NCBI GenBank assembly: GCA_037200005.1
Contig: JBBCGY010000001.1
Coordinates: 602,416 to 666,415, forward strand
DNA from: Alphaproteobacteria bacterium
GTDB lineage: Bacteria; Pseudomonadota; Alphaproteobacteria; UBA9219; RFNS01
DNA length: 64,000 nt
Direction: 5' to 3'
This document shows, one piece after another, positions 1 to 64,000 of this stretch (position 1 is its first letter; each line of letters starts with the position of its first letter). The position numbers were made by a program, and so were the translations under genes. The notes beneath the pieces are model-generated. The model did no database searches, was not told where the DNA came from, and was given only the letters and a program-made list of their open reading frames with translations.

Positions 1-1298
1 TCGAACAGCGCGTCGGCCAGCCATACAATCGCGCCGCCATCGGCGCGGACGCCGCAGATTTCGCCATAGAGCGCGCGCGCGAAACTGTCCAAGGGCTTCA
101 CGCGTCCGTCATGCAGCACGGGGATTTGCCGGAAATCCTGCATGGACAATTCCGCCGCGCTTACGGCAGGACTCAACCCGCACATCATCACGATAAGCGC
201 GACGCCCACGCGGCGCGATACGGCGCGGATCAGGATATGGAGCAGCAATCCCGCCGCCAGCAGCGCCGTGGCGTAATAGGGCAATTCGCGGGCCGGATTG
301 CGCATGACGGTCAGCACCGAGACCTCTTTGCCGTTCTCGCGCGCGTAGGAGGATTGATAGATGACGTAGGGGCCATGGCGCAGCGGCTGATTCATCTCGA
401 TGATGCCCGGCTTGGTTTCTTTGCCGTCTTCGATGACGACCCGCGAGACATAGGCGCTGGGCTTGTCGGTGCCGGGATGAAGGCTGCGGGTGAACTCCGT
501 GAGGCTTATCGAGAAAGGCAGCGGTATGGGAGTCCGTCGCAGCACGATATCGTAGCGGCTGCCGCCATGATCGATGGAAACAGGCTGCGGCGCGCCTTCC
601 CAGCTCCACCACAGCCCGTCATGCGCGCTGTCCGCGCCCGCGACGGTAAAACTTGCACCGCTTTGCCAGGCTTCTTCTTCCTTGGGCGGCGGGACGGATT
701 CGAAATCGGCCTGCGCCGCCAGCCCGTGGCGCGCGGCGCTCTTTTCGGCTTCCGGTATGGAAGCGGGCGCGCAATGGCGGCATAGTTTTCGTATCGTCAG
801 GGTGAAGGGCGCGGCTTCAATGATTTGCCCTTCATGCAGGGATTTGAAATCAGCCCGGCTGACCGGCATGCCGTCTTTCAGGACGACGAATTCGCGGGTC
901 ATGTAGTCCGACATCGCGGCGGTTTTCTCGCCCGCCGCCAGCGCGACAAAGCCTTCCTCGATCTGCGTCGCGGCGATCAGGCCTCCGGCCATCAGAAACA
1001 AAACGGCGGCATGAGTCACAATGATGCCCGCGTCGCGCCAGCGCCACGCCGTATCCAGCAGCAGCTTGCCCGCCAGATTGACGCAGATCAGGCCGAGCGT
1101 CAGGCCGCCGCCCGGCAAGGGCAGGGGGCCGAGCCACAGGATCGCGCCGCCGAAAAAAATCCGCGAAGCTTCATGGGCGCTGAGCCAGCGCTGCGCCAGC
1201 GTGCCCGCGACGAGCAGCAGCATCAGCCAGACCAGCGCGCCGAACAGCAGGCGCGGCGCGGCGATTTCGCGCATGATCAAGAGGGCAAGGCGTTTCAT
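1..1298 (-). CDS. ResB/CcsB-like cytochrome c maturation protein, possibly a CcsBA fusion (partial, cut by left edge)
   Basis: Only the first 432 codons are present, read from the ATG at 1298 towards the left edge with no stop. The product has hydrophobic segments near residues 16-38, 48-78 and 90-111, a soluble region of about 220 residues, and further segments near 338-360 and 365-384. That is the plan of ResB/CcsB, the system II protein that presents apocytochrome c for haem attachment outside the cytoplasmic membrane. The end of the soluble region (residues 301-316, QPLRHGPYVIYQSSY) is typical of ResB. The third segment carries the motif VTHAAVLFLMAG with a membrane-embedded His. After the fifth segment, residues 393-408 (VLHDGRVKPLDSFAR) resemble the junction to CcsA in fused CcsBA proteins, so a CcsA half probably lies beyond the edge; this last point is inference. 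Most alphaproteobacteria use system I, so a system II protein is notable. Confidence 0.8.
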   Translation of the reverse strand, partial: MKRLALLIMREIAAPRLLFGALVWLMLLLVAGTLAQRWLSAHEASRIFFGGAILWLGPLPLPGGGLTLGLICVNLAGKLLLDTAWRWRDAGIIVTHAAVLFLMAGGLIAATQIEEGFVALAAGEKTAAMSDYMTREFVVLKDGMPVSRADFKSLHEGQIIEAAPFTLTIRKLCRHCAPASIPEAEKSAARHGLAAQADFESVPPPKEEEAWQSGASFTVAGADSAHDGLWWSWEGAPQPVSIDHGGSRYDIVLRRTPIPLPFSISLTEFTRSLHPGTDKPSAYVSRVVIEDGKETKPGIIEMNQPLRHGPYVIYQSSYARENGKEVSVLTVMRNPARELPYYATALLAAGLLLHILIRAVSRRVGVALIVMMCGLSPAVSAAELSMQDFRQIPVLHDGRVKPLDSFARALYGEICGVRADGGAIVWLADALF

Positions 1299-1367
1299 CG
1301 GCGGAGTGAAGACCAATATTCGGGCCGAGGCAATCTCCTTTGAGCGCGCCGAAAGCGATGGGCGCAA

Positions 1368-1400
1368 CAAAAAACCCGCCGGGATTATCCGGGCGGGTTT
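1368..1400 (-). terminator. Rho-independent terminator after the DUF882 gene
   Basis: Read on the minus strand, AAACCCGCC and GGCGGGTTT form a 9-bp stem (1392-1400 with 1372-1380) around an 11-nt loop, followed by a run of T. It lies 80 bases beyond the stop of the minus-strand DUF882 gene and before the ResB-like gene, so it should separate the two units. Confidence 0.8.
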
Positions 1401-1481
1401 CTCTCGGGCGCAATTCGCCCGTGGATTGTCAATAACACGAGCGGCAGGCGAAAGTCAAGGGAAATTTCCCACACTCGTTTT

Positions 1482-2021
1482 TTATCCGCCATTCCATGTT
1501 CTTACGCCGCCGGTGTCGATATGTACATGGCCGGATTTGGGATAGAAGGCGACGCCGCCGCGCTGCATGGTCCGGGCGATTCCGGCCATCGCCTTGCCGG
1601 TAAGATTGGGCACGCGCAGGTCGATGGCGCGGCCTTTCATATGCAGGCTGTTGCGCGCGACATTGCGGTCGCTCTGCGCCAGAGCGGCATTGGTGTCGCT
1701 GCTGCGGTAGCATGAAAGAATATCGAAGGTCGCGGTTTCCGGCAGGCCGATGCTGTCGCGCATGTCGGCGATGAAATCCATCAATTTGGGATCGATGCGG
1801 GCTTCCTCGCCGTTATGGCGGTCGCGGCAGATACGATTGATCTTGCCGAGCGCGGCGCTGTCATAGCGCCAGTCATGGACATAAAGGACATTGACCGTCT
1901 CGCCGCTCGGCGCGTGGCGCAGGCTGATGAAGCGCCGCGCGACGCCGGGATCGCCGAAGCTGTGGGCGCAGGCGGAAAGGAATAACAGTCCCAAAAATAC
2001 GAGCCGCCGTTTCACGACCAT
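1482..2021 (-). CDS. DUF882 / peptidase M15-type (YcbK-like) putative lipoprotein
   Basis: A 179-residue protein with a hydrophobic N-terminus ending in the lipobox-like LSAC (Cys at 18), suggesting a lipid-anchored protein rather than the Tat-exported form usual for this family. The remainder matches the DUF882/peptidase M15_2 family: a segment SLHMKGRAIDL gives a His and an Asp, and GHVHIDTG near the C-terminus gives the second metal-binding His, the usual zinc triad of M15 D-Ala-D-Ala or L,D-peptidases. The GGVAFYP motif just before it is also typical. The likely role is cleavage of peptidoglycan stem peptides in the periplasm; the substrate is not shown by the sequence. Its start overlaps the end of the upstream regulator gene by 10 bases, so the two are co-transcribed, and a terminator follows at 1368-1400. 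Confidence 0.85.
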   Translation of the reverse strand: MVVKRRLVFLGLLFLSACAHSFGDPGVARRFISLRHAPSGETVNVLYVHDWRYDSAALGKINRICRDRHNGEEARIDPKLMDFIADMRDSIGLPETATFDILSCYRSSDTNAALAQSDRNVARNSLHMKGRAIDLRVPNLTGKAMAGIARTMQRGGVAFYPKSGHVHIDTGGVRTWNGG

Positions 2022-2659
2022 TGCAGCGCATAGCCTCCCATGACGGTGACGATATCGACCTTGTCGCCAAGTTCCGCCAGCTTGCGCCGCAGCCGGTAGA
2101 TGTGGGTTTCCAGCGTATGCGTATCGATGCCCGCGTCATAACCCCAGACTTCGCGCAGCAGGTCTTCCCGCGTCCATGCCGCGCCGTCGCGCGCGAGCAG
2201 CGTCAGCAGGACGGTCTCCTTGTCGGTGAGCGGCTGCTCAAGGCCGCCGTGACGCAGTTTTTTCGCGCCCTGGTCGATGGCGTAGGGGCCGCAGGCGACG
2301 GTCGCGGTATTTTGCTCCTTCGATAATTGCACATAATAGCTGATGCGCTCCAGAAGCAGGCCTATGCGCACCGGCAGCGGCAGGGTTTCCGCCACATCCC
2401 ATCCGTCCCGCGTCTGCCCGAGCAACAGCGCCGGCGCGCGCAGTCCAGCTTCGCGCCATGCTTTCAGCGGCGGAGGCGTCTTGTCCCCCAGCAAGAGGAG
2501 CCGAATGCCGCCGATATCATCGATGGGCTGATCCGCCTTGTCCGGCTCGATCATGCGCCAATCATAGCCGGGCGCGTCTTTTCCGTCGCTGCGTCCCTGC
2601 TCGGCAAGCGCTTGGGGAAGGATTTTAGGCAAGGCGAAAATGATGATTTGATCCGTCAT
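2012..2659 (-). CDS. Winged-helix (OmpR/PhoB-type) regulator with degenerate receiver
   Basis: The 215-residue product ends in a clear Trans_reg_C winged helix (about residues 120-213): TDKETVLLTLLA, then TREDLLREVWGYD, then the recognition-helix region THTLETHIYRLRRKL and the wing VMGGYAL. The first 110 residues look like a receiver fold in outline, but I see no acidic pocket plus phospho-acceptor Asp; the position after the third strand reads RLLLLGDK, not the normal LLDxxMP. It is therefore likely to be a phosphorylation-independent or otherwise regulated DNA-binding protein. It overlaps the DUF882 lipoprotein gene, so an envelope-linked target is plausible but unproven. No partner histidine kinase is adjacent. 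Transcription diverges from the hypothetical gene at 2817, sharing a 157-base spacer. Confidence 0.8.
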   Translation of the reverse strand: MTDQIIIFALPKILPQALAEQGRSDGKDAPGYDWRMIEPDKADQPIDDIGGIRLLLLGDKTPPPLKAWREAGLRAPALLLGQTRDGWDVAETLPLPVRIGLLLERISYYVQLSKEQNTATVACGPYAIDQGAKKLRHGGLEQPLTDKETVLLTLLARDGAAWTREDLLREVWGYDAGIDTHTLETHIYRLRRKLAELGDKVDIVTVMGGYALQWS

Positions 2660-2816
2660 GGTCTGCCAATACTACGGCAATAATCGCCTAGCGAAAGACT
2701 TATTTATGGCGGAAGCGGCTTGAGACGCCGTAGGCATTATGCGCCATCTGATTGATTCCAATGATGTTTTATTTGGCCTGGGATTTGCATTCCTCAGCAT
2801 CGGGAGAATGCACTTT

Positions 2817-3869
2817 ATGACCGCCATCGATGCTATCAGCGCGCAGCCTGCTCCGGTCGAGGAGGCCAAACGCAACTGGGCAAGGCCAGCGCCGGACGTC
2901 AAGCCCTTCAGGCTGGTCAAGGGCGGCGAGCGCAGCATCGCGCCGCAGAATCTGAACGCGCCAACCTGGAAAGAGGCCGTCGAGACCGCCAGCGTCCAGC
3001 CTGCTCAAGCCGAGGAAGTCAAGCGCAGCGAGGCCAAGCCATCGCCGAACGTCAAGCCCGCCAGGCTGGTCAAGGGCGGCGAGCGCAGCATCGCGCCGCA
3101 GAATCTGGTCGAGCCGACCTGGAAAGATGTCGCCGACACCGTCAATCCGCTGCATCAATTGCCCATCGTCGGCGATGTGTATCGCGCCATCACCGGCGAG
3201 AAGATCAGCGGCGTGTCGCGCGTGCTGGGCGGTTTTCTGTATGGCGGAATTTCGGGCGGCTTCATCGCCGCCGCTACCGCCGCCTATGCCGAGGTTCATG
3301 ACGATCGCAGCCCGGGCGAGATTGTCGTCGCCATGCTGCTCGGCAACGATAAAAAACCCGATGCCGCTCCCGCGCCCGCAGATAAAGCGTCGGTCATGCT
3401 GGCCGACGCGACGCCGCCAATTCAAGATAAAGCTCAAGACACCGTTCTGATGGCGCGCGCCGAATCCGCGGCCGCCGACAAGCCCGAGCAGGCCGGGAAG
3501 AAATCGCCGATCACGCTGGTCGATGCGGTGCCGCTGCGCGAAAGGCTCAATCACAAGAATGCGGCGCATCTTTCGACCGACGCCAAGCCGCTCAGTCAAT
3601 ACCAGGCTTTCATCGACCGTATCCCGGCGGGCGCCGCCAACGTAATGACCGCCCAGAATCAGAATCTGCAGTTGTTGCAAGGCCTGATCGATCCGCCGTC
3701 CGCCGCTGCCGCGCCGGACGAAGCCATGGCCGCCGGCGATTCGGTGGGCAGCCATAATCCCCTGCCGAAGGATCTTATAGAAGACATGATGATCGGCGCG
3801 CTCGATAAGTACCAGCGGCTGCATAATGTCGCCGAAAACGGCCAAAGCGGCGGCGGCCCGGCCCGGTAG
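2817..3869 (+). CDS. Hypothetical protein with internal duplication and Gly-rich hydrophobic segment
   Basis: I do not recognise this family. The ATG at 2817 is chosen because GGAG lies 10 bases upstream; an in-frame ATG 26 codons earlier lacks such a site. The product is about 350 residues. Residues ~16-100 hold two copies of a ~50-residue unit sharing the stretch RLVKGGERSIAPQNL, followed by PTWK. A single Gly/Ala-rich hydrophobic segment (VSRVLGGFLYGGISGGFIAA) sits near residues 136-160, preceded by a short region rich in Ile, Val and Pro. The rest is Ala/Pro/Lys-rich and probably disordered, with a more structured C-terminal ~90 residues. There is no obvious signal peptide. It could be a membrane-associated or colicin-like protein, but nothing supports a firm function. 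It is followed after 87 bases by uppP on the same strand. Confidence 0.6.
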   Translation: MTAIDAISAQPAPVEEAKRNWARPAPDVKPFRLVKGGERSIAPQNLNAPTWKEAVETASVQPAQAEEVKRSEAKPSPNVKPARLVKGGERSIAPQNLVEPTWKDVADTVNPLHQLPIVGDVYRAITGEKISGVSRVLGGFLYGGISGGFIAAATAAYAEVHDDRSPGEIVVAMLLGNDKKPDAAPAPADKASVMLADATPPIQDKAQDTVLMARAESAAADKPEQAGKKSPITLVDAVPLRERLNHKNAAHLSTDAKPLSQYQAFIDRIPAGAANVMTAQNQNLQLLQGLIDPPSAAAAPDEAMAAGDSVGSHNPLPKDLIEDMMIGALDKYQRLHNVAENGQSGGGPAR

Positions 3870-3956
3870 CCCGCAAAAGATATTTTCCTTGGTTTGCCTG
3901 CCGCGAGCCGTTATCTTCGCGCCGCGTAACGCTTGGCTCATATAACGGAACCCATC

Positions 3957-4763
3957 ATGGATTTTCACGCGCTATTGAGTGCCGTTTTTCTCGGCATCAT
4001 CGAAGGTCTGACCGAATTTCTGCCCGTATCCTCGACCGGCCATTTGCTGCTGACCGATTATTTCATGGGCGTCAAAAGCCAGAGCGACGTCTTCGAGGTC
4101 GTGATCCAGCTTGGCGCGATCCTGGCGGTGGTGGCGGTATATTTCGAGCGGCTATGGAAGGCCGTCCGCGATTTCCCAACCCGCGCCGAGGCGCGCTATT
4201 TCGCGCTGACCGTGCTGGCCGGATTCCTGCCCGCCGCCGTCATCGGCTTCGCGCTCCATAAATTCATCAAGGAAGTGCTGTTCGCCAGCCCCGCGCTCAT
4301 CGCCGTGACGCTGATTCTGGGCGGCATCGCCATCCTCTTCATCGAAAGGCTGCCCCACCGCGAACTCGTTACGAATTCGGAACAAATACCGCTCAAGAAG
4401 GCGATCGGCATCGGTTTCTTCCAGTGCCTGGCCATGATTCCCGGCGTCTCGCGCTCGGGCGCGACGATCTGCGGCGCGATGCTGATCGGCGTGGAGCGCA
4501 AGGCGGCGGCGGAATACTCGTTTTTCCTCGCGATTCCGACCATGGCCGCCGCCGGAGCCTATGACCTTTACAAGAATTATGCCCAGCTTAACGCGCATGA
4601 TTTAGACATGATCGTCGTCGGATTCGTCGTTTCCTTTATCGTCGCCCTTGTGGTGGTGCGCGGCTTCATCGGCTTTATCGGCCGCCATGGCTTTACCCCC
4701 TTCGCCTGGTACCGGATTCTCGCCGGTTCGGTGGTTCTGATGGCACTTGGGCTTGGGTTTTGA
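3957..4763 (+). CDS. uppP: Undecaprenyl-diphosphatase UppP (BacA)
   Basis: This integral membrane enzyme removes a phosphate from undecaprenyl diphosphate, recycling the lipid carrier used in peptidoglycan and surface-polysaccharide synthesis (EC 3.6.1.27). The 268-residue length fits the family. Both signature motifs are present: EGLTEFLPVSSTGHL near the N-terminus (the E-rich catalytic motif) and PGVSRSGATI in the middle (the P-loop-like motif with the conserved Arg and Ser). Several hydrophobic helices surround them. The ATG at 3957 gives the standard start (MDFHALL...); an in-frame ATG eight codons upstream would add a short tail not usual for the family. It is followed by a 301-base gap before the giant gene. 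There is no convincing terminator after it. Confidence 0.95.
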   Translation: MDFHALLSAVFLGIIEGLTEFLPVSSTGHLLLTDYFMGVKSQSDVFEVVIQLGAILAVVAVYFERLWKAVRDFPTRAEARYFALTVLAGFLPAAVIGFALHKFIKEVLFASPALIAVTLILGGIAILFIERLPHRELVTNSEQIPLKKAIGIGFFQCLAMIPGVSRSGATICGAMLIGVERKAAAEYSFFLAIPTMAAAGAYDLYKNYAQLNAHDLDMIVVGFVVSFIVALVVVRGFIGFIGRHGFTPFAWYRILAGSVVLMALGLGF

Positions 4764-5064
4764 CACTACTATTTCTTATTTGCGATCAATCGCCGTATTA
4801 ATACTGGTTAATCCACCAAAAATTAACTTTTGTGGCCGCAAAGTGGCACCTGCGGGTACTTCATAATGTTCGATTAACCGGTGATTCTCGCCGGTGATAA
4901 GCGTTTGGCGCACCCGCGCCGGATGGCGCTTGCCTCATCTTTACCCGCAACCGAGCGGGCGCGACCGGCCATTGAAACTCTCGATTCCTGGGAGTGCAAG
5001 GTATGTCGTTACCCTGGAATTCCCCTTTGTCTAAGGGGGATGTCAGAAAAAGGATCATGGACGG
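4764..5064 (+). promoter_or_regulatory. 301-base leader/upstream region of the giant fibre gene
   Basis: No gene is seen here. It is AT-richer at its start and holds three small inverted repeats: CCACCAAAA/TTTTGTGG (4813-4835, one bulge), ACCGG/CCGGT (4877-4895) and CCCCTT/AAGGGG with a 5-base loop (5022-5038). The last ends only 26 bases before the ATG at 5065. An AAAAAGGA ribosome-binding site lies at 5047-5054. TTAA-N6-TTAA at 4798-4811 resembles a CtrA box but is one base short in the spacer. A short false start (ATG GAC GGA TGA) begins at 5056 and ends at the giant gene's ATG. A regulated leader is an inference; I found no match to a known riboswitch. Confidence 0.4.
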
Positions 5065-8000
5065 ATGACGCAAAAACGCCATTCCGTTACGTCCAATCCT
5101 CTTCTGCGGAAGAGGAAAACCCCGGCGCGCGCCCGCGAAGCCGGATTCATGATCGCGCCTATTCTCTATGTCCTGACCCTGGCCGGGGTCGGCGCGGCGA
5201 TTTTGTTCAGCGGCTACTCGCAAATCCTGCGGACCAATATCGAAATCAGCCGCAATAACGCCGCGAAGAATGAGCTGTCTGCCGCGTCCAGGACATTGGC
5301 GGCGAAGACGACCCTGATTAACGGAGAAACACAAATACAGCCGCCCGCCGTGCTGGATTGCAGTTCCGCCGACGCGGCAAAACTGCCTGGCGGCAACACC
5401 ACGGATTGTTCCACTGCAGGCGGCAGCGGTTCGCCGACTACCTTCGGCGTTCTCGATCCTGCGTCAGGGACGAAGCAGCTTGATCCCTGGGGGCATTATT
5501 ATATTTATTGCCGCTGGGAAGGACTTGCGGCCAATCCGGGTGATTCCGGCATCATGATCATCAGCGCCGGGCCGGATGGCCGTCTTCAGAGTACGTGTAA
5601 CAGCGGAACTACGCCGGGAGGCGACGACCGCGTTGAGTGGTTGAGCGTCGCCAATACCATTCAGCGCGCCAATGTATGGGATTATCAGACCGCGACCGGC
5701 GTCGATCCCGCCAAAGCCCATTTCGGCATTGCCGGTGACGCCGTGCAGGTCACCGCCAGCGGTGATATCACCGCGCGGTCTTTGACGCTGTCGGCTACGG
5801 GAAATATAACGACGGGGTCTCTGACCCTGACGACGACGGCGCTGCCGATCGACCAGGGCGGCACGGGCGCGCGCACAGCGGATGATGCCTTGACCAATTT
5901 CGGCGGTCAGACAACAGGCATAGACGTTTTCAGGTCGCTGACGGAGACAGGCGCTCGCGTGGCGCTAGGCGCGACGGCAGTCGGCCATGGCGTATTTACG
6001 GCCGGATCTACAGCGGCGGGGCGCGGCGCGCTCGGCGCGGGCGCTATCGGCGATCTTTTGTTCCAGACTTCGACGGCCGCCGATGCGCGCGCGACCTTGG
6101 GGGCGCAGGCGATAGGCGACGCGCTGTTCCAGACGGCGACGGCTTCGACGGCGCGGGCAACGCTCGGCGCGACGTCGGTTGGCGAGGGCGTGTTCACGGC
6201 GATCAGCACCGGCGCGGCGCTGGATTCTCTCGGCGCGGGCGCGACAGGCAAGGCGGTATTCGCGGCCGGCACCGAGAGCGCGGGACAAGACGCGCTCGGC
6301 GCGGGCGCGACGGGCAAAGCGGTGTTTATCGCGACGACGACCGGCGACGCTTATACCGCGCTCGGCCTCGTCAACGGCAATCCGGTCAACATTACGGCTT
6401 CCAACGCCACGTCGGCGGGGACCGCGACGACCATATCGGGAACGCTGGATATCGCCCATGGCGGCACGGGCGCGACGGACTGGAGCGGGGCGCTGGCCAA
6501 TCTCCATGCGAACGACGCGTCTAACCTGACGGTCGGGACGCTTCACCGGGATCGCTTGCCGCCTCCGGACGCCATCGGCGGAGTTGTGTATAACTGGGGC
6601 ACGGTGAACGATAAAGGCATCGTGACCACGCCTCACGACGTGGTCTCCAACGAGCTTCGGGAAAATGATACGGCCGTCACCGTGAGCGACCTCACGGCGG
6701 GCACCAGCACCGGCGGCGAGATCGCCTTCACGATCGAGGGCACGACGCAGGCGGTCTTCAACGACGTGGGTTATCTCGGTCTCGGCACGACCGATCCGCA
6801 AGACCGGCTGCATGTCGCGGGCACGAACGCCGCCATCAGGCTCGAGGGCGAGGAAGAAACCAACCGCTTCTTCCGCATCACGACCAATGCGGACAGGCGG
6901 TGGGAATTCGGCGCCGACAATACCGATGAAACCGGCGGCGCGGTCGGCTCGAATTTCGTCATCAAGCGATATGACGACAATGGCGATCCGCTTCCCGGCA
7001 CGCCCTTCATGATCGATCGCGCGACCGGCAACGTCACCTTCAGCGGCACCATCAGCGCGAGCGGTTTTTCCGGCACGTCCACGGGCGGCGGCAGCATGGC
7101 GCTGGGCGTCAGCGCCGCCGCGACCAATCCGGCACGCGACACCGAAGTGAATACCGGTCTGTTCAGCGGCGCGACCGGACGGGTGAGCGTGGCGTCGCTC
7201 GGCACGGAAGTCGCGCGCTTCTCGGCGACCGGACTCAATCTGACGACGGCGACGGGCGCCTTGCAGATCAATTCGATGAACGGCCTGCGGCTGACGACGA
7301 CCGGCAACCCCATCGTCGGCGACACGGCGATGTCCGCCACCCTCGCGCCGCTATCGGTCGGCATCGGCAAGAACGCGCTGGCGAGCGTGACGGCGGAGCG
7401 GTCTGCGGTGGCGATCGGCCATCGGGCGCTTGCCGCCAACACGACAGGCAGCGGCAATGTCGCCGTGGGGCGCGAGGCGCTCAGAGACAATATTTCATCG
7501 AGCTACAATGTCGCTATCGGTTATCAGGCGATGGCGACCGGCACCGCGGGAGGCGATCAGAACAACGCGGTTGGGTATCAGGCCCTGTATAACAACTGGG
7601 GCTCATTGAATAATGCGTTTGGCTATAGGGCCCTGCTCAACAATACCTATGGTCTATATAATTCTGGCTTCGGCGATTCGGTTCTGCAAAACACGACGAC
7701 CGGAAGCTTTAACAGCGCATTCGGCGCGACCGCGCTTTACGGCAACACCACCGGCTCTTCCAACAATGCCTTCGGTGTCGAGGCGCTGTATTCAACCACG
7801 ACCGGTAATAATAATGTCGCCGTGGGCAGCGACACGCTCTATCGCAATGTAGGCGGCAGCAATAATGTGGCCGTCGGTCACAATGCCGTCATGGGTACGG
7901 TCGGGCAAAGCGCCCTTGTCAATAATCTGGTCGGCGTCGGCTATGCGGCGCTGACGGCGGCATATTCTTCGGCGACCGGCAACACGGCGGTCGGGTATCA

Positions 8001-11000
8001 GGCTTCAACGGCGATTACGACCGGCGCGAACAACACGACGTTCGGTTATAATGCGGGCAACACGATCACGACGGGTGCGAACAACCTCTTGATCGGCTCC
8101 GGCGTCACGACCCCCGCCGCCGATACGAACAACTGGCTAAATCTCGGCGGGATGATCTATGGCAGCACGCTGACGGGATCGCAAGTCGCTATCGGCTCCG
8201 GCATCACCTCGATGACCCCGCAAATCGCGCTTGATGTGCGGACGACCAATTCGATACGCATTCCGGTCGGCACCAGCGCGGAGCGTCCGACCACCGGCGC
8301 GGCGGGCATGCTTCGCTATAATACGTCCAGCGGCACGCCGGAATATTTCGACGGCACCATATGGCAGAGCTTCAGCAGCGCGACCAGCACCGGGATGAGT
8401 ATTGTCCTGGGCGGCTCGGCTTCGGCCAACAACCCATACAGAAGCGGCGAACTCACGACCGGTCTGTTCAGCACCACGACCGGCGGCAGCGGGCAGGTGA
8501 GCGTGGCTTCGCTCGGCGTCGAAGTGGGGCGCTTCTCGGCGACCGGCCTCAACCTGACGACGGCGACCGGCGCGCTGCAGATCAACAGCGTGAACGCGAT
8601 CAAGATGCCCAACGCAAGCAGTCTCGTGATCGGCAACAGCGGCGCGACGGCTTTGACGGGCGCAAACAATGTCTCGGTTGGGTATCAGGCGCTGAACGCG
8701 ACGACGACAGGCACGGCTAATACGGCGGTTGGTTATCAGGCGTTGGACGCCAACACGGGGGGGGTATCCAATGCTGCCTTCGGCGAGAATGTTCTCGGCA
8801 GCAACACGACGGGCATCAATAACGCCGCCTTTGGCGGCAATGACGGTGGCGGCAAATATACGCTCGGCAGCAATACGACTGGCGCCTTCAATAGCGCGTT
8901 CGGGCCGGGGGCGCTCGGCAGCAACACGACGGGAGAGGAGAATAGCGCTTTCGGCGATGCGGCGCTTTCGAGTAGCACGACCGGAGGATTTAATACCGCT
9001 TTCGGCGCCGGTGGTCTCTTGAGTAATATCAATGGCAGCTATAATACGGCGTTGGGTAGCGGCCCATATCCTGATACGACGCTCGGCCGTAATACTTCCG
9101 GCAATTACAATCTAGGCCTGGGTTCCGGCGCGCTTAAGGGCGTCACCAGTGGCTCGAGCAATATCGGCCTCGGCCATAATGTCGGCAGCACCCTGCAGAC
9201 CGGCAGCGACAATATCCTGATCGGCAACACGGCGGATACGCCCGCCGCCGGAACGAACAACTGGCTGAATATCGGCGGGATGATCTATGGCAGCACGCTG
9301 ACGGGATCGCAAGTCGCGATCGGCAGCAGCATTACATCGATGACGCCGGGGATCGCGCTCGACGTGCAGACGACGAATTCGATCCGCATTCCGGTGGGCA
9401 ACAGCACGACGGACCGTCCCACTGGCGTGACCGGCATGATCCGGTACAACACGACCAGCGGCGTGGTCGAGTATTTCGACGGCCTCACCTGGCTGAGTTT
9501 CGCCAACACGTCCGGCAGCAGCCTTACCACCAATCTCGGCGGATCGGCGGCGGCGGCGAATCCCGCGAGAAACGGCGAGGCCAATACCGGTCTGTTCAGC
9601 ACCACGACCGGCGGCAGCGGGCAGGTGAGCGTGGCTTCGCTCGGTGTCGAAGTGGGGCGGTTCTCGGCGACCGGCCTTAATCTGACGACGGCGACCGGCG
9701 CGTTGCAGATCAACAGCGTGAACGCGATCAAAATGCCCAACGCAAGCAGTCTCGTGATCGGCAACAGCGGCGCGACGGCGCTGACGGGCACGAACAATGT
9801 CTCAGTTGGGTATCAGGCGCTCAACGCAACGACGACAGGAACGTGGAACGTAGCCGTCGGTTCCGGCGCGCTCGCCGCCAACACGTCTGGCACCGGTAAC
9901 ACCGCCTTGGGCGGAGAGGCGCTGAACGCAACGACAATTGGCATCGATAATATCGGCATCGGTTCTGGCGCGCTGTATAGGAACACGGTTGGCCAGTACA
10001 ACGTCAGCATCGGCACCGACGCTTTGACGACGGCAACCGGTGCATCGGGCCTGGTTGCCGTCGGCTTCGAGGCTTTGAAACTGGCGCAAACGACGGCGAC
10101 GGGCAACGTCGCGGTCGGGCATCAGGCGTCGAAGAATGTATCGACGGGCGCGAACAACACGACGTTCGGCTATCAGGCGGGCAATACGATCACGACGGGC
10201 GCGAACAACATCCTGATCGGTTCCGGCGTCACGACTCCCGCTGCCGGAACGAACAACTGGCTGAATATCGGCGGGATGATATACGGCAGTACGCTGACGG
10301 GATCGCAGGTCGCCATCGGCAGCAGCATCACCTCGATGGTGCCGGGGATCGCGCTTGATGTGCAGACGACAAACTCCATCCGCATCCCGGTGGGCAACAG
10401 CACGACGGATCGTCCCGGTACGGGCGCGGCGGGCATGATCCGCTACAATAGCACCAGCGGCTGGCCGGAATATTACGATGGCAGCACATGGCTGGCCTTT
10501 GCATCAGGCGGCAGTTCGTCAGTTACTACGACACTAGGCGGATCGGCGGCGGCGGCGAATCCCGCGAGGAGCGGCGAGGCCAATACCGGCCTGTTCAGCG
10601 TCACGTCGGGCGGTAGCGGGCGTGTGAGCGTGGCGTCGCTCGGCACGGAAGTAGGCCGGTTCGACGGCAGCGGCCTGAACCTCATGACCGCGACCGGCGC
10701 GCTGCAGATCAATTCGATGAACGGGCTGCGGCTGACGACGACCGGCAATCCCATCGTCGGCAATACGGCGATGTCGAGCTCTGCTGCTCCGCTTTCCATC
10801 GGTATCGGGCGCAACGCGCTGGCGGGAGCGTCGGTCGAGAGCTACAGCGTCGCTGTTGGCCATCGGGCGCTCGCCGTCGCGTCTGGCGCGCCCTATCTGA
10901 CCTTCGGCAACACCGCCGTTGGCTATAATGCGATGGCCGTTACGACGAGCGGCAACGGTAACGCGGCGGTAGGGGCCGAAGCGTTAGCGGCCAACACGAC

Positions 11001-14000
11001 TGGCGGCGGCAACAATGCCCTCGGCGCTGGCGCGCTTTACAGCAACCAGACCGGCAGCTCCAACAATGCCGTCGGCAATGGCGCGCTGTTCAGTAATACG
11101 ACGGGCAGCTCCAACAATGCCATGGGCGACGAGGCGCTCGGCCTTACGACCACCGGCACCGATAATATCGCGATGGGCACCTATGCGATGCATGCAAATA
11201 CCGTTGGGCAATATAATGTCGCCATCGGCACCAACGCGCTGGCGACGTCGACCGGTCTTTCGAATGCCATCGCCATCGGCTTCGAGGCGATGAATGCGGC
11301 GCAGACGACGGCCACGGGCAATACGGCGGTCGGGCATCAGGCATCGAAGGCGATCACGACCGGACGCAGAACCACGGCGGTCGGGTATCAGGCGCTGACC
11401 GCCAACACGACGGCCGTTGGGAATACGGCGGTCGGGTCGAGCGCGATGGCCAACACCTCGACAGGAAGTTGGAACGTCGCGGTCGGCAGTTCGGCGCTTA
11501 GCAGCAATACGAACGGCTCCGGCAATACGGCAGTCGGCGACGGCGCGGCGGCCGCTAATACGAGCGGTGTTTTCAATAATGCTTTCGGCGACGACGCGCT
11601 TTCGGCCAATACGACCGGCAATAATAATATCGCCATCGGCGATAAGGCGATTTACACCGCCACCGGTCTTTCCGACACCGTCGGGATTGGCTTCGAGGCG
11701 CTGAAACTGGCGCAGACGACGGCGACAGGGAATACAGCGGTCGGGCATCAGGCGCTGGCGGCGGATACGACGGGCGCGGCCAATACCGCCTTCGGCTATC
11801 AGGCGGGCGACGGCATCACGACAGGCAGCAACAACATCCTGATCGGCAACGGCGCGGACACGCCCGCCGCAGGAACGAATAACTGGCTCAATATCGGCGG
11901 GCTGATCTATGGCAGCACGCTGACGGGATCGCAGGTCGCCATCGGCAGCAGCATCACCTCAATGGTTGCGGGCATTGCGCTCGACGTGCAGACGACCAAC
12001 TCCATTCGCATCCCGGTGGGCAACAGCACGACGGATCGTCCAGGCACCGGCGCGGCGGGCATGATCCGCTACAATAGTACGAGCGGCTGGCCGGAATATT
12101 ATGACGGCAGCGCGTGGAAAGGCTTCGCGTCGGGCGGCAGCTCGGCGGTCACCATGACGCTCGGCGGCTCGGCGGCGGCAACCAGCCCGCAGCGCAGCGG
12201 CGAAGCCAGTACCGGTCTGTTCAGCGCGACGACGACCGGCGGCGGACAGGTCAGCGTGGCCTCGCTCGGCACTGAGGTCGCGCGGTTCTCGGCGACCGGA
12301 CTCAATCTGACGACGGCGACGGGCGCGCTGCAGATCAACAGCGTGAATGCAATCAAGATGCCCGCGACCGATAATCTGGTCGTCGGCAATACCGGCGCGA
12401 CGGCGACGACCGGCAGCAACAACGTCGCGGTGGGCAAGAGCGCTCTCAATGCGACAACGACCGGCACCGATAATATCGGCTTGGGCACGTCGGCCTTAGC
12501 CGCGAATACGGTTGGGCAATATAATGTCGGTATCGGCACCAGCGCGCTGACGACGGCGACCGGTCTTTCGAATACCATCGCCATTGGCTTCGAGGCTTTG
12601 AAGCTGGCGCAGACGACGGCGACGGCCAACGTGGCAGTGGGGCATCAGGCGTTGAAGGCGACGACGACGGGCAACAATAATACCGCGATGGGCTATCAGG
12701 CGCTGACGGCTAATACGACCGGTACGACGAACAGCGCCTTCGGCAGCGGCGCTCTCATGGTCGCGACGACAGCGAGTAACAATAATGCCTTCGGCGCCGG
12801 GGTGCTTGGCGGGACGACGACAGGCAATCACAACAACGGTTTCGGTTCGAGTACTAACGGCGCGAGCGCGCTGCAATCCAACACCACGGGCAGCGCTAAT
12901 AACGCTTTCGGCGGTTCCTATGGCGCCACCAATGCGCCCTTGGGCGCCAACACGACAGGCAATTATAACAGCGCCTTTGGCGACACCGCGCTGTCAAAGG
13001 CGACGACGGCAAGCGACAACAACGCCTTCGGCTCCGGAGCGCTGCGAAATACGGTGACGGGCAACAATAACGTCGCCTTCGGCAGCGCCGCCCTGCAGGG
13101 CAATCTGGCGGGCATCTACGACGTCGCCATCGGTAATTATGCTCTCTACACCTCGACGGGCCTTAATGACACTGTCGCCGTAGGCTATGAGGCGCTAAGA
13201 AATGCACAGAACACGGCGACCGGCAACGTGGCGGTCGGGCATCAGGCGCTGAAGGCCGTCTCGACCGGCGCGAATAACACGACGCTCGGCTACACGGCGG
13301 GCACGGCGCTGACAAGCGGCGCGCAGAATATCGCTATCGGTTCGGGCGCGCTGGCGACGGTTACGACCGGCACGGACAATGTCGCCATCGGCAAGAATGC
13401 CATCGGCTCGACGGCGAGCGCGCTTGCGCCGACGCAATTGGTGGCCATCGGCACCGATGCCTTGAGCACGGCGCGGACGACGGCCACGGGCAACACGGCG
13501 GTTGGGTATCAGGCGTCGAAAGCCATCACGACGGGATCGGGTAACACTGCGGTAGGGTATCAGGCGCTGACGACGGTTGATACCGGGACCTTAAATACCG
13601 CCATGGGATATCGGGCGCTGGCGATTGCCACGAGCGGGAGTCATTACAATGCCGCATTTGGCGACTACGCTATGGGCAATTCCACGACCGGCACCAGCAA
13701 TGTCGCCGTCGGAGATTACGCCTTGTACGCCAACAGCGGAGGGACGACCAATAGCGCTATAGGCGGTGACGTGCTCTGGCAGAATACGACGGGTTCTTAT
13801 AATAACGCCGTCGGTGGTGGTGACGGCGCTGCGGGCGGTGCTGCGCTCGGCGCCAATACGACGGGATCCAATAACAATGCTTTCGGCCATGCAGCGCTCG
13901 GCTATAACCAGACAGGCAGCAATAATGTCGCGATTGGCGACGCGGCCCTATCTACGGCAACAGGTCTTTCCAGCACCGTCGCCGTCGGCTTCGAGGCTTT

Positions 14001-17000
14001 GAAACTGGCGCAAACGACGGCGACGGGCAACGTCGCGGTCGGGCATCAGGCGTCGAAGAATGTATCGACCGGCGCGAACAACACGACGTTCGGTTACCAG
14101 GCGGGCAATACGATCACGACGGGAGCGAACAACATCCTGATCGGCTCCGGCGTGACGACCCCCGCCGCCGGGACGAACAACTGGCTCAATATCGGCGGGA
14201 TGATTTTCGGCAGCACACTGACGGGATCGCAGATTGCCATTGGCAGCAGCATTACGTCGATGGTGCCGGGGATCGCGCTCGACGTGCAGACGACCAACTC
14301 CATCCGCATTCCGGTCGGCAACAGCACCACCGATAGACCCGGCACCGGCGCGGCAGGCATGATCCGCTACAATAGTACGAGCGGCTGGCCGGAATATTAT
14401 GACGGCAGCACATGGAAGGGCTTCGCGTCCGGCGGCAGTTCGTCGGTCACGCTCAATCTCGGCGGATCAGCGGCATCCACCAGCCCGCAGCGTACCGGCG
14501 AGGCGGGCACGGGTCTGTTCAGCGTCACGTCGGGCGGCAGCGGCCAGGTGAGCGTAGCGTCGTCCGGCGTTGAAGTGGGGCGGTTTGACGGCAGCGGTCT
14601 CAATCTTACCACCGCGACCGGGGCGCTAAAGATCAACAGCGTCAATGCGCTCAAGATGCCTGGAATCGCTAATCTGGCGCTGGGCGAAGCCGCCATGACT
14701 TCGATCACGGGCGGTGTCTCCAACGTCGCGGCCGGTTACTATGCGCTCTACAACACCACGACCGGCACGGAGAATATCGCCGTCGGCGTGGGCGCGCTCT
14801 ATAACAGTGTCAATGGCCAGCATAATGTAGGCGTGGGCTTCGAGGCGCTTCGCGGCGGCACGGGCATGTCGGGGCAGTATAATGCTGCATTCGGTACCCA
14901 GGCGCTCTGGAGTCTGACGACGGGCGTGCAGAACACGGCCAATGGATATGTCGCGCTTTATAATACCACCACCGGCAACTACAACAGCGCCCTCGGCGTC
15001 GGCGCGATGTATAGCAATGTGAACGGAACCGGTAACGCGGCGGTCGGTTATGAAGCGCTTCGCGGCGCCACGGGCATGTCGGGGAATTATAATGCCGCGT
15101 TCGGCCATCAGGCGCTCTACAGCCTTACGACCGGCGGCAACAATTTCGCGGGTGGCTATCAGGCGCTCTACAATAATGCGACCGGCTCGAACAACATCGC
15201 TATCGGCACTGCGGCGCTCAATACGGCGACCGGCCTCTCCGAAACCGTCGCCATCGGCTTCGAGGCGCTCAAGCTGGCGCAGACGACAGCGACGGGTAAC
15301 GTCGCGGTCGGCTATCAGGCGATGGCGGCCACTACGACGGGGATCCGCAACACTGCGTTGGGGTATCAGGCGCTGCAAGTGACGACGACCGGCACGCGAA
15401 ACACGGCGATTGGCCACATGGCGCTGCAAGCCAACACAGGAGGCGAGCGCAATGTCGCCGTGGGTTATGACGCGCTTCAGTCCAATACAACCGGCATCGG
15501 CAATACGGGCATTGGTACCGATGCGCTTTTTCAGGCCACATCGGGCGATCACAATGTCGCTGTCGGACGGCTGGCGTTTCCTGCCATTAGTTTCAGCGGC
15601 AGCACCAATATCGGCATTGGCTACAATGTCGGTACGACCTTGCAGACCGGCAGCAATAATATCCTCATCGGTTCCGGCGTGACGACGCCCGCCGCAGGAA
15701 CGAACAACTGGCTGAATATCGGCGGCATGATTTATGGCAGCACGCTGACGGGATCGCAGGTCGCCATCGGCAGCAGCATTACCTCGATGGTGCCGGGCAT
15801 CGCGCTCGACGTGCAGACGACAAACTCCATCCGCATTCCGGTGGGCAACAGCACGACGGATCGTCCAGGCACCGGCGCGGCGGGCATGATCCGCTACAAT
15901 AGTACGAGCGGCTGGCCGGAATATTATGACGGCAGCGCGTGGCAGAGTTTCTCCGCGGGCGGCACCGGCCCGTCGAGCATCAATCTGGGCGCATCAGCGG
16001 CGGCGGCGAATCCGCGCCGCAGCGGCGAGGCGGGCACGGGCCTGTTCAGCGTTACGTCAGGCGGCAGCGGGCAAGTCTCCATCGCCTCGCTCGGCGTCGA
16101 AGTGGCGCGGTTCTCGGCGACGGGCCTCAACCTGACGACCGCGACCGGCGCGCTGCAGATCAATTCGATGAACGGGCTGCGGCTGACGACGACCGGCAAC
16201 CCCATCGTCGGCGACACAGCGATGTCCGCCACCCTCGCGCCGCTATCCGTTGGCATCGGCAAGAACGCGTTGGCGGCAGTGACGACGGAAGGCTATAACG
16301 TCGCTGTTGGGCATCAGGCGCTGGCGGCGAACACGTCCGGTCATGACAATAGCGCGCTCGGCGAGAGCGCGCTGCGCTCTACGACAACCGGTTTTTCCAA
16401 CAGCGCAGTCGGCAACGAGGCGCTGCGCGATAATACGACCGGTCAATACAATAGCGCGTTCGGCGCGAGCGCCTTGCAGAGCAACACGACTGGAACCGTG
16501 AACAACGCCTTCGGCGAGAGCGCGCTTTATAGCACCACCACGGGCACCGAGAATAATGCTTTCGGCAATAGCGCGCTATACAGCAACACGATCGGCAGGT
16601 ACAACAATGCCTTCGGCAATCAGGCGCTCTACAGCGCAACGACGGCGACCGGCAACAACGCCTTTGGTCATCAGGCGCTCTACAGCACGACGACCGGCGG
16701 CTACAACAACGCCTTCGGTGAAGGCGCGCTTTATAGCAATACCACCGGCACCAGAAACAGCGCCTTTGGCTTTCAGGCGCTGAACACCACGACCACCGGC
16801 ACCGACAATAATGCTTTCGGCTATCAGGCGCTGAGCGCGAACACGACGGGACTGCGTAATCAGGCTATCGGCGGCTGGGCGCTTCGACTCAGTACGACCG
16901 GCAACGATAACATTGCCATCGGCGACGCCGCGCTGACCAATAATACCGTCGGCGGCTTCAACGTTGCTATCGGCACGAGTGCTCTTGCTACGGCGACGGG

Positions 17001-20000
17001 ATTGAGCAGCACGACGGCCATTGGCTATCAGGCTCTCTCTTCGGCGCAGACGAGCGCTGGAGCCAATACCGCGGTGGGCTATCGGGTGCTGGTGTCGACG
17101 ACGACCGGTGCCAATAACAACGCTTTTGGCTATGAGGCGCTGAGAGATAACACAAACGGCAATTATAATAATGCCTTCGGCCGGTGGGCGCTGAGCCAGA
17201 ATACGACGGGCGCCAATAATTCCGCATTCGGCGACGGCACAATGGGGTCCAATACTGCCGGCGGGAACAATAGCGCTTTCGGTTCCGGGGCGCTGGCCGG
17301 GACGACGACCGGCAGTGAGAACAGCGCCTTCGGTTTTCAGGCCCTGAGAGATAATGGCACTGGCAACCAGAACAGTGCCTTCGGCACATGGGCCGCGAGT
17401 CAGACCACGACCGGCACGAACAATGTCGCCATGGGTTATGTCGCGTTTTCCGGCAACAAGGTCGGCCAGTATAACGTCGCCATCGGCTCGAACGCGCTCT
17501 ACACGTCGACCGGACTCGATAACACTGTCGCCATCGGTTATCAGGCGCTGAATCTGGCGCAAACGACGGCGACGGGGAACACGGCGGTCGGGCATCAGGC
17601 GCTGGCGGCGGATACGACGGGCAACAACAATACGGCCATCGGCTATGCGGTGCTTGACGCCAATACCACCGGAATCAACAACACGGCGGTTGGCACGAAC
17701 GCGATGGGCGCGACGACGACAGGAAGCTGGAACGCCGCGGTGGGGTCGAATGCGCTCGGTAGCAATACCGGCGGCTACGGCAATACCGCGGTCGGTGACG
17801 GCGCCGCATCCTTTAACACGACCGGGTTTTTCAATAATGCTTTCGGCGACGACGCGCTTAGGGCCAACACCGTCGGCACCCATAATATCGCCATCGGCAA
17901 CGCCGCGCTCTATACCGCCACGGGGATGGTCGGCGGCGTCGCTATCGGCCATCACGCCCTCTACCTGGCGCAGACGACGGCGACGGGGAATGTGGCTGTC
18001 GGCCACAATGCCTCGGCGGCGATCTCGACCGGCGCGAACAATACCACGCTCGGCTATCAGGCAGGCAATACGATCACGACGGGCGCGAATAATATCCTGG
18101 TTGGCTCCGGCATCACGACTCCCGCCGCAGGAACGAATAACTGGCTGAATATCGGCGGGCTGATCTACGGCAGCACGCTGACGGGATCGCAGGTGGCGAT
18201 TGGTTCCGGTCTCACCTCGATGGTGCCGGGCATCGCGCTCGACGTGCAGACGACGAACTCCATCCGCATTCCGGTCGGCAACAGCACGACGGATCGTCCC
18301 GGCACCGGCGCGGCGGGCATGATCCGCTACAATAGTACGAGCGGCTGGCCGGAATATTATGACGGCAGCACATGGAAGGGCTTCGCGTCGGGCGGCAGTT
18401 CGTCGGTTACCCTGACGCTCGGCGCTTCTGCGGCGGCGACCAGCCCGTCACGCAGCGGCGAGGTCAATACCGGCCTTTACAGCGCCAACAGCGGCGAAGT
18501 TTCGGCGGCGTCGCTCGGCACGCAGATCCTGCGGCTTTCCAGCACCAACTTCGCTTACGGCAGCAGCGCGCTCAACGGGATCACGACCGGCAGCAACAAT
18601 TTCGCGGCCGGTCCCGGCGTACTCTATAGTACGACGACCGGCACGGACAATGTCGGCATCGGCAACAGCGCGCTCTATTATAATACGGTTGGGCAGCAGA
18701 ATATCGGCATCGGCTATGCCGCCATGCGCGGCGCAAGCGGCATGACGGGGAGCAGCAATATCGGACTTGGCTCTCAGACGCTCTACAGCCTGACGACGGG
18801 CAGCAACAATGTCGCAGGCGGTTCCAGTTCACTCTACAGCACGACGACCGGCACGGACAATGTCGGCATCGGCAGCAGCGCGCTCTATTCCAATACGATT
18901 GGACAGCAGAATATCGGCATCGGCTATGCCGCTCTGCGCGGCGCAAGCGGCATGACGGGGAGCAGCAATATCGGACTTGGCTCTCAGACGCTCTACAGCC
19001 TGACGACGGGCAGCAACAATGTCGCAGGCGGTTCCGTGGCGCTCTACAGCACGACGACCGGCACGGACAATGTCGGCATCGGCAACAGCGCGCTCTATTC
19101 CAATACGATTGGACAGTATAATATCGGCATCGGCTATGCCGCTCTGCGCGGCGCAAGCGGCATGACGGGGAACAACAATATCGGCCTTGGCTATCAGACG
19201 CTCTACAGCCTGACGACGGGTACTAACAATTTCGCGGGCGGGACCAGCGCGCTCTACAACACCACCACCGGCGCGGATAACATCGCTATTGGCAACGGCG
19301 CACTCTATTACAATACAATCGGGCAGTATAATATCGCCCTGGGCAAGAGCGCGCTCTATACCGCGACAGGGCTGTCGAACACGGTTGCCATCGGGTATCA
19401 GGCGCTGAATCTGGCGCAGACGACGGCGACGGGTAACACGGCGGTGGGTTATAACGCTTCCTCGGCGGTATCGACCGGCGCGAACAACACGACGTTCGGT
19501 TACCAGGCGGGGAGCACGATCACGACCGGGGCGAATAATATCCTGGTCGGTTCCGGCGTGACGACTCCCGCCGCCGGGACGAACAACTGGCTGAATATCG
19601 GCGGGATGATTTTCGGCAGCACGCTGACGGGATCGCAGGTGGCGATCGGCAGCGGCATCACCTCGATGGTGCCGGGCATCGCGTTCGATCTGGGCAGCAA
19701 CACTAACTCCATGCGCATTCCAATAGGCAACAGCACGACCGACCGGCCCGGCACGGGCGCGACCGGCATGATCCGCTACAACACGACCAGCGCCGTGGTC
19801 GAGTATTTCGACGGCAGCATCTGGCAAAGCTTCGCCAACACGTCGGGCAGCACGACCAGCATGGCGCTGGGCGGCAGCGTCGGCGCGCCCAACCCCTACC
19901 GCAGCGGCGAGGCGACTACCGGTCTGTTCAGCACCGCGACCGGAGGCGGCGGCCAGGTGAGCGTAGGGTCGGTCGGTGTCGAAGTGGCGCGGTTCTCGGC

Positions 20001-23000
20001 GACCGGACTCAACCTGACGACCGCGACCGGCGCGCTGCAGATCAACGGCGTGAATGCGCATCGCCAATTCGGCACGGCTAACATCGCCATCGGCGCCAGC
20101 GCGCTGAACGCCACCACCACCGGCACCGACAATATCGGCATGGGCAGCTCGGCGCTCGCCGCGAATACGGTCGGGCAATATAACGTCGGTATCGGCACCA
20201 GCGCGCTGGCGACGGCGACCGGCCTCTCCAGCGCCGTCGCGGTCGGCTATCAGGCGATGAATCTGGCGCAGACGACGGCGACGGGCAATGCGGCGGTCGG
20301 TTATCAGGCGTTGAAGAGTTTATCGATCGGTACATATAATAGCGCTTTCGGCCATCAGGCACTCTATACCAGCACCACTGGCGTTAGGAACAACGCCTTT
20401 GGCTTTCAGGCGCTCTACAACACGACCACCGGCACCGACAACAACGCTATCGGCTATCAGGCGCTCTATGGCAATACGGCCGGCGTGCGCAACCAGGCAC
20501 TCGGCGGCTGGGCGCTCAAGCAGAACACCACCGGCACCGATAATATCGCTATCGGTGACGCCGCGCTGACCGCCAATACGGTAGGACAATATAACGTCGC
20601 CATCGGCACCAGCGCGCTGGCGACGGCGACCGGCCTCTCCAGCGCCGTCGCCATCGGCTATCAGGCGCTCAGAGTGGCGCAGACGGGTGCAACGGGGAGC
20701 GTTGCGGTCGGACCCTCTGCGCTCGCCAACACCACGACCGGCGCTTACAATAACGCGTTTGGCGGCCTGGCATTGGCGAGCAATATAACGGGCAGCTATA
20801 ACGTCGCGATTGGCGAAAGCGCCTTGACGATGGCTACGGCGCTGGATGGCACCGTGGCCGTCGGTTATCATGCATTACAGTGGGCGCAGACGACGGCTAC
20901 CGGCAATACGGCGGTTGGGTATAACGCTTCGGGTGCGCTGACCACCGGGACGAACAATACTGCAGTCGGTTATCAGGTGCTTGCGGCGACGACGACCGGC
21001 ACGGATAATACAGCCATGGGCACGTCGGCGCTGGCGGCGAATACGGTCGGGCAATATAACGTCGCCATCGGCACCAGCGCGATGGCGACGGCGACGAGCG
21101 CGGTAAGCTCAACGGCGGTCGGGTATCAGGCGCTGCAGGCGACGACCACCAGCCATAATTCGGCTTTCGGTTATCAGGCGCTTAAGTCCAACACCACCGG
21201 CAATCTGAACTCGGCCTTCGGCGCTAGCGATGCGAGTTTCGGCGGCGCCGGTTCCGCGCTCACCGCCAATACTACCGGTAGCGTCAACAGCGCTTTCGGC
21301 GCCGGCGCGCTGGCGAGCGCGACGACGGCGAATTCCAATAATGCCTTCGGCGCCGGCGCTCTACAAAGGACGACAACGGGGTCGAACAACAACGCTTTCG
21401 GTTCGAGCGCCGTCAACGAAAGCGCGATGCAGCAAAACACCACGGGCAGCGGCAATAACGCTTTCGGCGGCGACTATGCCAATGTCAATGCGGCTTTGGG
21501 CGCCAACACGACAGGAAACTGGAACAGCGCCTTTGGCGACACGGCGCTGTCGCATGCGACGACGGCAAGCGACAATAACGCGTTTGGTTCCGGCGCGCTG
21601 CGGAATACGACGACAGGCCACGATAATGCGGGCTTCGGCAGCGTTGCCTTGCTGAGCAATTTGACCGGCAGTCTCAATGTCGCCATCGGCAATTATTCTC
21701 TAACCACGTCGACGGGACTCGATAACACGGTTGCCGTAGGTTATGAGGCGCTGAGAAATGCGCAGACCACGGCCACGGGCAATACGGCGGTCGGGTATCA
21801 GGCATCGAAGGCCGTATCGACCGGCAAGGCCAACACCACGCTCGGCTATACGGCAGGCACGGCGCTGACCACGGCGACGGGCAACACCGCGCTCGGTTAT
21901 GGCGCGATGGCGACGGTGACGACGGGCTCGGGCAACGTGGCGATCGGTTCCGGGGCGATCGGCGCGACGGCGAGCGCGTTCGCCCCGGTCAATCTGACGG
22001 CGGTCGGCACGAACGCCTTGAACCTCGCGCGCACGACGGCGACGGGCAACGTCGCGGTGGGCTACAACGCCTCGACGGTGCTGACGACCGGCGCGAATAA
22101 CACCACCGTCGGCTACACGGCGGGCACGGCGCTGACGAGCGGCGCGCAGAATATCGCCATCGGCTCGGGCGCGCTGACGACGATCACGACCGGCACCGAC
22201 AACGTCGCCATCGGCGTGAACGCCATCGGCTCGACGGCGAGCGCGTTCGCGCCGACCAAGCTGGTTGCCATCGGCACGGACGCGTTGAGCCTGGCGCGGA
22301 CGACGGCTACGGGCAACGTCGCGGTGGGCTATCAGGCGTTGAAGGTGACTTCGACCGGCAACGACAATACCGCCATGGGTTATCTGGCGCTGACGTCGAA
22401 TACGGTTGGCCAGTGGAACACTGCCGTCGGCAGCAACGCTTTGGTGGCAACGACGACGGGCCTCAACAATACTGCCGTCGGCGCCTATACCATGATGTCG
22501 AACACGTCGGGCCACGACAATAACGCGGTCGGCAGCGGGTCCTTCAGCGCGCTTCAAAACAACACGACCGGTACAAACAACAACGCCTTCGGCAGTAATG
22601 CCCTTGGCAACAATACGACCGGCAATTTCAACAGCGCATTCGGTGATTCCGCGCTGTTGACGGCCACGGGCGCGTCAGGATTAACGGCGATGGGCTTCGA
22701 AGCGCTGAAATTGGCGCAGACGACGGCGACCGGGAACGTGGCGCTCGGGTATCAGGCGTCGGCGGCGGTATCGACCGGCGCGAATAATACGACGTTCGGT
22801 TACCAGGCGGGCAATACGATCACGACCGGCGCGAATAATATCCTGATCGGTTCCGGCGTGACGACGCCCGCGGCCGGAACGAATAACTGGCTGAATATCG
22901 GCGGGATGATCTATGGCAGCACGCTGACGGGATCGCAGGTGGCGATCGGTAGCAGCATCACCTCGATGGTCGCGGGGATCGCGCTCGATGTGCGGACGAC

Positions 23001-26000
23001 CAATTCGATCCGCATCCCGGTGGGCAACAGCACGACGGACCGTCCGGGCACGGGCGCGCAAGGCATGATCCGTTACAACACGACCAGCGGCTGGCCGGAA
23101 TATTACGACGGCAGCGCATGGCAGAGCTTTGCCTCGGGCGGCACCGGCCCGGCAAGCACCAATCTCGGCGGATCGGCGGCGGCGACCAGCCCGCAGCGCA
23201 GCGGCGAGGCCAATACCGGTTTGTTCAGCGTCACGTCGGGCGGCAGCGGGTTGGTCAGCGTCGCGTCGCTCGGCGTCGAAGTGGCGCGGTTCTCGGCGAC
23301 GGGACTCAATCTGACGACCGCGACCGGCGCGCTGCAGATCAATAGCGTGAACGCGATCAAGATGCCCGCGACCGATAATCTGGTCGTCGGCAACACCGGC
23401 GCGACGGCGACGACCGGCAGCAACAACGTCGCGGTGGGCAAGAGCGCGCTGAACGCCACGACGACCGGCACCGATAATATCGGCATGGGCAAGAACGCGC
23501 TGGCGGCGAATACGGTCGGCCAATATAACGTCGCCGTCGGCACGGATGCTCTCTCCACGGCTACGGGCGCGACCGTCAGTATCGCCATCGGCTACGAGGC
23601 GCTGAAATTGGCGAAGACGGGAGCATACGGGAATACGGCGGTCGGACATCAGGCGCTGAAGAGCACGACGACGGGCACGATTAATACGGCGGTCGGTTTT
23701 CTGGCGCTGACCTCCATGACGACGGGCAGCTATAATACCGCGCTCGGCGATAATACGATGGTCAACAGTGTAGTCGGCGATGGAAACGTCGCGATCGGCG
23801 ATTATGCGCTCTATAACAACCAGGTGAGTGGCAATGTCGCGATCGGCGTCGATGCTCTCTGGCAGAATACCACGGGCGGGCACAATACCGCCGTGGGAGC
23901 CAATGCGCTCCAGGGGAACAGCACCGGCGAGGGGAACAGCGCTTTTGGGGTGGGCGTGCTCTACAGCACCACGACCGGCAATCAGAATAGCGCCTTCGGC
24001 AGCAGCCGCATGGTCAATGGAGCGCTTGCCAGCAATAGCACCGGCAGCAGCAACAGCGCTTTCGGGGCCGGATATTGGGAGGCCGCCCTCGGCTCGAACA
24101 CCACCGGCAACTACAATAGCGCGTTCGGCGACAGTGCGTTGGCGAAGGCGACGACAGCGGATAGCAACAGCGCGTTCGGCACGTTCGCCATGGTGAACAC
24201 GACGACCGGCGCGCACAACAGCGCCTTCGGCTATAATGTGTTGCAAGCCAATTTAACCGGCAGCAATAACGTCGCGTTCGGCGAAAACGCGCTCTATACA
24301 TCGGTCGGTCTCTCCAACACCGTCGCCATCGGCTTCGAAGCGCTGAAGCTGGCCCAGACGACGGCGACCGGGAATGTGGCGCTCGGGTACCAGGCCTCGG
24401 CGGCGGTATCGACGGGCGCGAACAATACGACGTTCGGTTACCAGGCCGGCAATACGATCACGACCGGCGCGAACAACATCCTCATCGGTTCCGGTGTGAC
24501 GACGCCCGCGGCCGGAACGAACAACTGGCTGAATATCGGCGGGATGATCTATGGCAGCACGCTGACGGGATCGCAGGTGGCGATCGGCTCCGGCATCACC
24601 TCGATGGTCGCGGGCATCGCGCTTGATCTCGGCAGCAACACCAGCTCGATGCGCACGCCGGTCGGCAACACCGCGCAGCGTCCCGGCACCGGCGCGGCGG
24701 GCATGATCCGCTACAATACGCAGACCGGCGCGGGCGTAGTCGAGTATTTCGACGGCACGACGTGGCAGAGCTTCGCCAACACGTCGGGCAGCAGCAGCAC
24801 GACGGCGCTTGGGGCGAGCGCGGGATCGCCCAGCCCTTACCGCAGCGGCGAGGCGACCACCGGTCTTTACAGCGCCAACAGCGGCGAAGTTTCGGCGGCG
24901 TCGCTCGGCACGCAGATGCTGCGGCTCTCGACCACCAACTTCGCTTACGGCAGCGGCGCGCTGAACGCGATCACGACCGGCAGTAACAATTTCGCGGGTG
25001 GCGCGAATGCGCTCTATAGCACGACGACCGGCGCGGATAATATCGCTCTGGGCAATACCGCAATGCTCTCGAACGTGAACGGGCAGCGAAATATCGCTAT
25101 GGGGTCTAATACAATTCGCGGCGGCAGCGGCATGTCGGGCAGCGACAATATCGGACTCGGCGCCCAGGCACTTTACGCTCTTACGACGGGCGGCAATAAT
25201 TTCGCCAGTGGCTACACGGCGCTCTATAGCACGACGACCGGCACGGATAATATCGCTATAGGCAATACCGCAATGCTCTCGAACGTGAATGGGCAGCGAA
25301 ATATCGCTATGGGGTCTAATACAATTCGCGGCGGCAGCGGCATGTCGGGCAGCGACAATATCGGACTCGGCGCCCAGGCACTTTACGCTCTTACGACGGG
25401 CGGCAATAATTTCGCCAGTGGCTACACGGCGCTCTATAGCACGACGACCGGCACGGATAATATCGCTATAGGCAACAGCGCAATGCTCTCGAACGTGAAT
25501 GGGCAGCGGAATATCGCCATGGGCTCTAATGCAATTCGCGGCGGCAGCGGCATGTCGGGTACCGACAATATCGGACTCGGCGCCCAGACGCTCTACAGCC
25601 TGACGACGGGTACTAACAATTTCGCGAGCGGCTATCAGGCGCTCTACAACACCACCACCGGCGCGGACAATATCGGCATCGGCTATCAGGCCCTGCTCGG
25701 CAACACGGTCGGGCAATATAATATCGCGCTGGGCAAGAGCGCGCTCCTCACCGCGACCGGTCTTGCGAATACCGTCGCCATCGGTTACGAGGCGCTGAAG
25801 CTGGCCCAGACGACGGCGACGGGCAACGTGGCGCTCGGGTACCAGGCCTCGGCGGCGGTATCGACGGGCGCGAACAATACGACGTTCGGCTATCAGGCCG
25901 GCAATACGATCACGACCGGCGCGAATAATATCCTGATCGGCTCCGGCATCACGACCCCCGCCGCCGGAACGAATAACTGGCTGAATATCGGCGGGATGAT

Positions 26001-29000
26001 CTATGGCAGCACGCTGACGGGATCGCAGGTGGCGATTGGTTCCGGCCTTACCTCGATGGTCGCGGGCATCGCGCTCGATCTCGGCAGCAATACCAGCTCC
26101 ATGCGCACGCCGGTCGGCAACACCGCGCAGCGGCCCGGCACCGGCGCGGCGGGCATGATCCGCTACAACACGCAGACCGGCGCGGGCGTGGTCGAGTATT
26201 TCGACGGCACCACATGGCAGAGCTTCGCCAACACGTCGGGCAGCAGCAGCACGACGGCGCTCGGCGGGTCGGCGGCAGCTCCAAGTCCCTACCGCAATGG
26301 CGAGGCGACGACGGGCCTGTTCTCGGCAACGACGACCGGCGGCGGGCAGGTGAGCATCGCTTCGGTGGGTGTCGAAGTGGCGCGGTTCTCGGCGACCGGA
26401 CTCAACCTGACGACCGCGACCGGCGCGTTGCAGATCAACGGCGCGAATGCATTGCGGCAGTTCGGCACGCAGAATGTCGCCGTGGGTCCGCTTGCCCTGA
26501 ATGCGACGACGACCGGCACGGAAAACACTGCCGTTGGCTATAGTACGCTCAAGAGCATGACGACGGGACAATGGAACACCGCCGTCGGCAGCGGTGCGAT
26601 GCAGGCGACGACGACAGGCTATGACAATACGGCGGTCGGCGCCGGGGCGATGTATAACAATACCGGCGGCACCGATAATACCGTGGTCGGCGACGATGCG
26701 CTCGCCAGCAATACCATGGGCAGTAAAAATGTTGCCTTAGGCCAGGCCGCTCTGGCGACGGCGACCGGTATCTCCAACACCGTTGCCATCGGCTATCAGG
26801 CATTGGCCGCCAATCTCAGTGGACCCGGCAACACGGCGGTCGGTTATATGGCGCTCTCCACCTCGACCGGCGGCGGATACAATAACGCGTTCGGATCGAG
26901 TGCTCTGAAATCCAATACGACGGGCGCCTCCAACAGTGCATTCGGCGCCGATGCTTTCAGCATTGGCGCACTTGGCAGCAACACGACCGGCGGCTACAAC
27001 AGCGCGTTCGGCGGCGGCTTCTACAAATCCGCGCTTGGCAGCAACACGACCGGCGCCTACAACAGCGCATTAGGCTCCGAGGCGGCCGGGAATATCATCG
27101 ATGGCAACCATATTGTTGCTATCGGCGCGGGCGCTCTGGCGACGGCGACTGGCCTCTCCGACACCGTGGCCGTCGGCTACGAAGCGCTGAAGTTGGCGCA
27201 GACGACGGCGGTAGGCAACACGGCGGTGGGGTATCAGGCTTCGACGGCGGTATCGACCGGGACGGCTAACACCACGCTTGGCTATACGGCGGGCACGGCC
27301 CTGACGACGGCAACGGGCAACACGGCGCTGGGCTATGGCGCGATGGCGACGGTCACGACCGGCTCGGGCAACGTGGCGATCGGTTCCGGCGCGATCGGCG
27401 CGACGGCGAGCGCGTTTGCCCCGACTAACCTGACGGCGGTTGGCACGAATGCGCTGAGCCTCGCCCGCACGACGGCGACGGGCAACGTGGCGGTCGGGTA
27501 CAATGCTTCGACGGCGATCACGACCGGCAATAACAACACCACGCTCGGCTACACGGCGGGCGCAGCGTTGACGAGCGGCGCAGGCAACGTCGCGCTGGGC
27601 AGCGGCGCGCTGGCGCCGATCACGACCGGCACGGACAACGTAGCTATCGGCAGGAACGCCATCGGTTCGACGGCGAGCGCGTTCGCACCGACACAGTTGG
27701 TCGCCATCGGTGCGGATGCCTTGAGCCTGGCGCGGACGACGGCGACGGGCAATACGGCTGTGGGTTATCAGGCATCGAAGGCGATTACCACCGGCTCGGG
27801 CAACACCACGTTCGGCTATCAGGCCGGAACGGCCATGACGACGGCGCAAACCAACGTAGCCATAGGCTACCAAGCGCTGAGCACGGTGACAACCGCGGTA
27901 GGCAGCACGGCCGTCGGGTATATGACACTCGCCAGCTCGACGGGCGACAACAATACCGCCGTCGGCTCTTGGTCATTGCGGTCGAACACCAACGGCTACA
28001 GCAATACCGCGGTCGGCGAGGCGACGCTCGGCAGTAATACTACCGGTGTTTATAACGTCGCCATAGGCGGCCCGGATATTGCTGGCGATTATTCGCCATT
28101 ATACTCCAACACCACCGGCAATTATAATACGGCCGTCGGCACCCAGGCTCTCGGTCATGCCACGACAGCCTATAGCAACAGCGCCTTCGGCAGCACGGCG
28201 CTTATCAACACGACGACCGGTGTCGAGAACAGCGCCTTTGGCGCCGTCGCGATGACTAGCAATCTGACGGGCAGCAGCAATGTCGCATTCGGCGTCAAGG
28301 CGCTCTATACGTCGACCGGTCTCGATAATACCGTTGCCGTTGGTTTCGAGGCGTTAAATCTGGCGCAAACCACGGCGACCGGCAATACGGCGGTCGGATA
28401 TCAGGCATCGAAGGCCGTATCGACCGGCAAGGCCAACACCACGCTCGGCTATACGGCAGGCACGGCGCTGACAACGGCGACGGGCAACATTGCGATAGGC
28501 TATACGGCATTATCCACGGTGACGACCGGCTCGGGCAACGTGGCAATCGGCAACAACACGATCAATCCGGCGAGCTCGGCTACCCCGCTTAACCTGACGG
28601 CGGTCGGCACGAACGCCTTGAGCCTCGCCCGCGCGACGGCGACGGGCAACGTGGCGATAGGCTACAACGCTTCGACGGGGATTACGACCGGCGCGAACAA
28701 TACGACGCTGGGCTACACGGCGGGCGCGGCGCTGACGAGCGGCGCGCAGAATATCGCCATCGGCTCGGGCGCGCTGGCGCCGATCACGACCGGCACCGAC
28801 AACGTCGCCATCGGCGTGAACGCCATCGGATCGACGGCGAGCGCGTTCGCGCCGACGCAGCTGGTTGCCATCGGCACGGATGCGCTGAGCCTGGCGCGGA
28901 CGACGGCGACGGGCAACGTGGCGGTGGGCTATCAGGCGTCCAAGGCGATCACGACCGGCGCGAATAATACGACGTTCGGTTACCAGGCCGGCAATACGAT

Positions 29001-32000
29001 CACGACCGGCGCGAACAACGTCCTGATCGGTTCCGGCGTGACGACCCCCGCCGCCGGAACGAACAACTGGCTGAATATCGGCGGGATGATCTATGGCAGC
29101 ACGCTGACGGGATCGCAGGTGGCGATCGGCAGCGGCATCACCTCGATGGTCGCGGGCATCGCGCTTGATCTCGGCAGCAACACCAGCTCGATGCGCACGC
29201 CGGTCGGCAACACGGCGCAGCGTCCCGGCACCGGCGCGGCGGGCATGATCCGCTACAACACGCAGACCGGCGCGGGCGTGGTCGAGTATTTCGACGGCAC
29301 CACATGGCAGAGCTTCGCCAACACGTCGGGCAGCAGCGTCACCACGACGCTCGGCGCGTCGGCTGCGGCCGCTAGCCCGAACCGCACCGGCGAGGCCAAT
29401 ACCGGCCTGTTCAGCGTAACGTCGGGCGGCAGCGGGCAGGTGAGCGTCGCCTCGCTCGGCACGGAAGTGGCCCGTTTCGACGGCAGCGGACTCAATCTTA
29501 CCACCGCGACCGGCGCGTACCTGATCAACGGCGCGAACGCGCTGACGATTAAGGCTGGCGATAATCTGATCATCGGCAATACCGGCGCGACGGCGGTGAC
29601 CGGCGGCCAAAATGTGGCGGCGGGCAAAGGCGCGCTTAACGCCACCGTCACCGGCAGCTATAACAGCGCCTTCGGCACCGATGCGCTATACAATAACCTG
29701 ACCGGCGACAACAACGTTGCTGTAGGCCAGGCGGCGCTGTATAGCAGCACGACGGGTAGTATCGGCAACGTCGCAGTTGGCGCTAGCGCGCTTAAGAGCT
29801 TCCAAAGCGGCTCGGGCAATGTCGCGATCGGCACGACCGCGATGTTCGGCGCCACCGATGGATCGGATAACATCGCCCTCGGCCATGACTCGCTGTGGAG
29901 CAACCAGGGCAATGGCAATATCGCTTTCGGCCTAGAAGCTCTGCACGACACTACGACGGGCGATGGCAATATCGGCATCGGCGGTTCCGCGCTCCGGAGT
30001 AACGTGACCGGCGGCTACAATATCGCCCTCGGCAACACCGCGATGTTCAATGCCGACGGGGGCAGCCAGAATATCGCTCTCGGCCATGACTCGCTGTGGA
30101 ACAACCAGGCTGACGAGAATATCGCTCTCGGCCAGAACGCGCTGCACGATACCACGACGGGCGGACACAATATCGGCATCGGCTCGTCGGCGCTTATCAA
30201 TAATGTGAACGGCGATCACAATATCGGTCTTGGCCAAGAGGCGGTGCGGGGAGACGGCGACGGCATGTCAGGATCGGATAATGTCGGCATCGGCTATCAG
30301 ACTCTCTACAGCGTGACAGAGGGCAGCGGAAATTTCGCCGGCGGTCTTGCGGCTCTCAACCGCACCACGACGGGCAGCATGAATGTCGCGCTCGGCTCGC
30401 AGGCCATGTATAATAACTTGACCGGAAGCTCTAACGTCGCGCTTGGCGAGAATGCAATGCGGGGCAGCGGCGACGGCATATCGGGGTCGAGTAATATCGG
30501 CATCGGTAGCGGGACGCTCCATGATCTGTTGGTCGGCACGGATAATATTGCTCTTGGTAATTCGGCGCTATGGCGCACAGGGACGGGCAGCATGAATGTC
30601 GCGCTCGGTTCGCTCGCCATGTATAATAACCTAACCGGCAACTCTAACGTTGCGCTCGGCGAGAATGCGATGCGGGGCAGCGGCGACGGCATATCGGGGT
30701 CGGGTAATGTCGCCATCGGCTATCAGACGCTCCACGATATAGAATCGGGCGAGCAAAATATCGCTCTCGGCGATTCGGCGCTCAGACGCACATGGACGGG
30801 CAGCATGAATGTCGCGCTCGGCTCGCAGGCCATGTATAACAACATAACCGGAAGCTCTAACATCGCGCTCGGCGAGAATGCGATGATGGGCGACGGCGGC
30901 GGGATGTCGGGCACCTATAATACGGCTCTTGGATATAGCTCTCTCCACGATCTGTCGACCGGCACCTACAACATCGCCCTCGGCTATCAGGCGGGCAATA
31001 GCATCACGACCGGCGAGAAGAATATCCTGATCGGCTATGACGTGGATACGCCCGCTGCCGGAACGAGCAACTGGCTGAATATCGGCGGCGTGATCTTCGG
31101 CGCGACGGCGACCGCGACGCCGCAGATCGCTATCGGCAGCGGCATCGCGTCGTTCACGGCGGGCGTGGCTCTGGACGTGCAGACGACGAATTCGATGCGG
31201 GTGCCGGTTGGCACGACGGGGCAGCGTCCCGGCACCGGCCTCGCAGGCATGATCCGCTACAACACCACGACCGCCGATGTCGGGCTGGAATATTCCGACG
31301 CGGGCGGCGTGTGGCATAATGTCGCCAGCGGCGGCGGTTCGCCGAGCGCGGACCTGGGAACCGGTCCGAGCGCGACCGCGCCGCAGCGCAGCGGCGAGGC
31401 GGGCACGGGCCTTTACAGCGCGAACAGCGGCGAGGTCAGCGTGGCGTCGCTCGGCACGCAGATCCTGCGGCTTTCCAGCACCAACTTCGCATATGGCGAC
31501 GGCGCGTTGAATGCGGTGACATCAGGCATCAACAATTTCGCGGCGGGTTATCAGGCGCTCACCAGCACCACGACCGGCACCGACAATACCGGCATAGGCT
31601 ATCAGCCGCTCTTCACTCTTACGACGGGCAGCCGCAATTTTGCGGCCGGCAATCAAGCGCAGCTCCAGAACTCGACAGGCGATGATAACACCGGCATCGG
31701 CTGGTATGCGCTCCGTAACAATACCACCGGGAACAGAAATATCGGTATCGGCCCTCAGGCGCTGCAAGGCGATCTCGGCGGCATGTCGGGCGACGATAAT
31801 ATCGGCCTCGGCTATCAGACTTTGATGAATTTGACAGAGGGCAGTAACAATTTCGCCGTCGGCGCTGGTGCACTGCTCTTCAATGTGAATGGCGATAGCA
31901 ATATCGCGCTCGGCGAGCGCGCGGTGCGGGGTGACGTCGGCGGCATGTCGGGCAACGCCAATATCGGCCTCGGCTATGAGACGCTGGCAAACTTGACGGA

Positions 32001-34440
32001 AGGCTACGAGAATTTCGCCGTTGGCTATCATGCGCTTCTCAATACGACGACGGGCTACAAGAATATCGGCATCGGCACCGACGCGCTGTTCAGCAACGTG
32101 AATGGCGATCATAATATTGGGATCGGCGAGCGCGCGGTGGCAGGCGGCGGTGATGGTATATCGGGCGGCGCCAATATCGGCCTCGGCTACGAGACACTAT
32201 ATAAAGTGACAGAGGGTTCCGACAATTTCGCCGTCGGCTATCATGCGCTGATGAACACGACGACGGGCTACAAGAATATCGGCATCGGCGTCGACGCGCT
32301 GGTCAATAATGTGAATGGCGATCATAATATCGGACTCGGCGAGCGCGCGGTGATGGGCAATAATATATCGGGCGGCGCCAATATCGGCCTCGGCTATGAG
32401 ACGCTGGCAAACTTGACGGGGGGCAACGAGAATTTCGCCGCCGGCTATCATGCGCTTCTCAATACCACAACGGGCTACAAGAATATCGGCATCGGCACCG
32501 AGGCGCTGGTCAACAATGTGAATGGCGATCATAATATCGGGATCGGCGAGAAAGCGGTGATGGGCAATAATATATCGGGCGGGCATAATATTGGCCTCGG
32601 TTATGAGACGCTGGCAAACTTGACGGAGGGCGGAGAGAATTTCGCCGCCGGTATTGGGGCGCTCAACCACACCACGACGGGCAACAGGAACGTCGCGCTC
32701 GGCAGGCTCGCCATGTACAACAACTTAACCGGCAGCTCTAACGTCGCGCTCGGCGAGGCTGCGATGCTGGGCAGCGGCGCCGGCATATCGGGAGGGAATA
32801 ATGTCGCCATCGGCCGCGAGGCGCTCCATGACGTGGACGAGGGTGAAAACAATGTCGCTGTCGGCAACGCGGCGCTCAGCCGCACGACGACAGGCAGCAG
32901 GAACGTGGCGCTCGGTTATCTCGCCATGTACAATAATTTTACCGGCAGTGCTAACGTCGCGCTCGGCGAGGGGGCGATGGTGGGTAGCGGCGGTGGTATA
33001 TCGGGAGGGAATAATGTCGCCATCGGCCGCGAGGCTCTCCATGATGTGGATGAGGGCGAATACAATGTCGCTGTCGGCAATGCGGCGCTCAGCCGCACGA
33101 CGACGGGCAGCGGGAATGTCGCGCTCGGCAAGCTCGCCATGTACAACAACTTTACCGGCGCCAATAACATCGCGCTCGGCCAGAATGCGATGCTGGGCAG
33201 CGGCGGCGGCATGTCGGGAACGGATAATGTTGGCATTGGCCGAGAGGCGCTCAACAATCTGGCGTCGGGCGACCATAATTTCGCCGTCGGTTACCGCGCT
33301 ATGTATAGCACTACGACCGGCGCGAATAATATCGCCCTCGGCTTCCAGGCCGGGTATAACGTCACGACCGGCCAGAATAATATCCTGATCGGCAACAGCA
33401 CGGATACGCCCGCCGCCGGGACGAGCAACTGGCTGAATATTGGTGGGATGATCTTCGGCAGCACGACCACCGGATCGCAGGTCGTTGTCGGATCCGGCGT
33501 CACGTCGGTGGTCGCGGATATCGCGCTCGATGTGCAGGCGACGAATTCGCTGCGGGTTCCGGTCGGCACGACGGGGCAGCGTCCCGCCACCGGCCTCGCG
33601 GGCATGATCCGCTATAACACCACGACCGCCGATGTCGGGCTGGAATATTCCGACGCGGGCGGGACATGGCATAACGTCTCCGGCGGCGGGGGTGGTTCCA
33701 GCAATCTCGGCGCATCGGCTTCCGCCACCAGCCCGTCGCGCAGCGGCGAGGCCAATACCGGCCTGTTCAGCGTCACCAGCGGCGGCAGCGGCCAGGTCTC
33801 CATCGCTTCGCTCGGCAGCGAGGTCGCGCGCTTCGCCTCATCGACGGTCATCAATTTCCTCGGCTCGACTTCGACGGGGGCGGCGATCACCGTCGGCACC
33901 AACTCGACCAACGGCAACGGCGCGCTGCTGACGGCGGCGGGGGTCTGGACCAACGCTTCCGACGCCCGCCTGAAAGAGAATGTCCGGCCGATCCAGTACG
34001 GGCTGAACACCGTGATGCAGCTCAACCCGGTCGCCTATGAGATGAAAGGCACGCATGACAAGCAGGTCGGCTTCATCGCGCAGCAGGTCGAGCCGGTCAT
34101 CCCCGAACTCGTCGTCAAGAACAGCGACGGCCGATATGGCCTGTCCTATGGCAACATGACCGCCGTGACGGTCAAGGCGATCCAGGAACTCAAGGCCGAG
34201 AACGATAATCTGCGGCATCAGGTAGCGATGCTGCAGGCGCAGATGGACGGCGGCGCGGGCGGTTCCGGTAAGCTGGGCGACGCGGGCGGCGATGATGGCA
34301 TCAAGCGCGCGAGCTTCTTCGGCGGCGACGCGGCGCTGTTCTACGGCTTCGGCGGACTGCTGTTCGTCGGCATCGCCGGGGTCGGATTCATGGTCATTCG
34401 CCTGCGCCGCGAGTTGCGGGCGATGAAGAAGGCGGCGTAA
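5065..34440 (+). CDS. Giant 9,791-residue repeat fibre/adhesin: prepilin-like N-terminus, beta-roll repeats, C-terminal Peptidase_S74 chaperone
   Basis: One open frame of 29,376 bases; I estimate just under 1 MDa because it is so rich in Gly, Ala, Thr, Asn and Ser. In order: basic leader (1-26); hydrophobic segment (28-50) after G27; pseudopilin-like domain to ~190 with the only four cysteines I can find (99, 115, 149, 178); tail-fibre-like GGTGA repeats (~260-480); a GLGTTDPQDRLHV fibre module (~569-660); 17-residue repeats of the form N-x-A-x-G-x-x-A-L-x-x-x-T-T-G-x-x from ~750 to ~9,500, interrupted by 14 linkers; Peptidase_S74 with SDARLKENV (S9632, K9637); a coiled coil (~9703-9727); and a C-terminal membrane segment with a basic tail. 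Repeats of this kind resemble YadA heads and phage or bacterial fibres, which are trimeric. The probable role is a surface or released adhesive fibre. No secretion genes adjoin it. Confidence 0.9.
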   Translation: MTQKRHSVTSNPLLRKRKTPARAREAGFMIAPILYVLTLAGVGAAILFSGYSQILRTNIEISRNNAAKNELSAASRTLAAKTTLINGETQIQPPAVLDCSSADAAKLPGGNTTDCSTAGGSGSPTTFGVLDPASGTKQLDPWGHYYIYCRWEGLAANPGDSGIMIISAGPDGRLQSTCNSGTTPGGDDRVEWLSVANTIQRANVWDYQTATGVDPAKAHFGIAGDAVQVTASGDITARSLTLSATGNITTGSLTLTTTALPIDQGGTGARTADDALTNFGGQTTGIDVFRSLTETGARVALGATAVGHGVFTAGSTAAGRGALGAGAIGDLLFQTSTAADARATLGAQAIGDALFQTATASTARATLGATSVGEGVFTAISTGAALDSLGAGATGKAVFAAGTESAGQDALGAGATGKAVFIATTTGDAYTALGLVNGNPVNITASNATSAGTATTISGTLDIAHGGTGATDWSGALANLHANDASNLTVGTLHRDRLPPPDAIGGVVYNWGTVNDKGIVTTPHDVVSNELRENDTAVTVSDLTAGTSTGGEIAFTIEGTTQAVFNDVGYLGLGTTDPQDRLHVAGTNAAIRLEGEEETNRFFRITTNADRRWEFGADNTDETGGAVGSNFVIKRYDDNGDPLPGTPFMIDRATGNVTFSGTISASGFSGTSTGGGSMALGVSAAATNPARDTEVNTGLFSGATGRVSVASLGTEVARFSATGLNLTTATGALQINSMNGLRLTTTGNPIVGDTAMSATLAPLSVGIGKNALASVTAERSAVAIGHRALAANTTGSGNVAVGREALRDNISSSYNVAIGYQAMATGTAGGDQNNAVGYQALYNNWGSLNNAFGYRALLNNTYGLYNSGFGDSVLQNTTTGSFNSAFGATALYGNTTGSSNNAFGVEALYSTTTGNNNVAVGSDTLYRNVGGSNNVAVGHNAVMGTVGQSALVNNLVGVGYAALTAAYSSATGNTAVGYQASTAITTGANNTTFGYNAGNTITTGANNLLIGSGVTTPAADTNNWLNLGGMIYGSTLTGSQVAIGSGITSMTPQIALDVRTTNSIRIPVGTSAERPTTGAAGMLRYNTSSGTPEYFDGTIWQSFSSATSTGMSIVLGGSASANNPYRSGELTTGLFSTTTGGSGQVSVASLGVEVGRFSATGLNLTTATGALQINSVNAIKMPNASSLVIGNSGATALTGANNVSVGYQALNATTTGTANTAVGYQALDANTGGVSNAAFGENVLGSNTTGINNAAFGGNDGGGKYTLGSNTTGAFNSAFGPGALGSNTTGEENSAFGDAALSSSTTGGFNTAFGAGGLLSNINGSYNTALGSGPYPDTTLGRNTSGNYNLGLGSGALKGVTSGSSNIGLGHNVGSTLQTGSDNILIGNTADTPAAGTNNWLNIGGMIYGSTLTGSQVAIGSSITSMTPGIALDVQTTNSIRIPVGNSTTDRPTGVTGMIRYNTTSGVVEYFDGLTWLSFANTSGSSLTTNLGGSAAAANPARNGEANTGLFSTTTGGSGQVSVASLGVEVGRFSATGLNLTTATGALQINSVNAIKMPNASSLVIGNSGATALTGTNNVSVGYQALNATTTGTWNVAVGSGALAANTSGTGNTALGGEALNATTIGIDNIGIGSGALYRNTVGQYNVSIGTDALTTATGASGLVAVGFEALKLAQTTATGNVAVGHQASKNVSTGANNTTFGYQAGNTITTGANNILIGSGVTTPAAGTNNWLNIGGMIYGSTLTGSQVAIGSSITSMVPGIALDVQTTNSIRIPVGNSTTDRPGTGAAGMIRYNSTSGWPEYYDGSTWLAFASGGSSSVTTTLGGSAAAANPARSGEANTGLFSVTSGGSGRVSVASLGTEVGRFDGSGLNLMTATGALQINSMNGLRLTTTGNPIVGNTAMSSSAAPLSIGIGRNALAGASVESYSVAVGHRALAVASGAPYLTFGNTAVGYNAMAVTTSGNGNAAVGAEALAANTTGGGNNALGAGALYSNQTGSSNNAVGNGALFSNTTGSSNNAMGDEALGLTTTGTDNIAMGTYAMHANTVGQYNVAIGTNALATSTGLSNAIAIGFEAMNAAQTTATGNTAVGHQASKAITTGRRTTAVGYQALTANTTAVGNTAVGSSAMANTSTGSWNVAVGSSALSSNTNGSGNTAVGDGAAAANTSGVFNNAFGDDALSANTTGNNNIAIGDKAIYTATGLSDTVGIGFEALKLAQTTATGNTAVGHQALAADTTGAANTAFGYQAGDGITTGSNNILIGNGADTPAAGTNNWLNIGGLIYGSTLTGSQVAIGSSITSMVAGIALDVQTTNSIRIPVGNSTTDRPGTGAAGMIRYNSTSGWPEYYDGSAWKGFASGGSSAVTMTLGGSAAATSPQRSGEASTGLFSATTTGGGQVSVASLGTEVARFSATGLNLTTATGALQINSVNAIKMPATDNLVVGNTGATATTGSNNVAVGKSALNATTTGTDNIGLGTSALAANTVGQYNVGIGTSALTTATGLSNTIAIGFEALKLAQTTATANVAVGHQALKATTTGNNNTAMGYQALTANTTGTTNSAFGSGALMVATTASNNNAFGAGVLGGTTTGNHNNGFGSSTNGASALQSNTTGSANNAFGGSYGATNAPLGANTTGNYNSAFGDTALSKATTASDNNAFGSGALRNTVTGNNNVAFGSAALQGNLAGIYDVAIGNYALYTSTGLNDTVAVGYEALRNAQNTATGNVAVGHQALKAVSTGANNTTLGYTAGTALTSGAQNIAIGSGALATVTTGTDNVAIGKNAIGSTASALAPTQLVAIGTDALSTARTTATGNTAVGYQASKAITTGSGNTAVGYQALTTVDTGTLNTAMGYRALAIATSGSHYNAAFGDYAMGNSTTGTSNVAVGDYALYANSGGTTNSAIGGDVLWQNTTGSYNNAVGGGDGAAGGAALGANTTGSNNNAFGHAALGYNQTGSNNVAIGDAALSTATGLSSTVAVGFEALKLAQTTATGNVAVGHQASKNVSTGANNTTFGYQAGNTITTGANNILIGSGVTTPAAGTNNWLNIGGMIFGSTLTGSQIAIGSSITSMVPGIALDVQTTNSIRIPVGNSTTDRPGTGAAGMIRYNSTSGWPEYYDGSTWKGFASGGSSSVTLNLGGSAASTSPQRTGEAGTGLFSVTSGGSGQVSVASSGVEVGRFDGSGLNLTTATGALKINSVNALKMPGIANLALGEAAMTSITGGVSNVAAGYYALYNTTTGTENIAVGVGALYNSVNGQHNVGVGFEALRGGTGMSGQYNAAFGTQALWSLTTGVQNTANGYVALYNTTTGNYNSALGVGAMYSNVNGTGNAAVGYEALRGATGMSGNYNAAFGHQALYSLTTGGNNFAGGYQALYNNATGSNNIAIGTAALNTATGLSETVAIGFEALKLAQTTATGNVAVGYQAMAATTTGIRNTALGYQALQVTTTGTRNTAIGHMALQANTGGERNVAVGYDALQSNTTGIGNTGIGTDALFQATSGDHNVAVGRLAFPAISFSGSTNIGIGYNVGTTLQTGSNNILIGSGVTTPAAGTNNWLNIGGMIYGSTLTGSQVAIGSSITSMVPGIALDVQTTNSIRIPVGNSTTDRPGTGAAGMIRYNSTSGWPEYYDGSAWQSFSAGGTGPSSINLGASAAAANPRRSGEAGTGLFSVTSGGSGQVSIASLGVEVARFSATGLNLTTATGALQINSMNGLRLTTTGNPIVGDTAMSATLAPLSVGIGKNALAAVTTEGYNVAVGHQALAANTSGHDNSALGESALRSTTTGFSNSAVGNEALRDNTTGQYNSAFGASALQSNTTGTVNNAFGESALYSTTTGTENNAFGNSALYSNTIGRYNNAFGNQALYSATTATGNNAFGHQALYSTTTGGYNNAFGEGALYSNTTGTRNSAFGFQALNTTTTGTDNNAFGYQALSANTTGLRNQAIGGWALRLSTTGNDNIAIGDAALTNNTVGGFNVAIGTSALATATGLSSTTAIGYQALSSAQTSAGANTAVGYRVLVSTTTGANNNAFGYEALRDNTNGNYNNAFGRWALSQNTTGANNSAFGDGTMGSNTAGGNNSAFGSGALAGTTTGSENSAFGFQALRDNGTGNQNSAFGTWAASQTTTGTNNVAMGYVAFSGNKVGQYNVAIGSNALYTSTGLDNTVAIGYQALNLAQTTATGNTAVGHQALAADTTGNNNTAIGYAVLDANTTGINNTAVGTNAMGATTTGSWNAAVGSNALGSNTGGYGNTAVGDGAASFNTTGFFNNAFGDDALRANTVGTHNIAIGNAALYTATGMVGGVAIGHHALYLAQTTATGNVAVGHNASAAISTGANNTTLGYQAGNTITTGANNILVGSGITTPAAGTNNWLNIGGLIYGSTLTGSQVAIGSGLTSMVPGIALDVQTTNSIRIPVGNSTTDRPGTGAAGMIRYNSTSGWPEYYDGSTWKGFASGGSSSVTLTLGASAAATSPSRSGEVNTGLYSANSGEVSAASLGTQILRLSSTNFAYGSSALNGITTGSNNFAAGPGVLYSTTTGTDNVGIGNSALYYNTVGQQNIGIGYAAMRGASGMTGSSNIGLGSQTLYSLTTGSNNVAGGSSSLYSTTTGTDNVGIGSSALYSNTIGQQNIGIGYAALRGASGMTGSSNIGLGSQTLYSLTTGSNNVAGGSVALYSTTTGTDNVGIGNSALYSNTIGQYNIGIGYAALRGASGMTGNNNIGLGYQTLYSLTTGTNNFAGGTSALYNTTTGADNIAIGNGALYYNTIGQYNIALGKSALYTATGLSNTVAIGYQALNLAQTTATGNTAVGYNASSAVSTGANNTTFGYQAGSTITTGANNILVGSGVTTPAAGTNNWLNIGGMIFGSTLTGSQVAIGSGITSMVPGIAFDLGSNTNSMRIPIGNSTTDRPGTGATGMIRYNTTSAVVEYFDGSIWQSFANTSGSTTSMALGGSVGAPNPYRSGEATTGLFSTATGGGGQVSVGSVGVEVARFSATGLNLTTATGALQINGVNAHRQFGTANIAIGASALNATTTGTDNIGMGSSALAANTVGQYNVGIGTSALATATGLSSAVAVGYQAMNLAQTTATGNAAVGYQALKSLSIGTYNSAFGHQALYTSTTGVRNNAFGFQALYNTTTGTDNNAIGYQALYGNTAGVRNQALGGWALKQNTTGTDNIAIGDAALTANTVGQYNVAIGTSALATATGLSSAVAIGYQALRVAQTGATGSVAVGPSALANTTTGAYNNAFGGLALASNITGSYNVAIGESALTMATALDGTVAVGYHALQWAQTTATGNTAVGYNASGALTTGTNNTAVGYQVLAATTTGTDNTAMGTSALAANTVGQYNVAIGTSAMATATSAVSSTAVGYQALQATTTSHNSAFGYQALKSNTTGNLNSAFGASDASFGGAGSALTANTTGSVNSAFGAGALASATTANSNNAFGAGALQRTTTGSNNNAFGSSAVNESAMQQNTTGSGNNAFGGDYANVNAALGANTTGNWNSAFGDTALSHATTASDNNAFGSGALRNTTTGHDNAGFGSVALLSNLTGSLNVAIGNYSLTTSTGLDNTVAVGYEALRNAQTTATGNTAVGYQASKAVSTGKANTTLGYTAGTALTTATGNTALGYGAMATVTTGSGNVAIGSGAIGATASAFAPVNLTAVGTNALNLARTTATGNVAVGYNASTVLTTGANNTTVGYTAGTALTSGAQNIAIGSGALTTITTGTDNVAIGVNAIGSTASAFAPTKLVAIGTDALSLARTTATGNVAVGYQALKVTSTGNDNTAMGYLALTSNTVGQWNTAVGSNALVATTTGLNNTAVGAYTMMSNTSGHDNNAVGSGSFSALQNNTTGTNNNAFGSNALGNNTTGNFNSAFGDSALLTATGASGLTAMGFEALKLAQTTATGNVALGYQASAAVSTGANNTTFGYQAGNTITTGANNILIGSGVTTPAAGTNNWLNIGGMIYGSTLTGSQVAIGSSITSMVAGIALDVRTTNSIRIPVGNSTTDRPGTGAQGMIRYNTTSGWPEYYDGSAWQSFASGGTGPASTNLGGSAAATSPQRSGEANTGLFSVTSGGSGLVSVASLGVEVARFSATGLNLTTATGALQINSVNAIKMPATDNLVVGNTGATATTGSNNVAVGKSALNATTTGTDNIGMGKNALAANTVGQYNVAVGTDALSTATGATVSIAIGYEALKLAKTGAYGNTAVGHQALKSTTTGTINTAVGFLALTSMTTGSYNTALGDNTMVNSVVGDGNVAIGDYALYNNQVSGNVAIGVDALWQNTTGGHNTAVGANALQGNSTGEGNSAFGVGVLYSTTTGNQNSAFGSSRMVNGALASNSTGSSNSAFGAGYWEAALGSNTTGNYNSAFGDSALAKATTADSNSAFGTFAMVNTTTGAHNSAFGYNVLQANLTGSNNVAFGENALYTSVGLSNTVAIGFEALKLAQTTATGNVALGYQASAAVSTGANNTTFGYQAGNTITTGANNILIGSGVTTPAAGTNNWLNIGGMIYGSTLTGSQVAIGSGITSMVAGIALDLGSNTSSMRTPVGNTAQRPGTGAAGMIRYNTQTGAGVVEYFDGTTWQSFANTSGSSSTTALGASAGSPSPYRSGEATTGLYSANSGEVSAASLGTQMLRLSTTNFAYGSGALNAITTGSNNFAGGANALYSTTTGADNIALGNTAMLSNVNGQRNIAMGSNTIRGGSGMSGSDNIGLGAQALYALTTGGNNFASGYTALYSTTTGTDNIAIGNTAMLSNVNGQRNIAMGSNTIRGGSGMSGSDNIGLGAQALYALTTGGNNFASGYTALYSTTTGTDNIAIGNSAMLSNVNGQRNIAMGSNAIRGGSGMSGTDNIGLGAQTLYSLTTGTNNFASGYQALYNTTTGADNIGIGYQALLGNTVGQYNIALGKSALLTATGLANTVAIGYEALKLAQTTATGNVALGYQASAAVSTGANNTTFGYQAGNTITTGANNILIGSGITTPAAGTNNWLNIGGMIYGSTLTGSQVAIGSGLTSMVAGIALDLGSNTSSMRTPVGNTAQRPGTGAAGMIRYNTQTGAGVVEYFDGTTWQSFANTSGSSSTTALGGSAAAPSPYRNGEATTGLFSATTTGGGQVSIASVGVEVARFSATGLNLTTATGALQINGANALRQFGTQNVAVGPLALNATTTGTENTAVGYSTLKSMTTGQWNTAVGSGAMQATTTGYDNTAVGAGAMYNNTGGTDNTVVGDDALASNTMGSKNVALGQAALATATGISNTVAIGYQALAANLSGPGNTAVGYMALSTSTGGGYNNAFGSSALKSNTTGASNSAFGADAFSIGALGSNTTGGYNSAFGGGFYKSALGSNTTGAYNSALGSEAAGNIIDGNHIVAIGAGALATATGLSDTVAVGYEALKLAQTTAVGNTAVGYQASTAVSTGTANTTLGYTAGTALTTATGNTALGYGAMATVTTGSGNVAIGSGAIGATASAFAPTNLTAVGTNALSLARTTATGNVAVGYNASTAITTGNNNTTLGYTAGAALTSGAGNVALGSGALAPITTGTDNVAIGRNAIGSTASAFAPTQLVAIGADALSLARTTATGNTAVGYQASKAITTGSGNTTFGYQAGTAMTTAQTNVAIGYQALSTVTTAVGSTAVGYMTLASSTGDNNTAVGSWSLRSNTNGYSNTAVGEATLGSNTTGVYNVAIGGPDIAGDYSPLYSNTTGNYNTAVGTQALGHATTAYSNSAFGSTALINTTTGVENSAFGAVAMTSNLTGSSNVAFGVKALYTSTGLDNTVAVGFEALNLAQTTATGNTAVGYQASKAVSTGKANTTLGYTAGTALTTATGNIAIGYTALSTVTTGSGNVAIGNNTINPASSATPLNLTAVGTNALSLARATATGNVAIGYNASTGITTGANNTTLGYTAGAALTSGAQNIAIGSGALAPITTGTDNVAIGVNAIGSTASAFAPTQLVAIGTDALSLARTTATGNVAVGYQASKAITTGANNTTFGYQAGNTITTGANNVLIGSGVTTPAAGTNNWLNIGGMIYGSTLTGSQVAIGSGITSMVAGIALDLGSNTSSMRTPVGNTAQRPGTGAAGMIRYNTQTGAGVVEYFDGTTWQSFANTSGSSVTTTLGASAAAASPNRTGEANTGLFSVTSGGSGQVSVASLGTEVARFDGSGLNLTTATGAYLINGANALTIKAGDNLIIGNTGATAVTGGQNVAAGKGALNATVTGSYNSAFGTDALYNNLTGDNNVAVGQAALYSSTTGSIGNVAVGASALKSFQSGSGNVAIGTTAMFGATDGSDNIALGHDSLWSNQGNGNIAFGLEALHDTTTGDGNIGIGGSALRSNVTGGYNIALGNTAMFNADGGSQNIALGHDSLWNNQADENIALGQNALHDTTTGGHNIGIGSSALINNVNGDHNIGLGQEAVRGDGDGMSGSDNVGIGYQTLYSVTEGSGNFAGGLAALNRTTTGSMNVALGSQAMYNNLTGSSNVALGENAMRGSGDGISGSSNIGIGSGTLHDLLVGTDNIALGNSALWRTGTGSMNVALGSLAMYNNLTGNSNVALGENAMRGSGDGISGSGNVAIGYQTLHDIESGEQNIALGDSALRRTWTGSMNVALGSQAMYNNITGSSNIALGENAMMGDGGGMSGTYNTALGYSSLHDLSTGTYNIALGYQAGNSITTGEKNILIGYDVDTPAAGTSNWLNIGGVIFGATATATPQIAIGSGIASFTAGVALDVQTTNSMRVPVGTTGQRPGTGLAGMIRYNTTTADVGLEYSDAGGVWHNVASGGGSPSADLGTGPSATAPQRSGEAGTGLYSANSGEVSVASLGTQILRLSSTNFAYGDGALNAVTSGINNFAAGYQALTSTTTGTDNTGIGYQPLFTLTTGSRNFAAGNQAQLQNSTGDDNTGIGWYALRNNTTGNRNIGIGPQALQGDLGGMSGDDNIGLGYQTLMNLTEGSNNFAVGAGALLFNVNGDSNIALGERAVRGDVGGMSGNANIGLGYETLANLTEGYENFAVGYHALLNTTTGYKNIGIGTDALFSNVNGDHNIGIGERAVAGGGDGISGGANIGLGYETLYKVTEGSDNFAVGYHALMNTTTGYKNIGIGVDALVNNVNGDHNIGLGERAVMGNNISGGANIGLGYETLANLTGGNENFAAGYHALLNTTTGYKNIGIGTEALVNNVNGDHNIGIGEKAVMGNNISGGHNIGLGYETLANLTEGGENFAAGIGALNHTTTGNRNVALGRLAMYNNLTGSSNVALGEAAMLGSGAGISGGNNVAIGREALHDVDEGENNVAVGNAALSRTTTGSRNVALGYLAMYNNFTGSANVALGEGAMVGSGGGISGGNNVAIGREALHDVDEGEYNVAVGNAALSRTTTGSGNVALGKLAMYNNFTGANNIALGQNAMLGSGGGMSGTDNVGIGREALNNLASGDHNFAVGYRAMYSTTTGANNIALGFQAGYNVTTGQNNILIGNSTDTPAAGTSNWLNIGGMIFGSTTTGSQVVVGSGVTSVVADIALDVQATNSLRVPVGTTGQRPATGLAGMIRYNTTTADVGLEYSDAGGTWHNVSGGGGGSSNLGASASATSPSRSGEANTGLFSVTSGGSGQVSIASLGSEVARFASSTVINFLGSTSTGAAITVGTNSTNGNGALLTAAGVWTNASDARLKENVRPIQYGLNTVMQLNPVAYEMKGTHDKQVGFIAQQVEPVIPELVVKNSDGRYGLSYGNMTAVTVKAIQELKAENDNLRHQVAMLQAQMDGGAGGSGKLGDAGGDDGIKRASFFGGDAALFYGFGGLLFVGIAGVGFMVIRLRRELRAMKKAA
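5143..5640 (+). other. Prepilin/pseudopilin-like N-terminal domain of the giant protein
   Basis: Residues 27-190. A basic leader ends in EAG-FMIAPILYV: a Gly before Phe at the start of a ~20-residue hydrophobic helix, as at prepilin peptidase sites, although the usual Glu at +5 is Pro. Further on, DPWGHYYIYC (from residue 140) and the stretch ISAGPDG resemble the WG-x-PY-x-Y and S-x-G-x-DG motifs of GspG-like pseudopilins and pilus-tip adhesins. Cysteines at 99, 115, 149 and 178 could form two disulfides. Processing by a prepilin peptidase is inference. Confidence 0.6.
5840..6520 (+). repeat. Phage-tail-fibre-like GGTGA and ~24-residue Ala/Thr repeats
   Basis: Two copies of a motif D/H-x-GGTGA (LPIDQGGTGARTADDAL at about 5845 and LDIAHGGTGATDW at about 6450) bracket roughly six ~24-residue units of the type ARATLGAxxxGxxxFxT. 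Such units are familiar from tail-fibre proteins of dsDNA phages. They sit between the pseudopilin-like domain and the beta-roll region and may form a stalk. Confidence 0.65.
12720..13500 (+). repeat. Block repeat A, related to 21190-22330
   Basis: This stretch encodes a run of units whose order and odd insertions (an ASALQSNTTG unit, a GGSYGATNAPLGANTTG unit, a DTALSKATTASDNNAFG unit, then GYEALRNAQ and GSTASALAP) recur with changes at 21190-22330. Shared irregular insertions show duplication of the whole block, not independent expansion of single 17-mers. Confidence 0.7.
14761..15390 (+). repeat. 210-bp tandem array 1 in the fibre gene
   Basis: Corresponding T-T-G positions fall at 14761, 14971 and 15181, a period of exactly 210 bp (70 residues: three 17-mers and one 19-mer that holds the G-x-G-M-S-G insert). 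The third copy degenerates into ordinary units. Confidence 0.75.
18631..19470 (+). repeat. 210-bp tandem array 2 in the fibre gene
   Basis: Copies start at 18631, 18841, 19051 and 19261, each 210 bp. Each encodes an NIGIGYAALRGASGMTG unit followed by an NIGLGSQTLYSLTTG unit, then two ordinary 17-mers. The first three are very similar at the DNA level; the fourth has drifted. Confidence 0.85.
25021..25860 (+). repeat. 210-bp tandem array 3, with two copies one base apart
   Basis: Copies start at 25021, 25231, 25441 and 25651. The blocks 25051-25260 and 25261-25470 are identical except for one base (C at 25080, T at 25290). This indicates a very recent duplication or gene conversion. Each copy encodes units with SNVNGQRN and GGSGMSGSDN. 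Confidence 0.9.
29860..33300 (+). repeat. Tandem ~207-213-bp arrays near the C-terminal end of the fibre region
   Basis: Three sub-arrays with period about 213 bp (71 residues) are seen: AGCAT marks at 30376, 30589 and 30802; GAATATC marks at 32061, 32274 and 32481 (213, then 207); and GAACGT/GAATGT marks at 32688, 32901 and 33114. Each unit carries a G-D/G-G-x-S-G insert, and the encoded units are richer in Asp, Glu and His than those upstream. Confidence 0.75.
33940..34440 (+). other. Peptidase_S74 chaperone, coiled coil and C-terminal membrane anchor of the giant protein
   Basis: Residues ~9,626-9,791. SDARLKENV at 9632 matches the self-cleavage site of S74 (endosialidase-type) intramolecular chaperones, where the Ser and the Lys five residues on form the catalytic pair and the cut falls before the Ser. 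The core follows: LNPVAYEMKG, VGFIAQQVEPVIPELV, YGLSYGNMTAV. A heptad-rich stretch (VKAIQELKAENDNLRHQV) follows, then a ~20-residue hydrophobic segment (FGGLLFVGIAGVGFMVI) and a basic tail. The family needs trimer formation for cleavage. The membrane segment after the chaperone is unusual. Confidence 0.85.
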
Positions 34441-34486
34441 AACGGCGTTACCCGTATTCGGGAACGGCGCCAAGATTTGGTAATGT

Positions 34487-36181
34487 ATGACCCCGGTTTC
34501 CTATCCCTGGCTCACAAAATATCCGCCCGACGTCGACTGGGCGGCGGCGCTGGAGCCGATGCCGGTGACGCGGCTGCTCGACGACGCGGCGGCGAAATAC
34601 GGCGCGCGGCCCTGCCTCGATTTTCTCGATAAAAAATATAGTTATGCCGAGGTGGCGAAGCTGGTGGATCGCGCGGCGGCGGGATTGCAGAAGCTGGGCG
34701 TGGAGAAGGGCGCTCGCGTCGGGCTGTTCCTGCCCAACACGCCCTATTACGTCATCATGTATTTCGCGGTTCTCAAGATCGGCGGCGTGGTCGTCAATTT
34801 CAACCCGCTTTACGCCGACCGCGAAATCGAAAAGCAGATCAACGACAGCGGCTGCGCCGTCATGGTCACGCTCGATCTCGATATCATGTATGGCAAGCTT
34901 GCGAAAATGTTCGATCGCACATGCCTCAAGCGCATTGTCGTCTGCCGCATGGCCGGTATCCTGCCGCTGCTCAAGGCGCTGCTGTTTCCCATCGTCAAGT
35001 GCAAGGAAGTGGCGGACGTGCCTCGCGACGAACGGCATGTCCCGTTTCATCAATTGATCGCCAATAACGGCCATCCCGCGCCGGTCGCCATCGATCCGCG
35101 GCGCGATCTCGCGGTGCTGCAATATACCGGCGGCACCACCGGCATTCCCAAGGGGGCGGCGCTGACCCACGCCAATCTTACGATCAACACGCGGCAATCA
35201 TGCTTGTGGTTTCCCGGATTCCGGCTGGGCGAGGAAAAAATGCTGGCCGTGCTGCCGTTCTTCCATGTCTTCGCGCTGACCGCGGTGCTGAATGTCGGCA
35301 TCGCCATCGGCGCCGAGATCATCATGCTGCCGCGCTTCGAGCTTCAGCAGGCGGTCAAGACCATCCATCGCAAGCGGCCTACTTTATTCCCGGCCGTGCC
35401 GACGATCTACACCGCGATCAACCGCCTTAAGGGCCTTGGCAAATATAATTTGTCCTCGATCCGCTTCTGCATTTCCGGCGGTGCGGGCCTGCCGGTCGAG
35501 GTCAAGCGCGAATTCGAGAAATTGACCGGCTGCATTCTCGTCGAAGGCTATGGGCTGAGCGAAACCTCGCCCGTCGCGACCGCCAACCCCATCGCGGGAG
35601 AAAACAAGGAAGGCTCGATTGGGTTACCGCTGCCGGGCACGATCGTCGAAATCGTCAGCCTGGAGGATCGCAAAACCGTGCTGCCGGTGGGAGAGCGCGG
35701 CGAGCTATGCATTCGCGGGCCGCAGGTGATGGCATATTATTGGCATAACGAGGAAGAAACCGCGCTGGTGATGGAGCAGACGCCGGATGGGCCGCGCCTG
35801 CATACCGGCGATGTCGGTTATATGGATGACGAGGGCTATACCTATATCGTCGACCGTATCAAGGATATGATCAGCTGCAGCGGATTCAAGGTCTACCCGC
35901 GCCATGTCGAAGAGGCGATTTATCAGCATGACTGCGTCGAGGAATGCATCGTCGCCGGAATTCCCGACGCCTATCGCGGCCAGACGGTCAAGGCCTATAT
36001 CAAGCTGCGCGAAGGGCGGAGCCTGACCCGGGACGACCTGCTCGATTTCCTCAAGGATAAAATTTCGGCCATAGAAATGCCCAAGCATGTCGAGTTCCGA
36101 GACAAGCCGCTGCCCAAGACGCTGATCGGCAAACTGTCGCGGAAATTATTGCTGGAAGAAGAAGCGGCGAAGCAGGCTTGA
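34487..36181 (+). CDS. fadD: Long-chain fatty-acid--CoA ligase
   Basis: A 564-residue member of the AMP-forming adenylate enzymes, which activates fatty acids to acyl-CoA through an acyl-AMP (EC 6.2.1.3), usually at the inner membrane. The P-loop-like motif YTGGTTGIPKG begins at residue 213. Further motifs are GYGLSET (substrate/adenine contact), LHTGDVGYMDDEGY (the Asp binds the ribose), VDRIKDMI with the hinge, and a C-terminal Lys in LPKTLIGKLSRK. The size and order match FadD-type enzymes rather than short-chain acetyl-CoA synthetases. The ATG at 34487 is only 46 bases after the stop of the giant gene, with a weak GGCG...CGCC hairpin between and no T-run, so read-through is possible. The exact chain length is not shown by the sequence. 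Confidence 0.92.
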   Translation: MTPVSYPWLTKYPPDVDWAAALEPMPVTRLLDDAAAKYGARPCLDFLDKKYSYAEVAKLVDRAAAGLQKLGVEKGARVGLFLPNTPYYVIMYFAVLKIGGVVVNFNPLYADREIEKQINDSGCAVMVTLDLDIMYGKLAKMFDRTCLKRIVVCRMAGILPLLKALLFPIVKCKEVADVPRDERHVPFHQLIANNGHPAPVAIDPRRDLAVLQYTGGTTGIPKGAALTHANLTINTRQSCLWFPGFRLGEEKMLAVLPFFHVFALTAVLNVGIAIGAEIIMLPRFELQQAVKTIHRKRPTLFPAVPTIYTAINRLKGLGKYNLSSIRFCISGGAGLPVEVKREFEKLTGCILVEGYGLSETSPVATANPIAGENKEGSIGLPLPGTIVEIVSLEDRKTVLPVGERGELCIRGPQVMAYYWHNEEETALVMEQTPDGPRLHTGDVGYMDDEGYTYIVDRIKDMISCSGFKVYPRHVEEAIYQHDCVEECIVAGIPDAYRGQTVKAYIKLREGRSLTRDDLLDFLKDKISAIEMPKHVEFRDKPLPKTLIGKLSRKLLLEEEAAKQA

Positions 36182-36182
36182 G

Positions 36183-36458
36183 CTATTTGTTGTCAAGCAT
36201 GGCTTCATCCCGGGCAGTTTCCGAAGCCGCCCGGTTCCGCACGGTTTCGATCAATCCCGCGATCCAGCAGCCGGGGCCGCCGCGCATCAGGATGATGGCG
36301 GCGGGAAACAACAGCAGCGACGGCCACAGCATGTCGAACCAGTAAATCCCGCCCGCTATCGCCGCCGCGGCCAGCGCGCCGCGCAGCAGATGTTCGGTAA
36401 TGGAGGCGCTGCATCGCTTCATGGATATCAATCTATCCATTGATCGTGAAGAATTCAT
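36183..36458 (-). CDS. Small membrane protein (91 residues)
   Basis: The start is the ATG at 36458, whose last bases overlap the stop of the WD40-like gene (ATGA), a clear sign of translational coupling. The frame stays open upstream for 96 codons, but that part reads as a shadow of the WD40-like gene. The product has two hydrophobic segments (about residues 23-40 and 44-58), then GGPGCWIAGLIETVRNR and an acidic tail. The Gly-Cys-Trp stretch resembles the end of small YgaP/DUF2892-like membrane proteins, but the likeness is weak and I assign no function. It is last in the putative operon headed by the CobW-like gene, and its stop lies next to the convergent fadD stop. Confidence 0.6.
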   Translation of the reverse strand: MNSSRSMDRLISMKRCSASITEHLLRGALAAAAIAGGIYWFDMLWPSLLLFPAAIILMRGGPGCWIAGLIETVRNRAASETARDEAMLDNK

Positions 36459-37501
36459 TGCTTCACCGCGTTCGCCACGCTGTCGATCGTGAACAGCATC
36501 AGATAGCCGCTTTCGAGCGCGGCGAAAAGGCAGGTGCCCGCGCTGTTCCAGGCAAGGCCGGTGACGGCGCTGCCTTGTTCGGCGACGGGGGGATGAATCA
36601 TGACGGCAGGGCGTCCGTCCGTCGGCGCGAGCTCGATCATGCCGTCCTGAGAGCCGATGGCGACGATATCGTCTTTCGGATGCGGCGCGACCTCGCTGGC
36701 CAGCATGCCGCGATCCGTGCCGATCGCGATCGGCGCTTTGCCCCATGGCCCGCCGCCGAAGAACGGCCAGCCTATCGCCTGCGCCGCACCCGAAGTGAAC
36801 AGATATCTGCCGCGCGGCGAGAAACGCATGGCGCTGATTTTTCCGGCATAGCCCTGCATTCGCATTTCATTCATGTCGGCAAGCCGCCAGCCATGCAGCG
36901 CGCTTTCCTGCATCGCGGTCATGACAATTTTGCCGTCGGGATGCCAGGCGACCGCGAGATGCGAGCCTTTCCAGGGCAGGACGACCGGCTTTTGTTCCTT
37001 GGCGTTCGTCCACCAGAGACTGACGCCGTTCAGGTGACTCGCCGCCAGGCGCTTGCCGTTGGGGCTGAACGCCATGCCGCCGATGCTGCCGGGATGCAAG
37101 AGCGGTGCGCCGAGCGGCTGGCCGCCGCCGTCGAGAAGCTGGATGTTTTTTCCATAGGCCGCGGCGATAATGCCGCCATCGGGATCGGCGGCGGCATGGT
37201 CGATCCATTTGCCTTTTTGCCGGAAGAGATTTTTCGGCTCGCTGTCGTTGCCGACGCGCACGACGCTGCCGTCGTCGCCGCCGGAAATAAAATCATCGCC
37301 GCAGGCGGCGAGACTCAGGCTGATGCCGTCATGAGCATGGATCAATGAAGGTTCCTGCGGCCCATCATCCGCCGCCAGAAGCGCAAGCCTGCCGTCGCCC
37401 AGCGCGGCGGCAAGCCTCGTGCCGGAGGCGTTCGCCGTCAGCGCGTTGACGCGGACGCCGAGATTCCATTGCTGCGCTATAGCGGAGGGGGGATTATGCA
37501 T
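36455..37501 (-). CDS. WD40-repeat-like beta-propeller protein
   Basis: A 348-residue protein without a signal peptide. It shows several WD40-like units: NALTANASGTRLAAALGDGRL, SIGGMAFSPNGKRLAASH, HLAVAWHPDGKIVMTA, ISAMRFSPRGRYLFTSG and VTGLAWNSAGTCLFAAL, each a x-x-F/W-x-P-x-G-x-x-L pattern ending a blade. About six or seven blades would fit the length. Such proteins act as protein-binding scaffolds. It lies 30 bases after a small membrane-protein gene and downstream of the CobW-like metal GTPase; my recollection is that WD40-like genes often neighbour COG0523 genes in alphaproteobacteria, which would suggest a link to zinc homeostasis, but nothing in the protein itself binds metal. The start lacks a clear ribosome-binding site. 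Confidence 0.8.
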   Translation of the reverse strand: MHNPPSAIAQQWNLGVRVNALTANASGTRLAAALGDGRLALLAADDGPQEPSLIHAHDGISLSLAACGDDFISGGDDGSVVRVGNDSEPKNLFRQKGKWIDHAAADPDGGIIAAAYGKNIQLLDGGGQPLGAPLLHPGSIGGMAFSPNGKRLAASHLNGVSLWWTNAKEQKPVVLPWKGSHLAVAWHPDGKIVMTAMQESALHGWRLADMNEMRMQGYAGKISAMRFSPRGRYLFTSGAAQAIGWPFFGGGPWGKAPIAIGTDRGMLASEVAPHPKDDIVAIGSQDGMIELAPTDGRPAVMIHPPVAEQGSAVTGLAWNSAGTCLFAALESGYLMLFTIDSVANAVKQ

Positions 37502-37531
37502 GGCGCAGGGGCCGAGTTCGCGAATACCGGA

Positions 37532-37897
37532 TTATGGCGCCAGATGGCAAAAGCCGCGCCGCAATCCCTCGATCATCGTTCCCTTAAGGCGGCCTCCGAA
37601 GCATTCGGAATCCCAATCATGAATGACCTCTTCGCTTCCGTCGCCGTACCGGCACGTTACCTTGGTGGCCTGGCCGGTTTCGAGAGCCGCTATTTGCCGT
37701 TCAACGGGCTGGTTGTTTAACTGGCGGATATTATCCGCATTTTCGGTATGGCGGTAAGCGCCATAACCAACCAGTGCCGCCACGGTCCCGACGACGGCTA
37801 GAGGACGTACCGCCTTCTTTGCGGCAGCGCGAAAGAGCGCATTCTTTAATGTTTTTGAAACGGAAGAGAGTGATGGAGTTTCAATATGGTTCGACAT
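37532..37897 (-). CDS. Hypothetical single-pass membrane protein
   Basis: A 121-residue product. A good ribosome-binding site (AAGGA, 7 bases before the ATG) supports the start at 37897. A basic N-terminal stretch is followed by one hydrophobic helix (about residues 30-46, VRPLAVVGTVAALVGYGAY), then a short soluble part with Cys residues in VTCRYGDGSEE, DSECFGG and RGFCHLAP. The topology suggests an inner-membrane anchor with a small periplasmic domain that could hold a disulfide or a metal. It sits between the CobW-like GTPase gene (106 bases upstream) and the WD40-like gene (30 bases downstream), all in the same direction. I do not recognise the family. Confidence 0.6.
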   Translation of the reverse strand: MSNHIETPSLSSVSKTLKNALFRAAAKKAVRPLAVVGTVAALVGYGAYRHTENADNIRQLNNQPVERQIAALETGQATKVTCRYGDGSEEVIHDWDSECFGGRLKGTMIEGLRRGFCHLAP

Positions 37898-38003
37898 GGA
37901 GATATCCTTGATTTATATGGAATGACCGCGCCGAGCCTAGCCGGAAAACCGGAAAAATAAAAGAACGAATTGGCCCGGCTTATTGGCGGTGGCGCAGCCG
38001 CTT

Positions 38004-39098
38004 CTATGCGGCGCAACCCGCGAATCCGCTGCGCAGAGCGGCTTCGTCGAGTTCGCGGCCGATGAAGACCATGCGGCTGGATTTTTTCTCGCCTTCGCGC
38101 CATGGCCCGAGCGGGCTGCCGTCGAGCATCATATGTACGCCCTGCATCGCCATGCGGTTGGGATTGTCCTTGAAATGCAGGATGCCTTTATAGCGCAAAA
38201 GATCGGGCCCTTTGGAGGCGCGCAGCTCGCCCATCCATTCGTCGAACTTCGCCGCGTCGAGCGGCTTGTCTTCGTTCAGGGAAAGACTGGCGATCTTGCT
38301 GTCATGGATCGGATTCGCGTCGTGCTCATGATCGTGATGATGATCGTGCCCGCAATGTTCGTCGTGCACATGGCCATGCGCACAATGCTCGTCATGCACA
38401 TGGTCGTGGCCGCAATGTTCGTCATGCACGTGATCGTGATCATGATGATGGCCGGATTCGAGAAATTCCGGCATCCGGGCGAGAATGCGCTCGAGGTCGA
38501 AGCTTCCCTGGTCGAGAATTTGATCGAGCGGCACCTGGCACCGTTCGGTGCGGATGATCTTGGCAAAGGCGTTGATCCTGCGGATCGCGCTTTCGACGGC
38601 TTGGAGCTCGCCGGGCGTCACCAGATCGGTCTTGTTGAGCAAAACGATGTCGGCGAAGGCGATTTGCTCTTCCGCTTCCTGGCTGTCCTTGAGCCGCAGC
38701 GGCAGATGGCGCGCGTCGGCGACCGCCACGATGCTGTCGAGCGCGGCGCGCGCGGCGACGTCCGGATCGGCGAAAAAGGTTTGTGCGACGGGCGCGGGAG
38801 CGGCAAGACCGGTGGTTTCCAGCAGAATGCCGTCGAATTTCTGCGAACGCTTCATCAGACCGCCGAGAACGCGGATCAAATCGCCGCGCACGGTGCAGCA
38901 GACGCAGCCGTTATTCATCTCGAAGATTTCCTCGTCGCTGTCGACGATCAGATCGTTGTCGATGCCGATTTCCCCGAACTCATTGACGATGACGGCGTAT
39001 TTCTTGCCGTGCTGCTCAGAAAGGATGCGGTTGAGGAGCGTCGTCTTCCCCGCGCCGAGATAGCCGGTCAGAACGGTAACGGGTGTTTTCGCCTGCAT
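38004..39098 (-). CDS. COG0523/CobW-family GTPase with histidine-rich metal-binding region
   Basis: A 364-residue G3E GTPase. Walker A is GYLGAGKTT (12-20), the metal-binding CxCC motif is CVCC (65-68), the switch region reads [10 protein letters not shown], and the guanine-specificity motif is NKTD (156-159). Residues 218-266 are extremely His/Asp-rich, with three VHDEHC units in tandem. The C-terminal CobW_C domain follows ([19 protein letters not shown]). Family members deliver metals, mainly zinc, to client enzymes; the His-rich loop favours a zinc role over cobalamin synthesis, since no cobalamin genes are near. An AAGGA site 7 bases before the ATG supports the start. It heads a probable four-gene operon and is divergent from the SNase-like gene. 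No clear Zur box was found upstream. Confidence 0.9.
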
Positions 39099-39260
39099 AT
39101 TTCTATCCTTGCTGGTACCTGTCGCGCGGCCGCGCTTATGCAGCCCTTATAGGTTTATCCTGCAAATGCCGCCATGGTTAATATGGTGATGCGATACAGG
39201 ATTTTAATAGCTCGCCACCGGAAAATCGCGTATTTTGCAAAAAACCATAGGGATCATAAC

Positions 39261-39953
39261 GTGAAATACGCCGTTCGTAAAATCCTGCTTTTGCCGGTCG
39301 CGTTACTCTGGATCGCGCCTGCTTTTGCCTTCGTCGATGACGCGCCGTTGCCGAAAAGCGCGCCGCGCATCAAGGTTTTACAGCAGAAGCTTGACGAAGA
39401 GGAAGCCCGCGGTAACCGCGTCGTTACCGGAACCGCGAGAATCATCGATGCGGAAAGAATCAAAATCGGCGATACCGAGGTCCGGCTGTTCGGCATCATC
39501 ATGCCCCAGTTCGGCGCGCCCTATGGCATCGAGGCCCGCGCGGCGCTGGAGCGCGGCATGGCCGGCGGCGGCGTAAGCTGCCAAGTGATGGAGCGCGACC
39601 GGAATTTCCATTTACCTCGCCATATGCGGCACCGACAAAACCAGCGATATCGGCCTTTCCCTGTTGCAGCAGGGCGTAGCGACCGTTGCCCGGGGCACGG
39701 TGCAGCAGACCGATTACGCCGGCCCTTATCTGGCGGCCGAGAGCAAGGCCAAGGAGCAAAAGGTAGGCATGTGGGCGCCCCCAGCCCCGGCCGCCGAGGC
39801 CGAGAAGCCCGCTATGGCCGCTTCTGCCGCCACTGCGTCGGCATCCGCCGCCCAGCCGCCCGCCGAAACGCCGAAAACTTCGGTCGCGAATGTCCCGGCA
39901 GCCGCGCCGCCCAAGTCCGAGGTTGCCGCCGCCGACAAAGTCGGCAAAAATGA
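39261..39953 (+). CDS. SNase-like secreted protein, 5' part (frame breaks near 39600)
   Basis: A GTG start at 39261 is preferred: AGGGA lies 7 bases upstream and it opens a clean signal peptide (KYAVRKILLLPVALLWIAP, cut after AFA). An in-frame ATG 29 codons earlier would bury that signal. After a short linker comes the first half of a staphylococcal-nuclease-like fold: VVTGTARIIDAERIKIG, RLFGIIMPQFG, then ARAALERGM. Near 39600 the sensible protein jumps to the frame of the next entry; the rest of this frame (to 39953) is Arg-rich nonsense. Removing one base in the run around 39605 restores a continuous protein. The normal SNase catalytic Asp/Arg/Glu set is not complete, as IDAERI replaces the usual D-G-D-T. 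It diverges from the CobW-like gene. Confidence 0.6.
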   Translation: MKYAVRKILLLPVALLWIAPAFAFVDDAPLPKSAPRIKVLQQKLDEEEARGNRVVTGTARIIDAERIKIGDTEVRLFGIIMPQFGAPYGIEARAALERGMAGGGVSCQVMERDRNFHLPRHMRHRQNQRYRPFPVAAGRSDRCPGHGAADRLRRPLSGGREQGQGAKGRHVGAPSPGRRGREARYGRFCRHCVGIRRPAARRNAENFGRECPGSRAAQVRGCRRRQSRQK

Positions 39954-41244
39954 TGTGTCCGACAAAGTCGGCAAAGATGACGCCGCCGACAAGGGAAGCA
40001 AAGATGTCGCCAGAGAGGCCAAGGATTCTCATATCAAGGACGGCAAGGACAAGAATGTTCCCGCCGCCGAAGAAGAAGTCATCGCCGATTCGTATATATC
40101 CGCCAACGCCGCCGTTTCGCCTCAGGAGCAGAACATGATGATCAGCTTGATGTGGTTTGCCGCTCTGGTTCCGGCCATGGCGATAATTTTGTTCGCGCTG
40201 GGGCAGATCGCGCTGCGCCGTTATGAGTATCGCAAGGAACGGCAGATTCTCGCGGCGGCGCTGCGCGGCGAGCTTATGGCCGCCAGGGCGATCTGCGCCA
40301 CGCGGGCGGACATGATGGGCCAGGATTCCGATCCGGCGGCGGCGAGCGCCAAGATGGCGGCCATGTGGCCGCGCCTGCGCTCGGCGGTCTATCAGGCGCA
40401 TGTCGGGCGCATCGGCCTGCTCGGCGCCGATCTTGCGCGGAAGCTGACCTCGCTCTACGGCCAGTTTTCCGATTACGCGCAATATCACGCGCCGCGCGCG
40501 GAAGGGCAGGGACAAAGAGGCGACGCCGCCAATATGCGGGAAACCTTGTTCACGCTCATCGATCATATCGAGGAAACGCTCGGCAATCTGCAACGCGTGG
40601 AAGTGACCGGCGTGGTGCCCCCGATGCTGCAGGGGGCGCGGCGCGTGGGCGCGGCGGCATTCCGCAGGGCGATCATTCCCACCGACAAGGAAATGGAACG
40701 CCTGGAATATGTCGAGGTCGAGATCGTCGAGGAGCCGGCGCAGGCGGAAGCGAAATCCGAGCCTGAAAAGCCTCAGCCGGAAAAGCTTCAGAATGCCGGG
40801 ACGGCTGTTCCTCCCGCCGGACAAACCGCCGCATCGGAAAGCCTGAAATCGCCGGATGGCGCTTCGGACGGAAAAGCAATCGAGGACCAAAAATCGCCGA
40901 GCGAAAAGACGGACGAAAAAATCGCCAGCGCCACGGCGGCGCTCGCCAGCGTCATCGAAGACGGCGAAGCTTTGAAGGACGCTTTGAAGACTGGGATCGA
41001 GACCGCCGCAAAGGATGAGTCCAAGGCCGAGGGCAAAAACGCCGATATCGTAACGTCCCTGAAGCAGTCCGAGTTGAAGCTGGAAGAAAAAATCAAAGCC
41101 GATGCCGTATCGGAAAAATCGGACGCCCCGGTTAAATCAAAATCCGAGGCCAAGCCCGATGCCAAGACGGTTTCCGAGCCGGAGCCGAAGCCGGAATATT
41201 ACGATTTCCGCAGCCAGGCGGTGAACATCGCCAAGACGGGTTAG
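39664..41244 (+). CDS. SNase-like/membrane protein, 3' part: end of nuclease fold, membrane helix, Ala/Lys/Glu-rich tail
   Basis: Most likely the continuation of the gene starting at 39261, joined by a +1 shift near 39605; the joined frame reads IYLAICGTDKTSDIGLSLLQQG, of which the end of an SNase domain (LLQQGVATV, then YLAAESKAKEQKVGMW) is visible here. The nominal start at 39664 is a TTG with no ribosome-binding site. After that come a Pro/Ala-rich linker, a Lys/Asp-rich repeat (DKVGKNDVSDKVGKDD), one membrane helix (LMWFAALVPAMAIILFALG), a helical domain of about 150 residues with RRYEYRKERQILAAAL, and a long charged low-complexity tail. The whole joined protein would be about 660 residues, with a periplasmic nuclease-like domain and a cytoplasmic helical part. 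Its function is unknown. Confidence 0.6.
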   Translation: MQQGVATVARGTVQQTDYAGPYLAAESKAKEQKVGMWAPPAPAAEAEKPAMAASAATASASAAQPPAETPKTSVANVPAAAPPKSEVAAADKVGKNDVSDKVGKDDAADKGSKDVAREAKDSHIKDGKDKNVPAAEEEVIADSYISANAAVSPQEQNMMISLMWFAALVPAMAIILFALGQIALRRYEYRKERQILAAALRGELMAARAICATRADMMGQDSDPAAASAKMAAMWPRLRSAVYQAHVGRIGLLGADLARKLTSLYGQFSDYAQYHAPRAEGQGQRGDAANMRETLFTLIDHIEETLGNLQRVEVTGVVPPMLQGARRVGAAAFRRAIIPTDKEMERLEYVEVEIVEEPAQAEAKSEPEKPQPEKLQNAGTAVPPAGQTAASESLKSPDGASDGKAIEDQKSPSEKTDEKIASATAALASVIEDGEALKDALKTGIETAAKDESKAEGKNADIVTSLKQSELKLEEKIKADAVSEKSDAPVKSKSEAKPDAKTVSEPEPKPEYYDFRSQAVNIAKTG

Positions 41245-41274
41245 CTCGCGGGCGCACCCGCAGAGTGCAGAAAA

Positions 41275-41838
41275 ATGAGCAAAGCCTTCACGAAAGAAAG
41301 CGACGCGGGCGACGATGCGGCGGAGCTTGACGAGCCCGACGCGCTTCCCGCCGGCCGCAAGAATTACATGACGCCGCGCGGCTTCGCGGCGATGCAGGAC
41401 GAATTGCGAATCCTGCTGCGCGAAGAACGTCCGAAGATCGTCGAAATCGTCTCATGGGCGGCGGGCAATGGCGACCGTTCGGAAAACGGCGATTATATAT
41501 ACGGCAAGAAAAGGCTGCGCGAGATCGACCGGCGCGTCCGGCATCTCACCAAAAGGCTGGAGAGCGCCGAGGTCGTCGATCCCCGGATGCAGAAAAACCG
41601 CGACCGGGTATTTTTCGGCGCGACCGTAAGCTATGCGCGCGAAAACGGGGAGGAGCGCACGGTCACGCTGACCGGCATGGACGAAGCCGATCTGGCGGCG
41701 GGAAAAATCAGCTGGATTTCTCCCGTGGCGCAAGCCCTGCTGAAACGCGGCGTCGGCGATATGGCGACGTTCCGCACCCCCGCGGGCGAAGAGGCCGTCG
41801 AAATCCTGTCGATTGAATATGAAGCGGCGGAAGATTGA
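41275..41838 (+). CDS. greB: Transcription elongation factor GreB
   Basis: GreB enters the secondary channel of RNA polymerase and stimulates cleavage of backtracked transcripts. The 187-residue protein has an acidic N-terminal extension of about 27 residues, then the coiled-coil domain starting NYMTPRGFAAMQDEL and carrying the GreB signature GDRSENGDYIYGKKRLREIDRR. The FKBP-like C-terminal domain follows (VFFGATVSYARENGEE, then ISPVAQALLKRGVGD). The YIYGKKRLREIDRR stretch distinguishes GreB from GreA. The acidic extension before the normal start is longer than usual. It lies 30 bases after the SNase-like/membrane gene on the same strand and ends close to the convergent RNase III-like gene. 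Confidence 0.93.
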   Translation: MSKAFTKESDAGDDAAELDEPDALPAGRKNYMTPRGFAAMQDELRILLREERPKIVEIVSWAAGNGDRSENGDYIYGKKRLREIDRRVRHLTKRLESAEVVDPRMQKNRDRVFFGATVSYARENGEERTVTLTGMDEADLAAGKISWISPVAQALLKRGVGDMATFRTPAGEEAVEILSIEYEAAED

Positions 41839-41866
41839 GTTCGACCGCACTTCCGCAAGAGACGCG

Positions 41867-42874
41867 TCAGGTCGGCTGGTGCTTGAGAGCCGTTGCCGCG
41901 CTTGCCGAGGCGTCAGCGGCGGGGCGTGTTATCTCGGGTGCAGCGGGAGCTATGCTGTTCAATATCGGTTGCCACATGCGGCGGACGCAAGCGTAGGCTT
42001 TTTCGGGATCGCTCCGGTAAAGCTGCGCGGCCATCATTGCGAGAAATTTTTGTGTATTGGAGGGATCGTCGGCGATGGCGTCGATTTTTTCCATAAGAGG
42101 GTCGTCCGGATCATACGTGCCGGAGCCGATCCTCTTGACCCTTAGCCCGATCTGACTCATGGCGCCTGGGCTTGTGAGGCGTTTTATTTTTTCGTGAAGC
42201 TCTGGGGTGGATGCTGCGGGGAAAAGATCGATCAATTTGTCGGTCAACGCAAATGCTATGATTCTTTCACCCAGGAATTCCGATTTCATATATTGGAGGG
42301 CCGCCCACCGCTCCCGCGTTATGCCCTGCGATTCAGCCCAGGCAGCCATTAATTCCTCATGATCGGGCAGCCGGGGCAGAGGGCTGTCCTGATTCTTGAA
42401 TTCCTGCCAATGCATGCGCAGAAAGACCTTGGCCGCGCCCATACCGCCATCGCGATAGAGCGCGCCGATCAAGGCTTCGGCCGCGTCGGCGAACACATGA
42501 TAGCTGCCGACGTCGGTGTCTGGAGCGTACTGGGATGGGTGGATGTGGTTTCCCACGCTCATCAAGCTGTCGAGCTCAAGATCCAGGGCGATACATTTAA
42601 GACGGTAATTGGAGATACAATGCTTGTACTGCTTTTCGAATTTGACGGATGAAAGCCATGGCGAAGTTTCGATTGTCTCGGATGCGACTGCCAGATTGAG
42701 AACCCTGTCGCCCAGGAATTCCAACTTCTGGAAAGCCGTACCGTTTTGCCGTGCGCGGTGATGGGAGGAATGAACCAGCGCATCCGCCAAAAGCTGGTGG
42801 TCGGCGAAGCGATGGCGGTGATGGACGCCAGCGCTTCGATCTTGTCCTTCGGAAAGACCATCGTCTTCAGCCAT
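41867..42874 (-). CDS. Tandem RNase III-like protein without dsRNA-binding domain; 5' end probably frameshifted
   Basis: A 335-residue protein with two RNase III-like regions. The first (about 22-155) has HRFADHQLLADALVHSS, LEFLGDRVLNLAV and ADAAEALIGALYRDGG; catalytic acids E52, D56, D130 and E133 are all in place. The second (about 190-305) has SEFLGERIIAFAL, TPELHEKIKRL and FLAMMAAQLYRSDPEKA, but two of the four acids are lost (K276, A279) and one Asp is Glu (E203). No dsRNA-binding domain follows. This suggests an internal pseudo-dimer with one active centre. Upstream in another frame, from an ATG at 42891, the sequence reads FPKDKIEALASIT, a normal RNase III N-terminus; one missing base near 42806 would join it. 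The RNase P RNA gene lies just upstream on the same strand. Confidence 0.7.
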   Translation of the reverse strand: MAEDDGLSEGQDRSAGVHHRHRFADHQLLADALVHSSHHRARQNGTAFQKLEFLGDRVLNLAVASETIETSPWLSSVKFEKQYKHCISNYRLKCIALDLELDSLMSVGNHIHPSQYAPDTDVGSYHVFADAAEALIGALYRDGGMGAAKVFLRMHWQEFKNQDSPLPRLPDHEELMAAWAESQGITRERWAALQYMKSEFLGERIIAFALTDKLIDLFPAASTPELHEKIKRLTSPGAMSQIGLRVKRIGSGTYDPDDPLMEKIDAIADDPSNTQKFLAMMAAQLYRSDPEKAYACVRRMWQPILNSIAPAAPEITRPAADASASAATALKHQPT

Positions 42875-42987
42875 AACGGCCTCATATCCATTCGCAATAT
42901 TATCGGTGCGGCGAAATATCAGCCGCTCCGTCGATCATTGATAATTGGTATCATCTTGAAAAGCAAATAGGTTTATTCCGTAAATTC

Positions 42988-43370
42988 GTCAGATGGCCTG
43001 TAAGCCGGGTTCTGTCCCCGCGCGTCCTGCGCGGGGATAACCATTCATCTGGGACGGCCGTTGCCGGACGCCTCGTGCAGCCTACCCGAGCGGTAATGCG
43101 GGAAACATCTGCGGCTTGCGCCGCAAACCGCTCCTATTCGGCCTTGCTTCCGGTGGGGTTTTCCATGCCGCCTCCGTTGCCGGAGGCGCGGTGCGCTCTT
43201 ACCGCACCATTTCACCCCTTACCTGCCGTTTTAAGGCGGCAGGCGGTTAGATTTCTGTGGCACTATCCGTGGGTCCGCCCCAGCCGGACGTTATCCGGCA
43301 CCGTTTCCCGTGAAGCCCGGACTTTCCTCCCCGCCGGTTAAGGCAGAGCGGTTATCCGGCCATCTGACGG
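42988..43370 (-). ncRNA. rnpB: RNase P RNA (bacterial type A)
   Basis: On the minus strand, the 5' part carries GAGGAAAGTCCGGGCT and the 3' part AGAACCCGGCTTACAGGCC, the conserved ends of bacterial RNase P RNA. TCAGATGGCC at the 5' end pairs with GGCCATCTGA at the 3' end to form helix P1. The internal stretch GGTGAAATGGTGCGGTAAGAGCGCACCG and the motif CCACAGAAA are also standard. The length of about 383 bases fits type A. It is the catalytic RNA that trims the 5' leader of tRNA precursors. It lies upstream of the RNase III-like gene and diverges from ompA. Confidence 0.96.
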
Positions 43371-43568
43371 ACACACGCTATCATGTAAATTTACCATAAG
43401 CAAAGCCACAATCGTTGCAGAATCGGCACAGTTGGCAAGTTTCCAGATTTTTGGCTGTCCGAAGCGCGGGAATAATATTACTTTTATGCGCAACCGGTGC
43501 TATATCCCACACCAGCCCCGACACCGGTTTTTCTATTACTTCAATTATATCTCCAGGGAGTCCACACT

Positions 43569-44648
43569 ATGACCAGTTTGCGCGTTTTCGGCCTTACGGT
43601 TTCGGCGCTCGCGCTTCTCGCGGCGCCTGCTCATGCCGCCGCCAAATACATCCATGAAGGCCCCTATGTCGGCCTCGGCGCGGGCGTGACCATTCCGATG
43701 GAAGACGAAATCGAGTCGAAGACCGGCTTGCCGCCGCACAAGCTCAGCTTCGATCCCGGCCCCGCAGTTCATGGCCAGGCCGGTTATGCGTGGGGCAACG
43801 GCCTGCGCACCGAACTGGAACTCGGCTACAGCATGGCCGATTTCGACAAGAGCACCAATCCCTTCGGCAATCCCGCTTTGGGCGCTTCGGGCGACTACAG
43901 CGTGTTCAACGCCATGGCGAATTTGTTCTATGACATGGACATCAACTGGTTCCTTACGCCCTATGTCGGCCTTGGCGTCGGCTATGGCCATATCTGGGGC
44001 AACGGTCTGACCGTCGCAGGCAGCCCGACGACTTCCGTCGGCGCGACCGATGGCGACGCCGGAAATTTCGCCTATCAGGCGATTGGCGGTTTCTCGTATG
44101 AATTCGCCGGACATTGGGCCGCGACGCTCGATTACCGCTATCTTTCGACGCTCAATGTCGATTTCGGCAACATGAAGTCGGAATACAGCTCGCACAATAT
44201 CCTGGCCGGGATCCGCTATCATTTCGATGCGCCCACGCCGCCAGCCCCGCCGCCGGCTCCGGCTCCCGTAGCCCCGGTTCCCGTCGCTCAGCCGATAGCT
44301 CCGGCAATCGCGAACACGTACATGGTGTTCTTCGATTTCGACAAATCGACGCTGACGCCGGAAGCCAAGAACATCCTGGCCTCGGTCGCCGCCGACTATA
44401 AGAAGGGCAAGCATGTCAGCGTCAACGTGACCGGCCATGCCGATCGCGCGGGCAAGGACACCTATAACCAGAAGCTTTCCGAGCGCCGCGCCAAGTCGGT
44501 GAAGGCCGAGCTGATCCGTCTCGGCTTGCCGACCGGCGGCATCGCGACCAAGGGGCTGGGTGAAACCACGCCGCTGGTGCAGACCGCCGATGGCGTTCGC
44601 GAAGCTCAGAACCGCCGCGCCGAAATCGTTCTCGACGCCGGTCAATAA
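43569..44648 (+). CDS. OmpA-family outer membrane protein
   Basis: A 359-residue protein started at the ATG at 43569, which has AGGGAG 8 bases upstream and opens a signal peptide (SLRVFGLTVSALALL, cut after AHA). An earlier in-frame ATG would place the signal internally. Residues ~27-220 form an 8-stranded beta-barrel (EGPYVGLGAGVTI at the start, HNILAGIRYHF at the end). A Pro/Ala linker follows, and then an OmpA_C domain from about 255: FFDFDKSTLTPEA, VTGHADRAGKDTYNQKLSERRA and the final QNRRAEIVL. The Asp and Arg of TGHAD...SERRA bind peptidoglycan diaminopimelate. It anchors the outer membrane to the wall. A strong terminator follows at 44680. Confidence 0.92.
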   Translation: MTSLRVFGLTVSALALLAAPAHAAAKYIHEGPYVGLGAGVTIPMEDEIESKTGLPPHKLSFDPGPAVHGQAGYAWGNGLRTELELGYSMADFDKSTNPFGNPALGASGDYSVFNAMANLFYDMDINWFLTPYVGLGVGYGHIWGNGLTVAGSPTTSVGATDGDAGNFAYQAIGGFSYEFAGHWAATLDYRYLSTLNVDFGNMKSEYSSHNILAGIRYHFDAPTPPAPPPAPAPVAPVPVAQPIAPAIANTYMVFFDFDKSTLTPEAKNILASVAADYKKGKHVSVNVTGHADRAGKDTYNQKLSERRAKSVKAELIRLGLPTGGIATKGLGETTPLVQTADGVREAQNRRAEIVLDAGQ

Positions 44649-44679
44649 TTCGCCGCGAAAAACGGTATAATAATATCAG

Positions 44680-44720
44680 CCCCTCTTTCCGCGATAGCGG
44701 GAAGAGGGGTTTTTATTTTT
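44680..44720 (+). terminator. Rho-independent terminator of the OmpA-family gene
   Basis: CCCCTCTTTCCGC and GCGGGAAGAGGGG pair with one T-G wobble around a GATA loop, followed by TTTTTATTTTT. It begins 32 bases after the OmpA stop. On the other strand the hairpin lacks a T-run, so it should act mainly on the plus strand. Confidence 0.93.
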
Positions 44721-44735
44721 ATAGGGGGGCGTTTT

Positions 44736-45692
44736 CTATTCCCGGATATTCTTGAACCGTTCCGTCGCGGCGACCAAGGCGCGGCGGATGCCGGGCTCCA
44801 AGGCTGAATGACCCGCGTCGGGAATAATACGAAAATCGGCCTCCGGCCAGGCGCGATGCAGATCATGGGCGGTCGCCGCAGGGCATATGACGTCATAGCG
44901 GCCCTGCACGATCACGCCGGGAATTTTCCTGATTTTGCTGATGCCGTCCAGCAGCTTCGCAGGCGGCGCAAATTGATTATGCGCGAAATAATGCGCTTCG
45001 ATGCGGGCGATGGCGAGATCATGGGGGTCGTCGGTTCCGCCGCGCTGCGCAGCGGTTTCGTCGGGCATCAGGCAGGCGCAGGCGCGTTCGTAGCGCGCCC
45101 ATATCCGCGCCGCCGGGTGATGCGCCGCCGGATCGGGATGGTTGAGCAGTTCAAGATAGGCCGCGAGAAGATCATGCCGCCGCGCCGGCGGAATATGAGC
45201 CGCGAATTTCTCCCATTGATCGGGAAAAATATTGCGGATGCCGTAAAGAAACCAATCGATCTCGGCGGGCCGCATCAAAAATATGCCGCGCAGAATCAGC
45301 CCCAGGCAACGGTCGGGATGGGCCTGGGCGTAAGCAAGGGCCAGCGTGCTGCCCCATGAGCCGCCGAACAGGTGCCAGCGCGCGACGCCTCGATGCGCGC
45401 GCAGCTTTTCCATGTCGCCGACCAGAAGCTCCGTGGTATTTTGCCGCGTCTCGGCCAGCGGTCGCGAGCGTCCCGCGCCGCGCTGATCGAACAGGATAAT
45501 CCGGAAAGCCTGGGGATCGAAAAAGCGCCGGTGCCCTTCGCGCGCGCCCGCGCCGGGACCGCCATGCAAAAATACCACCGGGACGCCTCGCGGATTGCCG
45601 CATTCCTCCCAATACAGGGTATGCAGATCATCGACGGGCAAAAAGCCCGTGGCATAGGGGGCGAGCGGGGGAAACAAATCTCGGCTGGTCAT
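44736..45692 (-). CDS. pip: Proline iminopeptidase (alpha/beta hydrolase, peptidase S33)
   Basis: A 318-residue cytoplasmic enzyme that removes N-terminal proline from peptides (EC 3.4.11.5). Family motifs appear in order: HGGPGAG (oxyanion hole), DQRGAGRS, GGSWGSTLAL (nucleophile Ser), GRYDVICP (catalytic Asp) and DAGHSA (catalytic His). Length and order match the S33 family closely. It is transcribed divergently from divK across a spacer of about 160 bases and convergently with the OmpA-family gene. I see nothing unusual in the protein. Confidence 0.95.
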   Translation of the reverse strand: MTSRDLFPPLAPYATGFLPVDDLHTLYWEECGNPRGVPVVFLHGGPGAGAREGHRRFFDPQAFRIILFDQRGAGRSRPLAETRQNTTELLVGDMEKLRAHRGVARWHLFGGSWGSTLALAYAQAHPDRCLGLILRGIFLMRPAEIDWFLYGIRNIFPDQWEKFAAHIPPARRHDLLAAYLELLNHPDPAAHHPAARIWARYERACACLMPDETAAQRGGTDDPHDLAIARIEAHYFAHNQFAPPAKLLDGISKIRKIPGVIVQGRYDVICPAATAHDLHRAWPEADFRIIPDAGHSALEPGIRRALVAATERFKNIRE

Positions 45693-45783
45693 AAGCGATG
45701 GCTTTTACCACGGACGGAACGGGTAAGGCACTATAATATAATGGTTTTGCGGCGCGCCCGGCAGGCAGCCGCCGGGCCAGACT

Positions 45784-45799
45784 CTAACTAATTCTTAAC
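45784..45799 (+). promoter_or_regulatory. Near-consensus CtrA box upstream of divK
   Basis: CTAA-CTAATTC-TTAAC differs at one base from the CtrA consensus TTAA-N7-TTAA(C). It lies about 55-70 bases before the ATG at 45853. In Caulobacter, CtrA boxes overlap the -35 region and divK is a CtrA target. If that holds here, transcription would start near 45830, which favours the ATG at 45853 over the one at 45811. Confidence 0.4.
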
Positions 45800-45852
45800 C
45801 GCCCTGCGCGATGTTAGGAAAGTACCCAATAACAGAAAATTTTCCTGATTCC

Positions 45853-46287
45853 ATGGCAGAACACGGCGATCAAAATTCCGGGCAAAGCTTCGGAGAAAAT
45901 TCCGGCGCGGCAACTGACGCGCCCCCAAAATGCATCCTGATTGTCGAGGACAACGAGCTTAATATCAAGCTGTTCCGCGACCTTCTGCAGGCGCATGGCT
46001 ATCAGACCATGCAGACCAAGGACGGGCTCGAGGCGCTGCAAATGGCGCGGGCCAGAAGGCCCGATCTCATCCTGATGGATATCCAATTGCCGGAAGTCTC
46101 CGGCCTCGAAGTTACGCGCTGGCTCAAGCAGGACGACGAGCTCAAGTCGATTCCGGTCATCGCGCTTACGGCCTTCGCCATGCGGGGCGACGAGGAAAAA
46201 ATCCTTGCCGGCGGATGCGACGGCTATCTTCCCAAGCCGATTTCGGTCGGCAAATTGCTCGCCACCGTCAAGCAGTTTCTGTCATAG
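45853..46287 (+). CDS. divK: Single-domain response regulator DivK
   Basis: A receiver-only protein of 144 residues (158 from the alternative ATG at 45811; neither has a good ribosome-binding site, and the start here follows from the CtrA-like box upstream). The acidic pocket is VEDNE (31-35), the phospho-acceptor is D76 in LILMDIQLP, and the switch Thr and Lys lie in ALTAFAM and YLPKPIS. The sequence [23 protein letters not shown] is split here as [10 protein letters not shown] then IKLFRDLL, and is typical of DivK. DivK controls cell-cycle and polarity kinases in alphaproteobacteria by acting on DivL, PleC and DivJ. The N-terminal ~24 residues are an extra, Gly/Ser-rich tail. pleD follows after 8 bases, the arrangement known from Caulobacter. 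Confidence 0.92.
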
Positions 46288-46295
46288 GCTAGAGC

Positions 46296-47666
46296 ATGTC
46301 GGGACGCATCCTGGTCGTCGATGACAATCCGCTGAATGTCAAGCTGCTCGCCGCGCGCCTGACCCGCGAATACTACGCCGTCGTGACGGCGGGCTGCGGC
46401 GCGGACGCGCTCGCGCTCGCCTTCAAGGAGCCGCCGGACCTTGTTCTGCTCGATGTCATGATGCCGGATATCGACGGCTATGAAGTCTGCCGCCGGCTGC
46501 GCGCCGACGCCCGCACCCGCCATGTGCCGGTGATTATGGTCACGGCGCTTTCGGATATCGAAGACCGCATTAAAGGGCTCGAAGCGGGCGGCCAGGATTT
46601 TTTGACCAAGCCGATCCAGGACACCGCACTGCTCGCCAGGGTGCGGTCGCTGCTTCGGCTCAAGATGGTCATGGATGAGTGGCGCTTGCGCCAGAATACC
46701 AGCAACAGTTTGGGGGTGGAGGCGGGGAAATTCGACGAAGACGTCGATATAAGCGCGCCAAGCGTGCTGGCCGTCATCGACGACATGCTCGAACTCGATC
46801 AGGTGCGCGCGGCGCTTGCGCCGCTTGGCGCGCATCTGACTCAGGTCGCCACGACGGCCGAAGCCGCCAAGGAGGCGGCGCTTAAACAGAACTACGATCT
46901 CGCGATCTGCTCGCTGACCTTGCGCCAGGATGACGGGCTTCGCATCTGCCCCGAATTGCGGGGGCAGGAGAAAACCCGCTATCTGCCTATCCTTTTGCTC
47001 GGAGATCAGGCCGACCAGGAGCGCGTGGCGCGCGGCCTCGATCTCGGCGCCAACGATTACCTGCTGCGCCCGATCGAAAGCGTGGAGCTGGCGGCGCGGG
47101 TCGGCAATCAGGTGCGCTTCCGGCGCTCCTATGAGCGGCTGAAGCAGAGTTATGAGCAAAGCCTGTCCCTTGCGCTGACCGATCCGCTGACCGGCGTGTT
47201 TAACCGGCGCTATTTCGATTATCACTTGCCGCAGCTTCTGCGGCGCTGTTTCGAAGTCAACAAAACCCTGGGGCTGCTCGTGATCGACGCGGATCATTTC
47301 AAAAGCGTCAATGACCGTTTCGGCCACGACGCCGGCGACAAAGTGCTGCAAGAGCTGGCGCTGCGGCTGCTTAACAATCTCCGGCCTTCGGATTTCGTGG
47401 CCCGTTACGGGGGCGAGGAATTCGTCGTCGTGCTTCCCGAGACCGATTCTCCCACGGCGCAGAGCATCGGCGAGAGATTATGCGAGGCCGTCGGGAAGGT
47501 TCCTTTTGTTTTGCCCGACCCGCATGGCGAGCAGATCGTCACGATCAGCATCGGCGGGGCGATCATGCGCGCCAACGAAACGCCCGCCGATCTGTTCAAG
47601 CGCGCCGACCGGGCGGCCTATGGCGCCAAGCAGGCGGGGCGCGACCGGGTGGTCTTCTCGCCATGA
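46296..47666 (+). CDS. pleD: PleD-type diguanylate cyclase (REC-REC-GGDEF)
   Basis: A 456-residue response regulator making cyclic di-GMP. The first receiver (3-120) has VVDDN and the phospho-acceptor D53 in LLDVMMP. The second receiver (about 155-275) is degenerate, reading AICSLTLRQDD where the Asp should be. The GGDEF domain (from ~290) starts DPLTGVFNRRYFD and carries GGEEF at 372-376, with a product-inhibition site RPSD at 363-366. These positions are within a few residues of Caulobacter PleD. The protein therefore should be active when phosphorylated and be inhibited by its product. It lies 8 bases after divK and its stop overlaps the start of a small secreted-protein gene. Confidence 0.95.
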   Translation: MSGRILVVDDNPLNVKLLAARLTREYYAVVTAGCGADALALAFKEPPDLVLLDVMMPDIDGYEVCRRLRADARTRHVPVIMVTALSDIEDRIKGLEAGGQDFLTKPIQDTALLARVRSLLRLKMVMDEWRLRQNTSNSLGVEAGKFDEDVDISAPSVLAVIDDMLELDQVRAALAPLGAHLTQVATTAEAAKEAALKQNYDLAICSLTLRQDDGLRICPELRGQEKTRYLPILLLGDQADQERVARGLDLGANDYLLRPIESVELAARVGNQVRFRRSYERLKQSYEQSLSLALTDPLTGVFNRRYFDYHLPQLLRRCFEVNKTLGLLVIDADHFKSVNDRFGHDAGDKVLQELALRLLNNLRPSDFVARYGGEEFVVVLPETDSPTAQSIGERLCEAVGKVPFVLPDPHGEQIVTISIGGAIMRANETPADLFKRADRAAYGAKQAGRDRVVFSP

Positions 47667-48040
47667 ATTTTTCATGCTATAAAACGCGCATGATCATTTG
47701 TCTGCCAGCACTCGTTCTTTTGCTCTGGGCCCCGGCGGCGCAGGCTCAAATGCCTCTGCCGCCGCCGGCAGACGGCTATTACGATACCTATGGCCGCGAT
47801 CCGGATGAAGGAAGGAGGCCGGAGGCCGACATGGTCAGCAAGCATGAGGCCGACCTCACGCGCCCGTATGTGCCGAGCGACAATGGCCATCCCGAATTCA
47901 TGATGCCGCCCGACGCGCCTCCGCCCTTGCGGTCCGATATGATCGAAAAGTCGAACGACTATTACGGCGACGACATGGTGCCCCCGGTTCGCGAGGGGAA
48001 GAAGCCGCCGATGTATAAGCATTTTGAAGAACCGAAATAG
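47663..48040 (+). CDS. Small secreted Pro/Asp-rich hypothetical protein
   Basis: A 125-residue product whose ATG overlaps the pleD stop (ATGA), implying translational coupling. A second ATG at 47690 would start right at the signal peptide (MIICLPALVLLLWAP, cut after AQA), giving 116 residues. The mature part begins QMPLPPP and is rich in Pro, Asp, Tyr and Met, with no recognisable domain; it is probably disordered and periplasmic. prfC starts 5 bases after the stop. I do not recognise the family, and its place between pleD and prfC does not reveal a role. Confidence 0.7.
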   Translation: MNFSCYKTRMIICLPALVLLLWAPAAQAQMPLPPPADGYYDTYGRDPDEGRRPEADMVSKHEADLTRPYVPSDNGHPEFMMPPDAPPPLRSDMIEKSNDYYGDDMVPPVREGKKPPMYKHFEEPK

Positions 48041-48045
48041 CCACG

Positions 48046-49641
48046 ATGACCAGCGGCCTTTCGCCTATCATCGCCCGGCGGCGCACGTTCGCCATCATCG
48101 CGCATCCCGACGCGGGCAAGACCACGCTGACTGAAAAACTGCTGCTGTTCGGCGGCGCGATCCAGCTGGCGGGTGCGGTCAAAGCGCGCGGCGAGCAGCG
48201 CCGGGCGCGCTCCGACTGGATGAAGGTCGAGCGCGAGCGCGGCATTTCCGTCTCCGCCTCGGTCATGAGCTTCGATTACGCCGATTGCAGCTTCAACCTC
48301 GTCGATACGCCAGGCCACGAGGATTTTTCCGAGGATACCTATCGCACGCTGACCGCCGTCGATAGCGCGGTCATGGTAATCGACGCCGCCAAGGGCATCG
48401 AGACCCAGACGCGAAAACTGTTCGAGGTCTGCCGGTTGCGCGACGTGCCGATCATGACTTTCGTCAACAAGATGGACCGCGAGGCGCGCGATCCGTTCGA
48501 TCTGATGAGCGAGATCGAGCAGACTCTGGCGCTCGACGTCACGCCCGCGAGCTGGCCGATCGGCATGGGGCGCGATTTTCGCGGCTGCTACGACCTGATC
48601 AACGACCGGCTGATCCTGATGTCCCGCAGCAGCGGCAGCCGCGTCGACGAAGGCATCGCCTGCCACGGCCTGAACGATCCCAAGATCGACGAATTGCTCG
48701 GCGCCGAGATCGCGCGGAAACTGCGCGACGACGTGGAAATGGCGCGCGGCTTATGCAAGCCGTTCGACCGGGAAAGCTATCTCGAAGGCCATATGACGCC
48801 GGTTTATTTCGGCTCGGCGGTCAATAATTTCGGCGTGCGCGAGCTTTTGGGCGGACTTGCCGCCTATGCGCCGCCGCCGCGCCCGCAGCCCGCCGACAAG
48901 CGCACCGTGGCGCCTGACGAAGCGAAGCTCACCGGTTTTGTGTTCAAGGTGCAGGCCAATATGGACCCGCAGCACCGCGACCGGATCGCTTTCGTGCGGC
49001 TGTGTTCCGGCCATTTCAAGCGCGGCATGAAGCTGACGCATGTGCGCGCGGGCAAGCAGATGGCGGTCAACAACGCCGTGCTGTTCCTGGCGCGGGAGCG
49101 CGAACTCGCCGAGGACGCCTATGCGGGCGACATTATCGGCATTCCCAATCATGGCGCGCTGCGTATCGGCGACAGTCTGACGGAAGGCGAGGCGCTGCGT
49201 TTCACCGGCGTGCCGAGCTTCGCGCCGGAACTGATGCAGCGGGCGCATATCGGCGATCCGCTGAAGATGAAGCATCTGCGCCGCGCGCTGGAGCATTTCG
49301 CCGAGGAGGGCGCGAGCCAGGTCTTCAAGCCGATGACCGGCGCCGAATGGGTGGTGGGCGTCGTCGGGCCTTTGCAGTTCGAGGTGCTGGCGGCGCGCAT
49401 CGCCGCTGAATACGGGCTTCCGGCGCGGTTCGAGAGCGCCGGAGTCGAGGCCGCGCGCTGGGTCGGCGCGGACGATCCGGTTTTGCTCAAGGATTTCGCC
49501 GAGAAACAGCGCGGCAGCCTCGCCGAAGACCATGACGGCGCGTTGGTCTTCCTGGCGCGCAATGCCTGGCATCTCAACAAAACGGTCGAGGAAAATCCCG
49601 GCATCCGCTTCGCCAAGACGCGAGAGCAGTTTACGGCCTAA
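48046..49641 (+). CDS. prfC: Peptide chain release factor 3 (RF3)
   Basis: A 531-residue translational GTPase that recycles RF1/RF2 from the ribosome after termination. The G motifs are AHPDAGKTT (G1), the switch region ERERGISV, DTPGHEDF (G3) and NKMDRE (G4). The stretch GGAIQLAGAVKARGEQRRARSDWMKVE, here given in part as AGAVKARG and SDWMKVE, is the RF3 signature that separates it from EF-G. Domains II and III follow (FVFKVQANMDPQHRDRIAF; GPLQFEVLAARI). Length fits the family. It lies 5 bases after the small secreted-protein gene, so transcription probably continues from divK-pleD. Confidence 0.96.
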   Translation: MTSGLSPIIARRRTFAIIAHPDAGKTTLTEKLLLFGGAIQLAGAVKARGEQRRARSDWMKVERERGISVSASVMSFDYADCSFNLVDTPGHEDFSEDTYRTLTAVDSAVMVIDAAKGIETQTRKLFEVCRLRDVPIMTFVNKMDREARDPFDLMSEIEQTLALDVTPASWPIGMGRDFRGCYDLINDRLILMSRSSGSRVDEGIACHGLNDPKIDELLGAEIARKLRDDVEMARGLCKPFDRESYLEGHMTPVYFGSAVNNFGVRELLGGLAAYAPPPRPQPADKRTVAPDEAKLTGFVFKVQANMDPQHRDRIAFVRLCSGHFKRGMKLTHVRAGKQMAVNNAVLFLARERELAEDAYAGDIIGIPNHGALRIGDSLTEGEALRFTGVPSFAPELMQRAHIGDPLKMKHLRRALEHFAEEGASQVFKPMTGAEWVVGVVGPLQFEVLAARIAAEYGLPARFESAGVEAARWVGADDPVLLKDFAEKQRGSLAEDHDGALVFLARNAWHLNKTVEENPGIRFAKTREQFTA

Positions 49642-49684
49642 AACAGGCCCTTGGACATGGAAATAGTCGCGTATGGCCGCCCTA

Positions 49685-49699
49685 TTAACCAAACCATAA
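49685..49699 (+). promoter_or_regulatory. Near-consensus CtrA box upstream of divL
   Basis: TTAA-CCAAACC-ATAA, one mismatch from TTAA-N7-TTAA, 53 bases before the divL ATG. An AT-rich TTTTTATAAGCT stretch at about 49730 could serve as a -10. Two such boxes before divK and divL in one window make chance less likely, but single boxes of this kind occur by chance. Confidence 0.35.
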
Positions 49700-49751
49700 C
49701 TAAACCGTCGTTATTTGGATGATCCGCTTTTTATAAGCTATTGTATCTCCT

Positions 49752-52223
49752 ATGATGCCTTTCGTTTCCCATCATATCGCCCGGCTTGGGGTCATGGCGC
49801 TGGTGCTCGCGATCCTGGTTGCGATCGGCGCGGCTGCCGGCGCGTGGGGCGCCACCGCGGCGGCGATTTTCGCCCTTCTGACGACCGGGGGAGTGACGTT
49901 TCTTCTGCTTTTCCTGCATCGCGATTTTAGCCGCCAAAAAACCGCTGTCGCCGTCGCGCGGGATACATTAAGCCGCCATGACGCGATTTTCTCCACCCTC
50001 GACGCCGGCTGGTGCCTGTTCGATGCCGATGGCCTGCTGCTGGCGTCGCAGGGATTCGAGACGCTGGTGCCGGGACGGCAATTAAAGCATTTCGACGATC
50101 TGGTCGCGGCCATCGATCATACCGGCAGCCTAGTCGAGCAGTTCCGCAAGCTGCAGCAGACCGGACGCGGCTTCGAGTTGACCCTATGCACGATGGACGA
50201 TCACAAGACTTTCATCCTGCGCGGGCGCCGCCATCCGGAGCAGGGCGCGGGGGCGCTTTACAATATCATCCATATGCGCGACGTCACCGCCGCCGCCGTC
50301 GCGGAAAATGCCGCGGAGACGCGCCAGCGGGCGGAAGCCGCGCGCACCGAAGCTTTGCATAGCGCTCTTGACGCGCTGGATTTCCCGCTCTGGATTCGCG
50401 ACAGAGAACTGCGTCTTTCCTGGTGCAACGCGGCTTACGCCCGATGGTGCGACGCGCCGCGCGACGCCGTGCTGGCGAAGCAGATCGAACTGATGCCGCA
50501 ACAAGGTGCGCGCGGCGGCGGCAGGGATCTTGCCATGCGCGCGGCGGTCGCTCCCGCCGCCGTTCGGGAACGGCGGCATATGGTGGTCGACGGCGCGCGG
50601 CACCTTATCGAATGCGCCGAGCGCCGGACCGGCGATGCGGCGGGCGATTTTCATATGCTCGGCGCGGCGCAGGATGTGACGGCTGTCGAGGAGAAGGAAG
50701 GCGAACTCGCGCGGCATGTCGCCGCCCAGCACGAGGTTCTGGAGAGTCTGGGCACGCCGATCGTGATCTATGACGCCGATCAGCGCTTGGCCTTTTATAA
50801 CCGCGCCTATGTCCGGCTGTGGGACATCGACGAGAGTTTTCTGGCGCTCAAGCCGACTTTCGGAGAAATCCTGGAGGATTTGCGCGCCCGCCGCCGCATG
50901 CCGGAGCAAGTCGATTTCCCGCGCTATAAGCGCGACCGGATGTCGCTCTTCACGTCGCTGATCGAGCCGCGCGAGGACATGCTGCATCTGCCCGACGGCA
51001 TGACGCTGCGCGTCGTGGCGGTGCCGCATCCGCTGGGTGGCCTCATGTTCATGCATGAAGACGTGACCGACAAGCTGGCGCTCGAATCATCGTATAACAC
51101 GCTGATCGCCGTGCAGCGCGAGACGCTCGACAATCTTGCCGAGGGCATCGCCGTGTTCGGCGCCGACGGCAGGCTGAAACTGTTCAATCCCGCCTTCGAG
51201 CGCATCTGGCAGCTGTTGCCGGAAGAGCTTCGCGACGAGCCGCATGTCAACGAGCTGGTCGAGAAGATGAAGAAGATGGCCAGCGCCGAGCGCTGGGCGG
51301 AGTTCCGCCGCGACATGATCGGCTTCGCGTTGGAGCGCGCGCCGCGCAGCGGACGGATGCAGCGCGCCGACGAAACGATCATCGCCTTCAACACCGTGCC
51401 GCTGCCCGACGGCGCCATGCTCAACAGCTTCATCGACGTGACGGATTCGACCCGCGTGGAACAGGCGCTGCGCGCCAGCAACGCGGCGCTCGCCGCGGCG
51501 GACCGGCTGAAATCGGAATTCGTCGCCAACGTCTCCTATCAGCTTCGTACGCCGCTCAACACCATCATGGGTTTCGCCGAGATTCTCGCGAACCAGTATT
51601 TCGGTACGCTCAACGAGCGGCAGCTCGAATACGCCAAGACCATGATGGAATCGAGTAAGCGGCTCAAGCTGCTGATCGACGACGTGATCGATCTCGCCAT
51701 CATCGACGCCGGACGCATGACGCTGACCCGCCGCCGCTCCGAGATCGTGCCGCTGCTTCAGTCGGTCGCCGGAATGCTGGGCGAATGGGCGCGGCAGCAG
51801 TCCTTGGAGCTCGTCATCGACGCCGAGCCGGGTATCGGCTATTTCGACGTGGACGAGAAGCGCATCAAGCAGGTTCTCTTTAATCTCGTCAGCAACGCCA
51901 TTCAATACACCCCGCCGGGCGGGCGCATCACCCTCATGGCGCGGCGCGACGGCGTCCGCATCGATCTCAGCGTCGCCGATACCGGCATCGGCATTCCGCA
52001 GCAGGATCAGGACCGCATCTGGCTCAAATTCGAGCGCAGCAACGCCCAGGCGCGGCAAAGCGGGGTCGGGCTTGGCCTTTCGCTGGTCAGGAATTTCATC
52101 GAGTTGCATGGCGGCGAAGTCAGGATCGAAAGCCAAATTAATCAAGGCACCAAGGTCAGCTGCATGATTCCGATTCATGCGCCTGTGTCCTCCCAGGCCG
52201 CCGTGGCGCAGGCCGGTGAATGA
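49752..52223 (+). CDS. divL: DivL-like PAS sensor pseudo-histidine kinase (Tyr in place of the phospho-His)
   Basis: An 823-residue membrane protein with two N-terminal helices (about 12-32 and 37-55), then four PAS-like regions starting near 77, 205, 330 and 455. A dimerisation/H-box follows, FVANVSYQLRTPLN, in which the phospho-accepting His is Tyr (Y596, TAT at 51537-51539). The ATPase domain looks complete: NLVSNAIQYTPPGG (N box), DTGIGIP (G1) and GVGLGLSLV (G2). The Tyr at this position is the hallmark of DivL, the Caulobacter protein that binds DivK and controls the CckA-CtrA phosphorelay. Gene order with tsaE, amgK/murU, addB, addA and trxA downstream also fits the alphaproteobacterial divL locus. 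Its stop overlaps the tsaE start by ATGA. Confidence 0.82.
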   Translation: MMPFVSHHIARLGVMALVLAILVAIGAAAGAWGATAAAIFALLTTGGVTFLLLFLHRDFSRQKTAVAVARDTLSRHDAIFSTLDAGWCLFDADGLLLASQGFETLVPGRQLKHFDDLVAAIDHTGSLVEQFRKLQQTGRGFELTLCTMDDHKTFILRGRRHPEQGAGALYNIIHMRDVTAAAVAENAAETRQRAEAARTEALHSALDALDFPLWIRDRELRLSWCNAAYARWCDAPRDAVLAKQIELMPQQGARGGGRDLAMRAAVAPAAVRERRHMVVDGARHLIECAERRTGDAAGDFHMLGAAQDVTAVEEKEGELARHVAAQHEVLESLGTPIVIYDADQRLAFYNRAYVRLWDIDESFLALKPTFGEILEDLRARRRMPEQVDFPRYKRDRMSLFTSLIEPREDMLHLPDGMTLRVVAVPHPLGGLMFMHEDVTDKLALESSYNTLIAVQRETLDNLAEGIAVFGADGRLKLFNPAFERIWQLLPEELRDEPHVNELVEKMKKMASAERWAEFRRDMIGFALERAPRSGRMQRADETIIAFNTVPLPDGAMLNSFIDVTDSTRVEQALRASNAALAAADRLKSEFVANVSYQLRTPLNTIMGFAEILANQYFGTLNERQLEYAKTMMESSKRLKLLIDDVIDLAIIDAGRMTLTRRRSEIVPLLQSVAGMLGEWARQQSLELVIDAEPGIGYFDVDEKRIKQVLFNLVSNAIQYTPPGGRITLMARRDGVRIDLSVADTGIGIPQQDQDRIWLKFERSNAQARQSGVGLGLSLVRNFIELHGGEVRIESQINQGTKVSCMIPIHAPVSSQAAVAQAGE

Positions 52224-52690
52224 CGGCGGCGGCGATATGGCGCGCGCACCGGCCGCTGCCTGACATCCAGGCGACGGAGGCGCTGGGCGAGACGCTGGCG
52301 CGTCACTTGCTTCCAGGGGACGTCATCGGCTTGTCCGGCGAATTAGGCGCGGGAAAATCCGTGCTGGCCAGGGCCGTCATTCGCGCTTTGGCGGGCGCAG
52401 ACGAGATCATACCCAGCCCCAGTTTCACCCTGGCTCAGCACTACCAATCCCCCTGGGGCGTGATCACGCATTTCGATTTATACCGCCTGACGAATCCCGG
52501 AGAAATTTTCGAGCTTGGTTTTGAAGATGCCGGAGACGGCATTACTCTTGTCGAATGGCCGGAGCGGGCCGGGCCTTATCTGCCGCCTGCCATGCTGACG
52601 ATTCACCTTCATGAGACGGACGAAACCGGTCGCGGCGCGGTCATTTCCGGCGCGGCCTTCTGGGGCGAGAGGCTTGGCGGGATTTTGTAG
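52220..52690 (+). CDS. tsaE: TsaE, tRNA threonylcarbamoyladenosine biosynthesis ATPase
   Basis: A 156-residue ATPase needed with TsaB, TsaC and TsaD to make t6A at position 37 of tRNAs reading ANN codons. Walker A is GELGAGKS near residue 40; SPSFTLAQHY, HFDLYRL and LVEWPERAG are family motifs in the expected order. The ATG overlaps the divL stop (ATGA). The distance to the next gene is 335 bases, containing a possible small convergent gene and the upstream region of the AmgK-MurU fusion. Confidence 0.95.
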   Translation: MTAAAIWRAHRPLPDIQATEALGETLARHLLPGDVIGLSGELGAGKSVLARAVIRALAGADEIIPSPSFTLAQHYQSPWGVITHFDLYRLTNPGEIFELGFEDAGDGITLVEWPERAGPYLPPAMLTIHLHETDETGRGAVISGAAFWGERLGGIL

Positions 52691-52692
52691 TC

Positions 52693-52854
52693 TTATATCC
52701 CTAGCCATCGGCGCAGACGCAGGAGGGCCAGAGGGAGGCGTTTCGGCGCTTTCTTTGGGAGAGCGTATTTCGGCGTGGCCAGAATTTGTTTCTCCCGTAT
52801 CTGGGCGCTTCTAAGGGCTCTCGCCTTGGCTATTTCCAGAGTATTCTCGGCCAT
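52693..52854 (-). CDS. Possible small basic protein (53 residues)
   Basis: A short reading frame that starts with ATG at 52854, preceded by GAGG 8 bases upstream, and stops at 52693, two bases beyond the convergent tsaE stop. The product begins MAENTLEIAKARAL and becomes very basic (PKKAPKRLPLALLRLRRW), with a hydrophobic-basic end. It could be a nucleic-acid-binding or membrane-associated micropeptide. The start site and tight fit between genes favour it; the lack of a family and the small size argue for caution. Confidence 0.4.
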   Translation of the reverse strand: MAENTLEIAKARALRSAQIREKQILATPKYALPKKAPKRLPLALLRLRRWLGI

Positions 52855-53025
52855 GATCCGACCCTCAAAAATCGATTCTCAAAATATCTCCTATTATGAG
52901 GGCATAATTATTTAGAACTAAATAAAGCGATAAATTTCCCTGTATTTGGCAAACATTCTATTTACCAAATTAGAGGCGAAGGCGGCAGTAGCGGAGCCGG
53001 ACGCGATCCGCTATCTTCACGGATC
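52855..53025. promoter_or_regulatory. AT-rich divergent spacer with an 18-bp palindrome
   Basis: The spacer between the small minus-strand frame and the AmgK-MurU gene is clearly AT-richer than its surroundings. TTATTTA-GAAC-TAAATAA at 52908-52925 is a perfect 7+7 palindrome and could be an operator. A second inverted pair, TTTGG...CCAAA, lies at about 52947-52972. No T-run follows, so neither looks like a terminator. Confidence 0.4.
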
Positions 53026-54747
53026 ATGAACCAAAACATAGCTGCTTTTCTCGCTGAACATGGTTGGCCGGAAGCCCAGGCGCGGCCTTTTCCCGCCGAT
53101 TGGTCGGCGCGGCGTTACGCGCGCTTGACCCGCGCCGGACAGGAGCTTGCAAGCGCGGTTTTGATGCAGGCCGAGCCGAATGCGGATTTTTTTGGCTTTA
53201 TCCGCGTCGCAGGAATTTTGCGGGGTCTCGGCGCTTCGGCGCCGGAGATTTATGCCGCCGATACCGCGCAGGGGTTTCTTCTGCTGGAAGATTTCGGCGA
53301 ACGTAATTTCGGGCGCATGATCGACGGCGGCGCGGACGCCGTGCCTTTGCTGCGGCGCGGGGTAGAGGCGCTGGCGGAAGTGCAGCGGCGCTTCGCGGTT
53401 CCCGAAAACGCCGGAGATTTGCCGCGCTACGATACCGCGCGCTTCATCGATCTTTTGTCGCCGCTGATCGAGAATTTCCCCCATGCCGATCCCGCCGCCG
53501 CGCGCGCCGCTCTGGCCGAAGCATGGACGAAGATTCTCGCGCCTGTCGGGGCGCAGCCGCAAAGCCTGATGCTGCGTGATTTCATCGCCGACAATCTGAT
53601 GGATTTGCCGTCCCGCGCGGGATGGAAATCGGTCGGCTTGCTCGATTTCGAGCTGGCGGGCATCGGTCCTATCGCTTATGACGTCGCGTCCCTGACCGAA
53701 CAGGTGCGCCGCGATCTTCCCGAGGAAGCGCGGAACAAGATTGTCGCGCATTATCTTGCGCTCCGTCCGGAACTGGACAAGGAAGAATTCATGGCCTCGG
53801 TCGCGGTCATGAGCGCCCAGCGCCATGCGAGGATTTTCGCCCGCTTGTACAAGATGAACAAGCCGGAATTTCTCGAACGCTCGCATAGCCATTTGCGCCG
53901 GCTGCTGGCGCTGCCGGAACTCGCCCCGGCGCGCGGCTGGTTCAAAAATTTTCTGCCGGATTATTTTCCGCCGCTCGCGCCGAAATTTGCGACGCCCTCC
54001 AAAAAGCAAATTCCCCATACTGCCATCGTGCTGGCGGCGGGCTATGGCAGGAGAATGATGCCCCTGACGGCGACGACGCCGAAGCCTCTGCTGACGGTCG
54101 GCGGCAAGGCCATGCTCGATCACGCCATCGACCGGCTGCGGCAGGCGGGGGTAGAGCGCATCGTCGTCAATGCAGGTTATCTTGGCGAGCAGATCGCCGA
54201 ACATCTGGCGCGCCGCGATCCCGATATCATCGTTTCGCGAGAGGCCGAACCGCTGGAAACCGGCGGCGGCGTGAAGCACGCGCTGCCATATCTCGGCAGC
54301 GATCCGGTCTATGTCGTCAACGCCGATCTGCCGTGGCAGGATTCGGCGCTGCCCGCGCTCGAAAATCTGCGGCTGTATTGGGACGCCGCCAAGCAGGATA
54401 TCCTGCTGCTGGTCATGCAAAAGGAGCGCGCGCTCGGCTTCGGCGGGCCAGGATTGGAAGTCCGGGGCGATTTCGATGTCATGCCGGACGGCCAATTGCG
54501 GCGGCATCATCATGAGCCTCCCTACAGCCATGTTTTTATCGGCGCGCAGATCGTGAAGCCGCAGCTTTATCAGGCGGTGGAAGCCGAGATTTTCTCCAAC
54601 AATATCCTGTTCGACCGCGCCGAGGCGTCGGGGCGGCTCCACGGCTGCGTTCATGACGGCGGCTGCTATCACGTCGGCACGCCGGAGGATTTGCGCCGGG
54701 CCAATGAGTTGCTGAGTTCGGGACAAGGATGGGTCCTGAAACCTTGA
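53026..54747 (+). CDS. AmgK-MurU fusion: N-acetylmuramate/GlcNAc kinase plus MurNAc-1-phosphate uridylyltransferase
   Basis: A 573-residue two-domain protein. Residues 1-~315 are an aminoglycoside-phosphotransferase-like kinase of the AmgK type: LMLRDFIADNLM with catalytic D185 and N190, then GLLDFELAG with the metal Asp 207 and GPIAYDVASL. Residues ~330-573 are a nucleotidyltransferase of the MurU type: LAAGYGRRM (336-344), TTPKPLL, then ETGGGVKHAL and VNADLPW. AmgK phosphorylates cell-wall MurNAc at C1 and MurU turns it into UDP-MurNAc, a recycling route that bypasses the fosfomycin-sensitive MurA step. The two are normally separate neighbouring genes; here a ~15-residue basic linker joins them. 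I see no frameshift. The stop overlaps the addB start by 19 bases. Confidence 0.87.
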   Translation: MNQNIAAFLAEHGWPEAQARPFPADWSARRYARLTRAGQELASAVLMQAEPNADFFGFIRVAGILRGLGASAPEIYAADTAQGFLLLEDFGERNFGRMIDGGADAVPLLRRGVEALAEVQRRFAVPENAGDLPRYDTARFIDLLSPLIENFPHADPAAARAALAEAWTKILAPVGAQPQSLMLRDFIADNLMDLPSRAGWKSVGLLDFELAGIGPIAYDVASLTEQVRRDLPEEARNKIVAHYLALRPELDKEEFMASVAVMSAQRHARIFARLYKMNKPEFLERSHSHLRRLLALPELAPARGWFKNFLPDYFPPLAPKFATPSKKQIPHTAIVLAAGYGRRMMPLTATTPKPLLTVGGKAMLDHAIDRLRQAGVERIVVNAGYLGEQIAEHLARRDPDIIVSREAEPLETGGGVKHALPYLGSDPVYVVNADLPWQDSALPALENLRLYWDAAKQDILLLVMQKERALGFGGPGLEVRGDFDVMPDGQLRRHHHEPPYSHVFIGAQIVKPQLYQAVEAEIFSNNILFDRAEASGRLHGCVHDGGCYHVGTPEDLRRANELLSSGQGWVLKP

Positions 54748-57698
54748 CCGGGATTTTTACCATTCCTTCCGGAGCGGATTTCGCGGCCAGCCTGGCGGGC
54801 GGGCTGCTGGCGGATTCGCAGGCGCGGCGCGTTCCGCTGGCCGATTATCTTATCCTGCTGCCGACCCGCAGGGCGGGACGCACGCTGCGCGAGGCGTTCA
54901 TCGCGGAAAATAACGGCGCGGCCATGCTGCTGCCGCGCTTGCAGCCGCTCGGCGATCTCGATCCCGAAGAGCTCACATTCGCCGAAACGGCGGCGAATAT
55001 CGGCGGCCAGGATATTCCGCCCGCCGTCGCGCCGCTGCGCCGTCAGTTTCTTTTGGCGGGAGAGCTGCGGCGTCACGACGCCGCGCTTTCCGCCGACGGC
55101 GCATGGCTGCTCGCGGGATCGCTCGCCGCGCTGCTTGACGAAGCGCAGACGCATGGGCTCGATTTCGCGGGCTTGGATAAAATCGTGCCGGACGAGCTTG
55201 CGGAACATTGGCAGGACGTGCTGCGCTTTCTACATGTCGTGACCGAGCGCTGGCCCGCGATGCTGGCGGCGACGGGCATGATCGACCCCGTCGTGCGGCG
55301 CAATCTTTTGCTCGAACGGCAGGCGGCGCTGTGGGAGGCGCATCCGCCGGATTTTCCGGTGATCGCGGCGGGATCGACCGGGTCTATTCCCGCCACGGCT
55401 GAACTGTTGCGCGTCGTCGCGCATATGCCGCCGGGCGCGGTCGTTCTCCCCGGCCTCGATGTGGAATGCGATGCCGAAAGCTGGGATGCCGTAACGGCGG
55501 CGCATCCGCAGCACGGCATGAAATCGTTGCTCGAAAAAATCAGCGTCGAAAGGCGGCATGTCGAAATATGGTCCGGCGGCAGTATCCATAACGCGGCGCG
55601 CGCCGGGTTGTTGCAGGCCGCGCTCGCGCCCGCCGAAAGTTCATCAAGCTGGCGGCAGTCCGGCCACAAACCAATATCTTCCGATGCGTTCGGCGGACTG
55701 GCGTTATGCGAATGCGAAACCACCGAGGAAGAGGCACGCACGATCGCGCTGATGCTGCGTGCGGCTTTGGAGACGCCGAAGCGCACCGCGGCGCTGGTGA
55801 CGCGCGACCGCCTTCTTGCCGAGCGCGTCGCGGCGCAGATGCGCCGCTGGGATATCGAGATCAACGATTCCTCGGGACGGAGCCTGGCGGCGACTGCTTG
55901 CGGCGGTTTTATGTCCTTGATACGGGCGGCGGCGGAACCGGATGCCAGCGGCGTGGATTTTCTCGCCTTGCTTAAACATCCTTTGGCGGCGCTCGGCTAC
56001 GATACGATGGCATGCCGCGATCTGGCGCGCCTCGCCGAACACCGGCTGTGGCGCGGCAGGCGGCTGCGCGGCGCGCCGGAGATTCACGCGCGGACGCTGG
56101 AGGAATTGAACTGGAAAGGCGATGCCGGAGAACGCCAGGCCATCGCCGAAATACTGGGCAGGCTCGACCGCGCCTTGCATCCCCTGACAGCGCTGCTGCG
56201 CGGCGAATCCGCTCCGCTTGCCGAATTGCTGGGGGCGCATATCGGCGCGGCGGAAGCCGTTGCCGCCGACGCCCATGAGAGCGGCGCGGCGCGCTTATGG
56301 AAGCATGACGACGGCGATGCCGCCGCAGCGCTATTGCATGAGCTCGCGGTATCCGCCGGGGACTTTACGCTGCCGGGCGGCGATTACGCCGCGCTGTTCG
56401 ATATGATGCTGGCGGCGCAAAGCGTGAGGCCGAAATACAGCCTGCATCCGCGCCTCAGCATTCTCGGTCCGCTGGAGGCGCGCATGATCCGCGCCGATCT
56501 CGTGATCCTCGGCGGCATGAATGAGGATTCCTGGCCTGGCGCCGCCGCCGTCGATCCCTTCATGTCGCGCCCGATGCGCCGCCAATTCGGCCTGCCGGAG
56601 CCGGAAGCGCATGTGGGGCAGGCCGCGCATGATTTCGTCCAGCTTGCCAGCCAGGGCGAGATCGTCGTCACCCGCGCCCGCCGCGCGGGCGGGCAACCCG
56701 CCGCGCCGTCGCGCTTTCTGCTGCGGCTCGAAACCCTGCTGAAGGCGCTCGGGCATGAGTCCGTGCCGCCGCCGCGCGAGCCATGGATCGATTGGGCGCG
56801 CAAAATGGACAGGCCGCAAGCGGTGGCGGCGATGAATCCGCCTTGCCCGAAACCGCCCGCCGGACTGCGCCCGAAAAGATTTTCCGTCACCGAAATCGGT
56901 AATTGGCGGCGCAATCCCTATGGTTTTTACGCCAGGCGGGTTTTGCGGCTCAAGCCGCTCGGCGACCTCGATCCGGATTTCGGCGGCGCGGATCACGGGA
57001 TCGTCATTCACGGCTTGCTGCAACAATTCATCGCCGATCATATGCGGGATTTTCCCCCACCTGAGGAAGCGGCGACGGAACTGATGCGGCGAGGCGAGGG
57101 CGCTTTCGCGCTGCTGCGCGATCAGCCTGCCGCTTTCGCCCTGTGGTGGGCGAGATTCGAGAATTCCGCCCGCTGGTTCGCCGAGACGGAATATCGCCGC
57201 CGCGCGGACGCGAAACCTCTCGCCACCGAAGCCGAAGGCGTCATGCGCTGGACTCTGGACGGGGCGGGTTACGAGCTGACCGGGCGCGCCGACCGGATCG
57301 ATCTGCAAAGCGGCGGCTCGTCGATCATCGACTATAAAACCGGGCGCGTGCCGTCCGGCAGGGAAATCGAAGCAGGCTATGAGCCGCAATTGCCGTTGCT
57401 GGCGGCGATGGCGGCGAATGGCGCGTTTCCTGATATTCAAACGCGCCATGTCGCCGCGCTCGCTTACTGGAAACTGACGGGGCGCGAATCCGGCGGCGAG
57501 ATTGCGCTGCTCAAAGCGCCGGAGGAGCTTATGGCGCGGGCGCGCGCGATGCTGGACGATACGGTGCGAAGCTTCGCCGATGCCGCGATGCCGTATCTCG
57601 TCACGCCGCAGCCGCGCTATGTGCCGGGCCATGACGATTACCGCGATCTCGGGCGGATCGACGAATGGGGCCTGGCCGCGGGGGATGGCGAAGCATGA
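54729..57698 (+). CDS. addB: Double-strand break repair protein AddB (alphaproteobacterial type)
   Basis: A 989-residue subunit of the AddAB helicase-nuclease, which resects DNA ends and loads RecA. The N-terminal part is a helicase-like fold without a clear Walker A (IPSGADFAAS in its place), as usual in this subfamily. The C-terminal nuclease domain has GIVIHGLLQQF and IIDYKTG, the D-x-K metal site, preceded by ELTGRADRIDL. The four-cysteine iron-sulfur site of Bacillus AddB is not seen, consistent with the shorter alphaproteobacterial form. The start at 54729 overlaps the upstream gene; a TTG at 54744 is an alternative. The addA ATG overlaps the addB stop. Confidence 0.92.
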   Translation: MGPETLTGIFTIPSGADFAASLAGGLLADSQARRVPLADYLILLPTRRAGRTLREAFIAENNGAAMLLPRLQPLGDLDPEELTFAETAANIGGQDIPPAVAPLRRQFLLAGELRRHDAALSADGAWLLAGSLAALLDEAQTHGLDFAGLDKIVPDELAEHWQDVLRFLHVVTERWPAMLAATGMIDPVVRRNLLLERQAALWEAHPPDFPVIAAGSTGSIPATAELLRVVAHMPPGAVVLPGLDVECDAESWDAVTAAHPQHGMKSLLEKISVERRHVEIWSGGSIHNAARAGLLQAALAPAESSSSWRQSGHKPISSDAFGGLALCECETTEEEARTIALMLRAALETPKRTAALVTRDRLLAERVAAQMRRWDIEINDSSGRSLAATACGGFMSLIRAAAEPDASGVDFLALLKHPLAALGYDTMACRDLARLAEHRLWRGRRLRGAPEIHARTLEELNWKGDAGERQAIAEILGRLDRALHPLTALLRGESAPLAELLGAHIGAAEAVAADAHESGAARLWKHDDGDAAAALLHELAVSAGDFTLPGGDYAALFDMMLAAQSVRPKYSLHPRLSILGPLEARMIRADLVILGGMNEDSWPGAAAVDPFMSRPMRRQFGLPEPEAHVGQAAHDFVQLASQGEIVVTRARRAGGQPAAPSRFLLRLETLLKALGHESVPPPREPWIDWARKMDRPQAVAAMNPPCPKPPAGLRPKRFSVTEIGNWRRNPYGFYARRVLRLKPLGDLDPDFGGADHGIVIHGLLQQFIADHMRDFPPPEEAATELMRRGEGAFALLRDQPAAFALWWARFENSARWFAETEYRRRADAKPLATEAEGVMRWTLDGAGYELTGRADRIDLQSGGSSIIDYKTGRVPSGREIEAGYEPQLPLLAAMAANGAFPDIQTRHVAALAYWKLTGRESGGEIALLKAPEELMARARAMLDDTVRSFADAAMPYLVTPQPRYVPGHDDYRDLGRIDEWGLAAGDGEA

Positions 57699-60600
57699 GC
57701 AATAGCGCGGAACAACTGGCGGCGCTGGCGACGAAGCGCCAGATCGAGGCTTCCGATCCCGATGTTTCCGTCTGGGTCTCGGCGTCGGCGGGATCGGGCA
57801 AGACCAAGGTGCTGATCGACCGTTTCGTGCGGCTGCTGCTGGCCGGAAACGGGCCGCAGCATATTCTCTGCCTGACCTATACCCGCGCGGCGGCGGCGGA
57901 AATGGCGGAGCGGGTGATGCGGCTGCTCGGCGACTGGACGATCTGCGGCGAGGAGGAATTGGTTCAGGCGCTTGGCGCGCTGACCGGCGATACCGACGAG
58001 GCGGCCATCGACCGGCTGATCCCGCGCGCGCGCCGCCTGTTCGCCGCCGCGCTCGATTGTCCCGGCGGCTTAAGGATCAAGACGTTCCACGCTTTCGCGC
58101 AGGAAGTGCTGGCGCGCTTTCCGATCGAGGCGGGAATCGCGCCGCACTTTAAGCTGCTGGAAGAAGGCGACGCGGCGGCGATGCGCGACGCGTCGCTGGA
58201 GCAGGTGCTGGCCAACATGCCGCAAGACGAGATGCTGCATCAGGCGTGGCGCACATTGGTCGGCGCGTTCGATAGCGAGGCGATCACCGACTTGCTGCGC
58301 CATGCGCTGCATGAGCGCGGCAAGCTCGACGCCGCCATGCGGCGCTACGGCAATATCGACGGCTTGCAGCAGGCACTACGCGGCCAGCTGCGCCTGCCGC
58401 CGGAACAGACGGCCGACGATGTCTTACGTGAGGCTTGCGGCGGCGAAACCGCGCCGCTTGCGCTGCTGAAGCGCGTCATCGGGTTATATCGCGAGAATGG
58501 CGGCAAAACCGCCCTGGACATGGCGGCGCGGCTGGAAGAGTGGTTCGGCTTGCCGCCGCAGGAACGCGCCGCGAATTTCGAAGTCTATTGTTCTTTTTTC
58601 TTCACCGACAAGGGTGAGATCAGAAAAAAACTTCTTCCCGGCAAGCTGGCGGAAAACCATGGCGATATTCAGGAAGCTCTCGTCATCGAAGCGGAACGCA
58701 TTCACGTTGCGCGGCAAAGGCTCCAGTCGCTGCGCCGCATCGAGCTGACGGGCGCGATCCTGACACTCGGCGGCGCGCTACTCGCGGAGTACAGGCGGCG
58801 CAAAGACCGCGCCGCCGCGCTGGATTTCGACGACGTGATCGACAAGACCGCCGCGCTGCTGCATGCGCCCGGCAAGGCGGAATGGGTGCTGTGGAAGCTC
58901 GATGGCGGCATCGATCACATCATGATCGACGAAGCGCAGGACACCAGCCCGGCGCAATGGGCGATCATCAAGGCGCTGACCGAGGAATTTTTCGCGGGCA
59001 AGGGCGCGAAGGATAAAAAACGCACCTTGTTCGTCGTCGGCGACGAGAAACAATCGATCTATAGTTTTCAGCATGCCGATCCCGCCATGTTCCAGGCGAT
59101 GCGATATTATTTCTCGCAGCGCGCCGCGCTCCGGGAAATCGCGCTGAATGTCTCGTTCCGTTCCGCGCCCGCCATTCTTCGCGCCGTCGACCGGGTGTTT
59201 TCCGGGCAGGCGGCAGCGGGGGTGAGCGCCGAAGCTGTCCAGCATTTCGCCGAGCGTCAGGAAGCGTCCGGCCATGTCGAATTATGGCCGGTGCTGGCGG
59301 CGGCGAAGAGCGGCGATGATGACGAGGCGTGGACGCCGCGCACGGCGTATGAATTTGCCGAGGATTCGCATGTCGAACTCGCGGGCAGGATTGCCGCGCG
59401 GATCGGCGAATGGAAGGCGCAGGGCGTTCCTCCGGGCGATATTCTGATTCTGGTGCGGCGGCGCAACGAATTGGTATGGGCGCTGGTGCGCGCGCTCAAG
59501 GAACGCGCGATCCCCGTTTCTGGTCTCGATCGCATGAAACTTCTAGAACAGATCGGCGTGCGCGATCTGCTCGCGGTCATGCAGTTCGCGCTCGCGCCGG
59601 AGGACGATCTCAATCTCGCCTGCGTGCTGCGCGGGCCGCTGACCGGCATGGATGAAGCGACGCTGGAATCCTTGTGCCATGGGCGCGAGGGCAGCCTGTG
59701 GCAGGCGCTGCGCGCCGCCGCGCCGGAAAACCCCAAGATTCAAAGCTATGCCGCGTGGCTGGCCGAATGTTTGGGCCTCGCGGACTGGATCACGCCTTAC
59801 GCCTTTCTGGCGCGGATTCTGCAGATGCCTTGTCCGGCGGCGCTTTCCGGGCATATGGCGCTGGCCGCGCGGCTTGGCGCGGATGTTCTCGATCCCATCG
59901 ATGAACTGCTCAACCGGGCGCAGGATTTCAGCCATGAACATGCGCCGTCGCTGCAGAATTTCCTGCAGCGGATGCGGCGCGACGAAAGCGAGATCAAGCG
60001 CGAACTCGGCCGTGGCGCGGGAGAGGTGCGGATCATGACCGTCCATGCCGCAAAGGGGCTGGAAGCGCCGATCGTGATCCTGCCGGATAGCTGCGCGCCG
60101 CCGCGCACGCTGGATGCCGCGAAATTGCAATGGGATGCCGAGACCAAGCTTCCTTATTATATCGGCGGCGCGCAGGCCGAGCGCGACGATCATGCCGAAG
60201 AGCTTCTCGCCCGCGCTCATGGCGCGGCGATGGCGGAATACAGGCGGCTGCTTTACGTCGCGCTGACCCGCGCGCGCGACCGGCTTTATATTTTCGGTCA
60301 TCGCGGCAAGAAGGCTTCGCCGGGCGGCAACTGGCATGAATTGATCCGGGGCGCGCTTGCGCCCGATGCGGCGGAAACGCCCGATGCGCCGCTGGTGGTC
60401 ATGGACGATCCGAACGCGGCGGCGGAAGAAGACCGGCAAAAGATCGCCGCGAAAATCGAAGCGCCACCCTTGCCCGAATGGCTGCGCCGCGCCGCGCCGG
60501 CTGAATCTTTGCCGCGCCATTTAAGCCCGTCGCGGCTGGGAGCCGATGACAGCGCGGCGGCCAGTCCGGCGCGCGGCGCGCAGGGCGGCGCTTTCGCGCG

Positions 60601-61090
60601 CGGACGGATTTTGCACCGGCTGCTGCAATATCTTCCGGCCATGCCGGAAGCGGCGCGGGAATCGGCGGCGGAAAGATTCCTGGATCGGCAATGCGGCATC
60701 ATCGATCCGGCGGATCGCGCCGCGCATCTTGCCGAGGTCATGCGGATCATCGGCGATCCCGCTTATGCGCCATTATTCGCCGAGGGCAGTTACGCCGAAG
60801 TGCCTATCGCCGGAATGATCGACGATGCAACCGTGAGTGGGCAAATCGACCGGCTCGCTCTTGCGGGGGACGAAATATGGATCGTCGATTATAAAACCAA
60901 TCGCCCGCCGCCCGCCGACGAATCCGGCATTCCCATGCCCTACCGGCGGCAGATGGCGGCCTATAGAACGCTGGTGCAGCAAATTTATCCCGGAAAAAAA
61001 ACGCGCTGTTTCCTGCTCTGGACTTATCAGGCGAGGATCATGGAAGTGCCCGAAGATGCCATGGCGCAGCTTGACCTGGAAGCGGCATAA
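57695..61090 (+). CDS. addA: Double-strand break repair helicase-nuclease AddA
   Basis: A 1,131-residue UvrD-like helicase with a C-terminal nuclease. The ATG at 57695 overlaps the addB stop (ATGA) and is preferred over an in-frame start ten codons earlier inside addB. Helicase motifs in order: SASAGSGKTKVL (I, Walker A), LTYTRAAAAEMAERV (Ia), MIDEAQDTSPAQW (II), GDEKQSIYSFQHAD (III), TVHAAKGLEAPIVILPD (V) and YVALTRARDRLY (VI). The nuclease ends with GQIDRLAL and IVDYKTN. It is the motor partner of AddB in RecA-dependent repair. trxA follows after 42 bases in the same direction. Confidence 0.95.
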   Translation: MSNSAEQLAALATKRQIEASDPDVSVWVSASAGSGKTKVLIDRFVRLLLAGNGPQHILCLTYTRAAAAEMAERVMRLLGDWTICGEEELVQALGALTGDTDEAAIDRLIPRARRLFAAALDCPGGLRIKTFHAFAQEVLARFPIEAGIAPHFKLLEEGDAAAMRDASLEQVLANMPQDEMLHQAWRTLVGAFDSEAITDLLRHALHERGKLDAAMRRYGNIDGLQQALRGQLRLPPEQTADDVLREACGGETAPLALLKRVIGLYRENGGKTALDMAARLEEWFGLPPQERAANFEVYCSFFFTDKGEIRKKLLPGKLAENHGDIQEALVIEAERIHVARQRLQSLRRIELTGAILTLGGALLAEYRRRKDRAAALDFDDVIDKTAALLHAPGKAEWVLWKLDGGIDHIMIDEAQDTSPAQWAIIKALTEEFFAGKGAKDKKRTLFVVGDEKQSIYSFQHADPAMFQAMRYYFSQRAALREIALNVSFRSAPAILRAVDRVFSGQAAAGVSAEAVQHFAERQEASGHVELWPVLAAAKSGDDDEAWTPRTAYEFAEDSHVELAGRIAARIGEWKAQGVPPGDILILVRRRNELVWALVRALKERAIPVSGLDRMKLLEQIGVRDLLAVMQFALAPEDDLNLACVLRGPLTGMDEATLESLCHGREGSLWQALRAAAPENPKIQSYAAWLAECLGLADWITPYAFLARILQMPCPAALSGHMALAARLGADVLDPIDELLNRAQDFSHEHAPSLQNFLQRMRRDESEIKRELGRGAGEVRIMTVHAAKGLEAPIVILPDSCAPPRTLDAAKLQWDAETKLPYYIGGAQAERDDHAEELLARAHGAAMAEYRRLLYVALTRARDRLYIFGHRGKKASPGGNWHELIRGALAPDAAETPDAPLVVMDDPNAAAEEDRQKIAAKIEAPPLPEWLRRAAPAESLPRHLSPSRLGADDSAAASPARGAQGGAFARGRILHRLLQYLPAMPEAARESAAERFLDRQCGIIDPADRAAHLAEVMRIIGDPAYAPLFAEGSYAEVPIAGMIDDATVSGQIDRLALAGDEIWIVDYKTNRPPPADESGIPMPYRRQMAAYRTLVQQIYPGKKTRCFLLWTYQARIMEVPEDAMAQLDLEAA

Positions 61091-61132
61091 GCTGCATAAT
61101 CACATAGTCACTTTTCTTTCATGGAGAGCGCC

Positions 61133-61459
61133 TTGAGCCAGTCAACCAAGACCATTACCGACGCCAGTTTCGATCAGGACGTGCTGAAATCCGGCGAGCC
61201 GGTGCTGGTGGATTTCTGGGCGGAATGGTGCGGCCCATGCAAGCAGATCGGCCCAGTTCTCGAAGAACTCGCCGCCGACATGAAGGGCAAGATCACGGTC
61301 GCCAAGCTGAATGTCGATGACAACCCCATGACCGCCAGCAAATTCGGCATCCGCAGCATCCCGACGCTGATGCTGTTCAAGGGCGGCGAGCTTGCCGCCA
61401 CCAAGGTCGGCGGCATGCCCAAGGCGCAATTGCAGCAGTGGGTCGAGTCGGTGGTTTAG
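61133..61459 (+). CDS. trxA: Thioredoxin
   Basis: A 108-residue thioredoxin with the active site WCGPC in [17 protein letters not shown], the cis-Pro loop [11 protein letters not shown] and a C-terminal helix; the length is standard. The start is taken as TTG at 61133, because GGAG lies 6 bases upstream and the protein then begins [12 protein letters not shown] as family members do. The ATG at 61121 is in frame but has no ribosome-binding site and adds four residues. It reduces disulfides in cytoplasmic proteins using NADPH via thioredoxin reductase. Its stop overlaps that of the convergent permease gene. Confidence 0.95.
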
Positions 61460-62199
61460 CTTTTGCGTTTGAAGCGCAGCAGCCGCGCGCAGCCCGTCAT
61501 CGCCATCGCCAGTAGAGCGAGAAGCAGAATCCCGAACATCACGCGCGGCATGTCGTAGAGCGCGGTGGCTTTGAGGATATAGTGGCCGAGCCCGGCCTCG
61601 GAGCTGACGAACTCGCCGATAAAAGCTCCCATCAGCGCGAAACCCGCATTCATTTTATAGCCCGCCGCGACCCAGCCGATCGCGCCGGGAATGATGATCT
61701 TTGCCGCGATGCGGCCATTGCCCGCGCCGATGCTTCTGGCGAAATCGAGATGATCCTTGGCGACTGCGTGCGCGCCCTCGTAGGCTTGCAGCATGGATAC
61801 GAAAAAAACCGCGAAGCCAGCCATCACCGCTTTCGACAGAAGGCCGATCCCGAACCATAGAATAGTGATCGGCGCGAGCGCGAAGATCGGGATCGCGCCG
61901 ATGAAGGCGAGATAGGGCCGGGTGATGAAATCGATCTTGCCGTTGCCCCACAGCAAAAGGCCCGCTCCCGTGCCGAGGACGGTGCCGAACAGCAGCCCCA
62001 GCGCCGCTTCGCCGAACGTCGTCAAAATATGCCGCCAGATTTCCGCATGGCCGAGTTCTTCGATGGCGATATCCAGGATGGCGGCGGGCGAAGCGAACAG
62101 GAACTGCAGCCGGTTGTCGTCCGCGACCGCGCCTTGCCACAGGCCGAGGAACAGTGCGGCGGGCAACAGCAGGACGATGATATTCCGAAGCCGGTTCAT
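61456..62199 (-). CDS. ABC transporter permease (SsuC/TauC/NrtB type)
   Basis: A 247-residue inner-membrane permease with about six helices and the BPD_transp_1 coupling loop ([19 protein letters not shown], with the conserved G near IPGAIGW). The ATG at 62199 overlaps the stop of the ATPase gene (ATGA) and has GGGAG 6 bases upstream; an upstream in-frame start 12 codons earlier is less likely. It forms the membrane channel of the three-gene importer. The family moves sulfonates, taurine, nitrate or thiamine precursors, and which one applies here is not shown. Confidence 0.9.
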
Positions 62200-62960
62200 G
62201 CGGCGCTCCCGGCAATATTTCCAAGCGCCTGCCACAATCCGTGCATGATTTCGTCCATCGCTTCGTTGCGGTCGAGCGCGCCGTTGCCGCCGCTATCCGC
62301 CAGGCGCAATTCCTTGAACAGGCGCGCGGGCTGGCGCGTCATCAGCAGAATCCGGTCGGCCAGGAAACACGCCTCCTCGACCGAGTGCGTGACGACCAGC
62401 GCGCTGGCTTTGTTCGCGCGCACATAGGTTTTGACGAGATCGGCAAGCTCGCGCCGCGCCAGCACGTCGAGATTGCTCATCGGCTCGTCGAGCAGCAGCA
62501 GGCGCGGCTGCAGCGCCAGCATGCGCGCCAGCAGCACACGCTGCCGCATGCCGCCCGAAAGCTGCGCCGGAGAATGACCGGCATAATCGCTAAGGCCGAC
62601 TTGCGCAAGGGCGGCTGTGGCAGTCTCATGGGCTTCGCGTTTGCCGCGGCCCAGAAGTTCCGGCCCAAGCGCGACATTGGCGGCGGCGGAACGCCAGGGC
62701 AGAAGGCGCGCGTTCTGCGCCAGATAGCCGAGCGCGGTGCCGGGCCGGGCGATTTCGGCCTCGATTGTTCCGCCGTCCGCCTTTTCTTGTCCCGCGAGGA
62801 TGCGAAGCAAGGTGGTTTTGCCGCTGCCGCTCGCGCCGAGCAGACAGACGATTTCGCCAGGATTCAATGCAAGGGTGATGGAGTCGAGGATGGCCGCGGC
62901 TTGGCCGTCATGCGCGCGGAATGTTTTGCTTATGTTTTTTGCGTGCAGTAACGGCGGCAT
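62196..62960 (-). CDS. ABC transporter ATP-binding protein (SsuB/TauB/NrtD type)
   Basis: A 254-residue ATPase. Walker A is GASGSGKTT (43-51), the signature is LSGGMRQR, Walker B is LLLLDEPMSNLD, and VTHSVEEACFLADRI is the H-loop region. The short Q-loop region YLAQNARLLPWRSAAANV is typical of the nitrate/sulfonate/taurine group. It lies 17 bases after the binding-protein gene and overlaps the permease start. It powers the importer in the cytoplasm. Confidence 0.93.
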   Translation of the reverse strand: MPPLLHAKNISKTFRAHDGQAAAILDSITLALNPGEIVCLLGASGSGKTTLLRILAGQEKADGGTIEAEIARPGTALGYLAQNARLLPWRSAAANVALGPELLGRGKREAHETATAALAQVGLSDYAGHSPAQLSGGMRQRVLLARMLALQPRLLLLDEPMSNLDVLARRELADLVKTYVRANKASALVVTHSVEEACFLADRILLMTRQPARLFKELRLADSGGNGALDRNEAMDEIMHGLWQALGNIAGSAA

Positions 62961-62977
62961 GGAGATGGGGGCGAAAA

Positions 62978-63958
62978 CTATTTTTGCGCCTTGAGCGCGA
63001 AGCTGTTATCGACCGCGACTTCGGTGGCTTGCGGTTTCTTCAGTTCGCCGCTGTCGAGACGGGTTTTCAGCGACCGCTGCCAGAGGTCGCCAGCCACGGA
63101 AACCGAGCGCGGATAGATATCCATCGCCAACATTCTGTCCACGGCGGCCTTGATGACTTTCTCCGAAAGATTCGGATAAAGCTTTTTGCCGACATCATAT
63201 GAAGTCTGTGGGCTGCTATATATCAGGTCGACGGCCTGCTGCAGGCTGGCGACGACCTTCTGCACCGTCTCGGGATGAGATTTGATGTAATCCTCCGTCG
63301 TCGTGACGCCGGTGATGGCCTGCGGATCTGCCCAATCCGCGAGGTTCGCCACGACGCGATAGCCTTTGTCTTCGGTGACGGAGACGGTAGGCTCGATGTC
63401 GAAGGCAATATCGACCTTGTCCGTTTCCAAAAGCGGAATCTGGCCGCCGAACGGCGCCTGAACGATGGACAAATCCAGATTATGCGTGCGCTTAAGCTCG
63501 GTCAGGATCGTGTAAGTCGTCGAGGGTTCGGGAAAGGAGCTGACCCGCAGGCCGCCCAAATCTTCCGGTTTATCGATGCGCGGCACTTTGTCCTTGTTGG
63601 TCACGCCGCCAAGCGGAAGCTTGGTGATCATCATCGCGACGACTTTGCCGGGGCCGCCCTTGTCGTGGGAGATCGCGGTGAAGACCGGATCGCCCATGCC
63701 GAACTGCGCCGAGCCGCCGATGACGGCGGCGAAAATCTGGTCGTCATTGCCGGCGAACTTCAAATCGACGTCGAGGCCGTTCTTGGCGAAGATGCCTTCT
63801 TCCATCGCCACATAGAGCGGCATGTAGAGCAGGAATTTTTCCTTGCCGAATTGGGCGACGGTGATTTTTTCGAGCGGCGCGTCCGCGGCATGGGCTGGCG
63901 GCAGACTTAAGGGGAGAATAATAATCAGCAAAAAGACAAGCTGGCGAAGCGCGCGCAT
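62978..63958 (-). CDS. ABC transporter substrate-binding protein (SsuA/NMT1-like)
   Basis: A 326-residue periplasmic binding protein. The ATG at 63958 has AGGGGAG 7 bases upstream and opens a signal peptide (RALRQLVFLLIIILPLSL, cut after AHA). The mature part starts ADAPLEKITVAQFGKEKF and contains AMEEGIFAKNGLDVDL and ALIDxD-like IAFDIEP stretches found in the NMT1/SsuA-like family, which bind small anions or pyrimidines. Transcription runs leftward into the ATPase and permease genes, and the gene starts only 42 bases from the right edge, so its promoter lies at least partly outside. The substrate remains unknown. Confidence 0.9.
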   Translation of the reverse strand: MRALRQLVFLLIIILPLSLPPAHAADAPLEKITVAQFGKEKFLLYMPLYVAMEEGIFAKNGLDVDLKFAGNDDQIFAAVIGGSAQFGMGDPVFTAISHDKGGPGKVVAMMITKLPLGGVTNKDKVPRIDKPEDLGGLRVSSFPEPSTTYTILTELKRTHNLDLSIVQAPFGGQIPLLETDKVDIAFDIEPTVSVTEDKGYRVVANLADWADPQAITGVTTTEDYIKSHPETVQKVVASLQQAVDLIYSSPQTSYDVGKKLYPNLSEKVIKAAVDRMLAMDIYPRSVSVAGDLWQRSLKTRLDSGELKKPQATEVAVDNSFALKAQK

Positions 63959-64000
63959 AGTCAAACTCCCCTAAAAGAACGAGATTGCTGTTACCCAAAC

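Follow-up and report, generated by a model that had tools for sequence, protein, structure and literature searches.

A 9,791-residue fibre protein with a pilin-like N-terminus and an S74 chaperone in a Micavibrio-like alphaproteobacterium

The window, that is, the whole 64,000-nucleotide stretch of DNA analyzed here, lies within a 1.83-Mb contig of a genome that consists of two contigs (2.36 Mb). It contains an open reading frame at 5065..34440 on the + strand, which starts with ATG, encodes 9,791 aa, and has its sole stop at the end. The full chain has a calculated mass of 962 kDa, and its four cysteines are all located inside the pilin-like domain. The features of the locus are as follows.

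3933..4763, + strand: bacA/uppP (undecaprenyl-diphosphatase); Pfam BacA, E = 4e-84
5065..5145, + strand: hydrophilic Lys/Arg-rich leader ending in Gly, residues 1-27; G-F junction invariant in 20 homologues
5146..5679, + strand: putative type IV pilin-like domain, residues 28-205; from the alignment, AF2, structural matches, and controls for the T2SSG region
5680..7350, + strand: stalk (LGA..VF.A.T..AR repeats), neck, and first head module, residues 206-762; by inspection and head motifs
7351..33381, + strand: shaft of 14 left-handed-type beta-roll blocks, residues 763-9,439; from AF2, structural matches, and PHROGs
33382..33957, + strand: final linker and head, residues 9440-9631, the fibre tip preceding the chaperone; by inspection and head motifs
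33958..34113, + strand: Peptidase_S74 intramolecular chaperone with SDARLK (Ser9632, Lys9637); PF13884, E = 3e-15
34162..34260, + strand: predicted coiled coil and Gly-rich spacer, C-terminal of S74; by inspection of the sequence
34327..34437, + strand: C-terminal membrane helix (~residues 9755-9780) and basic tail RLRRELRAMKKAA; by hydropathy

The order proposed in the original prediction, from a membrane start through a stalk and the beta-roll to an S74 chaperone and a membrane end, holds in this gene, whose two hydrophobic helices (residues 25-45 and 9755-9780) have opposite predicted topology. The gene bacA is found immediately 5' of the giant gene in the window and of the homologous gene in three other genomes (G003, G002, and G008), which indicates the same locus; bacA marks this syntenic locus and probably lies outside the fibre system. 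A promoter scan 5' of the giant gene found nothing. Further downstream, an acyl-CoA synthetase-like gene (34487-36181) is followed by a gene for a WD40 beta-propeller protein of 348 aa (36455-37501, - strand).

Recoding or frameshifting is unnecessary to account for the protein, as the frame is open from end to end. A frame of such length and base composition should contain approximately 284 stops, and none was found internally; the other two forward frames contain 319 and 318 stops. The GC content at codon positions 1, 2, and 3 is 53, 57, and 78%, respectively. Comparison of the 14 linker cassettes (91 pairs) gave pS = 0.37 and pN = 0.15 (ratio 0.42), indicating that the repeats diverged as protein-coding DNA subject to purifying selection. 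Since no exact DNA repeat exceeds 185 bp in length, collapse of the array is not expected with long reads, and near-identical tandem units of 210 bp at ~18.7-19.2 kb and ~25.1-25.4 kb are the sole places where a repeat miscount could arise. The open frame, the codon-position GC, the selection on the repeats, and the 185-bp maximum bear out the earlier claim of a single uninterrupted gene for 9,791 residues.

The shaft has a repeat period of 17 aa (257 coincidences at lag 17 by autocorrelation, with lags 34 and 51 next). Its 14 roll blocks of 8 to 53 turns total 6,187 aa, or 364 turns, and alternate with linkers (NWLNIGG..GMIRYN) and head modules (PxRSGEAxTGLFS). With turns of 0.48 nm, the roll would be ~175 nm long, in agreement with the ~350 turns and 0.17 um estimated previously. 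One roll block was modeled by AF2 as a regular solenoid with a strand at 17-residue intervals, and its best structural matches are the trimeric autotransporter heads UspA1 (Z 14.9), CbpF (14.6), and YadA (13.8). Unrelated left-handed helices such as GlmU reach Z ~12.5 against the same block; thus, the fold class of the modeled roll is firm, whereas its closer kinship to trimeric autotransporter heads is only likely. A phmmer search with a repeat block had no hit among PDB sequences, and the roll is therefore without a close solved sequence relative. The model, with its best matches among such heads, argues for the predicted beta-roll fibre and against an unrelated disordered chain, and we regard the assignment of the beta-roll and S74 as nearly certain. 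By analogy with S74 fibres and YadA-type heads, the shaft may be a trimer, although the models are single-chain.

The N-terminal leader MTQKRHSVTSNPLLRKRKTPARAREAG precedes a hydrophobic stretch that begins FMIAPILYVL, and is hydrophilic and basic with a terminal Gly, as is characteristic of class III leaders. A prepilin-type cut is predicted between G27 and F28, and the G-F pair at this position is invariant in an alignment of 20 homologues, which also share DPWG, CRW, and AG motifs. The sheet motif of the domain (DPWGHYYIYC..SAGPDG..GGDD) is GspG-like. Mature position 5 is Pro rather than Glu in nearly all of the aligned homologues, which is unusual for a pilin. Tip-capping pilins are reported to lack Glu5 (PMC10191384), so this substitution speaks against a major pilin and not against a tip pilin.

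The similarity of this domain to pilin families is statistically weak in sequence. T2SSG was the top Pfam family but stayed below the threshold (5 of 20 members; 12.2 bits vs. a cut-off of 21), and the N_methyl Pfam signature did not match the N-domain; for this reason we term the protein pilin-like and not a Pfam pilin. The best PDB profile match was a geopilin, with an E-value of 0.7. In HHalign comparisons with GspG proteins, the helix start and DPWG-Y..SxGxDG both align in register, and the C-terminal part with the helix omitted scored 33.4, compared to a maximum of 21.1 and a mean of 11.4 among 40 column-shuffled control profiles. The AF2 model consists of a helix (residues 6-57, 52 residues) followed by strands, with a pLDDT of only 69. 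Foldseek gave no match of this model to PDB at E < 0.1, and the full-domain rows of a structural re-alignment were XcpG (Z 3.8), EHEC GspG (3.6), and PulG (3.5), all with low Z. A pilin-like domain in the first ~205 residues is the best reading of these tests combined, none of which is decisive alone, and we consider it about two-thirds secure.

Homologues of the N-domain occur in 27 of 59 relatives, all from the organism's own order (Micavibrio-like Alphaproteobacteria). When the comparison was widened to sampled genomes of the class (385) and of the phylum (398), strong matches were confined to this order and weak ones to a few other families. The membrane-targeting start of the original prediction stands as a hydrophobic helix, but it had not been recognized that this helix belongs to a conserved domain resembling type IV pilins, which would provide the route of export that was absent from the earlier account. 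If the pilin assignment is correct, a pilin module would be joined here to domains that are not pilus-specific, namely S74 and a phage-like fibre.

At the C-terminal end of the beta-fibre, the S74 domain carries SDxxxK (SDARLK, from residue 9632) and aligns with the S74 domains of phage tail fibres 8jov and 6f45. Intramolecular chaperones of the S74 type ordinarily cleave themselves from the fibre. For the S74 fibre Bd3182, self-cleavage at the serine of SDxxxK has been demonstrated (PMC10769870), and cleavage immediately before Ser9632 is predicted for the giant. Since S74 normally self-cuts and SDARLK is present, the fibre is probably not anchored permanently by its C-terminal membrane helix. 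The chaperone and the membrane end are both present as originally described, although the self-cut that would make this end non-permanent had been overlooked. The ending of S74 followed by a membrane helix, with a tail of the same type, recurs in fibre-type ORFs of six more relatives within the order and in two giants of another family. Complete homologues in G002 and G008 have S74 and lack the C-terminal membrane helix, and double tethering is therefore not universal.

A search for the same end-to-end order of domains, as had been suggested, found it in those two giants (G348, 4,765 aa; G267, 5,041 aa), each consisting of a leader, a helix, DPWG..AGPD..GGDD, a fibre, S74, and a membrane helix with a basic tail. 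The recurrence of this architecture among relatives identifies a family and not a one-off. S74 domains were detected in 32 of the 34 nearest genomes, and at least 15 relatives encode ORFs of ~430-590 aa with a canonical GFTLIELAIV prepilin start and an S74 end. Predicted fusions of a pilin and S74 are a theme of the organism's order. No description of giant pilins or pilin-S74 fibres in Micavibrio was found in the literature searched.

Prepilin peptidase, secretin, and PilB-size secretion ATPase each have four matches in the organism's own genome, which also contains a PilT-like pair of PilT-size ATPases. One cluster contains a secretin, N_methyl pilins, an ATPase, and a GspF-type platform protein, and a second contains a secretin, an ATPase, and a platform protein. 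GspG had no match in this genome, and no pilus genes were found beside the giant gene among the scanned genes of the window.

Our preferred reading, which we consider probable, is that the giant is a modular tip or minor pilin that would be tethered at both ends, trimerize, be cut by S74, be exported through a secretin, and bind other cells. We hypothesize that its release and extension would proceed as follows. Prepilin peptidase would cut off the 27-residue leader. The N-terminal helix would lie in the inner membrane and the fibre would extend into the periplasm, its far end held to the inner membrane by the C-terminal helix. Three chains would then fold under S74 into a trimer of pilin heads, a stalk, and 14 YadA-like beta-roll rods. 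Correct trimerization would lead to the S74 cut at Ser9632, upon which the chaperone and C-terminal helix would remain in the membrane and the fibre between the two predicted cuts (~9,600 residues, 942 kDa per chain) would be released. As it lacks Glu5, the pilin module would cap the filament, and type IV pilus assembly would drive the fibre through the secretin with its distal end leading. A ~0.2-um binding fibre may thereby be shown at the pilus tip, where retraction could draw it back.

The likely use of such a fibre would be the recognition and gripping of other cells. Prey cells are plausible targets, by analogy with known systems and because the named relatives include Micavibrio (two relatives are labeled as such). 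The most specific form of this idea, which we put forward only tentatively, is a new class of surface grapple at the pilus tip: chains of nearly 10,000 residues, doubly tethered and released upon complete folding of the trimer and the S74 cut, would be extended through a secretin as the pilus grows, drawn in again by its retraction, and used by Micavibrio-like epibiotic predators to catch prey. A difficulty for the mechanism is that a 0.2-um rod must fold in a far thinner periplasm and then pass a secretin, and we know of no precedent for periplasmic folding and secretin passage of so long a fibre.

A different route to the surface would apply if the protein were an S74 fibre resembling the Bdellovibrio MATs, its N-helix a mere membrane signal anchor and its export independent of pili. 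The S74 fibre architecture, SDxxxK, and the putative trimeric beta-fibre resemble those of MATs, S74 fibres with Sec signals adjoin the homologue in G002, and pilus genes are not adjacent to the giant gene. However, the hydrophobic start leads here into a conserved pilin-like domain of GspG type, whereas the signal peptide of MATs is followed by a beta domain of ~130 aa, and canonical prepilin-S74 proteins occur in the same order, which renders this alternative unlikely. Distinctly less probable is a periplasmic or envelope-spanning fibre with both ends in the inner membrane, functioning as a spacer or sensor and not as an adhesin. The opposite predicted topology of the end helices and the conservation of the C-terminal helix would fit such an arrangement, but the roll alone, at ~175 nm, is far beyond the width of the periplasm, the modules are of the phage receptor-binding type, and S74 with its intact catalytic motif should remove the C-terminal helix.

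The shaft repeats match phage tailspike and structural PHROGs with E-values down to 1e-108, the tip matches S74 tail fibres, and predicted viral structures also match the roll, all of which could point to a prophage or a phage-derived tail fibre gene in the chromosome. We nevertheless regard such an origin as very improbable, as no phage genes were found among the scanned genes of the window, the position behind bacA is conserved in four genomes, and the N-domain had no match in 50,697 phage records or in the viral contigs scanned.

Shorter genes that were lengthened or fused by an assembly or repeat-expansion artefact are likewise hardly to be expected. The assemblies of most relatives do break in the repeats, at contig ends, and a 70-aa tandem unit of the giant is nearly identical across three copies. 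In several relatives, the N-terminal half leaves one contig end and the C-terminal half begins at another, indicating that short-read assemblies break in the repeats and that the listed lengths are minima. Nevertheless, the 29-kb open frame, the divergence of the repeats, their short longest exact match, and the purifying selection on them contradict an artefact, and there are independent giants of 3,384, 4,028, 4,765, and 5,041 aa in other genomes. A trimeric autotransporter (type Vc) adhesin is the least credible alternative, for although the shaft models as a left-handed beta-roll head of the YadA/UspA1 type, the N-terminus is pilin-like, the C-terminus is built of S74, a coiled coil, and one hydrophobic helix followed by a basic tail, and no Pfam family match to a YadA membrane anchor was found in the protein, confirming the earlier remark that this anchor is missing. 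A type I-secreted RTX adhesin was rejected, as parts of such a system were not seen.

Several known systems resemble parts of the giant. A survey of modular type IV pilins, published with PilB of S. sanguinis in 2021, includes the combination of a pilin module and S74 (IPR012902-IPR030392) (PMC8179133). Like the giant, these proteins have an N-terminal pilin module and a C-terminal functional graft, S74 is listed among the grafts, and a tip location was proposed. However, their extreme is 860 aa with 12 repeat copies, whereas the giant has 9,791 aa, a shaft of 14 beta-roll blocks, and a membrane helix at its C-terminus, and the S74 graft was taken as a peptidase activity there and is interpreted as a fibre chaperone here. 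The N-helix of the giant is without the FTLIE motif, and a search with IPR012902 would probably miss it. CofB and TcpB (PMC7248040, PMC9565799) are trimeric minor pilins that sit at pilus tips. They and the conjugative PilV adhesins also have a pilin domain followed by beta-rich domains, and the homotrimeric tip location of CofB/TcpB and the target-cell recognition by PilV are shared with the role proposed for the giant. As described, they have two extra short domains or a variable tip, are many-fold shorter, and are not noted to carry S74.

The MAT fibres of the predator Bdellovibrio, e.g., Bd3182, are phage-like trimeric beta-fibres with a self-cleaving S74 and SDxxxK (PMC10769870). These are ~1,000 aa in length, and their signal peptide and ~130-aa beta domain set them apart by description from the N-domain of the giant, which differs in its pilin-like start, its tenfold length, and the membrane helix that follows S74. 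Phage tail fibres and tailspikes with S74 (PHROGs 4636, 23837, 6002, and 5481) match the repeats, linkers, and chaperone directly, but the giant is encoded by a cellular gene in which a pilin-like N-domain replaces the tail-attachment domain. The heads of YadA, UspA1, and CbpF share the predicted fold with the 17-residue repeats, while the giant differs from YadA-type proteins in its turns of 17 residues and the absence of the autotransporter anchor. Pilin-S74 fusions are already known, but not of such length, with such a shaft, or with the proposed double anchoring; in architecture we would place the giant as a new and extreme variant of a cross between a modular tip pilin and an S74 fibre.

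Three subjects that are mostly studied separately come together in the giant: the tips of type IV pili, phage tail fibres whose chaperones cut themselves off, and bacterial surface proteins of very large size. The pilin-like reading offers a giant fibre an export route without autotransporter or type I secretion parts and suggests an in-built check for full length, as the freeing cut sits at the extreme C-terminus. The protein is also a candidate, open to testing, for the means by which Micavibrio-like bacteria grip other cells. The family spans the order and causes breaks in short-read assemblies, and has therefore probably escaped notice.

Variations on these parts were observed in the surrounding genomes. 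In the isolate Lab288P3 (G007; L045, L051), the N-domain is joined to Cys-rich repeats (NG.CG.A.G..W.W.CEG..GG) and not to beta-rolls, as expected for a carrier with exchangeable cargo, and the organism's own genome encodes a 936-aa protein of similar Cys-rich repeats (L081:2737-5547). Three adjoining giant pilin-fibre paralogues of 2855, 1726, and 1881 aa are located at ~102-118 kb of contig C6 in G167 (L149), a member of the family of G348 and G267. On contig C4 of G002 (L036), three S74 fibre ORFs with Sec-signal-like starts (1107, 400, and 574 aa) lie directly 3' of the pilin-type fibre gene and resemble a bank of MAT-like fibres.

In the congeneric genomes G004 (L039) and G010 (L049), the pilin-fibre ORF ends early and an S74 ORF lies nearby in another frame, which could be due to errors, decay, or phase variation. 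The organism's own genome also harbors a canonical FTLIEL prepilin ORF (L081:10098-11054) and an S74 ORF (L081:11132-11824) in adjacent frames at ~1.640-1.642 Mb of contig C1, possibly split by a frameshift or a sequence error. Four to five S74 ORFs of ~800-850 aa are located on both strands at ~61-67 kb of contig C2 in G013.
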